Source of the DNA: Ianthella basta | Taxonomy: Eukaryota; Porifera; Demospongiae; Verongiida; Ianthellidae | DNA: 64,000 nucleotides | Reading direction: 5' to 3' | NCBI GenBank assembly: GCA_964019415.1 | Contig: OZ025886.1 | Span: forward strand, 2,595,584-2,659,583 | Shown: positions 1 to 64,000 of the stretch, piece by piece | Position numbering within the stretch: the stretch's first letter is position 1 | How the letters are laid out: each line of letters begins with the position of its first letter | Made by a program: the position numbers and the translations under genes | Notes under the pieces: generated by a model | Seen by the model: only the letters and a program-made list of their open reading frames with translations | Told to the model about the DNA's origin: nothing | Databases searched by the model: none

Positions 1-479
1 TGAATATTTGTGACCAATTTATAATTCTCTTCAAGCCTAATTGGCATGCCTATCACTCATTCTCTGCAAAATGCAAGCTCAGCCGCCTAGTTGCAAGCAC
101 ATGCACCAAGCAAGCTGCTACATGGCACTCATTCTTTGAAAGTTCATAATAAAGAAACAGCTATATAGCTAGTACAACTGCATTTGCTCCAATGTTTGAT
201 GCACAAGGATGCTCGCCGAAATCTGCATTACACCTGGCACTTCCCGGCTGTGGGGTTGTGCAGGCCTTCAAATTAGCTGCCGTTTAACGACTGCTGGATT
301 GTTGTACCCATGCAGATGGCAACCAATGGCGATTTTAACAGGCTACATGCACACATGGAGGAATGAAAAAATTCATCTCTTCCCGTCTTCCTCTCCTTTA
401 TGTATGAAGCTACATTGATTAAATGCTACTTGACAAACAAAACATGTATAGCTATAAACAGAGAGTCATTTGTGTGACA
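1..479. other. Left-edge intergenic DNA
   Basis: I see no supportable gene here. The stretch is AT-rich with short tagcta and gcatgc runs like the rest of the window. Parts near 60-100 resemble 2985-3010, so the duplication described at 480-953 may begin further left in a decayed form. Confidence 0.5.
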
Positions 480-953
480 CGTGGAAGTGTTCTCATCTCA
501 GGAAAGGCATGTCGAATTCGCCAGTGATTGAGCCATACAAGGCCTCTGTGCATAATAAGCAGTTTATAACATTCTTTCAGAAACTATATTCCCTAGCTAT
601 GTTATCAACCCTGCATGACCATCACTAACCTACATGACCCTCAGTGTCAATTGAGTTGACTCTGCCACTCTGCTACAATAATTGCAGAGTATAGCAGGCG
701 CAGTTAGTGATATCAAGCACAGGCAGCCTATAATATTGTACCAATCCTCAGTGTAACTGAAGTCATATAAATATTTGTCAACCAGTGCAGATATCTCTTC
801 ATTCTTGGTGTCCTTTGCATAGCTATTAGCTGCAGCACTAGTGGAGGGCTGCGATTCAGAGAAGCTAGTGGCATCAAAGTCAGTAAGGTCACTGCCCTTC
901 ATTGATGGACTGAACGTCCTTCTCTCCGAGCTTCTCTGAGCAAAGCCTACATT
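480..953. repeat. Diverged copy of the RAD17 3' end (copy 1)
   Basis: This block aligns in the same orientation with 3186-3660. Shared landmarks in order are a gtgacacgtggaagt-like start, a tttcagaaactat stretch, catgacc followed by a gtcaa-gagttgac segment, and then the RAD17 last-exon sequence. Copy 2 contains the functional exon, so this is a local duplication of the gene's 3' end and downstream flank. Substitutions and small indels throughout suggest it is old. Confidence 0.75.
738..946 (-). pseudogene. Broken duplicate of RAD17 last exon
   Basis: On the minus strand this reads as a diverged form of the last RAD17 exon (3439-3643), sharing SEKLGE, DFDATSFS and a SQPS segment. It has a usable acceptor (TAG before 946). 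One extra G in the run near 894-896 shifts the frame after NEG. Sequence change at the end removes the stop codon that follows DDW in the real exon. No other RAD17 exon is duplicated beside it, so it is best read as a non-functional exon copy. An alternative terminal exon for RAD17 is possible in principle, but the frameshift argues against a useful product. Confidence 0.8.
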
Positions 954-3185
954 TTATGTCAGCTGAAGGAACCACCAATGATACACTTGGCGTAATTATG
1001 CCAGTTTGCTTTACTTGGACGTTTCCATAATTATACAGAACCCAAGCTATTGCAACTTGTGCCATGATGACATGTGCAAACATGTCATTGGTGTACTTGG
1101 GGGGGGTCGGGGGGGGGGGGGGGCTTTGTTTCACCCAGTGGTGGCGGTTGAAACCCAATATATGTGAAACAGGTGTCTCTGGCTTTCCAGGAAGACTAGT
1201 AGGAAAGCAATCACTGGTTGCCACTCCTCTGGCCTCGCCTTGCTTCACTGATCATGAGACACTGGCCAACCACACTGGCACAGCAGGCAGGTATATGGCT
1301 AATATGCATGCAGTATATAGGCTAGCAGAAAGCAATCAGTGCAGCTGGTCGCCACTTCTCTGGCCTGCCCTTGCCCCACTGAGACACTGGCCAACACTGG
1401 CACAGCAGGCAGGCTTGGCGTGATACCCATGATTTGTATCTGCTAAAATGCATGTAGTATATAGCTTGGAACCACAGTTCCCTCCCCTTGAAGAAATTTC
1501 CAAATGCATTTTATATGCTGACATCTGTAGTGAGGAGGGGAAGGAGTGACATAATTGCCTAGATAAGTGTGAAAGATCAAACAGCTTGCGCAGAGGGGGC
1601 AGGAATAAATGTGGAATAATCACCTCAGAAGCTGTTGTGGATTGGTATACATCCACTGAAAATGGAGAGAAATTCATCAAAACCAGAATAGCCCACTCAT
1701 CCAACCAACAAGAGTGTGTATCAGACTAGTGGCTATGCAATTATAAGGTGGCACAGATCAACCTCAAGCAGCAGATATGGATATGCGTATGTACTGTACC
1801 AACTTTTACTTCTGGATGTACAGTCTAGTTGGCACTAGCAAGTGCACCACCGAGCACTGCAAGCCTTAGAAGGCATCCTTAGTACTCAATTATTCACATG
1901 CACGTCTTGATGTATTGGTTGATGTTTGCCTTAATTAGTTACACAGTTTTGACTCTTCATCATAATTATTATTTTAAATGACTCAAATAATTGTGAAAGT
2001 TAATGTTGACTTACAAGTAATAAATAAAAGATGCTGGTACCCAGGTGCGCGAAAGCACAAGATCAAAGAGGTATAAATTTGAGCCATGAGGTATTAGAAT
2101 TGCATGACATAATTATCTAAATTTATTGTATCTTATAATTGTCATAATTATTATTCTGCAATTTTCTCTTATGCAGTACAGTATACATTCATAATTTTAA
2201 TGCTGTGCATGAGTGAACTACCTCAGTTTGTTAAACACTATAATTATACAATCATGCATGCGTGCTGTGGCCCACTGTCCATGCAGGCTGCAAGTGTCTG
2301 TACTGAATGCATGCACTTAGGTCATGCACAATCAGGCTACACTACTTGGTGTTACAAATAAATAAAGACCATTAATGTAGTCCACCAGTGCAAACTGTGA
2401 ATCTAGGGACACCATGAGGTGTTGCAGACTGTGCATGCAGTGAGCTACAGCAACAAAAACACTATATATAGAGAAACAGCTCATCATGTGCAGGACTGCA
2501 CAATCCATGAGCCTTAATTGTAAAGTTGTATCTGATGGTTATGTCTTCATTCCAGGCTGCACTAGCTTGTGATGACTTTGACTTCCATAGGACTATAGAT
2601 CCTTTGTTGATTAATAGTGCAATGGTTGCCCTACATGGCTTTACACATGTACACCTGACACACAGTGGGAATGCTCTCATTGACCCTGTGGATAATTTAA
2701 TTATCTAACCCCTGAAATCCTAACTGTTAAGGAAGTGCAGCTGCTTGGCTACTCATGAGCCCATGCAGGGAATTTCTGAGAATCAGATACACAGGCCTAG
2801 GAAGGTAGCAACACAGCAGACCATCACTGCAAGAGGAAAGTCCAGGAATGCAATTAATTATACTTTTATTGTGTCATGCACTTCTTCACAAACAGCAGCA
2901 CATTTGGATCTCAGTAAAAATATTGAGACAATTGTAGCTTCCTCTATGCTACTTGGCATACTTATAATTGTCATTTTATATAATCCTCTGCAAAATGCAA
3001 GCACAATCTCCTATATTATAGCTATAGCTATGTATGCATGCCAAGCTATCTTTGAGAGAGGTACATTGCAATCCTTGCTTGAAGTCGAATGGACCAGAAT
3101 GATGCAGATGACAATCAACTGGCACATCACTGACAGCTACACTTGTTCTAATTGGCTGACAGAAGTTAATGCATCCACTTCAAGT
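947..3185. other. Intergenic DNA downstream of RAD17
   Basis: No gene is supportable. The stretch holds a G-homopolymer tract at 1099-1123, a dispersed repeat with an internal tandem duplication (1130-1432), and AT-rich DNA from about 1900 to 2400. Open frames around 2526-3194 lack splice logic, family similarity and compositional signs of coding. Confidence 0.5.
1130..1432. repeat. Dispersed repeat, copy 1, internally duplicated
   Basis: Contains a unit of roughly 90-125 bp repeated in tandem (about 1208-1333 and 1334-1421), sharing ctggcc and gacactggccaac followed by a cactggcacagcaggcagg core. The same family recurs at 4158-4312 and 15752-15960, with shared gtttcactgg, acaatcact and ggcctcc-type segments. 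No protein coding was seen, so it is probably a SINE or a short non-autonomous element. Confidence 0.6.
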
Positions 3186-3660
3186 CTTGAGTGACATGTG
3201 GAAGTCCTTCCAGAAGGGTATGGCGTGTAAACTTACCAGCCGTGTCTGCAATTATTGCATTTGCAATAGTTTAAATTGCCTACACCCTTTCAGAAACTAT
3301 ACAAACCAGCCCGTGTCCACCTCTAAGTCACATGACCATCCACCACTAGTGTCAACCGAGTTGACACTCCCCATCATTACACAGCACACATGCAGTACAG
3401 CAGGCACAGGTTGTGTTAAAAGTATCGGCTGCTACAGCCTACCAGTCGTCAGTGTCACTGAAATCACGTATGTCGTCAACTAGTGCACATGTTTCTTCGC
3501 TCTCAGTGTCCCTTGCATAGCTGTTAGCTTCAGCACTAGCAGAGGGCTGCGATAGAGAGAAGCTAGTAGCATCAAAATCAGGAAGGTCACTGCCTTCATC
3601 GGTTGACTGAATGTCCCTCTCTCCGAGCTTCTCAGTACGAAACCTACAATAAATACAGAC
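3186..3660. repeat. RAD17 3' end block (copy 2, functional)
   Basis: Direct-repeat partner of 480-953. This copy contains the intact last exon of RAD17 with its stop codon, so it is the parental or retained copy. Confidence 0.7.
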
Positions 3661-6600
3661 AAAGGAAACCCACTGATCAGTTATCATATGCCAGCTTGTC
3701 GATGGTGACAACACTGTAAGAAATGGTGTGTGAGTGCATCCATGAGTGTGCTTAAATTATCTTACCTTGGCATGTGCCTTCGGGTGAAGTGTGTAACTTG
3801 CTGCAGAAAGTTGACCTGAGCTGCAGAGACAGTTACGAAACGCAGACACATACATAGATATTGATGACCACTCGTATCATAGAAGCTTCATTACTGCGTG
3901 AATGCTATGATAGAGAAACTAAATCATAGCAATCATGTTTCAATGATGTATAGTATGTGTCAGTTCATAGATCTTCAACAGTTAAGGCAAAAGCCATTCG
4001 TGAGTTCCTCCCACCACTTTTTCATTCGTAGCGTAACCTTCAGTATTTCAAATGTAATTCTTACGTATATCACTTCTGTGTTTAAACATTTCCACATATA
4101 GCAACTCTGCATCACCACATCTATGCACACACACAAGTGTGCACAGTGGGTGGTGGGTGGAAGGACATACAAGTGGTGTTTCACTGGCGGCTGATGAGCC
4201 CCTATATGTAAGTAGGAAACAGCTCTGTGGCTGTTCCTGGAACACTAGTGGGAAAACAATCACTACAGTTGTCACTCTGCCGGCCTCCCTTTCTTGCTCA
4301 GACACCAACACACATCACACACACACACAGCACACATCACACAACACATGCACATGCAACACACCATAGAAAGAGGTTGCTTGCAAATAAGCTAGCATTA
4401 ACTTGAGGTCATCTGCACACTGCATGCACTCAACCACTGTTCTCTCTGGGCTACTCTTCTCCAACACAAATACATCATACAAAGAAGCAGTCATCAGCTG
4501 CACTCACTCACCTGAGTTCCTTAGTGGTACATTGATAATAGCCAAATAAGGAAGAAGTTCTGTTTGCATGACAAGAGAGCTGTTAGAACAACCTATAGAG
4601 GAAGCAGTACATGCCAGGGTGGTATCAAACAAATGGTATAATACAGACCAGGGATAGCATACCTTTCAGTGACAGGTCTTGGAATAGGTCCTTCATGGCT
4701 TGACAGTAGGAGGTATACTGGAGATTACAGACAATCACATGAAAATGGGAACATACAGAACAATTTCCAATAGCATGTATGAAATTCACTTCTCACAGAT
4801 GAAGGTAGCTGAAATGTCTGATAGTTAAGCGATTCCGCTAGATGAACATTTCAGCACAAATATGAAAAGTCATTTTGAATTCAGAGCTTGTTGAGCATGC
4901 CAACACACACTGATTCATACCCTCTCAAAATGCACTAGTAGACAACAGATAATGTCGCCTCGTTACGGCACTCCTTGCAGCTAGGGCACACCAAACTTAC
5001 TTTCTTGTTGACTTGCATCCACTCTGGTTTGTGAAGTGGTCTCCAGGAGTGCTTGCCTGTACTGTGTAGAGGGTCATTGGCATGCATTAGTCCTCGACAT
5101 GCCACAATGGTTCCTACAGCAGCACTGGCTCTCATCTACATACAAAGCAAGACACACACAATCTGGTTGCTGCTTGATGTGTGTGTGATGAAGGCTTCAG
5201 TGTACTGTATATAAGACAATTACTGCCACAAGTACACATTCTAGCGCAAGAAGAGACCAACAGTATGAGTGTTAGTTGTTAGCTCACTACAAAGGACAGA
5301 ATAACAAAATCCTTCAGTTTACTTGAAGCTGCACTCTCATTGGAGCAAGCCACATACTACAAGTACATACACTCCATGGCTGACACTCTATAAATAGAAG
5401 GACTATTCTTAGCTATGTGTACATAGCTACATACGTACGTATGTACAATAACATCTCATTCAAGGTCAGCTGTCTGTTCTTTTGCTGTGTTTAGCATTTA
5501 CAGGGCAGCAGAAACACACACTGCTGCCATTTGGTATTCACAAAATGGTAAGCTTCAATTGCAATATCAAATGCACAGCAGCCCTAATGGCTACACTGTG
5601 AACTGTTTGCAACTGGTGTCTGTATAATACTTACATACCTTGACTTGTGACCAGTCCAGGTGGTGCAGTAAGGTGCTGTCACTGAGGTAGCTGGCACCAC
5701 GGGCCTACAAGACAGCACGGAACATGAAGGAGGTACCACAGCAATAATGTAAGGAACAGGAGGATAAGTCTTCAGAAGAGTAAATGCAGATGGAGCAGAA
5801 GGGAGTGAATTTCAATTCTAAGCAGCTAAAAGAGCTAAGAAATGTTTAAAGTGCCTCCAGCAGAGGCAAACAAACCATTCTCTTTGATCCATGTCTTAAC
5901 AGTTTCTAGCTCAGGAATGATGCTTAAAACACAGTTACATGGAAGGCGAGAGTGCCTAGTTGAACTTAGACTTCTACAATTTCCAAAGAAATACAGTAAT
6001 CTGGTTCTTCTGTTCCATCAGTTATTTTACGTAAGATGAACAAGTCGGTTGTAACCGTGTTGAGCCTAATGAAAGTCACGACTCGGAAGAAATGTTGGAA
6101 AGAAAGGGAAAATTGGCACCAGCTGGCAGCCGAACCCAGGACAACTTACGCCCTAATGCAGGATTTCAGCAGCCCAAGCCAACCAACCAGGCTGGAACAG
6201 TTCCATCATTTAATATGCCATAATAAAACAGTAAAGCCAAAGCTCAGTGCCAAAGACTAACATGACTGTTACATGCGAGTGGCACAATACGTGGTAGCAC
6301 AGCTCACAATGTCATCCATATCTGTAAAGAAGTCCAAGTAGTTCTGATGTAGGTACAAGGTGAACATGTCCCCTGTCATCTGTGTGTGCTCCAACACCTC
6401 CTGAGGGGGGGAGGCAGGGGAGGGGTAATTGTCTCTAAATGACAGGACGGCTAACCAACCGAACACACTACACATAGATCAGCTACACACATGTACCAAC
6501 ATACACACCAGAAAATATCTGGTATGATACACTTCTGTCCTATTACAATTGTACTGTCTCCTTCAATAGTTAACTGGCACACCATGTTTCTACAGTTTAA

Positions 6601-9600
6601 GCACAGTGTGGATCAGAATGCCATCCAAACAGCTAGGATAATACTTCTCAGCATCATTACATGTACCCATCCCAGCTTTGCAAAGGTGGGTTTTGGTAAA
6701 GTGAGTTCAAATTTCTAGCAATTCCACACGTCATTTCCAGAATCTATAATATCCCATATGATCACTAGAAAAGCCAGTATTAAGCAATAAACTCTAACAG
6801 CATTGAACATAAACAAGTCTTAGAGTAGATAAGAGATGAGAGTATGCAACGCATATCTCTGCATGTACGTATAACAGCATTTATCTAAAATGATGCAGCA
6901 TCACGTCACAAATGGGCATGGTAAAGCTACTTAATATACTGATGTAATGATGAATACTGTTAACTCAATCCGCTGGTTGGTACATACTCAGCATTGATTT
7001 TGCAGCTCTTCAGTTTGTTTGTTGGGAGTGTCAATGCTGTCCAGCGGCCGCAAGGAAGGACCAGGACAGCAGGCGTGGATTTGGATCACTTGGGAGACCT
7101 GCAGAGCCATGGATGGCAGCGCTGCTCCTGAGTGACCCAAATCCACGCTTGCTGTCCTGGTCCTTCCTCACAGGCACTGCAGAGGTGTCCTGGACATTGC
7201 TGAAAATCCTGAATAACAAACTAAAGAGCTGTGCAATCAATGCCGAGTACGTATAGGTGGCAGATCAAGTTAATAGCATTCATCCATTACATCAGAATAT
7301 TAAGTAGCATTACCATGCCACATGTGACATGTCGCTGCGTCATTTCAGAAAAATGTAGTTACAGGTGAGTATATGAGGTTGCATATTCTCATCTCTTACC
7401 TAACTCTTGACATATAGCATACCTCAAGTCACCGATGGCAGCAGCTTTGCTTTGCGGGTCTGGGCTACTAGTGCCTTACATCATGCAACTGTGCATGGAC
7501 ATGCCAAACCACCACCCGTAACTAATTGTATTGAGGCTCATAATTATTAGATAGTGACATCTAATTTGATAACAAGTACATCTAATTAAGATACAGTGCT
7601 TCAAGTAGATGGCATAAGAGTAGTGACATACCGGATTCCAAAGAATGCTCGTTCCATGTAGGTGGTACAGATATATAGCAATATTTTGAAATTCAGCTAC
7701 TATACTAAATACAAATACATTTAAAGAGTAGAGGTGAATTATAGCATGAATTTTGATTTCATTTGAAAGCTCCTCCCATTTTAGCGAACCACATCTTGAG
7801 ACTTGTAGGCTTTTCACCTGTTATCTCTTCAAAATTGGTCATGTCTGCTTGGTTGGTAACTGGGGAGTCGCTATTGATTAACGTAGACAACTCCAAGATG
7901 CCATCAATCAGCCATTCTGGTTGGCCAGCTTGTAGCATTGCCTGCTTTGCTGCTTCAGACGGCAGTTGAACATTCTTCACCTCCCTCCCCACCACTTCTG
8001 AGATGGCCTTGGCACCATCATTGAGTGAGTGACATGCACTGACAATTGTATAAGTCTTGTTCACATGTTTTCTCCAGTCAGTAAGGACAGCTGCAGCGGC
8101 CTTACCGGCATCATCGGCTGCAACTAGAAGGTACGGTTTGCTGGGATCTGTTGGAGAATAGATGCTGCTTTGCGACTGAATTGTGTCTTTGAAAAATAGG
8201 TAGCTCTCAAAGAAGACGGTAAGACGTAAGAATGCGTGAGGTAGTTTCAAATTCGCTACAGCTGTTTCAATGTCACCCATCTGCCTGCCAAAGAGGGTGT
8301 CGGTGAGGGGTGCTGTGGCCCCGCTGACAACGAGAAGGAATTGCACCCCAGCCGTTTTCGCCGCTTCCGCTGTCTTGATGGTTAACTCTGCACGGTTCTC
8401 CGCCGTGGGGGTGACGATATACAACGCGTCCACTCCCTCCAAGGTAGTGATCAGCTTGTTCTCGTCTCCCATGGTCGCCTGCACTACAGTCACACCCGGC
8501 AGTGATTTCAACTTGTCGGCTTTGTCAAGGTTGCGAACTCCGGCACGAATATCAAACTTGTCCGCGTACTTTTCGGAAAGTGCTTGTACTGTCGCTGATC
8601 CGATCATCCCCGTGGCGCCGATCACGAAGATCACCGGCTTTGACATCTTGTAGCGATTCGACAGAAACAGTCACAAGTGGTAGGGATCAACTTAACGCTC
8701 TTCAATGGTCAACCGTGCGTAAGCCGTATCTGCCTGCATCAAGACCCGACTTCCGCAAAAATGGCCGACAATCATATCACTTGATTCACTCATTCACTCT
8801 ACTGACTAACCCTACCCGTGTATATGCCAGGATATTGGAGAAACAATCAGATTCCTAGCATGTGAAGTTGTTTCTTGATTACTTGCTTAGCACTCCTAAA
8901 CTATACTACACTAAAAGTAGCAAGAGCCTCACAATGAACAAAATAGCAACATCTATTTTCAGATTGGTGGACAGTTATCACAAGACATAAGTGCATGCAA
9001 GTAAGCTGAATGACCCTCCAAGATGCTGGCATGCTGAGTCAGCAAACTGTGGTGTTTTGTACTAGACCACTCTGTGTAATGGCAGCCATTTTGTAGAAGT
9101 GAGGCTGGGCATGAGACTATGCACGCCTAAACTAGACCAACTAGCAACAAAAGTACACAAAAGATCACGCTTGGGCAGGTATGAATGCAAAGGATAGGCA
9201 ATGTGAGTACACACCTCAAGCAATATAGATAGTCTATCCAATCAACAACTTCACTAGCACACATCAATTTAACCCTACCCGACAATCAACATACTCAATT
9301 GAGTACAGTCACCCAACAGGGAGGGGTATGGCTCAGCATTTGCCAGTCTGTTGCAGGAATTCATTCCATTGAGCCTGCAACACTTCAACCTTCACTCAAC
9401 CCCCTTTGTCCAACCCAGTCCTCTCCAACCAACCCACTCCATACGATTCACACTTCACATTCACTTCAATGTGTTAACACCCACCCCACTGCACTCCACT
9501 CATCCTCAATCCTAATCTGCCCTAACACAGTCCCCATGTGTGCACCTCAGGGTTGGCTTCCAATGGGCTCCTCTCATGCATGCGTAGGTGCGGCGGGAGT

Positions 9601-12600
9601 GCTGTGTCTTGAGTGGTCTGTGCTGCAGGAGCAGCAGTTCTCTTGCAGTAGAAGACCTTCCCCAGCGATCGGAAGAGGAAGAGCGAGTGGTCCCTGCTGC
9701 CCAAGACAGCCGGCAGCCTGTGGTCGGTGTGTAAGAGAGGAAGGAGTTGGTGCTAGACAAGCACAGTGGAGGGGTAGGTGGGGAGGATGGAGGAGTGGAA
9801 TGGGTGAGTGGGAAGATTGGAGGGGTCAGTGGTAGGGAGTGCCAGCATACACTCACATTTCTGCTGCTAGCTGGTCCTGAGACTCACGGCCACTTGTCAG
9901 AAACTCAGACATAGAAGAAGCTGACCATGTTCTTTTGGCTAGGGTTCTTTTGCCAGACTTACTGAACTTACCCTTACCACTTCCTGTACCTGGCAATGTG
10001 AAGGTAAAAGGTTGGGAGGGGCAGACAGGGGGAAGAAGTATGCAATACTCATACTGTACAAGGAGAGGTTTCAATGCAATATAGTCTCTACGTAGGCTCC
10101 TCCACACACAAGCACTCTATATGTACTGTATATCACTGACTGTCTCTGACTGTGCTGTGTTTCAAGCATGCCTACACACACTGGAGGCTACAAACACTTG
10201 TGGCTGACTGCCCAAGACACAGCAAGCTTGATGGAGTTCACTACCCTGGAAACATACCTTTTGAGCATGCAAACTGCAGTGAGTTGACAGCACTTCTAAC
10301 ATCTCCTCCAGCACTTTCAGCAAGTGCGTCAATAAATTCCTTGCCCGGAGTGAAGAAGTGTTGCCCTCCCCTTGGGTTGAGCTTGGTCTGCTGAGAGACA
10401 ACCCTGTTAAGTGCCTTCACCATGGCTGTGATGGCCACTGGGTTGAAGCTGAGGAGAAATCAGGGGGAGAAAGGTGGGGTTGGGATGAAAGCTGGGGACA
10501 GGTGGATGGAGGTGAGTGGCTAAGACACAAAGAGAGCAAACTAGACCAGAGAAGTGGAGACGAAGGGGCTTTGGATGAAGAGAGAATGAATAGGGATGAA
10601 AGGGAAGATGACTGGCCTGGATGAAGGAAGGAGATTGAAGGAGGTAAGAGGTGGTGGCGGGTCTTGGGGAGTGGCATGGGCAAGAGGTGAGGCAGCTCGA
10701 GTCAGTTGAGAAAGCACCATCACCATCACTACAGCATGTTCTCATCGTGCACAACTACGGGTACACCTTAACAGAGATGTGAACTCTGTTTCCCCTCCTC
10801 ACCTGATGTGTGATATCCGTAATTCACTGGTGAGGTGTTGGGGAAAGAGCTGTGTAGCACTGGACTCACTACGAGTGGAATCTGATACAATGAACACTAT
10901 GGGGTGGAGGCAGCACGTCGCCTGAGACCTGCGGCGACAAGAGAGGAGAGTGACAGAGTGGGAGTGGAAAAGAGGGTTACAGGACACAGAGTACATAAAG
11001 GTAGGAGAGAGAGAGGCTGGGGTATGAATACACACATAAGGATGGAACACAGGGATTGACAGAGGTGAAGTAGAGGATACAAGAGTACTACAGAGGGGAG
11101 GAGAGAGGGATAAGTGGGGACATGGCAGATGGATGGAGAGTGTAAGAAAGTGATGAAGGGAGAGTGCTGGAAAGGGAGGCAAGCTTCCCAGGCAGGGATA
11201 CATACAAGTAAGCAACTTGAATGTCAAAGCTTCAAAATTTCCCAAGACTTGGAATAAGAACAAGTATTGGAACCTTCACATGCAATCATAGCATCACTCC
11301 AATAAGCTCAAAACATGCTGCATCTCTACCAAAACATAAAACACAAACTTGTGCAGGCAGGTGTGCAGCACTCATGTTGTATGCATATACAGTACAACTC
11401 CAGTAACACCATTGTCACCTATGCATTTACCTTAGTATCTCATGGAACTTTACTGGGTCCCTATAGAACACATTGGGTAAGTCCTGCAGAGAGGAAAGCA
11501 CATACCAAAAGCAATGTCTTACAGACATTGGACATGTAGTGTTTTCAAGGAATGAGAAATAACAGCATTGGACCTTAGGCAATATCTGCATGGCACATTC
11601 TTCATCTCTGCCTTCCTCACCTCCACTACAATGATCTCCCTTTGCCCCTGTGAACGGCCATCCCCAGCAATGATCCCTTGATACCTGCCAGCTTTGTGCA
11701 GGAAGCTGCTGAACATCTTGGACTGTGACTCCTGGTAAGGGACATCACTCCGTCCTAGAAACACAGCACAGGGTTGGCAGAAAATGGCTTCAAGCAGAAC
11801 CCCACTATGGACCATATACCTATAAATCACACACTGACATAAACACATCCCACAAACAGATACATGAAGCAAGCTGCAGTATACCCCTAGTTCAACCATA
11901 TCCATAGATTCCATATAGTCTCACCCTCATATGTACGCATACATACTAACATATGCACACACAACCCCAAGGCTTGCCTCTCTCCCAGTCATCCTGGTGG
12001 CTGTGGTAGGCCTCAGTGATTGGGTTGAGCCACTCGTTGATGGCAATGCTCAGGTCATGTGCTAGTGTCCTCACAGTAGCCGTCTTCCCACACCCAGCAG
12101 GACCCGTCAGCAGAAGGATACACACCTGCAGTACGACCACAACAGGAGGTGGAAGGGAGGGAAGCAGAAGGGATTCAATACAGTGATGTTGGGCATATTA
12201 TGCTACTGTAACATGATAGCAGACACCACACATGACAACAATTTCTCCGACAGAAACTGAGCATAGGCCAGTGCACACTAATACTTGTCCTGAACCCATA
12301 GATGGACTACAATATCAAGTGCATACATTAAGTACGTATATGTCCTTCAATACATGCACCACAATAATGTGCTACGGTCTAAGGTAGCACATCACACACC
12401 GTGACACACATGAGTCATATACAAGTGGCTTGCTCCACACCTCCTTCCTGGTCCTCCTGGCGGTGTCCACTGCCCACCTGAGCCACTCCTCCACCTCCTG
12501 CACCTTCTTCTTGTGCACTGCCAGCTCACCAGCACACGTTGGCTGGTACTGCTCAGACCACAACACTCCTCCCTCTGCAATAACCAGGATGATGCAATAA

Positions 12601-13333
12601 GGTACAAGTAACTCTACATTGCTTGCAGTGAGGACAGGAGGACCTACCAAAGCCGATTACAGAATGGTTGGCCAAATGGTAAATCGCAAATGATAAAAGG
12701 CATGACGTCATGGTGTGATGTCTTAGTGCGATCGTCCCGAGTGACGCAAGTGACTAAAATGATGCGGTAAGTGTCACAACAAATGACGTTGCACAATGAT
12801 GTTACACCAATTGCAATATACCATTTGCCATTTGGCCAACCATTCTGAAATCAGCTGTACACCCAATGCAATAGCTACACACACAATTGAAATAGCACGC
12901 ACACACATCATCATACCACTTGCTATATAACTAGTACATATACGTACGCATAATATCATGCATGAAAACGGCAGACTATCCATTGCTGCTGCTAATAATT
13001 ATGTAGTGAATAGACCCAGCTCTGAGGTTGGCCACACCGTGTTAGTAACTTAATGTCAAATAATAGTGACCAGGTTCAATAGCTCTGGCAAAGGCCACGT
13101 GCGGAATGCGACATCGATCTCGTTCAGAAGCCGCAAATGTTGTCCACCATCTTGGTATCCCCCCACCTCCTTCCACCTACTCCTCCAACAGAATATGGAC
13201 GGTCTGGTCTGACTGCACCTGATGTTTTCTTTTGTTTCATCTTCATTCCTCCTCTGGAAATAGATCGCTTCGTGGAATCCTCTTCTAGGTTGAATACATC
13301 GTTCCCATCGAAGGCAGAACTCACCCACGACAT
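3439..13333 (-). CDS. RAD17: RAD17 checkpoint clamp loader, 16 exons
   Basis: RAD17 replaces the large RFC subunit to load the 9-1-1 clamp on damaged DNA in the nucleus. Exons in transcript order: 13333-13177, 12574-12441, 12125-11978, 11754-11621, 11483-11431, 10928-10803, 10448-10258, 9989-9857, 9696-9546, 6400-6308, 5704-5639, 5135-5001, 4717-4663, 4592-4512, 3820-3766, 3643-3439. They sum to 1917 bases (638 aa plus stop); human RAD17 is about 680 aa. Seen: ELAVHKKK near residues 70-80, Walker A GPAGCGKT (about 105-112), Walker-B-like IIVVED (about 187-192), GGDVRSAVNSLQF, SLFLFRSLGK, LYLHQNYLDFF and RPLHKPEW, all in human RAD17 order. The C-terminal LSQPSAS matches the ATR/ATM SQ-site region. 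The start ATG begins MSWVSSAFDG, resembling the human N-terminus. The third intron uses a GC donor (11977-11976). The 3.1-kb ninth intron hosts another gene. Weakest boundary: the exon 1 donor. Confidence 0.93.
4158..4312. repeat. Dispersed repeat, copy 2
   Basis: Lies in the RAD17 intron between the exons ending at 4512 and starting at 3820. It shares gtttcactggcgg, tgatgagcccc, acagctctgtggctgttcc and acaatcact segments with 15752-15960 and, more weakly, with 1130-1432. A short CA-rich run follows at 4310-4365. Confidence 0.55.
6019..6205. repeat. Dispersed repeat shared with receptor A intron
   Basis: The stretch from acaagtcggttg through gaagaaatgt to the ccaagccaaccaaccag segment recurs in pieces at 27050-27110 and 27320-27440, where the order of the two halves is exchanged. 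The cgaacccagg and agcctggga segments could be remnants of a tRNA-type B box, which would make it a SINE, but that is a guess. It lies in RAD17 intron 9. Confidence 0.5.
6981..7252. mobile_element. Long imperfect hairpin (foldback/MITE-like) in RAD17 intron 9
   Basis: Outer arms near 6981-7021 and 7212-7252 are reverse complements (actcagcattgatt pairing with aatcaatgccgagt). Inner arms 7053-7096 and 7125-7168 pair almost perfectly around aaggaccaggacagc. The whole can fold into one hairpin of about 270 bases with a 28-base central loop. No transposase is visible. A foldback or MITE insertion is likely; since RAD17 transcription crosses it, it could also give a structured RNA. Confidence 0.65.
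7759..8646 (-). CDS. NmrA-like NAD(P)-binding protein, intronless, nested in RAD17 intron
   Basis: A single uninterrupted 295-codon frame. The N-terminus carries the dinucleotide-binding Rossmann motif GATGMIG at residues 10-16 right after a beta-strand (VIFVI). AGVRNLDKA follows after the second strand, as in NmrA/atypical short-chain dehydrogenases and quinone oxidoreductase 2-type proteins. The length suits this family, which uses NAD(P)H or senses its redox state; no substrate can be read from sequence. It is probably cytosolic, since no signal peptide or membrane segment is seen. It lies wholly inside RAD17 intron 9 (6401-9545) on the same strand, with its own start and stop. Lack of introns and a more GC-rich body than the flanks suggest a retrocopy or acquisition from a microbe, but this needs a phylogeny. 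Contamination is unlikely because flanking RAD17 exons are collinear. Confidence 0.88.
   Translation of the reverse strand: MSKPVIFVIGATGMIGSATVQALSEKYADKFDIRAGVRNLDKADKLKSLPGVTVVQATMGDENKLITTLEGVDALYIVTPTAENRAELTIKTAEAAKTAGVQFLLVVSGATAPLTDTLFGRQMGDIETAVANLKLPHAFLRLTVFFESYLFFKDTIQSQSSIYSPTDPSKPYLLVAADDAGKAAAAVLTDWRKHVNKTYTIVSACHSLNDGAKAISEVVGREVKNVQLPSEAAKQAMLQAGQPEWLIDGILELSTLINSDSPVTNQADMTNFEEITGEKPTSLKMWFAKMGGAFK
12660..12847. mobile_element. MITE in RAD17 intron 1
   Basis: Terminal inverted repeats CAGAATGGTTGGCCAAATGG at 12660-12679 and its near-exact complement at 12828-12847 bound a 188-bp element with no coding capacity. Internal tgacgtca- and tgacg-type repeats are present. No clear target duplication could be fixed. 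Confidence 0.8.
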
Positions 13334-13818
13334 ATATGATGACTGGACGGTGCAGGTACACAGGAATGAGAAAGCGTCGATTCTCTCCGGCTATGTGAGT
13401 GGATCAACCCGCCATTTTAACTCTCGCGAGGTGTTAATTGGCAATTACCGTACCTGCGAGTTGAACTTTGGCAATATTATCGATACAGCAACATGCACGC
13501 TTCATTGAGATTCAAGTAGCTCAATTACCAGCTCAAAGGTGATTAATTGATATATTCACTTATAATTTCTTAATGATTAACAATTGCCCTGTGGAGCATG
13601 CTTGCCCGCAGGTCTCTATAGATGCATTTGTTTTAAGGTGGGGCAAAAGAATGTCATGTAGTTCAAGATGGATGTCATGAATATGATCACAAAACCACAG
13701 GAATTCAAGAAGGGAAAATAGTAGGGGAATTCAGCCACAGTTGCACTGTCATGCCTTCGTTTCCTGTATCTGTGCTCACGGAGACACAGCGTAAAGAGGA
13801 GAGGTACAGAAAGAGAAC
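13334..13818. promoter_or_regulatory. Head-to-head intergenic region, RAD17 / RING-NYN gene 1
   Basis: The start codons of RAD17 (minus) and the first RING-NYN gene (plus) are 485 bp apart, so this stretch must hold both promoters. Near RAD17 it has gccattttaa and, at 13421-13430, ctctcgcgag, close to the TCTCGCGAGA element common in animal housekeeping promoters. From about 13660 it carries a gatgtcatgaa / ccacaggaattc / ggggaattcagc module that also precedes the other RING-NYN copies. The roles of these sites are inferred. Confidence 0.55.
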
Positions 13819-15177
13819 ATGGCTAGCTCTTCTGGTGTTGCAGTGAAGAAGTGCATTGACTGCCAAAAGGCAGCTACTGAAGAAACTGGTGCAATTAGAT
13901 TGAAATGCAAGAAGCATTTCATCTGTGACAACTGTTGTGATAACAGGGAAGACTCTCCAGAGTTCACAAGAAAGATCCGTGAGTGCCAGAAGTGCCACCC
14001 TGAAGTGTTCCATGCTCAGCCACCTAAGGTGTGGATATATGTTGATGATTCTAACCTGTGGATTAGTGGAAAGAAGGCTTATGCTGAAGCTCACAAACTA
14101 CTGACTTCAGAAGATCCTCGAGCCAGGTTTGATATTGGCCGCCTGAATGAAGTGATAGCAGAAGGTAGGGAGGTGAGTAGTAGAACACTGTATGGTTCCA
14201 AGCCACCTCCCGTGGACACAGTCTGGGCAAAGATAGAAGAGCAAGGCTGGAAAGTGGATATCAAGCAGAAAAGCTACCACACTGGCAAGGAAAAGCAAGT
14301 AGACGTGCAACTAGTAGCAGATGTAGTGTCTTTAGTGAACCGGGAGAAAACTGGCACAGTCATAATTGTCAGCGGTGATTCTGACTATATACCAGCAATA
14401 AATGAAGCCCTTGCTCGAGGATGGAAGGTGGAGGTTTGGTCGTGGGAGAAAGCACTGTCTGCTGACATCAGGGACCATGAGAAAAAAGGCAAAGGCCTTC
14501 ATGTAGAATACCTAAATGGGCACATTCAACGAATCATGTTTGATAACAGTGTTTTTGACCCAACCAGATTCCACGAAGAAGGGCTACTGTCTCAGCTGAA
14601 GGAAGCTTCCATCCTACTCACAGTGAGCAAGAAAGACCTGCAAGGTGACAAAAAATGGAAGGAATTCACTGCTACTATTCAGAACATCACGAAATGGCCT
14701 ATTTCTTACATTCAAGTAAAAGCACAAGGGTATGTGGAAGTGTTGGCCATTTTTCTATCTGTACAAGATGATAAGCCTGACATAGACAAGAACATGAAGC
14801 TAATTGGAAAATCAAAGAAGAAGCTGAATCTTACAGCCAACCCAATGAAATTTTGTGATCTTCATGCTACATATAAACTTGAATGGCTGAAACCGTTGCT
14901 GTCTCAGTGCAAGGGCCTGGATGTGGAGTACGAGGATGATGCAAGCGACACACGATCCCGACACAGCTCAAGGTCTAGGTCATTGGTGCGCTACAGATCA
15001 GCAGAAAGGCATATCAAAACCGAACTCTGTCACCATCATGCTAAGAGCTCCTGCCCCAAGGGGGATAAGTGCCTGTATGCACACGGTGAATGTGATCCCA
15101 TGGCCTGGTGTGTTGTATGTAAAAAGAAAGGGCATGTTGCAGGAGGCAGGTGCCAAAGGATTGAAGTCAGGTCTTAA
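13819..15177 (+). CDS. RING-like / NYN RNase / CCCH / CCHC protein, paralogue 1
   Basis: Intronless, 452 aa. Residues 12-59 show C-x2-C-x14-C-x2-H-x2-C-x2-C-x16-C-x2-C, which fits C3HC4 RING spacing. Residues about 70-250 form a NYN (PIN-like) domain: YVDDSN (76-79), KQVD, SGDSDY, then GWKVEVWSW, so the acidic metal-binding positions are kept. A conserved but unassigned segment of about 120 residues follows, then a Ser/Arg stretch. Next comes a CCCH finger (C-x7-C-x5-C-x3-H in CHHHAKSSCPKGDKCLYAH) and a zinc-knuckle-like CVVCKKKGHVAGGRC, one residue longer before the last Cys than usual. By family analogy (Regnase/ZC3H12, MARF1, N4BP1) it should be an RNA endonuclease; the RING-like finger could recruit ubiquitin machinery or merely bind zinc. 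Head-to-head with RAD17. No family name recognised. Confidence 0.85.
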   Translation: MASSSGVAVKKCIDCQKAATEETGAIRLKCKKHFICDNCCDNREDSPEFTRKIRECQKCHPEVFHAQPPKVWIYVDDSNLWISGKKAYAEAHKLLTSEDPRARFDIGRLNEVIAEGREVSSRTLYGSKPPPVDTVWAKIEEQGWKVDIKQKSYHTGKEKQVDVQLVADVVSLVNREKTGTVIIVSGDSDYIPAINEALARGWKVEVWSWEKALSADIRDHEKKGKGLHVEYLNGHIQRIMFDNSVFDPTRFHEEGLLSQLKEASILLTVSKKDLQGDKKWKEFTATIQNITKWPISYIQVKAQGYVEVLAIFLSVQDDKPDIDKNMKLIGKSKKKLNLTANPMKFCDLHATYKLEWLKPLLSQCKGLDVEYEDDASDTRSRHSSRSRSLVRYRSAERHIKTELCHHHAKSSCPKGDKCLYAHGECDPMAWCVVCKKKGHVAGGRCQRIEVRS

Positions 15178-16145
15178 AAGTACATTTGCCAACTCATTTT
15201 AGCTAGTGCATGTCTGCATGGAGATTATATTATATACTACAGGTTGTAATATCTATCTATAGGATGTGTTGTTCGTGGTCTGTTTTAATACAATTGAAAA
15301 ATGACCACTATATGGTGAATTATAATTTTGTGTACATGCACACAGTATGCACATGTATCATGCAACCATTATATATAGTCAGTGATCAAGAATATGTTAA
15401 TCAATCACATTGTCAAGAATTTTGTGAAGGGGAAGCCTCAGTGGATGAGGGAGAACTGAAGGGGAATTCAGTGATATACACGTGCATGGTCATGATGTAA
15501 TTGTCATGTGTTACCATTTGACCATATATAGGTATCTAAGCACTGACAAGCTATGACAAGGTTGGCATGCAGGGTACAGTAGACTGAAGAAAACTAAATT
15601 TAGTTGAGAGGTGGAATTCAGCTACATATGGGCATGATTCTCATGCATTGCCCTATGACCAAAGCTATATAGCTATCTAAACTATGACAAGCTATAAGAA
15701 GGTCAACATATGCATGTAGGGTATATACATTAATATTTGCTCTTGTTGAAACCACAAGTGTTTCACTGGTGGAAGATACAAGAGTACCTATAGTCATCCT
15801 ATATACCTTCCATCAGTATGCCACACTGATGCATGAGCCCCAATTAGGGCGAACAGCTGTCTGTGGCTCTTCCATCTTTGTTGAATGACTGGGGGGAGGT
15901 GATCACTGCATGGTTGCTATCAATAGGGCTCCAGCCCCCCCCCCCCCCCCCCCCCCAGAGCCTCCTGAGGCACTATATATACAGCGTAGAAGGCTGGTAG
16001 GCATAAAATCCAGTGATTATAGGTATTTGTTCATGTAGGGTACATGATAGGAATCTATTTTAATTTTTAAAAATGAAACAGTTAATTCAGGAATAGGTTA
16101 AGAACATTGCCATGTTGCTCTTCAGAGGTTGAAGGAAGCAGTACA
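15178..16145. other. Region between RING-NYN gene 1 and duplication unit A
   Basis: No gene. It holds the 3' flank of paralogue 1 and two further copies (about 15390-15490 and 15590-15690) of the module found 5' of the RING-NYN genes (ggggaattcag, ggtcatgat, gctatgacaagg-type segments). These suggest lost gene copies or promoter-region repeats. A C-homopolymer tract lies at 15935-15956. Confidence 0.55.
15752..15960. repeat. Dispersed repeat, copy 3
   Basis: Shares gtttcactggtgg, atgagcccc, gaacagctgtctgtggctcttcc and gatcactgcatggttgc segments with 4158-4312, and weaker similarity with 1130-1432. It ends in a run of about 22 C residues. Confidence 0.55.
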
Positions 16146-16335
16146 TACAGTGTATAGACTGTCAGAGTTGGAAGATTGGCATGGTTAAGTTGAAGTGTAA
16201 GAAGCACATTATCTTAGCTGTTGGGGATGGGGAAGGCTGTCCAGAGTTTGAAGGAAAAGTAGCATACTTGTCAACCTGAAGTGTTTCAACCTCGAGATCA
16301 GTCACATTGATGATTCTAGCCTCAAGGAAAGAGGG
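16146..16335 (+). pseudogene. RING-NYN gene N-terminal fragment at left end of unit A
   Basis: Decayed remnant of the 5' coding part of a RING-NYN gene: atagactgtcagag (CxxCQ), gttaagttgaagtgtaagaagcac (LKCKKH), a gaatttgaaggaaaa-like segment, cctgaagtgtttcaacct (PEVFQP) and gatgattctagcctc (DDSsL). It contains frame breaks and deletions. The same remnant recurs at 35970-36152, so it marks the left edge of the tandem duplication unit. Confidence 0.8.
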
Positions 16336-16896
16336 TCAGTGGAACCTGCCTAAGACCTTGAGCCAGCTCTAACTGACCTTTATAAAGAGGTGGCTACCCT
16401 TCAGAGGTAAATTGACAATGTTTTAGTGCTATTTGAAGCCAGGGAGACTGGCTGTTTTAGAAGGGTGGCTGCCTTACACCGTGACCGTCTTAGACAGGTT
16501 CCACCTTATATATATTTCACTTCTTTGTTGTTTACTTACACTAGCTGTGACAAATTCACTTGGCCATACTTCCTATATCTTTCCCACAAGTTTGCATAGC
16601 TACATGAATGCATAACTGCAAACACAAACATTGTGTTTCCTATAGTGGAGAGTAGTCAATACATAGTATGATGTCATGAACCACAGGAATTTGCGAAGGG
16701 AAAACCATAGTTGATTAGGGAGAGCTGAAGGGGAAATCAGCAACACTTGGTCATGATTATCACGTGTTCCGCTGTGACCATAGATGCAGTGTAGGAGAAT
16801 TAGATCCAGTTAAAAGGGAATTCAGCTGCAGCCCTTTGAAATCGACGCTGTGACTGGACAGAAATCAAGAGACAGTTCAGAAATATTGATGAGAAC
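16336..16896. promoter_or_regulatory. 5' flank of RING-NYN gene 2
   Basis: Co-linear with 37861-38580 in unit B, including tgaccgtc-tagacaggttccac, gtagtcaatacatagtatgatgt and tcatgattatcacgtgttccgctgtgacc. It presumably contains the promoter. The cacgtg hexamer at about 16760 is an E-box-like palindrome conserved in unit B; its function is not shown. Confidence 0.5.
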
Positions 16897-18279
16897 ATGG
16901 CTATGGCTTTAGTGATTGAAGGAAAGCAGTGCATAGACTGTCAGAGTAAGAAGGGAGACATAGAACTGGTTAAATTGAAATGTAAGAAGCACTTTATTTG
17001 CGAAAGCTGTTGGGATAATAGAGAAACCTGTTCAGAATTTGAAGGAAAACACCGTGAGTGCCAAACTTGCCACCCTGAAGTTTTTCAGCCTCAGTCACCT
17101 AAAGTGTGGATATATGTTGATGATTCTAACCTGTGGATTGAAGGGAAGAAGGCATATGCTGAGGCACATAATCTAGTGACCTCAGAAGACCCTCGAGCCC
17201 GATTTGACATTGGCCAACTAAATGAGGTGGTGGCAGCAGGGAGGGAGGTCGGTGGTAGAACACTGTATGGCTCTAAGCCACCTCCCGTGGACACAGTCTG
17301 GGCAAAGATAGAAGAGCAAGGCTGGAAAGTGGATATCAAGAAGAAGAGCTACCACACTGGCAAAGAGAAGCAAGTAGATTCTCAGCTAATTACAGATGTA
17401 GCATCTGTAGTGAACAGAAAGAAGATCGGCACAGTCATCATTGTTGCTGGTGATGTAGACTACAAACCACCTATAGAGGAAGCCCTCGCTCGAGGATGGA
17501 AGGTAGAGGTGTGGTCATGGGAGAAAGCACTCTCTGCTGACATCAGGGGCCATAGGAGGACAGGTAAAGGCCTTCGAGTATTGTACCTTAATCACTACAT
17601 CCATCAAATTATGTTCGTTAATTGTGATTTTGACCCAGCCAGGTTCACAGATAAAGGATTACTGTCTCGGCTAAAGGAAACGTCCTTACTGCTTACAGTT
17701 AGTGAGAACAACCTGCAAGTTGGCAAAAGACGGAAGGACTTCACTGACACACTTCAGAATATCACAAAATGGCCAATTTCATACTATGAACCAATGAGAG
17801 ACCAAAAAGATGGATATGTTGAAATATTGGCCATTTTTCTGTCCGTAATGGACCAAAAACCAGACATCAACACATGCATTGGACAGATAGTGAAGGCAAA
17901 GAAGCAGCTGAGTCTTACAACCAATCCAATGAAATTCCGTGACCTTCTTGATAAATTTGGAGACAAACTTGTATGGTTGGAACCATTGCTGTCTCAGTGC
18001 AAACAGCTCAATGAGGAATGCAGAGACAATGCCAGTGATACACACTCGGTACACAGCTCAAGGTCAAGGAGGTCTTCAGGGTACTGTGGATCTGGAGCAG
18101 ATTCATTTAAATACAAATCTGAACTATGCCGCAACTACATGAAGAGCTCTTGTTCCAAGGGTGACAAGTGCAAATATGCTCATGGTGAACGTGACCCCTT
18201 GGCCTGGTGTCTCATATGTGGGAAGAAAGGGCATGTGTACACACATTGCAGGAGACAAGTGCCAATAATTATAGATTAA
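16897..18279 (+). CDS. RING-like / NYN RNase / CCCH / CCHC protein, paralogue 2 (unit A)
   Basis: Intronless, 460 aa, the same architecture as paralogue 1. RING-spaced residues run from C12 to C58. The NYN domain keeps YVDDSN, KQVD and GDVDY. The Ser/Arg stretch is followed by a CCCH finger (CRNYMKSSCSKGDKCKYAH) and a canonical CCHC knuckle (CLICGKKGHVYTHC, C-x2-C-x4-H-x4-C). It is nearly identical to paralogue 3 (38581-39954): by eye about eight substitutions and two length differences, one an extra Lys in DQKDGYVE. It diverges much more from paralogue 1. The open frame is intact, so both recent copies are probably expressed. The receptor A start codon lies about 600 bp downstream on the same strand. 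Predicted RNA endonuclease, cytoplasmic by analogy; substrate unknown. Confidence 0.87.
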   Translation: MAMALVIEGKQCIDCQSKKGDIELVKLKCKKHFICESCWDNRETCSEFEGKHRECQTCHPEVFQPQSPKVWIYVDDSNLWIEGKKAYAEAHNLVTSEDPRARFDIGQLNEVVAAGREVGGRTLYGSKPPPVDTVWAKIEEQGWKVDIKKKSYHTGKEKQVDSQLITDVASVVNRKKIGTVIIVAGDVDYKPPIEEALARGWKVEVWSWEKALSADIRGHRRTGKGLRVLYLNHYIHQIMFVNCDFDPARFTDKGLLSRLKETSLLLTVSENNLQVGKRRKDFTDTLQNITKWPISYYEPMRDQKDGYVEILAIFLSVMDQKPDINTCIGQIVKAKKQLSLTTNPMKFRDLLDKFGDKLVWLEPLLSQCKQLNEECRDNASDTHSVHSSRSRRSSGYCGSGADSFKYKSELCRNYMKSSCSKGDKCKYAHGERDPLAWCLICGKKGHVYTHCRRQVPIIID

Positions 18280-18881
18280 GTCTTTACCAGATGCATATTG
18301 TTACCATAACATATTGTATCATTTTATTTGCAGTAGGTCTGTGTTCTGATGGTACTATATGTCATCATTAATTCATTTTGCCTCCATCTGGGTGCCTATA
18401 GTATAGTAGCCCATTGGGCTATTAGCTATTTAGGCTCACCCAAAGTGATGAGGGTTACAACAACCACTACCACATGCACAGCAGCAGCGACAACAACAAC
18501 AGCACTGAATGAGGATCTAACTGAAACTGCTGTATGTTGCACCTATTTTACACACAACAGTTTAGCACACACCAATGTGTAGGACAGAGGTATACGTAGC
18601 TAGCTAGCTACTCTAGCTCACTAGGCCCTCCCTCAAAACAATTTGGATAAAAGCAGCTTTCTGAAGGATAGCCCTTAAGTCTACGCCAGCTCCATCTCAT
18701 TCAGTACATGTAGTTTGCATGGTCTGGAAACACAAGAATCAATTTTGGTTACACGGGGGCACAAATTTATATAAATGCCTGTGGGAGCAACTTTTCACTG
18801 GGGGCATCACTTATCGAGCGCTGTTCTGGAAGAAGTTTAATTGGCCGTCCTTCACAGTTCAAGTACCAGCTAGAGGCCATC
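18280..18881. promoter_or_regulatory. Spacer between RING-NYN gene 2 and receptor A
   Basis: Contains the 3' end of the RNase gene and the presumed receptor promoter. Most of it is co-linear with 39955-40648 in unit B, including the ccattgggctattagctatttaggctcaccc and acaaccactaccacatgcacagcagc segments. Small open frames here are not conserved between units, so I call no gene. Confidence 0.5.
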
Positions 18882-21800
18882 ATGAGACAGCGAAGATTGC
18901 GTCTTATACAGTTTTGTCTTTGTTCTGTTCTGCTCTCGTCTCTGGAGAACTGTGGTGATGCCCTTTCCCTTTCTGAATTCTTTGGTTATCCGTTCGGGGG
19001 TAACAGAGACACCGCCTTTCCATCGGTAGATGACACGTCGCTGTATATCAGCGCTTCGGTTCAATTTCCTTATTTCCACAACTTCTACCCAGGCATCAGT
19101 GTGAGTCGTGAGTGCACGCACTGCTCTCCGTAGCTATGCTATGCAAGATATACTCGCATGCTTGCACTTGGCCTGTAATAAGTTGACAATCAGTGTATTT
19201 ATGAGTTGACTTCACTCGAAATTTTATTGACAGTCCAACTGTCTGTGGTAATAGTGCTACGTAGCTGCACGACAAACCTGAAGTAAGCATGCACGTATCT
19301 TCAGCCCACGTATCTGGCACCAGGGTTAGGTTCTAGTCGGGCTGACTTTCTCTCTATAATACAACATATAATTATGTCAAAAGATTCCTAGTAGCACACG
19401 GCTGTTTTGCAATGGCAGCTTAGTGTAAATGGCCGCAGATTGGGAATCAGAATTCGGTCTAGAGCTGTACTGTGGGAAAGTTGGTTTTTAGCCTTTTTCT
19501 CAGTGAAAGTTGTGACAATCCACAGGAAACTCCGTATCAAGGTGGCAGAACAATGGATAATGTGCTGTAGAAGATGAAAGCATTGTTTATGCTGTTATGT
19601 TAGCGATATTTTGGCAAACATTTGCTCGTATTAAACGGATCGTTGTGCTTTTCTCCGGGTTTTCCTGCCAACATGCTATGCATGTCGTGATAGCTCAGCC
19701 ACTCTACAACATAGCAAAGGAGAGCTTGTTCTTGAGCCATTTTCTTACTTCATGTTTTTAACAAAAATAGAATAGTCACAGCTAATGAATAGTGCAGCAC
19801 TAGCATGTGTATAGGGTAGGTGACTATGAAGTGCACTTCCCCACGACCCCAGCTAGTGTCACTAAGTCTCAGTGAATTGACAGGGCCGTAGCACCAAGAT
19901 AAAAACCGGTCAGGCCATAGATGATGTGACGCAAACTAGGGGGGCCGGGAGCATGCCCCCCCCCCCCCCCCCCAGGAAATTTTTGAAAATTTGATGTTCT
20001 GTGAGTACTTCTAGGCCCATCAGCACTTCAATGAATATGATAAAATGTAACATAGACCAACAGGCACTTACAGCAGGAAAGGCAATCAAGTGCCATGAAA
20101 CAGGTAATACAATGCATTGAAATAAGAAGATTGCACATTAAAAATCAAAATCTAGTGTTTTTTTGGCTGTCTCTTTGATGCTAGGCAGCACAAATCTCTC
20201 CTACCCTTGAATAGAAGACACCATCAATGCAAAGGGAGTGGATATATGTTTCCTCCAAAAACAGGAGGAGGGCCGGTCCATGCAAAGAAGGGGGCCAGCC
20301 GGTCCATGCAACAAGGAGGGCTGGTCCATGCAAAACCCAGGTCATTAACATCCGCTGACTTTGAATACATTTTCACCATCCCTACATCTGCCAATATATT
20401 TCCGCTCTTGCGGTCTTGCTACCATCCCCTGTTTCTCCGCCTGCGTATTATAGTGCAAGTGTACATGTGAGTGTGCAATAACAAGGGTTGCCACAGGAGA
20501 CTTCCTATTGCATGCATATGCCCATTCAAGCTACGTACATGTTCCCATGTACAAATGTATACCACCATGCTGCATGCATACATCCGTGTACAGTGGATTT
20601 ATGCAACCTTACAACAGTTCCCATACCTGGTAGTCGTTACCTAGCATACGAACAGAGTGATATATAATAGGTGATTACAGTACCAGTCTGCATCCTAGGT
20701 AACAACTGCCCATGGTGTGGGAACTGTTGCAAGGTTGCATAAATCCGCTGTACATGACTGAAGCGCTACTGTGCTGTCTGATTATGCACGGTGATCGATT
20801 AGCACACCATTTTACGCATCAGAAAACGTCAAAAACGTCATGCGACATCCGTAAAATGGCTGCTGCCGTTAAGGTTGGTTAGAGGACTAAGTATCTGGCT
20901 ATTCCTTGTTCAAACTAAGTCCTGCAACACTTCAACAAGACCACTCCGCTTTTAGAACGTTGTTTAACCTTAGGCCAGTACCCCCCTCCCAACTTGAAAG
21001 TGTATTTAGAAGGCATATCTTCAATATTTAGAATATTGGTTCCAGCAGCAAAAAACAGTCTGGCCATGGCCGGACCGGCCGGACTGGGTGCTACGGCCCT
21101 GATTGAGAATTTTTCTGTATTGCAGTTTCTGCGCTTTGCCTTTGCTATAATTATTGAATCTGCAGTTTTTGAATGTGTTACTGTTTCATGCATGGTACAG
21201 CTATTAGCTAGCTAGCTTTTTGATCTGAAAGGACATGAACAGTTCATGACTGTTATCCCAGCCTGGAAACTGGAGTTGCATGACTACTGACTAGGAACTT
21301 CCAAAGAGGCATATGCTATGTGATAGCGCTATATAATTCAGCTTGCGTATTTATACGTAGTCACATAGAAGTATATAGGTATGAACTGGCAGTGCACTGA
21401 ATTATACTATCATGCATCCATGCCTACAAAGACCCATACAACAATAGAAGCTATGTATCATTGAATCAATTGACTAAAGCATAGTATATCAAATAGTGAT
21501 CCCTTCCAATTGCAACATTAATATTGCATGCATGTGTCAGTGTGGACACATTTTTACTGTTCTACACTGTTATATACAAATATGGTGTGACCATCACACC
21601 ACTCAGTGCTCACACCAATTAAGGGTGTGATCAGTCACACTATTACTTTAGTGTGACGTTCACACTGACACCAGTATCCACACTGTTGTTGACATCATTT
21701 CTGATAGACTTGGAAGTAATTTACACGTGAAGATGAGAGTTTATTTGGAATCCTACGAGCTATCTAAATACATACATAGCTACCCAGGATACAGCTTAGC

Positions 21801-24800
21801 CTGATGGTATGTTGTGTACAGTGGGAGGACCGCGTCAAACTAAGTGTGCAATTTAATGTACCGGCACTTTGTGTCAACCACTAACAAACCCACCAGGTGG
21901 TATGCTGTGTACCATATCTGTAGTGAAATGTACCATGAAGTGCTTAGTTTCTTACAAGCTGTTCACATAAATGGTATGTTGTGTACTGCATGGTTGGAGT
22001 AAACATCACACTGGAAATATGTGTGCTCACAGTGGCAACCAATTGACACTGATTATGGGTGTAATCATCACTCCCTATTTTAACAGTGTACCAAGAAACT
22101 TTCCCATGCACATGCCAGCATTACATCAAAGTTGCACCTTCTCACGGATTGTGTTGTACCGTGGATGAGGTGGCACTGGGCATTGGGGCTCCACGGTGAG
22201 CAAGGGGCAGAGTCAGTACACAATATTCTCAACACTTTATAGAGAGAACATACTGTGCAATGTGTAATCCACTGGAACGCATGAAGTTGATGCTTAATGA
22301 ACACATAATGCAAACTTTGCCATTGACAGCTCAACTGCATGCAGCCACCAATATAGAAAAGGAAGGAATGACGGAACACTCTCTTAGCAGATACATAACA
22401 TACTGAACTTATATATAATTATCTGCAGATTATGTAATACACCTAGACTTATTTAAAGCTTATGCTTAGACTAATAGTTACTGGGAAAAAGTATGCAATA
22501 AATCTATGTTATGCGTAACTTTGTAGTATAAGTGACAGTATAAGTAGTATAAGAGTCACACAGCATACAGGTGATCACTACTCATATATAAGTGTAATTA
22601 TTTGACTATCCTGAGGCTGTGATTACAGCTCTGAGCTGCTGATTGATGCCCTGTGTCCTGTGAGATCTTAATGCTAACAATTGTCTATATAGCAACCATG
22701 CAGCTAGCTAGCTTACACTATACTGTATAGTCAAAGCATTGCAGATCCAATTTAGCAAATGTAAAGCAAAACCTGCAATACAGAGACATTCGTCACACTA
22801 GCTGGGGTCGTGGGGAAGTGCATTAACTATATATGTAGTCACCTAGCTAGCTACCCTATACACATGCTGTGTTATGTGACTATTTCATTTTCGCTCAAAA
22901 CATGAAGTAAGAAAATGGCTCAAGAATAAGCTCTCATTTGCTATGTTGTAGGGTGGTTGGACTATCATGACATGCATCGCATGTCGGTAGGAAAACCTGG
23001 AGAAACGCACAACGAGCTGTTTAATACGAGCAAATGTTTGCCAAAATATCGCTAACATAACAGCATAAACAACGCTTTTATCCTTTACAGCACATTATCC
23101 ACTGTTCTGCTCACCTTGATACGGAGTTTCCTATGGATTGTCCTGGCTTTCACAGAGAAAAAGGTTAAAATATATTCGCTCCACGATACGAGGTGAAAAC
23201 TCGCATACTATTGACAGGTTTCCAAACCAAAACTAAGCTGCCGCCATTTACACATACGAAACAGCCGTGCCACCCGAAGGGCGGGCATTCAGCTAGTTAT
23301 TGCAATTGTCATACAACATGAATGGTCAAGACAAATTATATTGTTAAAGGATGTAATACATTATTACAATAGTCAAGGACAGTGGTCAAGCACAATGTCA
23401 AAGTATGATTAAAACATTCCTAGTAGCTAGACCACTTTCTCCTCTCCTTTGTACTGTGCCATTGTATAGGTGGATCAATGGCTGCCTGGTTGAACAGCTT
23501 GCCCTGACCACTAATGTCATTAAGTCCAAATTACATCAGTGATTAGAAAGTATACACAGACCTGGTATGGGTGTTGTTTGAGAAGGGAACTATATAAGTG
23601 GCAGAAACCTTCAATGATATTAATTTCAGCTCAGGGTGTAGGTGGAAGGTTCCAGATACATTATATTAGATGCTTGAAAATCATTGCAGCCAGGATCCAG
23701 AGTGGCTATAAATATCAGATACATAAAGCTAGCCGTGTCTGTCTATCTGTGTGTCTGCTATGCGTGCACGCATTTCTTGCTCCATCGGCTGCAAACTCGC
23801 TGTGGTTGATAAAAGTGCCGGGGTCAGGTTTTAGCGGGGTTGACGTTGCCCGTCTTGTAGTTTGCAGAGAGTTAATTAATGTTATCCTGCTATTTCCACA
23901 CAATCATCAGCTAGAGCATAATAAGGTGGCTTGATTCAGAAGAAATATAACCAATAAATACATGCACTATCTGCTGCATCTATCTAGCTATAGTTATATT
24001 TGTTTTGTATGCAGCTGATAAAAGCCTATATGGCCAAAGCATACGTCCTGCAATCAGTTTTGATTTCTGCTATGCCATTGCTCACAATCTATTTGCCTTT
24101 AGTGAACAATGTAGCAATGAGCCTCTGCAACATTATTGTCTTATCTAGTAGCATTCCTTACATTAAGCCATTTGTAGCTGTCTCTTGTATATATAGTATA
24201 CAAAGTACGCAATGCAACAGGAAACAAGACTTAATATATTATACCATTGTACACTTTGTACAACAAACAACTGCAGTGTTGTCATTTTGACATCTACTAA
24301 CGTCTTACATAGGGTGGAAACAGGTTAGAACATACACAGTTCTGACTTAATAGTGGTTAGAATTTATCTGTTTGAATGTCTTGAATTGTCTTTGATGTTG
24401 GAATTAATGCATGCATGATATTAATTGAATTTAACATACATACAATGTCATACATATGTACAATCATCATGCATACATGACAGAAGAATGAGCACTATAA
24501 TATTATAATTATACTTTGATGGCGCAATTGTATGTGTGCACCGATGTGCAAAAGAATGTCATTTGTAAATAGATTAAATCAAAATCATTTTGGTGTCTGA
24601 GTTAAATTGAAGTCAATTATGTTCTTCCCAAGCTATAGAGATCAGGTATATTTTATCATCACATACTGTACTATGTCTCAATACAACGTTCAAATTTCAA
24701 TTTCAATTCGTGTACCATTGATGGCAATTCACAATGAATCTCCATTCCATTTCAGGTAGACATCAATGGACATATCACCTTCTCAGATATACCTATAATT

Positions 24801-27800
24801 GGCTCAGAATATAGACCAAGGCCATTGGAGTCCATAAGGTTACCAAGAGTTACTCCTCTGTGGATTGACCTTTATGCTCCAGCAAATGGTAGTGTCTACT
24901 ATCGCATTCTTGACAGCACAAGGGATGATGACCAAACCACTTTGGCATCCATTAGCCAGCAATCTTCAGCTGCTGAGACAATCTCAAACATCAGCTTTGA
25001 TGTGAAGTGGGCACTGCTGGTCACATGGGATCATGTTGCTTATACCAGCAATTATGCTGCAGTAAGTCATTGAATTGCATTTCTGCATAATTTCTTTTGT
25101 GCCTTCTGAATTGCATGTGAGGTTACCCATAATCATAGTTTGGTTTTATACCAGTTCTTAAGGTGAAAACAAAGTTGTTCTTATCTTTTTGATACAATAT
25201 TTCCAGTCTTATGGCAGCAATATATGCCTCTAGCTTTTTCCAAGGCCAACCATGCTTCAATGCAACTAACCACTCCTTGTAATATTCAGTGTATTGTGGC
25301 ACTGTCACATGTAAAGTAGTAGCTATATTGTTTTTCACTGTAAATGTACAGTAGTGTGAAGTTTAATGAAACCCCTTGGAAGAAATGTAGGCGAGGAATG
25401 GTGAAATTGGCACTATGCAGCCAGTGCCAAAACTAGGTTAATGTCCTGTCATGCCGAAAAAGTTCCCCCGCCGTATTCGTTCCCCCGGGACTAAAACGGC
25501 AATGGCGCGCTTGCTGTATCAGTTCCGCCTTGCCGAAACCCCCCCCCCGTTCCCGCCATTAAAAATTTTCACAATGCCCTCAATACAGAAATGAAAGCAA
25601 AGCGGATGGATCCTTTCCCTACAACAAAGAGGCTGAAGTTCAAGAAGAATAGAGTGATAGGGAGGGAGTTAGAAAGTGTGTATTGTGTTTGCAGGGGAAT
25701 CTGGGTGGTTGGAGAAGATGACATGTATCAGTGTACTGCATGCTTGGAGTGGTACCACGAAAGTTGCATGGTGTCATTTAATCTTACTAACACTATTAAC
25801 CATGCCTGGTTTTGTGGTTCATGTTCCTGACAAACATTTATATTGATTTCTTTGACTTCTTTGTTTCATTTCCATTGTTTATATTTCTTCTCAGTATGGT
25901 CTTACTGTACTTTTTCCAGCAGCAATTGAGGGGGGAGCATTTGAAGTTGGTTCTTGTGTTTGAATGTGGGGGGAACCAAAATGGTCAGGGAGAACCAAAA
26001 CGGGGGGGGGGCAAATTCAGCATGACAGTCCTACATGCAGTCAATACACTACTAGCCACACCCGTAGCCAAGCAACAGGTGCATACGTGTATGTATTCTG
26101 GTAGCTATCTACAACTGTACCTTGCTGCATCACCTAGCCGGGTTCTGAAGGAAGTAAAGCCTTTACCCATGTATACGAATATACAATGAGTTGGCGGAAG
26201 GCCTGGGTATGCTGCAATAATAAATTAAGGGTTGTGAATGCCATTCAACAACCCAATGAAATAGTGTCCATGGAAACATTCAAATACCATTGTACAACAC
26301 TTTTGAATTTTGAAATGATGCCTTAACCAATCATAGTAGACGTATCGAAATTTAAAATGGTTGCCAAGCAACCAAGATTTCCGACTAAAGAAATTTGATG
26401 TTATGAATAATCTTCATTGCAATATCCATGGATATCCCATGTTAGTGTGCTTTGGAAATGTGGTATAATACCACATGCCACATAGCATTTCTTGGCCTGA
26501 TCACAATGAAAAACGGTGGAGAAAAACCTTCAGAACCCGTCAGGGAGACCAAGACCTGGAACAACCCAAGGCATGTAGTAAAGTAACTAACACACCAGGG
26601 GAGCAGTACACTGCCGCAATACTGCACAAATTGAAGAATGTTAACCTGTGAAAAGAAATACTGAAAAGCAAGAAAGACACGTGATGCAACACACGAGACA
26701 CTGAGACACTATATACTAGCAAAACCGCATGTTAGAGGATGACAATATAACACTGAACCCAGTAGATAGTACAATAGCCTGTAATAATAGCTAGCTATAG
26801 CTATTGGGATTTAGTGCATTAGAGTAGAATCGACACTTGTGTATGTGGATGTGCTAGGAACCGGATGTTATATGCAACAGCTTAGTGAGTTCAAATTCTA
26901 ATTATTTGAATGTGCTGGATTTGTGCCATCTTGGCAGTAATTAGTCCCCACTTCCCTAATGTGCAATGTCACTGCTCCATTGCCCACATGCACTCGTGAC
27001 TTGTCGTGACTTGTTATTCCAGACATTAGCTCTTCTTAACCTTTGGTTATGCATCATACAACTTATGCCCTATCGCTGGGTTTCAGCAACCCCAGCCAAC
27101 CAACCAGCTGCAGAATTTGCCCTTCTTTGCCTAATAGGCTAGTTCGAAACAATGGAATGGCTAGCCTTGCAGGTGTGCCACTAATTGCTGTCACTTAGAA
27201 CCTCTAAGTGGTAGCAATTTGCTTGCAACTTACAACAAGTCAGTATACAAAACAATGGATTCCACTAATGAGGAGACTGCTTGCATGCTGCAGCCACTTA
27301 TCAGCCTGGTTCAGAGTTCCTATTCTATTTGTACTTAAGTAGACAAGTTGGTTGAAACTATGTCAAGTCTAATGGAAGTCAGGACTTGGAAGAAATGTAT
27401 CTAGGTGAGGAAATTAGCACCAGGTGGTATCAAGCCTGGGACAAGTAGGACAAAAATTAATCATTATCGTACACTGAAGATGGTACACATTTTATTGGAT
27501 GTGGAGGTAAGGTGAAGTTGTTCACACATAATTTGCTGTGCATTTTAGTAATCACCATGCAGTGTATATAGCTTTGCCTACTTTTTCACCTGCAGTATGC
27601 TACATTTCAGTTGGTGGTAGCAACAGATGGAGTACACTCTGTGATCATGTTTCTGTACGACGAGGATTTGATGACTCTGAATGGGGCTGCAATTGGTTTT
27701 GCTTCTGGGAACACATCATTCTACCAGATGCCTTTGAACCAGATACTAACTGTACAAAATAGGAGCAATGTTGGCCAGAGTGGACTGTGGATATTCAGGA

Positions 27801-30800
27801 CAGATGGAGGTAATATATAGGTGGCATACATGAACAGGCTGCAAGTTGTTTGCTTTTAGTGCTCTACATTTGCATAGGAGGCAGGTATTTAAGCTACTGT
27901 AACAATGTACTTCCGATGATATGGAACCCTTTAATTGGTGTTGTGCTCATGAACATAAGTACACATTTTAAACCTAGCATATATATATTATGGTAATTTA
28001 GAAGCAGTTTGAAGAATTAATGCTTTGATTGTATGCTATTTGTTACCTCTTCATACACTCAAACAGGTGACTCATTCACAAATGTGACAGGCGAAATACA
28101 ACTTGACTGCTACCAGTATTCAAGACCTACCTGTTCACCACAGTGGTACAAAGACGGCATCATGTTGAGGGATACAACCCGCATCACTGGTACATCCACA
28201 AGTCGCCTTTCGATAACTAATGTCATTGGTTCAGATTTTGGAGTGTACCAGTGTTATGTAGGAGATTTCTACAGCAGAGCAAGTGCATTAGCAGGTGTGT
28301 TTCACATACGTGTGTATATTATATGCAAAAGTAAGTCAGTTAATGCTGACCAAAAGGTGTCTCTGAAATTTAGATCATGAGACCCAAGGGCACAAAATGC
28401 CAAATGAGTTGTCAAAATCTACAGGATACAAATTAGTCAAAGGCACGGATTTGTCAGCAGTTAAGTATTATAGATCCAAAATGATTGGATAGTGAATCAG
28501 TTTGTCCGCTCATCCTCAATTCATCCTATACGTATCTTCCAGAAGTAGTTACTCACGGAAATGGTTATTGAGTCTTCAAGAAACATCTCAGCATCATGCA
28601 ATGGTTTGGTCATCCCTCAAGAGAAGGTGCATGCACACATCAGCAACAAATGCAGTGTGTCAGCTACTCACTAATGGCCAAGTTAGTTGTGCCATATCCC
28701 TGCATGGTGTTGTAACATTGGCAAGTCCATGCAACTAGCTCCTTTCTCTAGGAAGGTTAAATTGTACCCTGTTGGTTGCTCTGTCCTGCTATGCAATGAA
28801 ACCAGTATGTGTGTGCACATCACAGCCACAGCTGAGTAATTATGCAAGTATAAATGTGCCATTATTTTATAACTGTATATTCATATAATGAATGATATCA
28901 AGATTTAGATACAAAGCCATGAAGTGACTGCAGATGCATCTACGGATGTAGATACATACTTTGCAACCTGCACAGCGAAACATCTGCATTGGCATCTATA
29001 GGATTAAACACCCCCCTAACATGTACAGCTGCAGTATGATGTAATGTATGTGATCATAGGTATTATTACTTATTTACAATATATATAGCTACCACCTCAC
29101 ATTAGCAGCTGTCCATCAAGCAGGCCAGAACTGCAGCTGACTGTGTGTGTAGCTATATACATAACTATGTGCTTTGATGCTTTCATGTGCTTGCAGTTTA
29201 ACGTTGCTCTGCATATATACTCAAACAGTATTTTACACACTTTGCAGTTTCACCAATAGAGAATGTCACTACATCACCAAAGTCACTGCTGATAACAGCT
29301 GGTGATTCTCTGTCAATGGAGTGTAGTACTGAGGGAGGCCCAGACAATGTTCTTCATTGGAGCCATTATGGAAGAGTATTGGCTAATCACACCTCTTGGT
29401 TCCTGAACATGACTGCTGTGGCTATTGAGAACCTGGGAAACTATACTTGTGTGGTGACAAATGTAGCAGGGAGTGACTCCTCCACAAGCACAGTTCATGG
29501 TAATGTTCCTACCTGCAAGTGCAAGAGTTAACAGTAATGTTGTGTGCACATTATTTTACTGCTATACATACATACAAAAGTACATGTAGTTGTACCAAGC
29601 TCCACTATTATTGGAAAAATTAAATTTATTGCATACACTACAACTTATATACAGTACTTTGACTTTTAGCCATATATAATTCTGCATACCAGTAAGATTG
29701 AAGTCATTTTGGAGTCACTCAGTGTCGTGTTTGAGAGACAGAACAAAGGATATATCCATGCACAAGCCATTAGTTGATGTGGTATATAACATAATTATAT
29801 TGTTTCATTCTCTGGACAGCTAGCATATAAGCATTCCTAGCCATTGCTGACTTTGCTAGTTACCTGAAAAGACACTACAATCATATATTGTGCATCTCAT
29901 TTCTTTGTCCAAACCCATGCCATGGTCACAGGGTTTGCTGCCCAGGGTCCTGGTGGAGGGCTCTGTACCAGTTTCACCAAGCGTGTACTGAGTAGGGAGG
30001 TGGAAGTATGCCTGCCAACCTTTGCTACCAAGTTTGCATTTGCAAGTTTGTAAGTATATATGAATGTATCTACTTGCATGATTAAAGGTATAGCTTAGGT
30101 GTACATATGTAGACCAAGCCTTGCTGCTATAGAATTTTCCACTGTAGTTGTTAATTCACAATCAGGAACACACACTGAGTATTCTGCATAATTATTTACA
30201 CTGCATATTAGAAGGGAGCAATATTAACCATGCCAGAAATTCTTAATAGAGTAGGGCATCTATAGCTGGTTTGTTTTGGGTTGATATATATAATTATTAT
30301 ATATTATATGAATTTCACATGCTCTCTATGCAGGAGGCATTCAGTGATTGTATATTCACCCAGTGGGCAGTCCCTTAGTTCAGATCCGTCAGTTCATAAA
30401 GACCTTCTGCAGTATCTCTATTCAAGAGCGCAAATGGATGAAAATGCAAATCCACGTCTGCTTGCTGTCTATGAGGACACAAACAAAGTTCCAGTTAGCC
30501 TCACAGTGGATGGCCTGCAGCCCAGCACTGCATACCTCATATTTGTCCAAGTAGAAATGCTACATCAGGTAGGCGCTACCGCACATGTACATGTATATAG
30601 TGTATATTCATTGCTCCTCATTCCCAAGAACACAGTAGCAGGCACATTCTAGATCTGTTACATTAACTGAGGAGATAGTAGACTCTGCTGTATAATTGTA
30701 TATACTAGCAGAGTGGCCCGCCTTCAGCGAGCTACGGCGCCAAACGCCTGTCCCCCGATACCCTCAGCAACCATGTTACTGCTACATACAGCTCAAAATG

Positions 30801-32975
30801 ATGATTATTGGTATAAATTAGAACGTAAGATGACAGCGAATTAAATCGGGGAAAACCGGAAGTCATTGGAAATGACAATAAGAAAACGGCGGTCATCCGC
30901 TAAGGAGAAAGTGGAAATGGAAGGATAACTCTCTGCAAACCGCAAGACGAGCGCAGTCAACCCCGCTATAACCTGACCCCCGGTACCCCTAGTAGCCACG
31001 GCTGGTTTGAGGGCGAACGAGCAAGAAGCGCGTGCGCGCATAGCGAACACACACACACAGACACTTTCGACTTTAGCTATATATTAGATGAATTATTACA
31101 GAAGCAATCATGTACTGAAATGAAAGTGTTAGTAAACTAGATGCATTTAGATTATGTCTGAGCTGGACAGCTAACCTAAGTAGTATCATAAGCACCCAAT
31201 GCAAGCTCCCTCCGTCATCATCTCTCAAGAAGCCAATTTGCCTGTCCATTAATATTGGACATGCCTTGGATCTCTGAAAAATTAAATAATACTGTTTATT
31301 TGAGTTCATGTGTAGTTATTGTTCTCAACAGCATTTTGCCCTGAAGTACAGTAGTGAAATACCACATTTGTATATAAGTATTTTCCAAAATAAATTATAT
31401 TCATGCAATAGCTTGTTCGTAGCTGAGAAACTAGTCAACATTGCATTGCACGTTGTTGCTTCTGTCACAGGGACATTTTGTGAATCTCTCTATATATGTA
31501 CGTATAGGGTGTTGTGGTGACCAGTTACTCCAGTGATGTCATATCAGTGGTGACTACCGCAGAGACAACCGCAGAGACAACCGCAGAGACAACCACAGAG
31601 ACATCCACAGTGTCCCAGACCATGTACATCACAACTGTGTCTGCAATGGGATCTGTCATTGCTTTTCTGGTACTATGTGCTGCACTGCTGACTACAGGAC
31701 TGCTGTGTAGCTATAGGTAGGTGTACTTGCATGTATAGGGGCAAGGCTCACTGTGTATTGTGCCTGTGATACTGTGTGCCATAAGTATATCAAAGCCTTA
31801 TGCAGCACCACCATAGAGAGTGTTGGTAGAGGAGTTAACCTCTGCTACTGGGTATATGAAGGCACAGCATTCCGGCCATTCCTGCCCAGTTCTAGTTAGT
31901 GATGTCCATGAATTTAGCCTGACATTAAAATTTAAAGCTGTTAGTTCATCTTGTCTAGTAGCTGCATGTATGGAATTAACAATGTAGTGTGAGCAATGGA
32001 TAGAATAAGTGAAAAGAAGTGCATAACAATTTGTTATTTGTATATATGATGGAACAAATTATAGATATACATTATGGTGATACAATAGCGGCAGTCCCTT
32101 AGCTGCTCTGCACCCTGCAGCTATAGTCATTCAGCAAGTGGCGTAGGATAATGTGGAGCAGCCTAAGATGTATTTTGAAGAGGTGATTACCATCAGATGT
32201 CGTAATTCATGATCAGGTAGTGTGGAATTCATCATATATTTTGATGGCATAGATCACTGCATTTGCCAACTGTTCTATGTATTCATAACTTCTTTCTTGT
32301 GCAACTGCTTGTTGCCCTGAGGCAGTCAATCTCATAAGTCATTCACAAGCTGTTCCACTGCATGGAGATGGCTGCAAAAGTAATGCACTATAGATAATCA
32401 TCCATCTATGAAGGCACCAGAGCATGGCTTTAATTGAATAGAGATTATTCATTCATTAGCAAATGTCTGATGAGCCGACAGCCAAAGCACACATGACAAG
32501 TTATTTTGAGCCCACATGCACTGTTACCAAGGCACTGGATATTATGCACCTGATTGTACATGTACGCTCAGGAGTTTGCTAGAGTGTCATGCAGTGCACT
32601 GTATATGTATACATATATCTGCATAAATGGCACAGCAATGCATACACAGCTGTATAGCTAGCAATTTCACTGGCTCACTTGTATACTGAATTAATAGTGC
32701 TAATTAAATGTCTTTGCAGAATGTACTTCCTTCAGAAACGTGTGGCTAAAGCAGATCAGCCTTCCTCCATCTATGAAGCTGTCCATGGTGAGAGGCATAC
32801 TGCCCCTGTGAATGCCGAGTCAGGATGTGTGGTGCAGGGTAATCCAGCTTATTGCTCTGTCGCCTACATGGACCACTCTGCCCGCCTGGGCACCATTACT
32901 GAGCGTGGGGCAACAGCTGCCATGCAGTTGCAAGTGGATGGAAGAGAGGAAGAAATCGAGAAAATTTATATATGA
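18882..32975 (+). CDS. NIDO-Ig-Ig-FN3-like transmembrane receptor A, 9 exons
   Basis: Exons: 18882-19100, 24756-25061, 27596-27809, 28067-28294, 29248-29499, 29932-30049, 30334-30568, 31508-31716, 32720-32975; phases match and give 678 aa. Order: signal peptide (RLRLIQFCLCSVLLSS), NIDO domain (about 28-246; VDINGHITFSD, LLVTWDHVAY, QLVVATDG), Ig domain 1 (about 247-322; LDCYQ, WYKDG, DFGVYQC), Ig domain 2 (about 323-406; SMECST, LGNYTC), an FN3-like region (about 407-524; LTVDGLQPSTAYLIF), Thr/Glu-rich stalk, membrane helix (about 568-591) and an 84-residue tail. The tail has SIYEAV (ITIM-like), NPAY (PTB/endocytic type) and VAYMDH. A 4-bp ATAT insertion close to the end creates a stop after EKIYI, removing the YDDV motif kept in receptor B. 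Type I surface receptor or adhesion protein; ligand unknown. Intron 1 hosts a 4-kb foldback element. Confidence 0.88.
19881..21101. mobile_element. DNA transposon remnant, hAT-like ends, nested
   Basis: Begins CAGGGCCGTAGCACC and ends with its complement (ggtgctacggccctg), each followed by a ccggtc-ggccat inner match. ATTGA flanks both sides (19876-19880 and 21102-21106). Ends starting CAGGG are typical of hAT elements, although an 8-bp target duplication is not intact. A C-homopolymer lies at 19956-19973. No transposase was recognised. Confidence 0.6.
20588..20753. mobile_element. MITE nested in the hAT-like element
   Basis: A 166-bp element with inverted repeats of about 55 bp: gtacagtggatttatgcaac at the left and gttgcataaatccgctgtac at the right, extending inward through acagttcccata. 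No coding capacity. Confidence 0.75.
23714..23910 (+). repeat. Dispersed repeat, partner of 30711-31084
   Basis: The segment running through ctatgcgtgcacgcatttcttgctc, gtcaggtt-tagcggggttgac and gtcttg-ggtttgcagagagtta matches the reverse complement of about 30905-31070. It lies only in receptor A intron 1; unit B has other DNA here. Confidence 0.6.
24011..24052 (+). ncRNA. Hammerhead-ribozyme-like motif, degenerate (Penelope-like tail)
   Basis: GCAG arm, CTGATAA core, short AAGCC/GGCC stem, a degenerate GAAAC position, then GTC and the CTGC closing arm. It aligns with 37755-37800 (3' end of the Penelope-like element) and sits at the same site as 44331-44370 in unit B. It is therefore the tail of an old element inserted before the duplication. 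The altered core suggests it is inactive. Confidence 0.45.
25447..26027 (+). mobile_element. Small DNA transposon remnant encoding a PHD finger
   Basis: Inverted ends TGTCATGC / GCATGACA are flanked by a 4-bp GTCC repeat (25443-25446 and 26028-26031), with GTTCCCCC-type subterminal repeats inside. A 79-codon frame at 25591-25830 encodes a PHD zinc finger (YCVCRG, CTACLEWYHESC, WFCGSCS), the kind found at the C-terminus of some animal transposases. It is probably the 3' end of a deleted autonomous element. It lies in receptor A intron 2 and is absent from the shorter unit-B intron. Confidence 0.65.
30711..31084 (-). repeat. Insertion of a dispersed repeat in receptor A intron 7
   Basis: A GC-richer block starting near ctagcagagtggcccgcc and ending near gactttagctatata interrupts sequence that is continuous in unit B (about 53941-54010). 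Its right half is the reverse complement of 23714-23870. It carries an acacacacacaca run near 31050. Probably a SINE-like insertion made after the tandem duplication. Confidence 0.6.
31556..31603 (+). repeat. 12-bp coding minisatellite in receptor A stalk
   Basis: Four tandem 12-bp units (ACCGCAGAGACA, the last one varied) encode Thr-Ala-Glu-Thr repeats of the extracellular stalk. Receptor B has a single unit here (near 54717-54728), so the stalk differs by 12 residues between the copies. Confidence 0.9.
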
Positions 32976-33706
32976 AGATGTGAAAGTAGGACAGTAATGC
33001 ATAGCCTGTAGGTCTTTGTCATATTGTTAGTGCATGTGTGATGTACTGTCACGAGACTATATCAGACAGCACATCATGTGTTTAGAGCTGTCTACATAGG
33101 GATGGTTGTAGTTGTAATACAGTGTTTTGCAAAATGCATATGGTTGTAGTGAATGTTATTTGACTCGATCTCAGTTCTCCTCTGAACATTGACCTCGTGT
33201 GGACTTGATGCCATAAGCAGCCCAAGGACCTAAGCCATGTACAGGAATTATGGCATTGTGTATTGTGCCAAAATGTGAGGCCAAAGCTCAGAGGCAGGCT
33301 ATGAGCCATTTACTAACTACTGTATACAGCAAAGCCTTAAGGCTGAGTAATTATTTTCTGCATGGCGGAAGTCCAAGTCCAATTGCAAAGTGTATAGGAT
33401 TGACTGATCAAAGTATATATATATAATAGATATATAGATGCATGCATGGTCATGTGAGCTTAAGCTTGCATTGATTGCAATTGCACTATATAAAGCAGAG
33501 AAGGGTGGTTGGTATATGCCAAATTGGGTCAATCGAGGCCCATGCAAGGTCACTGACTGCATAAGCTGCAAATTAAGTGCTAAGGACGATATCTGTGAGT
33601 ATGAGTGCATGACCAATATAAGTGATTGTCTTGCACTGGCCTTAATTGACCTGACTAAAGGCCATATTGAAGCTAAAATAAAGGGTATGGTAAGGAAATA
33701 ATACAA
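32976..33706. other. Receptor A 3' flank, converging on the CPLANE1 fragment
   Basis: Probably receptor 3' UTR followed by a short intergenic region, co-linear with 55969-56834. After the shifted stop, sequence matching the receptor B C-terminal codons (gatgtgaaagtaggacag) continues as UTR. An 87-codon frame at 33438-33701 is interrupted in unit B, so I call no gene. Confidence 0.5.
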
Positions 33707-35968
33707 TCAGTGCTCTAAAATGTTGTCCACTTCTGTCCAATCAATGTCTGTGAGAACACTGCTACTGGCGGAAGGAGTATCGTCATCTGTGACATCTCTC
33801 TGAACAGAACAGAATTGGGTACAAGACATTATTACAATTGCTAGCATGATGTAGGCCATCACAGACACAGTACATGCTTGGAGTACAACACAAAATGTCA
33901 GTGCACGTGATTCCTTTGTGTCAGCTTGAGACTGGATTTCACATGAGCTAGGGCTGGTAATACCATGATTGTAGTAAACTGACTATGTTGCAGAACTGTA
34001 TCTGGAAGCTCCAAAGTACAATACAGATAGTAGTTGCAAAGCCATGCATAATATTATGGATTCAGATATATTTATAAAGATGCATTGAAAGAGAGGATGA
34101 CAAGTACTGTACATGTACACAGGGAGGAGTCGCTGTTCCAGTGTGTCATCCTTTACTTAAGATGCACTGGTAATACCTTATAGCTATATACAGGGTATGG
34201 AATGGAACTGGATATACATAATTTTATACCTGAAAGGGTTGGTTCTCCAATACCAGCTTCACAACAGGGTTGAAAACCTTGCCGATGTTTCGACCAGTTG
34301 CTCTCGTCTTCTTCAGGGCGAAGAAACATCGGCAAGGTTTTCAACCCCTGTGTGAAGCTTGTATTGGAGAACCAACCCATTCTGATGCCTGAGCCAGCTG
34401 AGAAGCCCTCACTTCAATTTTATACCTTATGAGCAATCACATAAGACTGGAAAGAATTCAATGGTAAGACATTTCAACTGCAAAAGCTCCTGTACCTTGG
34501 CAGTCAAATTGGTAGTGGCGACTATGTGTACTTTCCTACACCAGGTTGCATGTGCCTACACAAACTATATACTGTGGCACTGTCCCTCTCTCACCAACAG
34601 CCGAGTGACAGTCTCTATTTCTTCTGCTGTCAGACCTTCCACACTTGCTATCTTCCTCAGAGGCTTGTGTCTGCTCTGATGATCCTTCACAGCTTCACCA
34701 AGCACAACAGGCCTAGGCATGGATGACAATGAGGAGCCTACCGGGAGTGAAAAGGGGACAAAGTCTGCACTGTATCTATTCACCATGCGATACCTGACAG
34801 TTGGTAAACTCAGTTTGCAGGATTATGCACCATAGTGGTAGGGCTAGTGTATGACCACACTGTGTAGCACATAGTACATAGTGTGCCCATCCTAACTATG
34901 CTACATTGAGGCTACCAACCTGCTGACTTTGTCCAGGTGCTTCTGGCTGACTGCATTGGTCTCTTTGCTCTCCTGGGCAGTCCTGAGGGAAGGGGAGCTT
35001 GGGAAAGCACCCGAGTACCACTTGCTACCGTTGAGTGTTTGCGGTTCTCCTTTGAGTGTTTCCTTGACTTCTGTGGCTGGTGGTGAATAATGTCTGCCAT
35101 CAATGCATAGGCATCATGTACTCTCTTTTCTCGATGTTCCTCAAGCAGCTCCCTGAAGGCAACAGGAATACACAGTGCAACAGTGCCAATCAGCATCATA
35201 CCAAGCAATGGAATGCTCACACTGGCCAGTTGTCCTTCACACTCAGTTATCTGTCAGAGAAACCGCTACATGATAGCTTACTTTAATAGTAAGCACAAAG
35301 TATGTACATATACTATGTCTTGTTTGGTCAATTCACTCATACAGCTTCTCAGTCTTGGGGAAATTGAGTACATGGCAGCAATGCAATGGCTGGGTGCATG
35401 CAGAGTTTGACTACTCAGGGATAGTTTAAGATTGACCAATAAGGGAGCAGTCCTTTGAGATTGCAAGCCAATTAAACATGCCCTTCCAATATGCTCATAA
35501 TGACATTTTACAATATATATCCTCCCTCAGATACAGTAGTCCCCACTAATTAAGGAGGCAACCACATGTTCACACACCTTCTTCTCTCTTGTCGTTCTCT
35601 CTGGTTTCTCTGTACCTAAGTATAAATTGAAAGTATATATACATGGAATAAAATTATATATAAACAGTACATGTGTATTTAAATTGTAATAGTGCATACA
35701 TTGCATCATTCCACATGTTTGCTAATGATGTAAGATCACAGACCAAAGTAGACACAAGTAATTATATATGTATACACTATAAGCTAAATGTACTGTACAA
35801 GGTTCCCCTTGTTCTCCACACACACAAATGAATCTGACTCTCACTCCACAACCCAACATTTCATAGTCACTCACACAGATGCTTACCCTTGACTGCACAG
35901 GAGGCACAAAAGGCCTCTTCTCCTTTCTGACACGAGAGTCACACTCGGATTTATATTTCTCCTCATAG
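33707..35968 (-). pseudogene. 5'-truncated duplicate of CPLANE1 (unit A)
   Basis: The last five coding exons of the gene at 56835-63586 are repeated here: 35968-35887 (cut), 35609-35578, 35152-34920, 34764-34595, 33799-33707. All their splice sites and frames are intact (EEHREKRVHDAYALMADII, FVPFSLPVG, DIDWTEVDNILEH then stop). The first retained exon is broken inside KEKYKSE at the duplication junction, beyond which lies RING-NYN remnant DNA. No promoter or start is evident. The second retained exon is 6 bp shorter than its partner. Likely untranslated, although transcription from a cryptic start could give a short C-terminal fragment. Confidence 0.85.
34232..34415. mobile_element. Short hairpin element with 12-bp target duplication
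   Basis: A 184-bp insertion flanked by aattttatacct at 34220-34231 and 34416-34427; unit B has one uninterrupted copy of this site. The arms (ggttggttctccaatac and its complement; aaaccttgccgatgtttcg and its complement) form a long hairpin. On the minus strand it reads CTGAAGAAGACGAG, then GGTCGAAAC, resembling a hammerhead core as in Penelope-like elements and retrozymes. Confidence 0.7.
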
Positions 35969-35975
35969 TGTATAG
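35960..35975. other. Tandem duplication junction
   Basis: Left of this point the sequence matches a CPLANE1 exon in unit B (tttatatttctcc at about 59918-59935). Right of it the sequence matches the start of unit A (tgtatagactgtcagagttgg at about 16151). The shared bases atag/tag at the join suggest short microhomology. Confidence 0.85.
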
Positions 35976-36152
35976 ACTGTCAGAGTTGGAAGATTGACAT
36001 GGTTAAGTTGAAGTGTAAGAAGCACATTATCTTAGCTGTTGGGGATAGAGAAGACTGTCCAGAATTTGAAGGAAAAGCAGCATACTTGCCAACCTGAAGT
36101 GTTTCAACCTCAGTCACATTGATGATTCTAGCCTCAAGGAAAGAGGGTCAGT
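35976..36152 (+). pseudogene. RING-NYN gene N-terminal fragment at left end of unit B
   Basis: Duplicate of 16146-16335 with the same frame breaks and remnants (LKCKKH, PEVFQP, DDSsL). It lacks 6 bp present in the unit-A copy. It runs into the Penelope-like insertion at 36153. Confidence 0.8.
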
Positions 36153-36166
36153 GGAACCTGACTAAG

Positions 36167-37846
36167 GACTTACAAGCTCGCCAAGGAACTAGCCCGCATC
36201 CTCACACCACTGGCTGGAAACACTGCCTACACGGTAAAGAACTCCACTGCCTTTGTGGAAAGGATACGGGGAGTACAGACTACACCACAAGACACCCTGG
36301 TGAGCTTCGATGTGAAGAGCCTCTTCACACAGGTCCCAGTTGAGGCAGCCCTCACAGTGGTAGAGGACAGTTATGCAAGGACCCCACATTAGGTGATAGA
36401 TCTAGCATCCCAGTCCCTCAGCTTGTGGAATTAACACGTCTCTGCCTTAGATCAACATACTTTCAGCTTGGAGATAAGTTTTATATATGAACAGACGGAT
36501 GGAGCTGCAATGGGTTCACCCTTGTCCCCAGTGATTGCCAACTTGTATCTGGAAAGCCTGGAGGAGACGGCTATACTATCAGCACCCTTCAAGCCCAAAC
36601 TCGGGGTGAGGTATGTGGACGACACGTTCGTCATCTGGACCCATGGACCTGACAGACTACAGTCATTCCACCAACACCTCAACAAACAACACCCCAAGAT
36701 CCAGTTTACAGTTGAAGAGGAGAAGGACGACCAGCTCCCCTTCCTTGATGTCCTGGTCACCAAGGAAGGAAGAAGACTACTGACCTCGGTGTATCGGAAG
36801 CCCACCCACACCGAAAGGTACATCCCTTACCACTCACACCACCACCCGAGGGCCACCACGGGAGTCCTGAGATGCATGAGGGACCGAGCACGTAACATCT
36901 GCCACCCCTCAAAGATTCAACAGGAGATGGACCATCTAAACCAGGTGTTCCAGGCGAATGGGTTCCCAGAGAACCTGGTGAAGAAGACCCTAACAACCCT
37001 CCCTTCCCCCCTCCCAGGAACCACGGATTCCCAACAACAACCGGAAGATGCACCCAAGATATTGTGCACCCCCTACATCAGGGGGCTCAGCGAGAAGATT
37101 GAAAAGGTCTGTGCCCCTCTGGGGGTGAAACCTGTCTTTAGACCCAAGAGAACTCTGAAGAAAGAACTAATGCAGGTCAAGAACAGGACCCCAGAGCAGA
37201 AACAGACAGGAGTGGTGTATGAAATCCCCTGTAAGGATTGCTCCAAGGTGTACGTGGGAGAAACCAAGAGGACACTAAAAGTCAGACTGAGTGAACACAA
37301 ACAAGCGTGAAACGAGGAGACCCCAAGAATGGCATTGCAGTTCATGTTCACAAGACCAACCACTGCATCAACTGGGACGGCGCCAAAGTCCAAAGAAGGG
37401 CAGAAGGGTTCTGGCAGAGGAGAACTGTGGAAGCCATCCAGATCAAGAAAGCCACCCCAAACATGAACCTGGACAGTGGCCTCCTCCTACCCATGGTCTG
37501 GAACCCCATCCTTAAACCACCCCCTCACCCACCCCCACTTCATCCCACTTTGTCTTAATCATGCATGGCTACTTTCCTAGCTTAATCATTGCTTATTTGG
37601 TAAACAATGCATGCCTTTACAGTTTATTATTTGTTACCTACCTTAGCCAATCAGACATCTGTTACCTTTAGCCAATCACAACCACGCACTAGCTCGTAAT
37701 ACCATTGGTCAGCGTTTGCTATGTAACTGGTCTCACACTGCTGTGTCTTTAGTTTTGTACGCAGTTGACAAAGGCTTACATGGCCGAAACGTCCTGCATC
37801 GATTGTTATTGATTCTGCTACGTATATGCTCATGATCAGTTCGCCC
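36167..37846 (+). mobile_element. Penelope-like retroelement, 5'-truncated, RT plus GIY-YIG
   Basis: Inserted between two copies of ggaacctgactaag (36153-36166 and 37847-37860). Unit A has this site once, as ggaacctgcctaag. The reading frame from about 36176 has SFDVKSLFTQVP, then after a break a 280-codon frame (36468-37310) with GSPLSPVIANLYLE, RYVDDTF (catalytic Asp pair) and YRKPTHTERYIPYHS. It then has the GIY-YIG nuclease start with a Cys pair (YEIPCKDC, VYVGETKRTLKVRLSEH). A frameshift near 37308 puts the rest of the nuclease (HKTNHCINWDGAKVQRR) in another frame. The element lacks its 5' part and is inactive, but little decayed. This RT plus GIY-YIG order defines Penelope-like elements. 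Confidence 0.92.
37755..37800 (+). ncRNA. Hammerhead-ribozyme-like motif at Penelope-like 3' end
   Basis: GCAG and CTGC arms enclose TTGACAA, a GGC/GCC stem, GAAAC and GTC, which is the core order of a minimal type I hammerhead. The first core letters differ from the CTGATGA consensus. Hammerheads are known in the terminal repeats of Penelope-like elements. Self-cleavage of this copy is uncertain. Confidence 0.5.
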
Positions 37847-37860
37847 GGAACCTGACTAAG

Positions 37861-38580
37861 ACAGCTACCTTTGAGCCAGCTCTAACTGACCTTTATAGAG
37901 AGGTGGCTATACCCTACAGAGGAATATTGTAATGTTTTAGTGCTATTTGAAGCCAGGGAGACTGGCTGTTTTAGAGAGGTGGCTGCCTTACACCGTGACC
38001 GTCGTAGACAGGTTCCACTATATACACTAACAGTATTATATTTGGAAGGCAGCACTGATCATGAGCCCACCAACCTTAAATTATCATTCACTCAGACAGT
38101 TTTTGAATAATGCGCTATATCCCATTCTAGTTTAGTCACTTGAGATCATAATTTACATAATGTGCTGCCACACTTCTTTGTTGTTTACGTACACTAGCTG
38201 TGACAAATTCATGTGGCCATACTTCCTATATCTTTCCCACAAGTTTGCATAGCTACATGAATGCATAACTGCAAACATAAACATTGTGTTTCCTATAGTG
38301 GAGAGTAGTCAATACATAGTATGATGTAATGAACCACAGGAATTTGTGAAGGGAAAAACATAGTCGATTAGGGAAAGCTGAAGGGGAAATCAGCAACACT
38401 TGGTCATGATTATCACGTGTTCCGCTGTGACCATAGATAGCTGTGTTAGAACAAGTTATAAATGGTTGTCATGCAGTGTAGGAGAATTAGATCTAGTTGA
38501 AGAGGAATTCAGCTGCAGCCCTTTGAAATCGACACTGTGACTGGACAGAAAACAAGAGACAGTTCAGGAATATTGATGTC
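37861..38580. promoter_or_regulatory. 5' flank of RING-NYN gene 3
   Basis: Co-linear with 16336-16896, with extra DNA (about 38028-38165 and 38440-38475) absent from unit A. It keeps the tcatgattatcacgtgttccgctgtgacc segment. No gene is seen. Confidence 0.5.
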
Positions 38581-39954
38581 ATGGCTATGGCTTTAGTGGT
38601 CGAAGGAAAGCAGTGCATAGACTGTCAGAGTAAGAAGGGAGACATAGAACTGGTTAAATTGAAATGCAAGAAGCACTTTATCTGTGAAAGCTGTTGGGAT
38701 AATAGAGAAACCTGTTCAGAATTTGAAGGAAAACACCGTGAGTGCCAAACTTGCCACCCTGAAGTGTTTCAGCCTCAGTCACCTAAAGTGTGGATATATG
38801 TTGATGATTCAAACCTGTGGATTGAAGGGAAGAAGGCATATGCTGAGGCACATAATCTAGTGACCTCAGAAGACCCTCGAGCCCGATTTGACATTGGCCA
38901 ACTGAATGAGGTGGTGGCAGCAGGAAGGGAGGTTGGTGGTAGAACACTGTATGGCTCTAAGCCACCTCCCGTGGACACAGTCTGGGCAAAGATAGAAGAG
39001 CAAGGCTGGAAAGTGGATATCAAGAAGAAGAGCTACCACACTGGCAAAGAGAAGCAAGTAGATTCTCAGCTAATTACAGATGTAGCATCTGTAGTGAACA
39101 GGAAGAAGATCGGCACAGTCATCATTGTTGCTGGTGATGTAGACTACAAACCACCTATAGAGGAAGCCCTCGCTCGAGGATGGAAGGTAGAGGTGTGGTC
39201 ATGGGAGAAAGCACTCTCTGCTGACATCAGGGGCCATAGGAGGACAGGTAAAGGCCTTCGCGTGTTGTACCTGAATCACTACATCCATCAAATTATGTTC
39301 GTTAATTGTGATTTTGACCCAGCCAGATTCACCGATAAAGGATTACTGTCTCGGCTAAAAGAAACATCCTTACTGCTTACAGTTAGTGAGAACAACCTGC
39401 AAGTTGGCAAAAGGCGGAAGGACTTCACTGACACTCTTCAGAATATCACGAAATGGCCAATTTCATACTATGAACCAATGAGAGACCAAGATGGATATGT
39501 TGAAATATTGGCCATTTTTCTGTCCGTGATGGACCAAAAGCCAGACATCAACACATGCATTGGACAGATAGTGAAGGCAAAGAAGCAGCTGAGTCTTACA
39601 ACCAATCCAATGCAATTCCGTGACCTTCTTGATAAATTTGGAGACAAACTTGTATGGTTGGAATCATTGCTGTCTCAGTGCAAACAGCTCAATGAGGAAT
39701 GCAGAGACAATGCCAGTGATACACACTCGGTACACAGCTCAAGGTCAAGGAGGTCTTCAGGGTACTGTGGATCTGGAGCAGATCCATTTAAATACAAATC
39801 TGAACTATGCCGCAACTACATGAAGAGCTCTTGTTCCAAGGGTGACAAGTGCAAATATGCCCATGGTGAACGTGACCCCTTGGCCTGGTGTCTCACATGT
39901 GGGAAGAAAGGGCATGTGCACACACATTGCAAGAGACAAGTGCCAATAGATTAA
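38581..39954 (+). CDS. RING-like / NYN RNase / CCCH / CCHC protein, paralogue 3 (unit B)
   Basis: Intronless, 457 aa. It is the duplication partner of paralogue 2, with all zinc ligands and NYN acidic residues unchanged (RING-spaced C12 to C58, YVDDSN, KQVD, GDVDY, CRNYMKSSCSKGDKCKYAH, CLTCGKKGHVHTHC). Differences from paralogue 2 are scattered conservative changes, loss of one Lys and a C-terminus two residues shorter. Retention of every key residue after duplication suggests both copies are still selected. Receptor B starts about 700 bp downstream on the same strand, repeating the unit-A arrangement. Function as for paralogue 2: predicted RNA endonuclease, possibly with a ubiquitin-related finger; substrate unknown. 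Confidence 0.87.
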   Translation: MAMALVVEGKQCIDCQSKKGDIELVKLKCKKHFICESCWDNRETCSEFEGKHRECQTCHPEVFQPQSPKVWIYVDDSNLWIEGKKAYAEAHNLVTSEDPRARFDIGQLNEVVAAGREVGGRTLYGSKPPPVDTVWAKIEEQGWKVDIKKKSYHTGKEKQVDSQLITDVASVVNRKKIGTVIIVAGDVDYKPPIEEALARGWKVEVWSWEKALSADIRGHRRTGKGLRVLYLNHYIHQIMFVNCDFDPARFTDKGLLSRLKETSLLLTVSENNLQVGKRRKDFTDTLQNITKWPISYYEPMRDQDGYVEILAIFLSVMDQKPDINTCIGQIVKAKKQLSLTTNPMQFRDLLDKFGDKLVWLESLLSQCKQLNEECRDNASDTHSVHSSRSRRSSGYCGSGADPFKYKSELCRNYMKSSCSKGDKCKYAHGERDPLAWCLTCGKKGHVHTHCKRQVPID

Positions 39955-40648
39955 GTCTTTACCAGATGCATATTGTTACCATAACATAATTATTGCATTA
40001 TTTTATTTAGGTCTGTGTTCTGATGGAACTATGTCATCATTAATTCATTTTGCCTCCATCTGGGTACCTATAGTATAGTAGCCCATTGGGCTATTAGCTA
40101 TTTAGGCTCACCCAAAGTGAAGAGGGTTACAACAACCACTACCACATGCACAGCAGCAGCGACAACAACAACAGCACTGAATGAGGATCTAACTGAAACT
40201 GCTGCATGTTGCACCTATTATACACACCACAGTTTAGCACACACCAATGTGTAGGATAGAAGCTACGTAGCTAGCTAGCTCTTTAGCTTACTAGACTAAG
40301 ACCCTCCCTCACAACAGCAGAATTAATTTGGATAAAAGCAGCTTTCTGAATGATAGCTCTTAAGTCTACGCCAGATCCATCTCATTCAGTACACGTAGTT
40401 TGCATAGTCTGAAAACTCAAGAATCAGTTTGCATGATTACACGGGGCACAAATTTATATAAATGCCTGTGGAAGCAACTTTTCACTCGGGGCGGCATACT
40501 GAAAATTTACTCCCACACATAAGTTGGCCACGCAGTACAGGCACATATATGGTTGCGCTCGATCACTTATCGAGCGCTGTTCAGGCTTCTGGAAGAAGTT
40601 TAATCGGCCGTCCTTCACAGTTCAAGTACCAGCTAGCTAGAGGCTATC
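39955..40648. promoter_or_regulatory. Spacer between RING-NYN gene 3 and receptor B
   Basis: Co-linear with 18280-18881, with a unit-B insertion near 40490-40560. It presumably holds the receptor promoter. No gene is seen. Confidence 0.5.
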
Positions 40649-42280
40649 ATGAGACAGCGAAGATTGCGTCTTGTGCAGTTTTGTCTTTGTTCTGTTCTGC
40701 TCTCGTCTCTGGAGAACTGTGGTGATGCCCTTTCCCTTTCTGAATTCTTTGGTTACCCGTTCGGGGGTAACAGAGACACCGCCTTTCCATCGGTAGATGA
40801 CACGTCGCTGTATATCAACGCTTCGGTTCAATTTCCTTACTTCCACAACTTCTACTCAGGCATCAGTGTGAGTTGTACGCACAGCTCTCGGTAGCTATTA
40901 GCTATGCTATGCAAGGTAACTAGCATGCTTGCACTAGGCCTGTAAAAAGTTGGAATTCAGTGTGTAAGGCACTAGGACACATCATGATCCAATGTAGCAT
41001 TGCCTATGTGCCTGTATCAATCAATCAATCAATCAGTTCAGTGTGTAAGGTGCCCAGCCCAAAGAACATGTGAAAGGCACGCCTCTGTACTTGTTCTATA
41101 TTGCCTCCAGACTTCTAAATATGCACCCCAGATCTCAACCCCATACAACATCAATGAGTCTACCAGAGCACTCATCGGCCTCTTGAACATATATAAACAA
41201 ACATCCCCAACTTCTGCCTTACACCTCTTCATCCAAGCACCTAGTGCTCTCCGCCCAGCAGCAGCTTTCTCCTCCATCATCTCTTTGAGCTCCAAGTGTT
41301 CATCCACACAGATACTTGTAGCCAGACACCATTAGGATCACTTCTCCGTCCACCTGATACTCCACCTCACATCTCTCCATCGCCTTCTTCCTCATATGCA
41401 TTATGCCTGACTTTCCTACATTGATCTTCACCCCCCACTCTTCACATCACTTAATCAAAATATCCAAGCTCCTCTTCAGCCCTACTTTGTCAGATGCAAT
41501 CAAAGAAGTGTCATCAGCAAACGCAGACCTGGGACCATATCACTGCCACATGGTCACCACACTTTCCTTCATGTAACCTTGTCATTACACCATTACACCA
41601 TTTCACATAATTTGTACACCTTAATTTGCTTCTATCAAACTACTGTCTGTTTATAGATGATAAGCAGCTATGTATAGGTTAAACCCTAGCTTCTTAGGTG
41701 TTACAGGATATCACCGATATGATATCCTGTAACACCGGAAGAAGCTAGGGTTTAACCTATTTGTAGCCTATCCCATGTCACAACATTCGCACGATGATTC
41801 GGGCCCGGATTTCGAAGAAGAAAAAGAATCTACAGCTTTTCAGAACAGCCGACGACACGCTTCGCCCCTCCAGTGTCGCCAGGCAAGATATCTGAGATTT
41901 GTAATGGCTACGTTCCGCCGACCACAGTGAGAGCGACCAACCGAGCAGTTCGCGCTCTGGACGAGTGGCGGGAAGAACGTAACGAGCGCCGCAGCGAAAG
42001 GTACCCTCAGGCCTCCTTGAGCGCCCTGCTGCTGAATCTGTGGCTTGCTCGTTTTGTAGTGGAGGCTAGGAGAGCAGACGGAGATCCATATCCGCCTACC
42101 ACAATCGCCAATTGTCTGGGCTTTCGCCAAGAATTGCGATCGACATTGCCCAACTTCATGGACCGAGAAGGAGCCCTGGAAGTTCGATATCACTATCTAA
42201 CTGACATACATATTGCACCGTGTACTCAGCATTCACATGAAACAGCAGGCTACATGCCACTGCAGACAGTAACACATATC

Positions 42281-42350
<70 letters not shown>

Positions 42351-45300
42351 CACACACACATGCACACACACACACAAGCATATAATAGAGAATGTTGTTT
42401 CAATTAGTGGGGTGACAGTTGTTCAGTGACCACATCCTGGGTGTTATTCTTCATAACACCTAGGTGTTATGAAGAATAACACCCAGGATGTGGTTGGATA
42501 CAGGATATCTCAACTAGACAGACCCTTTGATCTTAAGCCTAACCAGGCTACAAATGGCAGTAGTCTCACTTCCAGCTAGACCCTATTTCTCTCCGTGCAC
42601 ATATTATTGCACAAGCACAATTGTGCAATACTAGGGGCTGGCACGCGAGGCTAATATGGCACAGCATGCAAAGCAAACCTGAGGTAAGCACATATATCTT
42701 CATCCCATGCAAGCATCTACTGACTTCCTCTCCATAACACAATTAACATATGTGTCAACAAATTCCTAGTCTTTTGTAGCCAGACCACTTTCTCCTCTCC
42801 ATTTTGTACTGACATGGTATAGGTGGATGATGAATGGCTGCCTGCTTGAACAGCTTGCATTGTCCTGACCACTAATGTCATTAAGTCCAAATTTCATCAG
42901 GGATTACAGACATCCAGGTTGCAATAGTATGCAGTCCTAAGGTTTTAAATCCTAGCATGGGAGTTGCTTGAGAAGGGAACTAAGTGGCAGAAACTTTCAA
43001 TGATATAAATTCAGCTCAGGGTATAGGTGGAAGGTTCCAGGTACATCATAAATGATTGAAAATCATTGCTGCATAACAGGAGTGGCTATAAATTTATATT
43101 TTTAAAGTGAAGAATTAGTGGGCTGAAATGGTTAGTGCATGATCATCATCTAGAGTATCAGACAGCACGGTAGTGCTGTCTATGTAGGGATGGCAGTGGT
43201 TGTTTGTATGCTGTAATACAAACAAAAAGTCGCGCTACTCCTGAACAGGACCGAAAACTGGCAAACGAAGCTTACCATGACGAAGCGGGTACTGAAAAGT
43301 GCGCATAACTAACCTTACCTCCCAGCGAAAGTGCGCCTACATGCAGAGAGCGCCCTCGACATTACCCACGTTTCGTCTTCTTATTCTTCTTCTTCTCTGA
43401 CAGCTGTAGCGCACAGACCATGGGGACCAGGAGGATACTTCTCGCACCATATTGCATCAATTTTGTCTGGATGCATTACTTTGTAGGTTAGAAGGCGGCG
43501 CGAGTTAGTGCGGAAGACGGCGCTTGCCACGACTACTGCCGTGTTGCTTGGCCTAGCGGACCGACGCCATTTTCAAATTACGTAATTAAACCGGATGAAA
43601 CCGGAGTGACTGGTGCCATTGTTAGCGGAGCAGTTAGCTTGCGCGCCGTTTGAAGGACTTTCGCGGCCGTGCATTTCCCCGCCACGGTTGGCTTCCGGTC
43701 GCCGTTTCTCGCTGGGCTATTAGCGTGGAACCTAGGTGCTAGCCCACATCTTGAGCTCCGGGGTTACAGAAATGAGGTATAATGCCTGCACCAATGCCCT
43801 ATGGTTGAGACTAAGTCTGTTGCTTCAGCTTAGCTGCCCACTATAAAAAGTACAGAAACTAGAAATAATAAAAAATTTCTACAAAAACTGTAAGGATGTA
43901 GGGATGGCATAAAAAGGACAGAAACAAGTAAAGGCTGTTACACAGTGGAGCATTAACCATCGTCCCTACATTCAAGAATGTAGGACTATAAGGTACATGT
44001 TTAATGCAAGGTACATGGTTAATGCTCCACTGTGTAACAGCCTTTACTTGTTTCTGTCCTTTTTATGCCATCCCTACATCCTTACAATTTTTGTAGAAAA
44101 TTTTTATTATTTCTAGTTTTAATATTATTATCTACTCTCTTAGAATCATTTCGCTCCTTCTCATTAGTCCCCATCGTCCCCCATTGCTGACCGGCTGTCT
44201 TCGACAAAGACCGAGGGCAGCGCTCAATCCACCATTTTCAATCACCAGATGTTTTAATAAAGGTGGCTTGATTCAGAAAAAATAAACCAATAAATACATT
44301 AATTGCATGCTGTATCTATCTATCTGATTTGTATGCAGCTGATGAAGGTAACTGAAATGTCCTGCAATCAGTTGTGGATTGACCTTTACTACATATTTGC
44401 TCACGATTAACCTATTTGCCTATATTGAACAATGAGCCTCACGACATTAATGTCTTATTTAGTAGCATTCCTTACATTGAGCCATTTCTATGTTTCTTGT
44501 ATACTAGCTTCAGGTGGGCTCCCAGTCTACGGTTCATAATTTAAGTGTTGAACCAATCAAAACTGTCCATCTGATTGGGAGCATTCCGAAGACTCACTCT
44601 GTAAAACTCCATGCATACAGAATTTACTTATGTTAATCCTAAAGGAGTTCAGCAGCGAAGGTGCTAACCACCTTAGGTCGCACCCCGGATTGTCATGATA
44701 TACTCGTCCAAATTTGGTAGAAAATTGAATGAGGAGTTTCTGGACAACAAAACACAATCTTTTCCTATCTCTTAGATATGGCGGTGACCGTAAAAGTGGC
44801 AAGAACTTGGACGAAACGACTTTGAACCAAATTTCAGTTCAACCGGGTTACTCTTGCTATGCCTCTTCGTAATCCTACCACTTTTTGGTGACAATCCATC
44901 CAGAATTGAAGGAATATATCCTGGACATCGAAAATGACATTGTGCGTTATGATTATTATAATAAGATATTATAGTATACAAAGTACACAAAGCAACATGG
45001 AATAAGATTTAGTACAATTGTACACTTGGCACAACAAATAACTACAATGTTCTGAGATTCATTTGACATGTAGTAATACCTGTGTAACAGCTGCAGGTTA
45101 GAACTTACATGTTCTGACTTAACAGAGGTGAGAATTAGTCAGTTTGAATGTCTTGAATTGTCTTTGATGTAGGAATTAATGCATATTACGTGATATTAAT
45201 TGTAATAACTCACCAATTAAAAGCGATGGTGCTGAATGTCGTTGCAAATAGACGATCCAAAATCAATTTGGTTAATTAAAATTTGAAGTGAATGATATTC

Positions 45301-48300
45301 TTCCCAAGCTATATAGATCAGGTACATTATGTCATCCATCACATACTGTACCTATGTCTCAGTACAACTTTCAAATTTCAATACAATTCATGTACCATTA
45401 ATTGCATGATAACAGTACATTCACATAAAATCTCCATTACACTCCAGGTTGACATCAATGGACATATTACCTTCTCAGATATACCTATAATAATTGGCTC
45501 AGAATTTAGTCCAAGGCCATTGGAGTCCATAAGGCTACCAAGAGTTGCTCCTCTGTGGATTGACCTTTTGGCTCCAGCAAATGGAAATGTCTACTATCGG
45601 GTTCTTGACAGCACAAGGGATAATGACCAAACCACTTTGGCATCCATTAGCCAGCAATCTTCAGCTGCTGAGACAATCTCAAATATCAGTTTTGATGTGA
45701 AGTGGGCACTGCTGGTCACATGGGATCATGTTGCTTATTATAGGAATCATACTGCAGTAAGTCGTTGTATTTTGTATCTGCATTATTGATTTGTGATTTT
45801 TGAATTGCATGTGAGGTCACTCATAATAATAGTCTTGGTTTCATACCAGTTCTTTAGGTGAGAACAAATTTGTTCTTTTCTTTAATGATACAATAATTCT
45901 ATTTTGGATCCAGTCTTATGGCAGCAATACCTCCAACTTTTTCCAAGGCCACCAATGTATTAGTCAACTATTAGTAATCACTCATTGTAATATTTACTGT
46001 AACATATAGTGGCACTGTCACATGTACAGTTATAATATTATATTACATGATTTTCACTGTATAGGTGTAGAGTACATAGTAGGGCAGAATCATAATTATT
46101 AATTATTGAATTGAAGATGGACTATGTTGCATTAAATGTGGAGATTGATATATGAATGAAGTGGTTCTGGAAAGCATAGTTTGCTTTGCATGTTAGTAAT
46201 CACCAGTATAATTACTTTCACGTAATTATACCCCTTCGCCTGCAGTATGCTACATTTCAGTTGGTGGTAGCAACAGATGGAATACACTCTGTTATCATGT
46301 TTCTGTACGCCGAGGATTTGATGACTCTGAATGGAGCTGCAATTGGTTTTGCTGCTGGGAACACATCATTCTACCAGATGCCTTCGAACCAGACACTAAC
46401 TGTGCAAAATGGAAGCAATGTTGGCAAGAGTGGACTGTGGATATTCAGGACAGATGGAGGTATGTAGGTGGCATAATTGATTAGGCCATAGTATTTGCAT
46501 TTGGTATAGGGTGTCAGAATGTTTACATTTGCTGAGTGAATAAATGCTACAGTTACAATTAGTGTCTTTCATGCCGTGTACATGAGGTGCAGGTGTTGTG
46601 CTTATGATAATATTCAGAATCATGTTATAGCCTGGGAATTCCTTTTCATTCATGTCCAAGTGACTATAACTACCCAATCTTGGCAGAGACTTATACGTTT
46701 AACTACTATAACCCTTGCATCACATATGTACACCTCCAAATTCAACTAGCATTTATTATTATGGTAAATCAATTTGGTGAAATTTGTGCAAATTATTATT
46801 TTGTTAAAGAAGTATGCTGTTTGTTCCCCATCCATGCACACAAAATAACGTAGGTGACTCAATTATTACAAATTTGCAAGGTGAAATACAACTTGACTGC
46901 TACCGGTATTCAAGAACTACCAGTTCACTACAGTGGTACAAAGATGGCAGCATGTTGAATGATACAACCCGCATCACTGGTACATCCACAAATCGCCTTT
47001 CGATAACTAATGTCATTGATTCAGATTTTGGAGTGTACCAGTGTTATGTAGAAGACTTCTACAGCAGAGCAACTCCACTAACAGGTATGTTCAAAAAGCT
47101 TAATAATTATTACAAGCAAGCACGGCCTTTGGCCGTGCTCGCTCCACGTCGCGTTGCCCAGTGGCCAACGCAGACCATTCATCACCATTTCGGTGATTGC
47201 AGCTGGGTGACACTGCCTGGGTATACAAGGCCGCCGGAACCGGTCCGGTTGGTCAGGCTTTGGCCGGACCACTTTTCAGGGGAACTCAACCATTTTTTTT
47301 AAATAACTTGCAAATGTTAAAGGAGACTCACCTTACCCAAATTTTAATATTGTTAATGAAGAACAATCAGGGAAAACAGAAGCTATACTCAAGAACTAGC
47401 TATAGTTTTATGTAATTCTGAATTCACAATCGAATTCCTCTACCGAATTGATGGAGTCCATGTTTTTATTGCGCAATCGGAGCACACGTTGGAATAACAA
47501 AATGGCCTCTTCACAAGCAGGGAATGCCAGTGGACTCAGCTGTTTGCCACCTAAATTGCCTAAAAACTCTGCATGTCCACAAGGAATTTACAGAAAGGCT
47601 TGATCTGATAAAGGAAGCCAATGATTTTGTACAGAACAATGTACACAGATATAGTCTTTTTGGTAGGTTTTCTTAATTTCACATAATTGCACCTTGTACT
47701 TCCTTCTTCATATTTTAATTTCTGAACTTCTTCTGGGTTGCATTTCTATTCCACAATTTAGTGCTTTTGACATGTTTTGCAGATTTGAGTTACTGTTATA
47801 ATATTAGGTTAACTTCTTTTCAATGAATCATTGTATGGAATTGATGCATCACCATGTGATGTGTTGTGACTATTTACACATCTGTCCGATGTAGATGCAT
47901 TAAAGATGCTATTGGAGTCAGCCCGAATTTACGCGTATTGGGCCTGACCACTGAGATTTTCCTTCCTCCGGCTATGGTATAGTGCTGATCTTGTTTGCAC
48001 TGATGTTGGCCACTGACATACACTTGTATGCACATATACATATATAGCTAGCTACACCTACACCATGTTAAAAGAATTGCTTGGTCATGTATTTTCTTAG
48101 CCAATATGGCAGTGCCGAAGCCAAGCAAGCTTTCTATCCAACAGCTTACTTCGCCATAGAGAATGGGCTTTCAGCAGCCCAGAGCGCTGACAGCTAAAGT
48201 ACCCAACTAGCGAAGCAAAAATACCCAAGTACCGATAGCCAGAGCAGTTCCCTCACACCAGACATTAACAGTAATCTTATGCGCAAGTGCGTGTCGCACC

Positions 48301-51300
48301 TAGGAAACCCAAACTGAGGAGCACAGAGTGTCTAAGAGACGGCTGGCTGCGAGGCACATGCACACTGCCAGAGCGGTCATGATTGCGGTTACGTCATTGC
48401 GTCATCCAATGAAATGCCTGTTTTTAATGCCACACACAAGCAAACGAACGAACAAACACACAGACTGGAAAAGATTAAATATATTAAGGACACAAGGATA
48501 TAAGGCTTCATACATTAGTACTATAATAATATTATAGTATAGGTAAGCCCTGACCTAGTGCATGCATGGTGTCTGGGATTTAGTAATAACCATAAATAAT
48601 ATATATAATACATAAACTGCGGTAGTATAACTGTTCAGTAAAACAACTGTTCAATAGTATAGTATTGTCAAACATATACACTGAAGTAGTAGTAGTATAT
48701 ATTCAGATTATGGATTCAGAGATGGCAAAGAGTCAGGGGTTGATGGAAATCTCTGATAGTGACTCTCTCTCAAGCACATGCATGATCGAGGACCAAATCA
48801 GTGAAAAGTTCAATTGTCATCTCAGCCATCTGATGCATAGCGAGTATGGCTGCTTCCTCTTCACCGCTATAATTTAGAGGCCAATCTCTTGTAAAACACA
48901 GTTGCAGCTTTCCCCATACCTCCTGTGGTGCTGAAAATCAAGGGGGTGAACAATCCGTGTTCAATCTCATTGATGCGCTGCTCGTATGCTCTCTTTTTCA
49001 TCCTTTCATGAGAATAGCATGCTTGGGTTGGGATTTCCAGTAGGAGGGAGCACTAGGGTTGAACACCTTGATGCCTAAGTATGCGCTCTGGTGGCCATTT
49101 GCTGATCCCCAGAATCCCCTTACACGTACATCAGCTCTCGCATTCTCATCTGTAATGGCTGTGGCATGTCTAGTGGCAAGTCTATTGCATGGCTGAAGGA
49201 CTGGCTCAATGCTGACGTCGGAAAATGTCTCCGCCAAGACAGTGGCTGTTATGTCTCTGAGTTTGTTATGCCTGTGAGTAGGGAAGGCTCCTTTAGGGCA
49301 GCTGAGAGCATGCTCAACTGAGAAAGGGGTATCGCAGGCACACGATAGTGGAAGGTGATCCGGTGTCCAGCCATACCTGAGAGCTATGGCATCCTGGAAC
49401 TCGCTCCTGTTGAAGGCAAAACCATGACTTTCCATTGGTAGAGATGTCAACCATATGGAAGCACCGTTCTCTTGTGCAAATTGCACATTCCTCTTCAGCT
49501 TCCCAGTCAGGTGGTCCAAGAGGTCAGATGCAGTAGACTCTTGCTTTGCCCTCCTCGTCTGTGTGATCTCAGCTTTCTTTGATTTCATTTCTGAGTACAA
49601 GTCATTTTCCAAGCCATACTTCTTCTCCAAGATCAGAGACACGAGTGGACAGGTGATGGTGTGGAAGCTTTCAAATTGCTCATCTGCCACAGCTGTAGGG
49701 GTGATAAGACACATACCAACTAGAGCAAGTATTTGTCTCTCCTCATCCTTGATGTTGTCCCGGCCTGTTACCAGTGGAATCATCTTGTGTCGGATGAGCT
49801 CTTCAAGTGGAGTGAAGAGGTGAGAGACATTGGGGACCATCCTCATGACATACTACCACCGACTAGTCAACCCATGGGTAAGTGAAGCATATGCTGCATG
49901 GGGATCTCTCTCAGTTACCATGCACAATGTCTTGAGCTCCTTTTCCCACTGGCTAACTTTAGCTGAGATGTACTCTTCTGTGAACACAGCATTGCCAAGT
50001 GCGGCATCCAAAAGCTTCTGGCCACTTGTTGCAAAGTTAATGCCACTGTCATGAAACTGTTCCTGTGCATCATCCTCACTTCCTTCTTTGACCAAGAGCC
50101 ACGTCTTTTTGGAATTGAGATGGTAACCATATTTAGGGCCAATCTGTAACAAATTGACCCACCACTGATGGACTTCCTCCAAGGTCCCTCCAGCAGATGC
50201 ATCATCTGCAAAGCAGATTTGATGACAGGTCTTCAGTACTCTGATGAGAGGGGTGATCCCGAGAGCAAACATGGCCATGGTCAGTGGATAACCTTGCATT
50301 ACTCCTTCACTTGATTCCACTGTTTCTTTTTGGACATACAGGTTAGCATCTCTTCTGTACAGGTTGGTGAGGACTGGAGCAATGGATGGGCAGATTCTAT
50401 GAATGTTAAGCATAGCTAGCTGCCAGTTAAGCAGGTTAAAAGCATTCTGTGCATCCACAAGAATGACGCTTGGGTATGCTCACCTTCCAGGATGGCACGC
50501 ATTGCATGGACTGCAGTTTCACATCCGGCCTCCTGACCAGCGCAAAGCTGGACATACCCTGCAACCTCAAGAACAGCCAATCTCACCACAGACAAGATGG
50601 CCTTGCTAATGATACGTCTGGGTACTTTGCCAATAGCTATTGGTCGAACTCCAGGTTGCTTATCAATAGCTATAAGCCTAATGGAAGTGAAGGTGGTTAT
50701 ACCCCATGGATTCACATACCTTGTGCTGAGCTTCTTTGCTACCAGAGCAAGGCTGTTACAGAGGCAGCTTGAGTGGTGTTTGAAGGCTGTACACATTCTT
50801 TTCCATGCCCTTGCATTGAGGCCTGATGGCCCAGCAGCACCACTGGTCTTCAAGGCTGCTTGTTGGATAGCCTGACCATCAATACTGTCAAACATGACCG
50901 GATGAAATTCTCTTCCTTCATCCTCCGGGATGGCTTCCAACGAAATCTGTGCCTTGTCTGGGTGTTTGTCTTTGAGCTCATCTAGGACTGTGCGATCTTC
51001 ATTGCCATCATTTGTTACAGGGGTGTCAACATCCAAAACCATTCCTTCACATTTTGACAGTAGTCTAAAGGCAGACTTGACCTTTACCTGTCTATGGACT
51101 TTGAAAATGATCGGGCAAGCTGGTTATCTTCATCTTTAGTCTTCCTCTTGTTACATTCAATCGCTGCTGGATACATCTACATTCAGACACAAGCTCAGGT
51201 ATTTGCCCTCTCTCCATAGGTCCATGCGCTTTTCTAGGCATCATATGTGGTCTTTCATCTTTGAACGTGCAAATGGCTTCTGCAACAAAAGTGCAGGCAT

Positions 51301-52294
51301 CGTCATTGCAGCCATGACAGCTATAAATTCCATCATAGTTGACTCACCATAGGTCCTGTAGAAGCGGGATAATTCAGACATGAAAGAATCTTCGACCTTC
51401 CCTGTGGGCACCAGGTTGTGCTTTCACCTACTTCATCATATGCACATTGAATGTCTACGCGGATCAATGTTGTCAGACAACATTCCATCACTCCAATATA
51501 TCGGTTCCTTCGGCAGTTCCTCTGGCTTAGGCAGCATGGGACACGCATCACCCACAGCTCGGGTCACTCGTTCTTGGCATTTTGATTGCAATGGTTGGGT
51601 TGGCTTAATTCTTTGGGAGGTAGCAGGATTAAGGCTAGCTTGGATCCTCTGGGTACTCTGAGTTGCTTGAGTCGATCAAGGGTTGACAGGATTTGTGCAG
51701 TTTCCTAATCTTCCAGGGAGATAATCGTAACACTGCGATTTTCCTTTAGCACACTTGCAACTGAGACACTTGCCACTGGCATTGCACCGACAACATACAG
51801 GCATTGTGTGAACAGTTTAAATGCAAGAAACATAATCTGAAGCCCCCAATAGAGCAATCGATCAAGCCACCATTTTGTCTGCCATCAGGCTCAATCCTGT
51901 CTGGGATTTAGTGCATGCATGTTCAAGGGCACAGGTACCAAAGTGCTGCATTCTGAGAGATATTAGTCAGAGACACTGATTGGGTTGTACGATATTTGAG
52001 TGCTATAATATCCTAAAATGATTGGTTAATGATAATGAATCAGTTTAGTTGACAATATGCAACTTGCAATCATTTAAAATGAATGCTGCCAACCTATCCC
52101 ATATGCAGTGCTCTGCAGAACTGAGTAGCATATTTGAATGGCTAGTATATTATTTGAATGAATAGCATGACAAATGGAAGGCTCTAGTATTAATATTGAC
52201 GTCATGCAAATCAATTGGTATTAATTCTTTATTTTCCACTTTACAATTGCAGTTTGTTTGTCCTACAGAAATTCTAGCTAGAGCTCACTGTGTG

Positions 52295-52359
<65 letters not shown>

Positions 52360-55300
52360 GTGTGTGTGTGTGTGTGAGTGTGTGTGTGTGTGTGTGTGTA
52401 TTTGTGCGTGTGTGTGTGTATGTGCATGTGTGTGTGTGTGTGTGTGTGTGGTTTCAGTTTTTAAGATCATAATACATGTGCACTCATTCGCTATTTTACA
52501 TACTCTGCCTGCAGTTTCACCAATAGGGCGTGTCACTACATCACCAAATACACTGCTGATAACAGCTGGTGATTCTCTGTCAATCGAGTGTAGTACTGAG
52601 GGTGGCCCAGACAATGTTCTTCATTGGAGCCATTATGGAAGAGTGCTGGCTAATCACACCTCTTGGTTCCTGAACATGACTGCTGTGGCTATTGAGAACC
52701 TGGGAAACTATACTTGTGTGGTGACAAATGTAGCAGGGAGTGACTCCTCCACAAGCACAGTTCATGGTAATGTACCTACCTTCAAGTGCAATAGCTAACA
52801 GTAATGTTGTGTGCACATTGCATTACTGCTATAATTGTACAATGTAAGTACAATAGCTACCAACCTCCAGCATTATTAGAAATGATCTATTGCATACACT
52901 ACAACAATACGTTAATCATAATTGTTATAGTTCCACCATTAAGATGGAAGAGTTCTATTTGATATTTGATATTATACATATTTGATATTCTATTCTAAGA
53001 GAGCTCTATTTGCATGCTGCCTTGGAGTCACTGAGTGTTGTGAGAATGAATATCAAGGATGAAGAGTTGTGTATGGATCAAGTTTGATCCATGCACAATC
53101 CTTTATATAGTTGATGTGACAACACATTGCTCTATCCAAATGACATATCTCTGTATTGTCAGTGCATATCCCCCTAGTCATAGTTGCTCTGCTAGTTACC
53201 ACTTTAAGCATCTCTTTTATCTGTACAAACCCACAGGGTTTACTGCCCAGGGTCCTGGTGGAGGGCTCTGTACCAGTTTCACCAAGCGTGTACTGAGCAG
53301 GAAGGTGGAAGTATGCATGCCAACTTTTGCTACCAAGTTTGCATTTACAAGTTTGTAAGTATGAATGTATCCACTTGCATGATTAAAGGTAGCTTAGGTG
53401 TACATATGTAGGCCAAGCCCTGATGTTTAAAGAATTTTCCACTGTAGTTGTTAATTCACAATCAGAAACACATACTGCATGAGTATTCTGCATAATTACT
53501 TTACACTACCTAGGAAAGGAGTAATATTAGCCATACCAGAAATTCTTAATAGAGTATACATAGGACATCTATAGCTAGTTTGTTTTGGGTTGATATTAAT
53601 TTCACATGCTCTCTATGCAGGAGGCATTCAGTGATTGTGTATTCACCCAGTGGGCAGTCCCTTAGTTCAGATCAGTCAGTTCATAAAGACCTTCTGCAGT
53701 ATCTGTATTCAAGAGCGCAAATGGATGAAAATGCAAATCCACGTCTGCTTGCTGTCTATGAGGGCACAAACAAAGTTCCAGTTAGCCTCACAGTGGATGG
53801 CCTGCAGCCCAGCACTGCATACCTCATATTTGTACAAGTAGAAATGCTACATCAGGTAGGCGCTACCACTGTGACACATGTACATGTGTATAGTGTATAT
53901 TCATTGCTCCTCATTCCCAATAACACAGTAGCATGCACATTCTGCATGTTGCATTAACTGAGGAGATAGTAGACTCTGCTGTATAAATTGTATAATTATA
54001 TGAATTAATATTATTACAGAAGCAATCATGTACTGAAATGAAAGTGTTAGTATAAACTAGATGCATTAAGATTGTGTCTGAGCTGGACAGCTGACCTATG
54101 GACTGCAAACACTGAAGACTCTGATTATGCATGTCATAATTATATGCTGCATTAAATTTGGATGTCTCACACCCATATATGGTAATGTCAAATAGGGTTA
54201 TTCGGTTATAGGCAGGGGTTTACTACAGTATATTCAGTGGCACAGACTGAGGTGCATGTACATAGAAAAGGAGAATTATACCAGGAAACTCTCCAGAGCA
54301 AACTTGGTACTATGTTGCAGCTATATCATAATACTGCAGACTTATCATAAACACCCAATGCAAACTCCCTCCGTCATTATCTCTCAAGAAGCCAATTTGC
54401 CTGTCCACTGAACATGCCTTGGTTCTCTGAAAAATTAAATAATACTGTTCATTTGAGTTCCTGTGCAGTTATTGTTCTCCTATTGTTTGCCCTGAAGTAC
54501 AGTAGTGAAATACCACATTTGTATATAAGTATCTTCCAAAATAAATTATATTCATGCAATAGTTACATATGTATAGCTTGTTCGTAGCTGAGAAACTACT
54601 CAACATTGCATTGCACGTTGTTGCTTCTGTCACAGGGACATTCTGTGAATCTCTCTATATATGTATAGGGTGTTGTGGTGACCAGTTACTCCAGTGATGT
54701 CATATCGGTGGTGACTACCGCAGAGACATCCACAGTGTCCCAGATGATGTACATCACAACTGTGTCTGCAATGGGATCTGTCATTGCTTTTCTGTTAGTA
54801 TGTGCTGCACTGCTGACTACAGGACTGCTGTGTAGCTATAGGTAGGTGTACTTGCATGTATAGGGACAAGGCTCACTGTGTATTGTGCCTGTGATACTGT
54901 GTGCAATAGGTATATCAAAGCCTTATGCAGCACCACCATAGAGAGTGTTGGTAGAGGAGTAACCTCTGCTACTGGGTATATGAAGGCACAGCATTCTGGC
55001 CATTCCCGCCCAGTTATAGCTCTAGCTAGTGATGTCCATGAATTTAGCCTGACATTAGAATTTAAAACTGTTAGTTCATCACGTCTAGTAACTGCATGGA
55101 ATTAACCATGTAGTGTGAGCAATGGATAGAATAAGTGAAAGGAAGTGCATAACAATTTGTTATTTGTATGGTGGAACAAATTATAGACATACATTATGGT
55201 GATACAATAGCGGCAGTCCCTTAGCTGCTCTGCACCCTGCAGCTATAGTCATTCAGCAAGTGGCATAGGATAATGTGGAGCAGCCTAAGATGTATTTTGA

Positions 55301-55968
55301 AGAGGTGATTACTATCAGATGTCGTAGTTCATGATCAGATTCCGTAGTGTGGACTTCATCAAAATTTATGTTTTGATGGCATAGATCACTGCATTTGCCA
55401 ACTGTTCTAGGTAAAATTGAATAGAGATTATTTGTTCATTAGCAAATGTCTGATGAGCCGGCAGCCAAGACACATGTGACAAGTTATTTTGAGCACACAT
55501 GCACTGTTACCAATGCACTGGATATTATGCACCTGATTGTACATGTACACTCAGGAGTTTGTTAGAGTGCCATGCAGTGCACCGTATACGTATACGTATA
55601 TCTGCATAAATGGCACAGCAATGCATACACAGCTGTATAGCTAGCAATTTCACTGGTTCGCTTATATACTGAATAGTGCTAAATGTCTTTGCAGAATGTA
55701 CTTCCTTCAGAAACGTGTGGCTAAAGCAGATCAGCCTTCCTCCATCAATGAAGCTGTCCATGGTGAGAGGTATACTGCCCCTGTGAATGCCGAGTCAGGA
55801 TGTGTGGTGCAGCCTAATCCAGCTTATTGCTCTGTTGCCTACATGGACCACTCTGCCCGCCTGGGCACCATTACTGAGCGTGGGGCAATAGCTGCCATGC
55901 AGTTGCAAGTGGATGGAAGAGAGGGAGACATTGAGAACATTTATGATGATGTGAAAGTAGGACAGTAA
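40649..55968 (+). CDS. NIDO-Ig-Ig-FN3-like transmembrane receptor B, 9 exons
   Basis: Exons: 40649-40867, 45448-45756, 46246-46459, 46854-47084, 52515-52766, 53237-53354, 53621-53855, 54669-54841, 55695-55968; phases match and give 674 aa. The domain order is that of receptor A: signal peptide, NIDO (VDINGHITFSD, LLVTWDHVAYY), Ig domain 1 (WYKDGSM, DFGVYQC), Ig domain 2 (SIECST, LGNYTC), FN3-like region, a short stalk, a membrane helix (about 558-581) and a 90-residue tail. The tail keeps NPAY (Tyr about 628), VAYMDH and a C-terminal IYDDV (Tyr about 667). The first motif has changed from SIYEAV to SINEAV. Intron 1 is loaded with insertions and intron 4 carries a 3.3-kb reverse-transcriptase element, yet all coding exons are intact. 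Predicted type I surface receptor; ligand unknown. Confidence 0.88.
40960..41540 (-). mobile_element. LINE fragment (3' part of a non-LTR retrotransposon)
   Basis: On the minus strand broken frames read FADDTSLIAS (RT catalytic FADD box), then KINVGKSGIMHM, GYKYL and further on ALVDSLMLYGVEIWG, the usual order in the 3' half of a LINE reverse transcriptase. A (TGAT)n-type tail (plus strand tcaatcaatcaatcaatcag, 41019-41038) marks the 3' end. It is 5'-truncated and frameshifted, and lies only in receptor B intron 1. Confidence 0.7.
41674..41760. repeat. Near-perfect 87-bp palindrome
   Basis: Arms of about 40 bp (ataggttaaaccctagcttc ... acaggatatca) pair around the short spacer ccgata, with one small mismatch. 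It is one of two long palindromes flanking the fragment at 41873-42200. Confidence 0.85.
41873..42200 (+). pseudogene. Fragment resembling the Crypton/QRICH1-type N-terminal domain
   Basis: An open frame with VRATNRAVRALDEWREERN, LNLWLARFVVEARRADGDPYPPTT and a following GFRQELR segment. It resembles the N-terminal domain that precedes tyrosine-recombinase-derived domains in ZMYM/QRICH1/KCTD1-like proteins and in Crypton transposons. An ATG at 41775 starts a different frame. The frame ends inside a CA microsatellite without a recombinase domain. Best read as a fragment carried by a mobile element in receptor B intron 1. Confidence 0.5.
42282..42376. repeat. (CA)n microsatellite
   Basis: About 95 bp of CA dinucleotides with a few interruptions (cgc, tgc). 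Unit-B specific. Confidence 0.95.
42429..42494. repeat. Perfect 66-bp palindrome without spacer
   Basis: The left half (accacatcctgggtgttatt ... aacacct) is followed directly by its exact 33-base reverse complement, centred on cctagg at 42459-42464. Perfect spacer-less palindromes this long are unstable when old, so this is probably young or a replication/assembly product. Confidence 0.9.
43222..43857. other. Unassigned GC-richer insertion in receptor B intron 1
   Basis: CpG-bearing block absent from unit A, with ttcttattcttcttcttctc (about 43379-43398) and several ccgtt/gccgtt motifs. No frame or known element is recognised. It abuts a fragment (43150-43215) similar to the receptor 3' flank (33055-33125). 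Confidence 0.4.
43858..44118. mobile_element. Hairpin MITE with ~103-bp arms
   Basis: The left arm, 43858-43960 (actagaaataat ... ggctgttacacagtgg ... cattaaccat), is nearly the exact complement of 44015-44118, with a 54-bp loop. There is no coding capacity. Unit-B specific. Confidence 0.85.
44331..44370 (+). ncRNA. Hammerhead-ribozyme-like motif, unit-B partner of 24011-24052
   Basis: GCAG arm, consensus CTGATGA, a very short AGG stem region, GAAAT, GTC and the CTGC arm. The core start matches the consensus better here than in the other two copies, but stem II is eroded. It is a remnant of the pre-duplication Penelope-like tail. Confidence 0.45.
44505..44975. repeat. Unit-B-specific SINE-like insertion
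   Basis: The block beginning tactagcttcaggtgggctccc interrupts cttgtata-tagtatacaaagta, which is continuous at 24184-24205 in unit A. Its start resembles ctagcagagtggcccgcc at 30711, suggesting a related family. No meaningful open frame. Confidence 0.5.
47100..47300. repeat. GC-rich insertion with T tail in receptor B intron 4
   Basis: Absent from unit A. It starts near gcacggcctttggccgtgc (itself a small hairpin) and ends in a T run at about 47293-47300. It looks like a short SINE-type insertion, but no tRNA promoter boxes could be fixed. Confidence 0.45.
48585..51897 (-). mobile_element. Reverse-transcriptase retroelement with PD-(D/E)xK-like C-terminus, frameshifted
   Basis: A 15-bp direct repeat, tgtctgggatttagt, flanks it (48570-48584 and 51898-51912). 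Minus-strand frames in order: a Cys-rich N-terminal part (about 51800-51700), a segment with GAAGPSGLNA and RPIAIGKVPRRIISKAI (51042-50416), the RT core with MQGYPLTMAMFA and FADDAS (50458-49853), then a C-terminal part with a Cys/His cluster (CACDTPFSVEHALSCP, HRHNKLRD) and ADVRVRGFWG (49846-48998). The tail runs on to about 48720. At least three frameshifts or stops separate these, so it is inactive. Proteins of this layout are common in sponge and cnidarian genomes; I cannot assign a clade. Lies in receptor B intron 4. Confidence 0.85.
52295..52450. repeat. (GT)n microsatellite upstream of receptor B exon 5
   Basis: About 155 bp of interrupted GT repeats, 65 bp before the Ig domain 2 exon acceptor. 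Unit A has none here. Because it lacks stop codons, an open frame runs through it into the exon, but the exon phase requires splicing at 52515. Confidence 0.95.
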
Positions 55969-56834
55969 TGCATAGCCTGTAGGTCTTCGTCATATTGTTA
56001 ATGCATGTGTGATCATCAATGTACTGTCACAAGACTATATCGATCAGACAGCACATCATGTATTCAGAACTGTCTTCATAGGGATGGTGCATGGTGGATG
56101 TTGTATAGTTGCATAATACAGTGTTTTGCAAAATGGTTGTAGTGAAATGTTATACGACTCGATCTCAATTCTTCTCTGAACATTGACTTCATGTGGACTT
56201 GATGCCATAAGCAGCCCAGAACCTAAGCCATGTTCTGGAATTATTGTTTATACGTGTATTGTGCCAAAAGTGAGGCCAAAGCTGAGGCATGCAGGCTATG
56301 AGCCATTTACCAAATACTGTATATACAGCAAAGCCTTAAGTTATTATTTTCTGCATGGCGGAAGTCCAAGTCCAATTGCAAAGTGTATAGGATTGACTGA
56401 TCAAAGTATATTGCTATAATGAGATGCATGTATGCATGCTCATGCATGACATATTGCTACTACAAAATGGCCACCCACTAGATGAGAGTGCTGCAATTGA
56501 CAGCTAGTGGCTCAATTAAGCCTCTAAGGTACAGTTTTCACTTTTTTCATGTGCAAAATGCAGGACATTAATGGTTAAGCTTGTATCAAGATATTGCAAT
56601 TGCATTATATAAAGCAGAGAAGGGTGGTTGGTATATGCCAAACTAGGTTGATTGAGGCCCATGCAAGGTCATTGACTGAGCCACAAATTAAGTGCCAAGG
56701 TTGATATCTGCGAGTATGAGTGCATGACCAATATAAGTGATTGTCTTGCAATATGTTTCACAATGCACTGGCCTTGACCTGACTCAAGGCCATATTGAAG
56801 CTAAAATAAAGAGTATTGTAAGGAAATAATACAA
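55969..56834. other. Receptor B 3' flank, converging on CPLANE1
   Basis: Co-linear with 32976-33706. Contains the presumed receptor 3' UTR and the CPLANE1 3' UTR on the other strand. No further gene is seen. Confidence 0.5.
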
Positions 56835-59800
56835 TCAGTGCTCTAAAATGTTGTCCACTTCTGTCCAGTCAATGTCTGTGAGAACACTGCTACTGGTGGA
56901 AGGAGTATCGTCATCTGTGACATCTCTCTAAACAGAACAGAATTGGGTACAAAACATTATTACAATTGCTAGCATGATGTAGGCCATCACCGACACAGTA
57001 CATGCTTGGAGTACAACACTGACAAAATGTCGGTGCAAGTGATTCTTTTGTGTTTGCTCAAGACTGGATTTCACATGAGCTAGGGCTGATAGTACCATGA
57101 TTGTAGTAAACTGACTATGTTGCAGAATTGTATCTGGAAGCTCCAAAGTACAATACAGATAGTAGTTGCAAAGCCATGTATAATATTATGGATTCAGATA
57201 CATTTATAAAGATGCATTGAAAGAGAGCATGACAAGTACTGTACATGTACACAGGGAGGAGTCGCTGCTCCAGTGTGTCATCCTTTAGTTAAGATGCACT
57301 GGTAATACCTTATAGCTATATAGAGTGACTTGCGTGGGCGGATCAAAGGGATTTTGAGTACTTTATATTGCGTAATCTTGCACCGTGCTTTATGGCCGTT
57401 CTTTATGGAAGTTAAAGAACGCTAGGTGTGCCATAAAGAACTCTATCAAGAGACGCAAGCACTCAAACTTCCTCCTTACGCTTTTAAGGGTGGATTCTGT
57501 CCAGTGTGGTCTGACTGAGACCGCGAATTACAAAAGTTCCTTTTCATTTCTGCCGAATTGTGACCTCGCCGCTCCGTAAGTTAAAGCCTAGCCTGCTACC
57601 CATCCTTCGCTTCTGAAAGGCGGCAACGAGTGCTCTAATGGCAGAGGAAAGGTGCTTCGTTAGTTCTTTTTGCGTCTCTTGAACTGGCAGTCCGAGCGGG
57701 CATTTGCGCACTAGCTAGCTAGCTAGCCAAACGGATAGTAACAACGGCAGCAAATAGTTGTTCTTGTGCGATGATAAAAAGAACATAGCGCAGCTCAGAC
57801 TTGTTCTATTAAGGCGCATTGAGAGTCTTCTTGCCAGCGAAGGACCGTTTTCGCCTAATACTGCTACAGCTACTCGCTTCACTCTACCTTCCTTCTGACC
57901 AGAATGCGAGGTAAGTTTGAATGGAGTCAACCAATCGGATTACAGATGACGCAATAGAATTAGCCAAATATGGCTTGCAGATGACGCAATCGGAAAATGG
58001 AAGACTGAAGGCCAACCGTCCGCCCGCGCAAGTCACTCTATATCATTTAAAGTGGGCTAGGAGTGCTTTACGCGATTTATGGCACTCGGTGTGGGGGTCT
58101 CGTTGCGTGATAAAGCACTCGGCTTCGCCTCGTGCTTTATCAGAAACTCGACCCCCACACCTCGAGCCATAAATCGCGTAAAGCACTCCTAGCCCACTTT
58201 AAGTAACATATACAGTGTATAGAATGGAACTGGATATAGATAATTTTATACCTTACGAGCAATCACATAAGACTGGAAAAAATTCAATGGTAAGATGTTT
58301 CGACTCCAAAAGCCCCTGTACCTTTGCAGTCAAATTGGTAGTGGCGACTATGTGTACTTTCCTACACAAACTATACACTGTGGTACTGTCCCTCTCTCAC
58401 CAACAGCCGAGTGACAGTCTCTATTTCTTCTGCTGTCAGACCTTCCACACTTGCTATCTTCCTCAGAGGCTTGTGTCTGCTCTGATGATCCTTCACAGCT
58501 TCACCAAGCACAACAGGCCTAGGCATGGATGACGACGAGGAGCCTACCGGGAGTGAAAAGGGGACAAAGTCTGCACTGTATCTATTCACCATGCAGTAAC
58601 TGACAGTTGGTAAACTCAGTTTGCAGGATTATGCACCATAGTGCTAGTGTATGACCACACTGTGTAGCACATAGTACATAGTGTGCCCATCCTAACTATG
58701 CTACATTGAGGCTACCAACCTGTTGTCTTTGTCCAGGTGCTTCCGGCTCCGGCTGACTGCATTGGTCTCTTTGCTCTCCTGGGTAGTCCTGAGGGAAGGG
58801 GAGCTTGGGAAAGCACCCGAGTACCACTTGCTACCGTTGAGTGTTTGCGGTTCTCCTTTGAGTGTTCCCTTGACTTCTGTGGTTGGTGGTGAATAATGTC
58901 TGCCATCAATGCATAGGCATCATGTACTCTCTTTTCTCGATGTTCCTCAAGCAGCTCCCTGAATTCAGCAAGAATACACAGTGCAACAGAGCCAATAGAA
59001 CTATGACATTGTACAATGCACAAACACACAACACACACACACATGAGCGCGTGCACGCTCACACACACACACACTTTCAGATATATGGGGCTTTCTGTAA
59101 ATGCACAGCAAAGACTAGAGTGTGAAGGCACCATGGGCAGCAGGATGGAGCCCAGGAGGAGGAATCAATCACCATCATACCAAGCAATGGAATGTTCACA
59201 CTGGCCAGTTGTCCTTTCACACTCACTCATCTGTCAGAGAAACTGCTACACGATAGCTTACTTCAAATACAAGCACAAAGTATACTATATCTTGTTTGGT
59301 CAATTCGCTCATACAGCTTCTCAGTCTTGGGCAAACTGAGTACACGGCAGCAATTCAACGGCTGGGCGCATGCAGAGTTTGACTACTCAGGGATAGTTTA
59401 AGATTGACCAATAAGGGAGCAGTTTTTTGAGATTGCAAGCCAATTCAACATGCCCTTCCAATGTGCTCATAATGACATTTTACAATATACATCCTCCCTC
59501 AGATACAGTAGTCCCCACTAATTAAGGAGGCAACCACATGTCCACACACCTTCTTCTCTCTTGTCGTTCTCTCTGGTTTCTCTGTACCTAAGTATAAATT
59601 GAAAGTATAGACATGGAGTAAAATTATATATAAACAGTACATGTGTATTTGAATTGTAATACTGCACACATTGCATCACTCCACATGTTTGCTAACGATG
59701 TAAGATCACAGACCAAAGTAGACACAAGTAATTACGTACATACACTATAAGCTAAATGTACTGTACAAGGTTCCCCTTGTTCTCCACACACAAATCAATC

Positions 59801-60961
59801 TGACCCTCACTTCACAACCCAACATTTCACAGTCACTCACACACAGATGCTTACCCCTGACTGCACAGGAGGCACAAAAGGCCTCTTCTCCTTCCTGATG
59901 CGAGAGTCACGCTCAGATTTATATTTCTCCTTATAGTTCTTTCGTCTTTCCTCCATCCATTGTCTCAGTTCTTCCCTGTTCCTTTCATGGAGGGGGGCTC
60001 CTGGGAGGGATCGACTGTACAGCAAAAGATAGGATTGGAAAATAAAGTGAACAGCATACAAAATGGCATGCTTTGGACACTGCAATTCAGAGTTATAACA
60101 TACTTAACTCTAACTGTACACACACAGACTCAAAGCTGACCCATTAAGCATTAGCTTGAGGTATGTACTGTAAGCAATTAGTATGGTAGTCTTACGCACG
60201 TTCTTTGTTTGTAGTGAGGCAACCTCTGGAGCCTGTCCTTGCCACGTCTGTCTTGTGAGGACATTCCATCCACTGATCCACTACTAGCACGTCTTGACAC
60301 TTGGCCAATTAGGTTGTGATCATTGGGTGGGGCCTTTAAATAAGTAGCCCTGTCCACTTTCACATCATTGTCTCCTTCCAAAGAAGAGTGACAAGACTCT
60401 GCCTGAGTTGTTCTCTTCACGAGCTCTCCCACCAACTGAACAGTGATACAGTGGCACGGTACAATGTAACACAAGCACCTTATTTCATGAATATGTTGTC
60501 AGATTTCAACCAACACTGAACCAATGACACAATACCAAGGCAGATAATGTATACACTAGCAACACTACAATACAATACACACAGTGACACAACACACAGA
60601 ACACAATACACACATTAAACACTAGAGGTGTCCATGTGATGTCACAGTGCACAGTGTACCTTGTAAGAGTCCAGTTTTATCTCCCGTTGGACGTTGTATG
60701 CAGTGGCCTCCAGTGCATTGAGCTGGGCTTCAACATGCTTCAATTTTGATAGAATATCGTCTGTCTTTCTTGGTTGGCCTCCAACAGTGCGATGAGGACT
60801 CTTTACAGCTTGGGGCTCATCAGCAGTGGCCACAGCTAGTATGTTTTTGCTGCTGGTGCCAATTTCTGGCAGTGGGAAACACACCGATATGAACAATAGA
60901 CAACTGTGTACACACAATGCATGGTACGCTACACCACAGTACACCATACCACACCACAAAT

Positions 60962-61049
<88 letters not shown>

Positions 61050-63586
61050 CAGTACACTACTGCCCATGCACACACCATGCTGCTGAGATGCACCAATGGA
61101 GCCATCAGATATGCTTGATGCCATTGACTCCCTCAAAGTGAAGTCCGCTGCATCCAGAGGGTCTCCTGTTTGGAGTGTGCTCTCGCTATCTGCACCATCA
61201 GCAACCAATGTGTCATTTGGGTCAATGTCTTCCACTGATAAGAAGTTTCGAGTTGGAGCACCACTTGGATGCCCTAGTGACAGAGTGGCACTGTCACGCT
61301 TCCCCAGAGGAGCTTCCTCACTGGCTTGAGCCACCTCATACAGTGCCTCCCCACCAACAGCTCTTTGAGCCAGCTGTTGTGTGAGCTGTACACCTGATTC
61401 TTTACTAACTGGAGCCAGCTCTCCTCCCTTTTCATCTTCAGGTGTTCCCCCCAATTTAGTCAGCTGCTGTGCTTCTTTGTGGACTGACTCTGTGAACTGC
61501 TGCAAGTCAACTGGGCTGCTTTGAGAAGATGTTGGGACAACAGTTGATTTACCACTGTAGAGCTGCTTCTGTGGCTTGCTGACTTGTGGCACCTCCTGTG
61601 TCCTTGCTGCTACCTGTCGGTCTTGAATGGGATGAGTTAGCTTCATGTCTTCAATCCTCAAATCCAAAGACACTTGAACGCTAGCCTCTGCAACTGGGTT
61701 TGCCGCAACTGGCTTAGTAGGCACGCTCTGTGCTGTTGACATGTCACTACCATTTGACGCTGGCTTTCCCCTTGCCTTATTCCCTTTCCTTCTCATCTTC
61801 CTTGTGTCAATGTCTCCAGCAGATGACACAGATGTGTCAGAGTATATATCCTTGGTTCTCTTAGGTTTGGTCCCATGCCTGTGATGAGCAGGGGGTGGAT
61901 CATGGACAGGTGACCCATGTGCTAGCATGTCATCTGGCAGCTCGAGGAATTTGAATCCTTCCTGGTGATGTCTGTAGAAAGCGTCTGTGTTCTGTAACTG
62001 AACTGGATGCTGTTGAAGCATATCTGAAGAAGGAAAGGTGGGGACAAATGGTTTGAGAGGCATCTTCAACAACTCATAACGACCAGCAACACCAGGTGCT
62101 TCAAGAGGTCTTTCTGCTGAACTGACATCAGGGAAGGACAAAAGTGGTAAATCGCTAGCATTTTGCTGTTTAACAGGTGGAAATTGGAGAACTGGGAATG
62201 GACTGTGCACTGGCTCATCATGTAGCTGTAGCAGTTGGAAGCTCTGCTGCTGCAGCTGCTTGGGTGCAAAGGTGAGCAGTGGGAAGGTGCTGCTGTGGCG
62301 AGGAGCACCTTGCATGTCCACGGCACCTTCTAGTTGCTCCTGGGGCTGTTGTAACTGCTTGAACGCTGTGGTTGGGCTCTTGGTAGTCCAAGCTTCTCTG
62401 GGTGGCGGAGGATGGTCATGAACCTCTGTGCCAAGAGCAGTGCTGGGAGGTACCAGTTGTGCATTTCCCAGATGTGGGAAGGAGAAAGAGTCATGAGTTA
62501 CAGGGACATAGCCTGAGGATATGCCTACAGGTGGTCCCTGGTGGCTTGCAGAGAAGGCTGACATGGGATGGGGAGTGAGAGAGGCAGGATGCGGGGGAAG
62601 GGGGAGCAGTGGGAATATCACTCCATCAACTGTGTGTGTAGGATGCAGGCTGTGTGAGGCAGGATGTGGAGCTAGTGAGATCTGAGGATGATCGTCAGTC
62701 CAAGGTGTGTGTGATGGCCGAGAAACTTCCTCAGGATGTGGTGCAAGGGAGAGCTGGGGAAGAGAGCTGGTTTGAAGGCTGCGCATGCCCTGCGGGTGTG
62801 GCTGGACTGCAGGATGAGGAGGGCCAGAGGTAGCACCACATGCCACACTAGGCACACCTCGACCCCCCACACCGTGCCAAGAACGAATCTGCAGTACCTG
62901 AGACTGACCTAACCCTGCCTCTTCCAGCTGCCCTGGAGTGAGCTCAGACATTGATGACTCTGATTGGAAGCTGTAGCGCTCACCAGCACTTATACAACTA
63001 GCAGTGTCTTCAGAGCAAGGGACTGATTTGTTAAAGCTTGCTTTTGCCCTACCACTGCCTGCAATGGGCTCTGTGTCCCCAGCAGCATCAGTTACCCTGC
63101 CAGTGCCATGAGCACTGCTTCTCACTGGCAGTGGAAGGGCGAATGCACTCTGATTACTGCTGGATACACCCTGTGCACGTGGATGTGTTGGTTGCACACC
63201 ACTTTCTTTCATGACAGTTGCTAAGTGAGGTGGTTGGCTCAGGTCTTCACTGGCGGCAGGCTGGTTGGTTTCGGTCCTTTCAGAGCACAAATCCCCACTC
63301 TGGATTGTGGCTGGATTGGGTGTGGGATTGCTGTGCTCGTCTTGGCCAAACTGTGGATGAAAAGCACAAACCACACACATACTTATGGTTGCCACAGAAT
63401 AACTAATGCAAAATAGATCAACATCAGCATAGTCTTATATTCAAATGGATAAATTAAATCAACACCAACCTGTCTGTGTGTGTCTTCTGTGAAGTGATTC
63501 CCATTCCCACTAGGTGGTGCACTCTGCATAGGAGCAGCATCAGAGACACTACTGTCCAGAGCCGTCAGTAGCTGACCGTGGTTCCC
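56835..63586 (-). CDS. CPLANE1: CPLANE1 C-terminal part (gene continues past the right edge)
   Basis: CPLANE1 (Joubert-syndrome protein JBTS17) works with INTU, FUZ and WDPCP in ciliogenesis and planar polarity. Exons in transcript order: 63586-63470, 63350-61076, 60865-60660, 60435-60200, 60014-59855, 59581-59550, 58958-58720, 58570-58401, 56927-56835. They make 1175 codons plus stop, all phases consistent. The big exon is Pro/Ser/Gln-rich with repeated LLxFxP-like motifs (PLLTFAP, PVLQFPP, PLLSFPD). Then come a coiled coil (KHVEAQLNALEATA), a basic helix (LRQWMEERRKNYKEKYKSE, KRPF), LLEEHREKRVHDAYALMADII and the terminal SSSVLTDIDWTEVDNILEH. These match, in order, the human C-terminal WMKRK-type helix, the LxxHxxRxxxAxxLMxELL segment and SILSKLDWNAIEDM as I recall them. 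The 210-bp intron 60866-61075 is a multiple of three and free of stops. Confidence 0.75.
57322..58039. mobile_element. DNA element with AGAGTGACTTGCG ends in CPLANE1 intron
   Basis: The left end agagtgacttgcgtgggcgg and the right end ccgcccgcgcaagtcactct are inverted repeats, flanked by ATAT on both sides. About 720 bp, without a recognised transposase. Absent from unit A. Confidence 0.75.
58046..58203. mobile_element. 158-bp hairpin MITE beside the previous element
   Basis: tttaaagtgggctaggagtg and its complement form the ends; pairing continues through ctttacgcgatttatggc and on to an inner gataaagcac/gtgctttatc stem. It lies 6 bp from the preceding element and is unit-B specific. Confidence 0.8.
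60963..61043. repeat. (CA)n microsatellite inside a CPLANE1 intron
   Basis: About 80 bp of CA on the plus strand (GT on the transcript), lying 30-110 bp after the 5' splice site at 61076. Translated in the incoming frame it reads Val-Cys repeats. Confidence 0.95.
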
Positions 63587-64000
63587 CTATATCATATACA
63601 TATACCAAAGAGTACACAATGTACAAGGTAGCCAACAACCAACAACTCGTGCAACAGAATGCTAACACCAAACATGTGTACATAATCCCTATCTATTGGA
63701 AATACAATACATGTGTACATATGGCTGGCCACATGCAGCTGGGGTCATATTACTGTATATAAACACTGTGTGGCATGTATGCCGGAGCTTCTCCTCACTA
63801 GCATTGCATGCATACTAAAACTCTGCATCTGTAAAGCAGCAGCCTAGCATACAGGCAAGTGAAGGAGTATGCTGAGATGTACTATATAATACAAATGTTA
63901 CGAACTATACGAACTATGTATGTGTGAGCTCGCAAGTACTAATACGATGAGAGCCAAGGAATCCTACAAAGAGAACAACACTTCATTTTGGCATTAGCTG
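63587..64000 (-). other. CPLANE1 intron at right edge
   Basis: The exon at 63586-63470 begins in phase 0 after a TAG acceptor, so upstream exons must lie beyond the window. The remaining 414 bp shows no exon or element. Confidence 0.6.

Follow-up and report, generated by a model that had tools for sequence, protein, structure and literature searches.

A sponge protein family that combines a RING-like finger, a PF01936 NYN domain, a CCCH finger and a zinc knuckle in one chain: a candidate for RNA decay

In a stretch of 64,000 nucleotides of the genome of the sponge Ianthella basta (hereafter the window), three genes encode proteins in which a RING-like cluster, a NYN domain, a CCCH finger and a CCHC zinc knuckle lie in a single chain. 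These modules are conserved among the members of the family, and the window copies have evolved under purifying selection. We propose, with moderate confidence, that they constitute a small, constrained RNA-decay family of independent origin, whose zinc fingers would bind RNA, whose NYN domain would cut it and whose RING-like finger would serve in docking or multimerization.

The three intact ORFs are all located on the forward strand (Table 1), and the initial description of three intronless paralogues holds for their coding part. Copy 1 is 67% identical to copies 2 and 3. The latter two differ by only ∼7 nonsynonymous changes over 457 aligned codons, and thus they stem from a single recent duplication and cannot count as independent evidence. 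The match between segments 16149-19196 and 35967-40963 is piecewise, and the ∼3 kb common to copies 2 and 3 contain the gene with flanks of ∼0.75 kb on its upstream and ∼0.9 kb on its downstream side. A Penelope-like element is located inside the copy 3 segment. Outside the window, a fourth intact member of 537 aa (38% identical) was found on contig C7 (L004:1468-3078). Only four intact copies were found in the whole 209 Mb assembly, together with several degraded ones, both nearby and elsewhere in the genome.

Table 1. Features of the family in the window (positions in the window; residues of the encoded protein)
Feature	Residues	Position	Strand	Basis or remark
Copy 1		13819..15177	+	452 aa ORF, no internal intron; Pfam NYN and zf-CCCH
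Copy 1 C3HC4 RING-like cluster	12-59	13852..13995	+	pattern, shuffles, invariant ligands
Copy 1 NYN (PF01936)	71-212	14029..14454	+	Pfam E 3e-17
Copy 1 middle region	225-370	14491..14928	+	alignment across members
Copy 1 CCCH finger	400-424	15016..15090	+	PF00642 E 9.4e-6
Copy 1 CCHC zinc-knuckle-like motif	431-445	15109..15153	+	read from sequence
Degraded remnant, N-terminal end of another copy		16149..16354	+	16148-16258 matches 16927-17049, 76%
Copy 2		16897..18279	+	460 aa ORF, no internal intron; Pfam
Copy 2 C3HC4 RING-like cluster	12-58	16930..17070	+	pattern, shuffles
Copy 2 NYN	80-211	17134..17529	+	Pfam E 2e-12
Copy 2 CCCH finger	406-431	18112..18189	+	PF00642 E 3.1e-8
Copy 2 CCHC zinc knuckle, CX2CX4HX4C		18208..18249	+	read from sequence
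Degraded remnant, second copy, inside duplicated segment		35967..36166	+	93% to 16149-16354
Copy 3		38581..39954	+	457 aa ORF, no internal intron; recent duplicate of copy 2
Copy 3 C3HC4 RING-like cluster	12-58	38614..38754	+	pattern
Copy 3 NYN	80-211	38818..39213	+	Pfam E 2e-12
Copy 3 CCCH finger	405-430	39793..39870	+	PF00642 E 3.0e-8
Copy 3 CCHC zinc knuckle, CX2CX4HX4C		39889..39930	+	read from sequence

The NYN domain is the most clearly assigned module. PF01936 scores 63.9, 48.3 and 48.3 bits in copies 1-3 and 41.2 bits in the fourth member, all above the curated cut-off of 24.2, and five acidic residues (D76, D77, D162, D187 and D189, copy 1 numbering) are invariant in the four members. 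The GDxDY motif is kept in the window copies and reads GDSDA in the fourth. PF11977, the Regnase NYN family, gave no match at E up to 10 in any of the three window copies. A bacterial scan with two NYN peptide patterns, which finds the closest kind and not its spread, gave 74 pattern matches, 11 of them confirmed as relatives (31-36% identical). They share the acidic columns, with two exceptions: position 77 is occupied by D or N, and GG replaces the GD pair in one sequence (L023). Their frames extend over 175-232 codons from stop to stop and therefore leave little room for anything besides the NYN domain. An HMM built from these 11 proteins scores all four family members (E 5e-34 to 6e-30), and it did not report the NYN exon pieces of the Regnase-type and MARF1-like genes of the same genome at E up to 10. 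By sequence, the predicted nuclease is of the PF01936 (DUF88/LK) kind and, among the proteins compared, closest to stand-alone bacterial NYN proteins; DUF88 is the same family as PF01936. When an alignment of the NYN domains of all four members was used for a PDB profile search, no solved structure matched at E up to 10. Since the whole-chain AF2 model is poor (pLDDT 35.6), the NYN fold and its active site are deduced from the sequence. We also considered a viral origin, of which there was no sign at the sensitivity of two scans of viral contigs: 144 pattern matches for the full family and 117 for the NYN domain contained no relative.

The N-terminal cluster of copy 1 has the spacing C-x2-C-x14-C-x2-H-x2-C-x2-C-x16-C-x2-C, and all four members fit the generic C3HC4 RING pattern. 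Among 100000 shuffles of residues 1-65, this pattern reappeared four times with copy 1 and twice each with copy 2 and the fourth member; in 20000 shuffles of each full chain the respective numbers were 1, 0 and 0. The ligands are invariant in 4/4 members. Between copy 1 and the fourth member, 17 of 65 aligned positions of the domain are identical (26%), including all eight ligands; under random placement this has P ∼5e-6, a value that overstates the significance, as Cys is more conserved than average. In the full proteins of copies 1-3, no RING family came up in the Pfam scan at E up to 10. The domain alone matches zf-RING_5 in three of the four members (best E 0.029; 14.8 bits, below the cut-off of 27.9), and CEBP_ZZ scores slightly better than zf-RING_5 (E 0.016 vs 0.029). 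The best PDB profile match was the TRIM5 RING (E 0.015), with ligands 3-8 in register and the first Cys pair offset. When aligned by hhalign with 22 RINGs of the same genome, the finger scored 20.0, narrowly above all 150 column shuffles (maximum 19.6), whereas the ZZ, LIM and PHD scores were each exceeded by at least five shuffles, single ones reaching 20.9 against ZZ and 20.4 against LIM. An hhalign alignment with the RINGs places all eight ligands in register. The RING set comprised 22 of 25 fetched loci (L054, L061 and L064 left out), the ZZ set 9 of 10 (L075 left out), the LIM set 10 of 37 matches and the PHD set 10 of 149. The AF2 model of residues 1-69 of copy 1 has a mean pLDDT of 71.4; the top Foldseek rows were the TRIM32 RING, none of them significant, and RING, ZZ, LIM and PHD rows appeared at similar low scores in the fold searches. 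RING is thus the best of the four classes compared, with all scores below the cut-off, and the finger is probably RING-like.

At the C-terminal end, zf-CCCH (PF00642) exceeds its curated cut-off in the three window copies. Two CCCH-like motifs were read by eye in the fourth member, and Pfam reported none of them at E up to 1. The knuckle ligands are invariant in all four members; copies 2 and 3 and the fourth member have the canonical CX2CX4HX4C, and copy 1 has CX2CX4HX5C, one residue longer. The middle region, 23% identical between copy 1 and the fourth member, gave no Pfam match at E up to 1. The initial annotation had listed an N-terminal cluster with RING spacing, a NYN/PIN-like domain that keeps its acidic residues, a CCCH finger and a zinc knuckle, and each of these modules is confirmed by the results above, copy 1 departing from the knuckle consensus by its one additional residue.

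The selection acting on the window copies is purifying, with dN/dS of ∼0.25 between copies 1 and 2 and 0.08 between copies 2 and 3. Constraint is uneven along the chain. The dN/dS of the N-terminal domain against the fourth member is 0.79 for copy 1 and 0.63 for copy 2, with dS near saturation, and the CCCH-CCHC end carries three nonsynonymous changes and one synonymous change between copies 2 and 3.

The finger had been called Roquin-like and the RNase Regnase-like, which would make the chain a union of both halves. The co-occurrence of C3HC4 cluster, NYN, CCCH and knuckle stands, but the labels Roquin-like and Regnase-like are not supported. Regnase (the ZC3H12/N4BP1 kind) shares with the family a NYN domain and a CCCH finger in one chain, but its NYN is PF11977 and that of the family PF01936. 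Roquin (RC3H) shares the N-terminal C3HC4 cluster and the later CCCH finger, but it has a ROQ domain, for which Pfam gave no match in the three window copies. Moreover, the same genome contains a separate Roquin-type gene on contig C12 (E 3.2e-7 for zf-RING_5, 1.3e-34 for ROQ and 2.1e-5 for CCCH, with RING-ROQ and CCCH frames ∼4.5 kb apart), a Regnase-type gene on contig C14 (PF11977 E 2e-47, 161 bits; CCCH E 1.9e-4; type assigned without a tree) and a gene that we take, by recognition, to be MARF1-like. As all three are present as separate genes, the family appears to be independent of these kinds, and the presence of the first two suggests that it is neither a Roquin/Regnase fusion nor a stand-in for them. 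That the chain combines modules of the same general types would favour a fusion of a Roquin half (RING and CCCH) with a Regnase half (NYN and CCCH) into a one-protein system, as would the cooperation of Roquin-1 and Regnase-1, described in PMC9371910 as one of two models and likewise treated in PMC8894612. However, the existence of separate genes and the difference in NYN family go most of the way towards refuting this fusion, and we consider it highly improbable.

Two other explanations concern the nature of the protein. The TRIM5, zf-RING_5, hhalign and TRIM32 results would all fit a true RING E3 ligase with RNA cleavage as a second activity, so that one chain would both transfer ubiquitin and cut RNA. 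In RING E3 ligases, E2 contact involves a hydrophobic residue at C1+2 and Pro after C7 (here a ligand position), and neither was found in any of the four members, which have D or E at C1+2 and Q or V after C7; the top-scoring RINGs of the same genome have I or V at C1+2 in 21 of 21 and Pro after C7 in 22 of 22. An E3 ligase of this type is in our opinion unlikely. The CCHC knuckle and the scattered fragments nearby could also indicate a mobile-element or gag-like protein instead of a host gene, in line with the degraded copies nearby and elsewhere and with the Penelope-like element in the copy 3 segment. However, only four intact copies were found in 209 Mb, the segment common to copies 2 and 3 includes flanks as in a segmental duplication, selection is purifying, and Pfam found no RT or integrase match in the ORFs, so that we give very little credit to a mobile element.

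The family shares its Pfam NYN family with the PF01936/DUF88/LK proteins, which include the bacterial stand-alone proteins and Limkain b1/MARF1. Limkain b1/MARF1 differs by its OST-HTH and RRM domains, and the family adds the RING-like and CCCH fingers: OST-HTH (LOTUS) gave no match in the window copies (E up to 10), the fourth member or the middle regions (E up to 1), and RRM none in the window copies by Pfam. According to passages of PMC2848206, the LK nuclease has already been reported fused to Zn knuckles. The initial annotation did not recognize a described family, and a literature search of limited scope, consisting partly of excerpts and with eukaryotic protein databases outside it, likewise found none with RING-like, NYN, CCCH and knuckle modules together; no such architecture appeared in the excerpts of PMC3710099, PMC1779556 and PMC12982082. 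In the antiviral set ZAP-TRIM25-KHNYN, RING, CCCH and NYN modules act together but are distributed over three separate vertebrate proteins, unlike the single chain of the family. The NYN domain of KHNYN belongs to a different NYN family from PF01936. This system seems to be the best analogy for the family, the likeness being one of modules, with CpG targeting and a role in immunity at most putative in the family. Passages of PMC11685948 report that a designed fusion of the RNA-binding part of ZAP with the KHNYN NYN domain is antiviral, and that a fusion of the N-terminal part of TRIM25 with the RNA-binding part of ZAP is antiviral when KHNYN is co-expressed. By this analogy, the family of this early-branching animal might be a natural one-chain restriction machine, in which a RING-like multimeriser, an RNase and RNA-recognition fingers would together eliminate RNA of foreign or transposon origin. 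It would have arisen independently of its vertebrate counterpart and be subject to gene birth and death; we regard this as a rather remote speculation.

In the RNA-decay reading that we favour, the CCCH finger or fingers and the CCHC knuckle would hold the target RNA and the PF01936 NYN domain would cut it. The RING-like finger would recruit partners or multimerise the protein and would not act as a classical E2-binding ubiquitin ligase. Such a protein may have arisen when a bacterial-style stand-alone NYN was joined to eukaryotic zinc modules, apart from proteins of the Roquin, Regnase and MARF1 kinds. Provided that the domains function as we read them, the family would represent a compact RNA-decay enzyme with binding, cutting and docking in one chain. 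It would also mean that, in animals, NYN domains of different families were combined with zinc fingers into decay enzymes on more than one occasion, and the family would be a simple system in which to study the contribution of a RING-like module to an RNase.

Three reading frames of the family in the window (copies 1, 2 and 3) are intact and without internal introns, as the initial annotation had described them, and each indeed joins an N-terminal C3HC4-type cluster, a NYN domain, a CCCH finger and a CCHC zinc knuckle in one chain. The NYN (PF01936) and zf-CCCH (PF00642) domains scored above the Pfam cut-offs in all three copies. A fourth intact member, on contig C7 of the same genome, is 537 aa long and 38% identical to copy 1; a Pfam scan of it at E up to 1 reported NYN alone, and two CCCH-like motifs were read in it by eye. 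The knuckle was identified by reading the sequence; its ligands are invariant across the four members, and in copy 1 it is one residue longer. Moreover, all eight ligand positions of the N-terminal cluster are invariant in the four members and are included in the 17 of 65 aligned positions of this domain that are identical between copy 1 and the C7 copy. When the N-terminal stretch was randomly shuffled, the ligand arrangement came up again no more than 4 times in 100000 trials. Judged from the sequence, this ligand conservation looks like that of a structural zinc site.

Family members, degraded pieces and other reading frames
Feature	Location	Strand	Remark
NmrA-like NAD(P)-binding oxidoreductase ORF	window 7759-8646	-	
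Copy 1, intact ORF	window 13819-15177	+	no internal introns
Degraded remnant	window 16149-16354		duplicate at 35967-36166
Copy 2, intact ORF	window 16897-18279	+	no internal introns
Copy 3, intact ORF	window 38581-39954	+	no internal introns
Two ORFs	window 48998-49846, 50416-51042	-	retrotransposon remnants in appearance, by eye
912-aa ORF	window 60642-63380	-	long Cys-Val repeat from simple repeat
Degraded fragment	L005:1504-1693		64 residues; same contig as window, ~250 kb away
Truncated copy of C7 gene	L032:1468-1950		contig C7

Copies 2 and 3 are near-identical, share 67% identity with copy 1 and lie in a duplicated segment (16149-19196 and 35967-40963; 90-96% in piecewise matches). The copy 3 segment holds an extra stretch (36166-37867), absent from that of copy 2, with a Penelope-like fragment whose ORF (36510-37310) matches RVT_1 just under and GIY-YIG just over the Pfam cut-off. 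The L005 fragment is 94% identical to residues 34-97 of copy 1 and adjoins repeats of peptide-like units; it resembles a part of a gene that has been captured or has transposed. L032 has 430 bases in common with the C7 gene at 95%; its N-terminal finger is intact, the NYN start is altered and the frame departs from the family shortly downstream. The copy number obtained by genome search is a lower bound. A Pfam scan at E up to 0.01 gave nothing for the 912-aa ORF and the two retrotransposon-like ORFs. Elsewhere, single-frame ORFs with a RING, mostly of ~430-500 aa, form a large array on contig C5 at ~9.1-10.33 Mb, with dozens of copies on both strands.

The nuclease had been called Regnase-like. 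This label was not upheld, as the Regnase-type profile PF11977 was not reported in the three window copies and the domain is PF01936; on this assignment, the family nuclease is considered not to be of the Regnase kind. A prokaryote genome scan with the NYN alignment gave 11 confirmed relatives, with frames of 175-232 codons and 31-36% identity. An HMM built from them matched every one of the four family members, with E between 5e-34 and 6e-30; the Regnase-type and MARF1-like pieces of the sponge genome were not among its reported matches. Within the family, none of the acidic residues D76, D77, D162, D187 and D189 varies, in agreement with the initial annotation. The 11 relatives conserve these columns, apart from the second, which can be either D or N, and from the bacterial relative L023, which has GG at the GD pair.

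The union of a Roquin half and a Regnase half in one protein had also been proposed. The single genome match to ROQ_II lies on contig C12, where a frame up to ~4 kb before it has a RING over the cut-off and a ROQ match (E 1.3e-34), and another frame, downstream of the match, has a CCCH finger. PF11977 likewise matches the genome once, on contig C14 (ORF-level E 2e-47); this gene also has a CCCH above the cut-off and weakly matches the N4BP1 UBA. Contig C15 holds a NYN gene that we take, by recognition, to be MARF1-like. These genes were assigned by kind rather than as proven orthologues. Because the genome has separate genes of both kinds, the family is a further NYN/CCCH-type gene and not a Roquin/Regnase fusion.

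Such an architecture was not found in the portions of the literature searched, eukaryotic protein databases being outside this search. One study reports fusions of this kind of nuclease to Zn knuckles, as well as fusions of OST-HTH proteins, some with this nuclease, to CCCH and to RING fingers (PMC2848206), so combinations of these ingredients are already on record.

Taken as a whole, the copies in the window are under constraint. By the Nei-Gojobori method, dN/dS between copies 1 and 2 was 0.25 (N-terminal domain 0.22, NYN 0.16, middle 0.28, linker 0.43); the CCCH-CCHC end was saturated for this pair and gave 0.13 for copies 1 and 3. Copies 2 and 3 gave 0.08 overall and 0.72 at the CCCH-CCHC end, where just four changes were counted (3 nonsynonymous, 1 synonymous). 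Against C7, dS was saturated in most regions, and the N-terminal domain gave dN/dS of 0.79 and 0.63 with dS >1. These regional values among family copies show no sign of positive selection, and an arms-race role is therefore not favoured.

Most likely, the CCCH and CCHC fingers would hold the target RNA, the NYN domain would cut it and the RING-like finger would bring in partners or multimers. By analogy only, the closest working model would be the vertebrate ZAP-TRIM25-KHNYN set. According to one report, a designed fusion of the ZAP RNA-binding domain with the KHNYN NYN is potently antiviral and requires the NYN active site, and a construct that joins the N-terminal multimerising part of TRIM25 to the ZAP RNA-binding domain is active in the presence of KHNYN (PMC11685948). 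A role of the family in host mRNA decay fits as well as antiviral action would.
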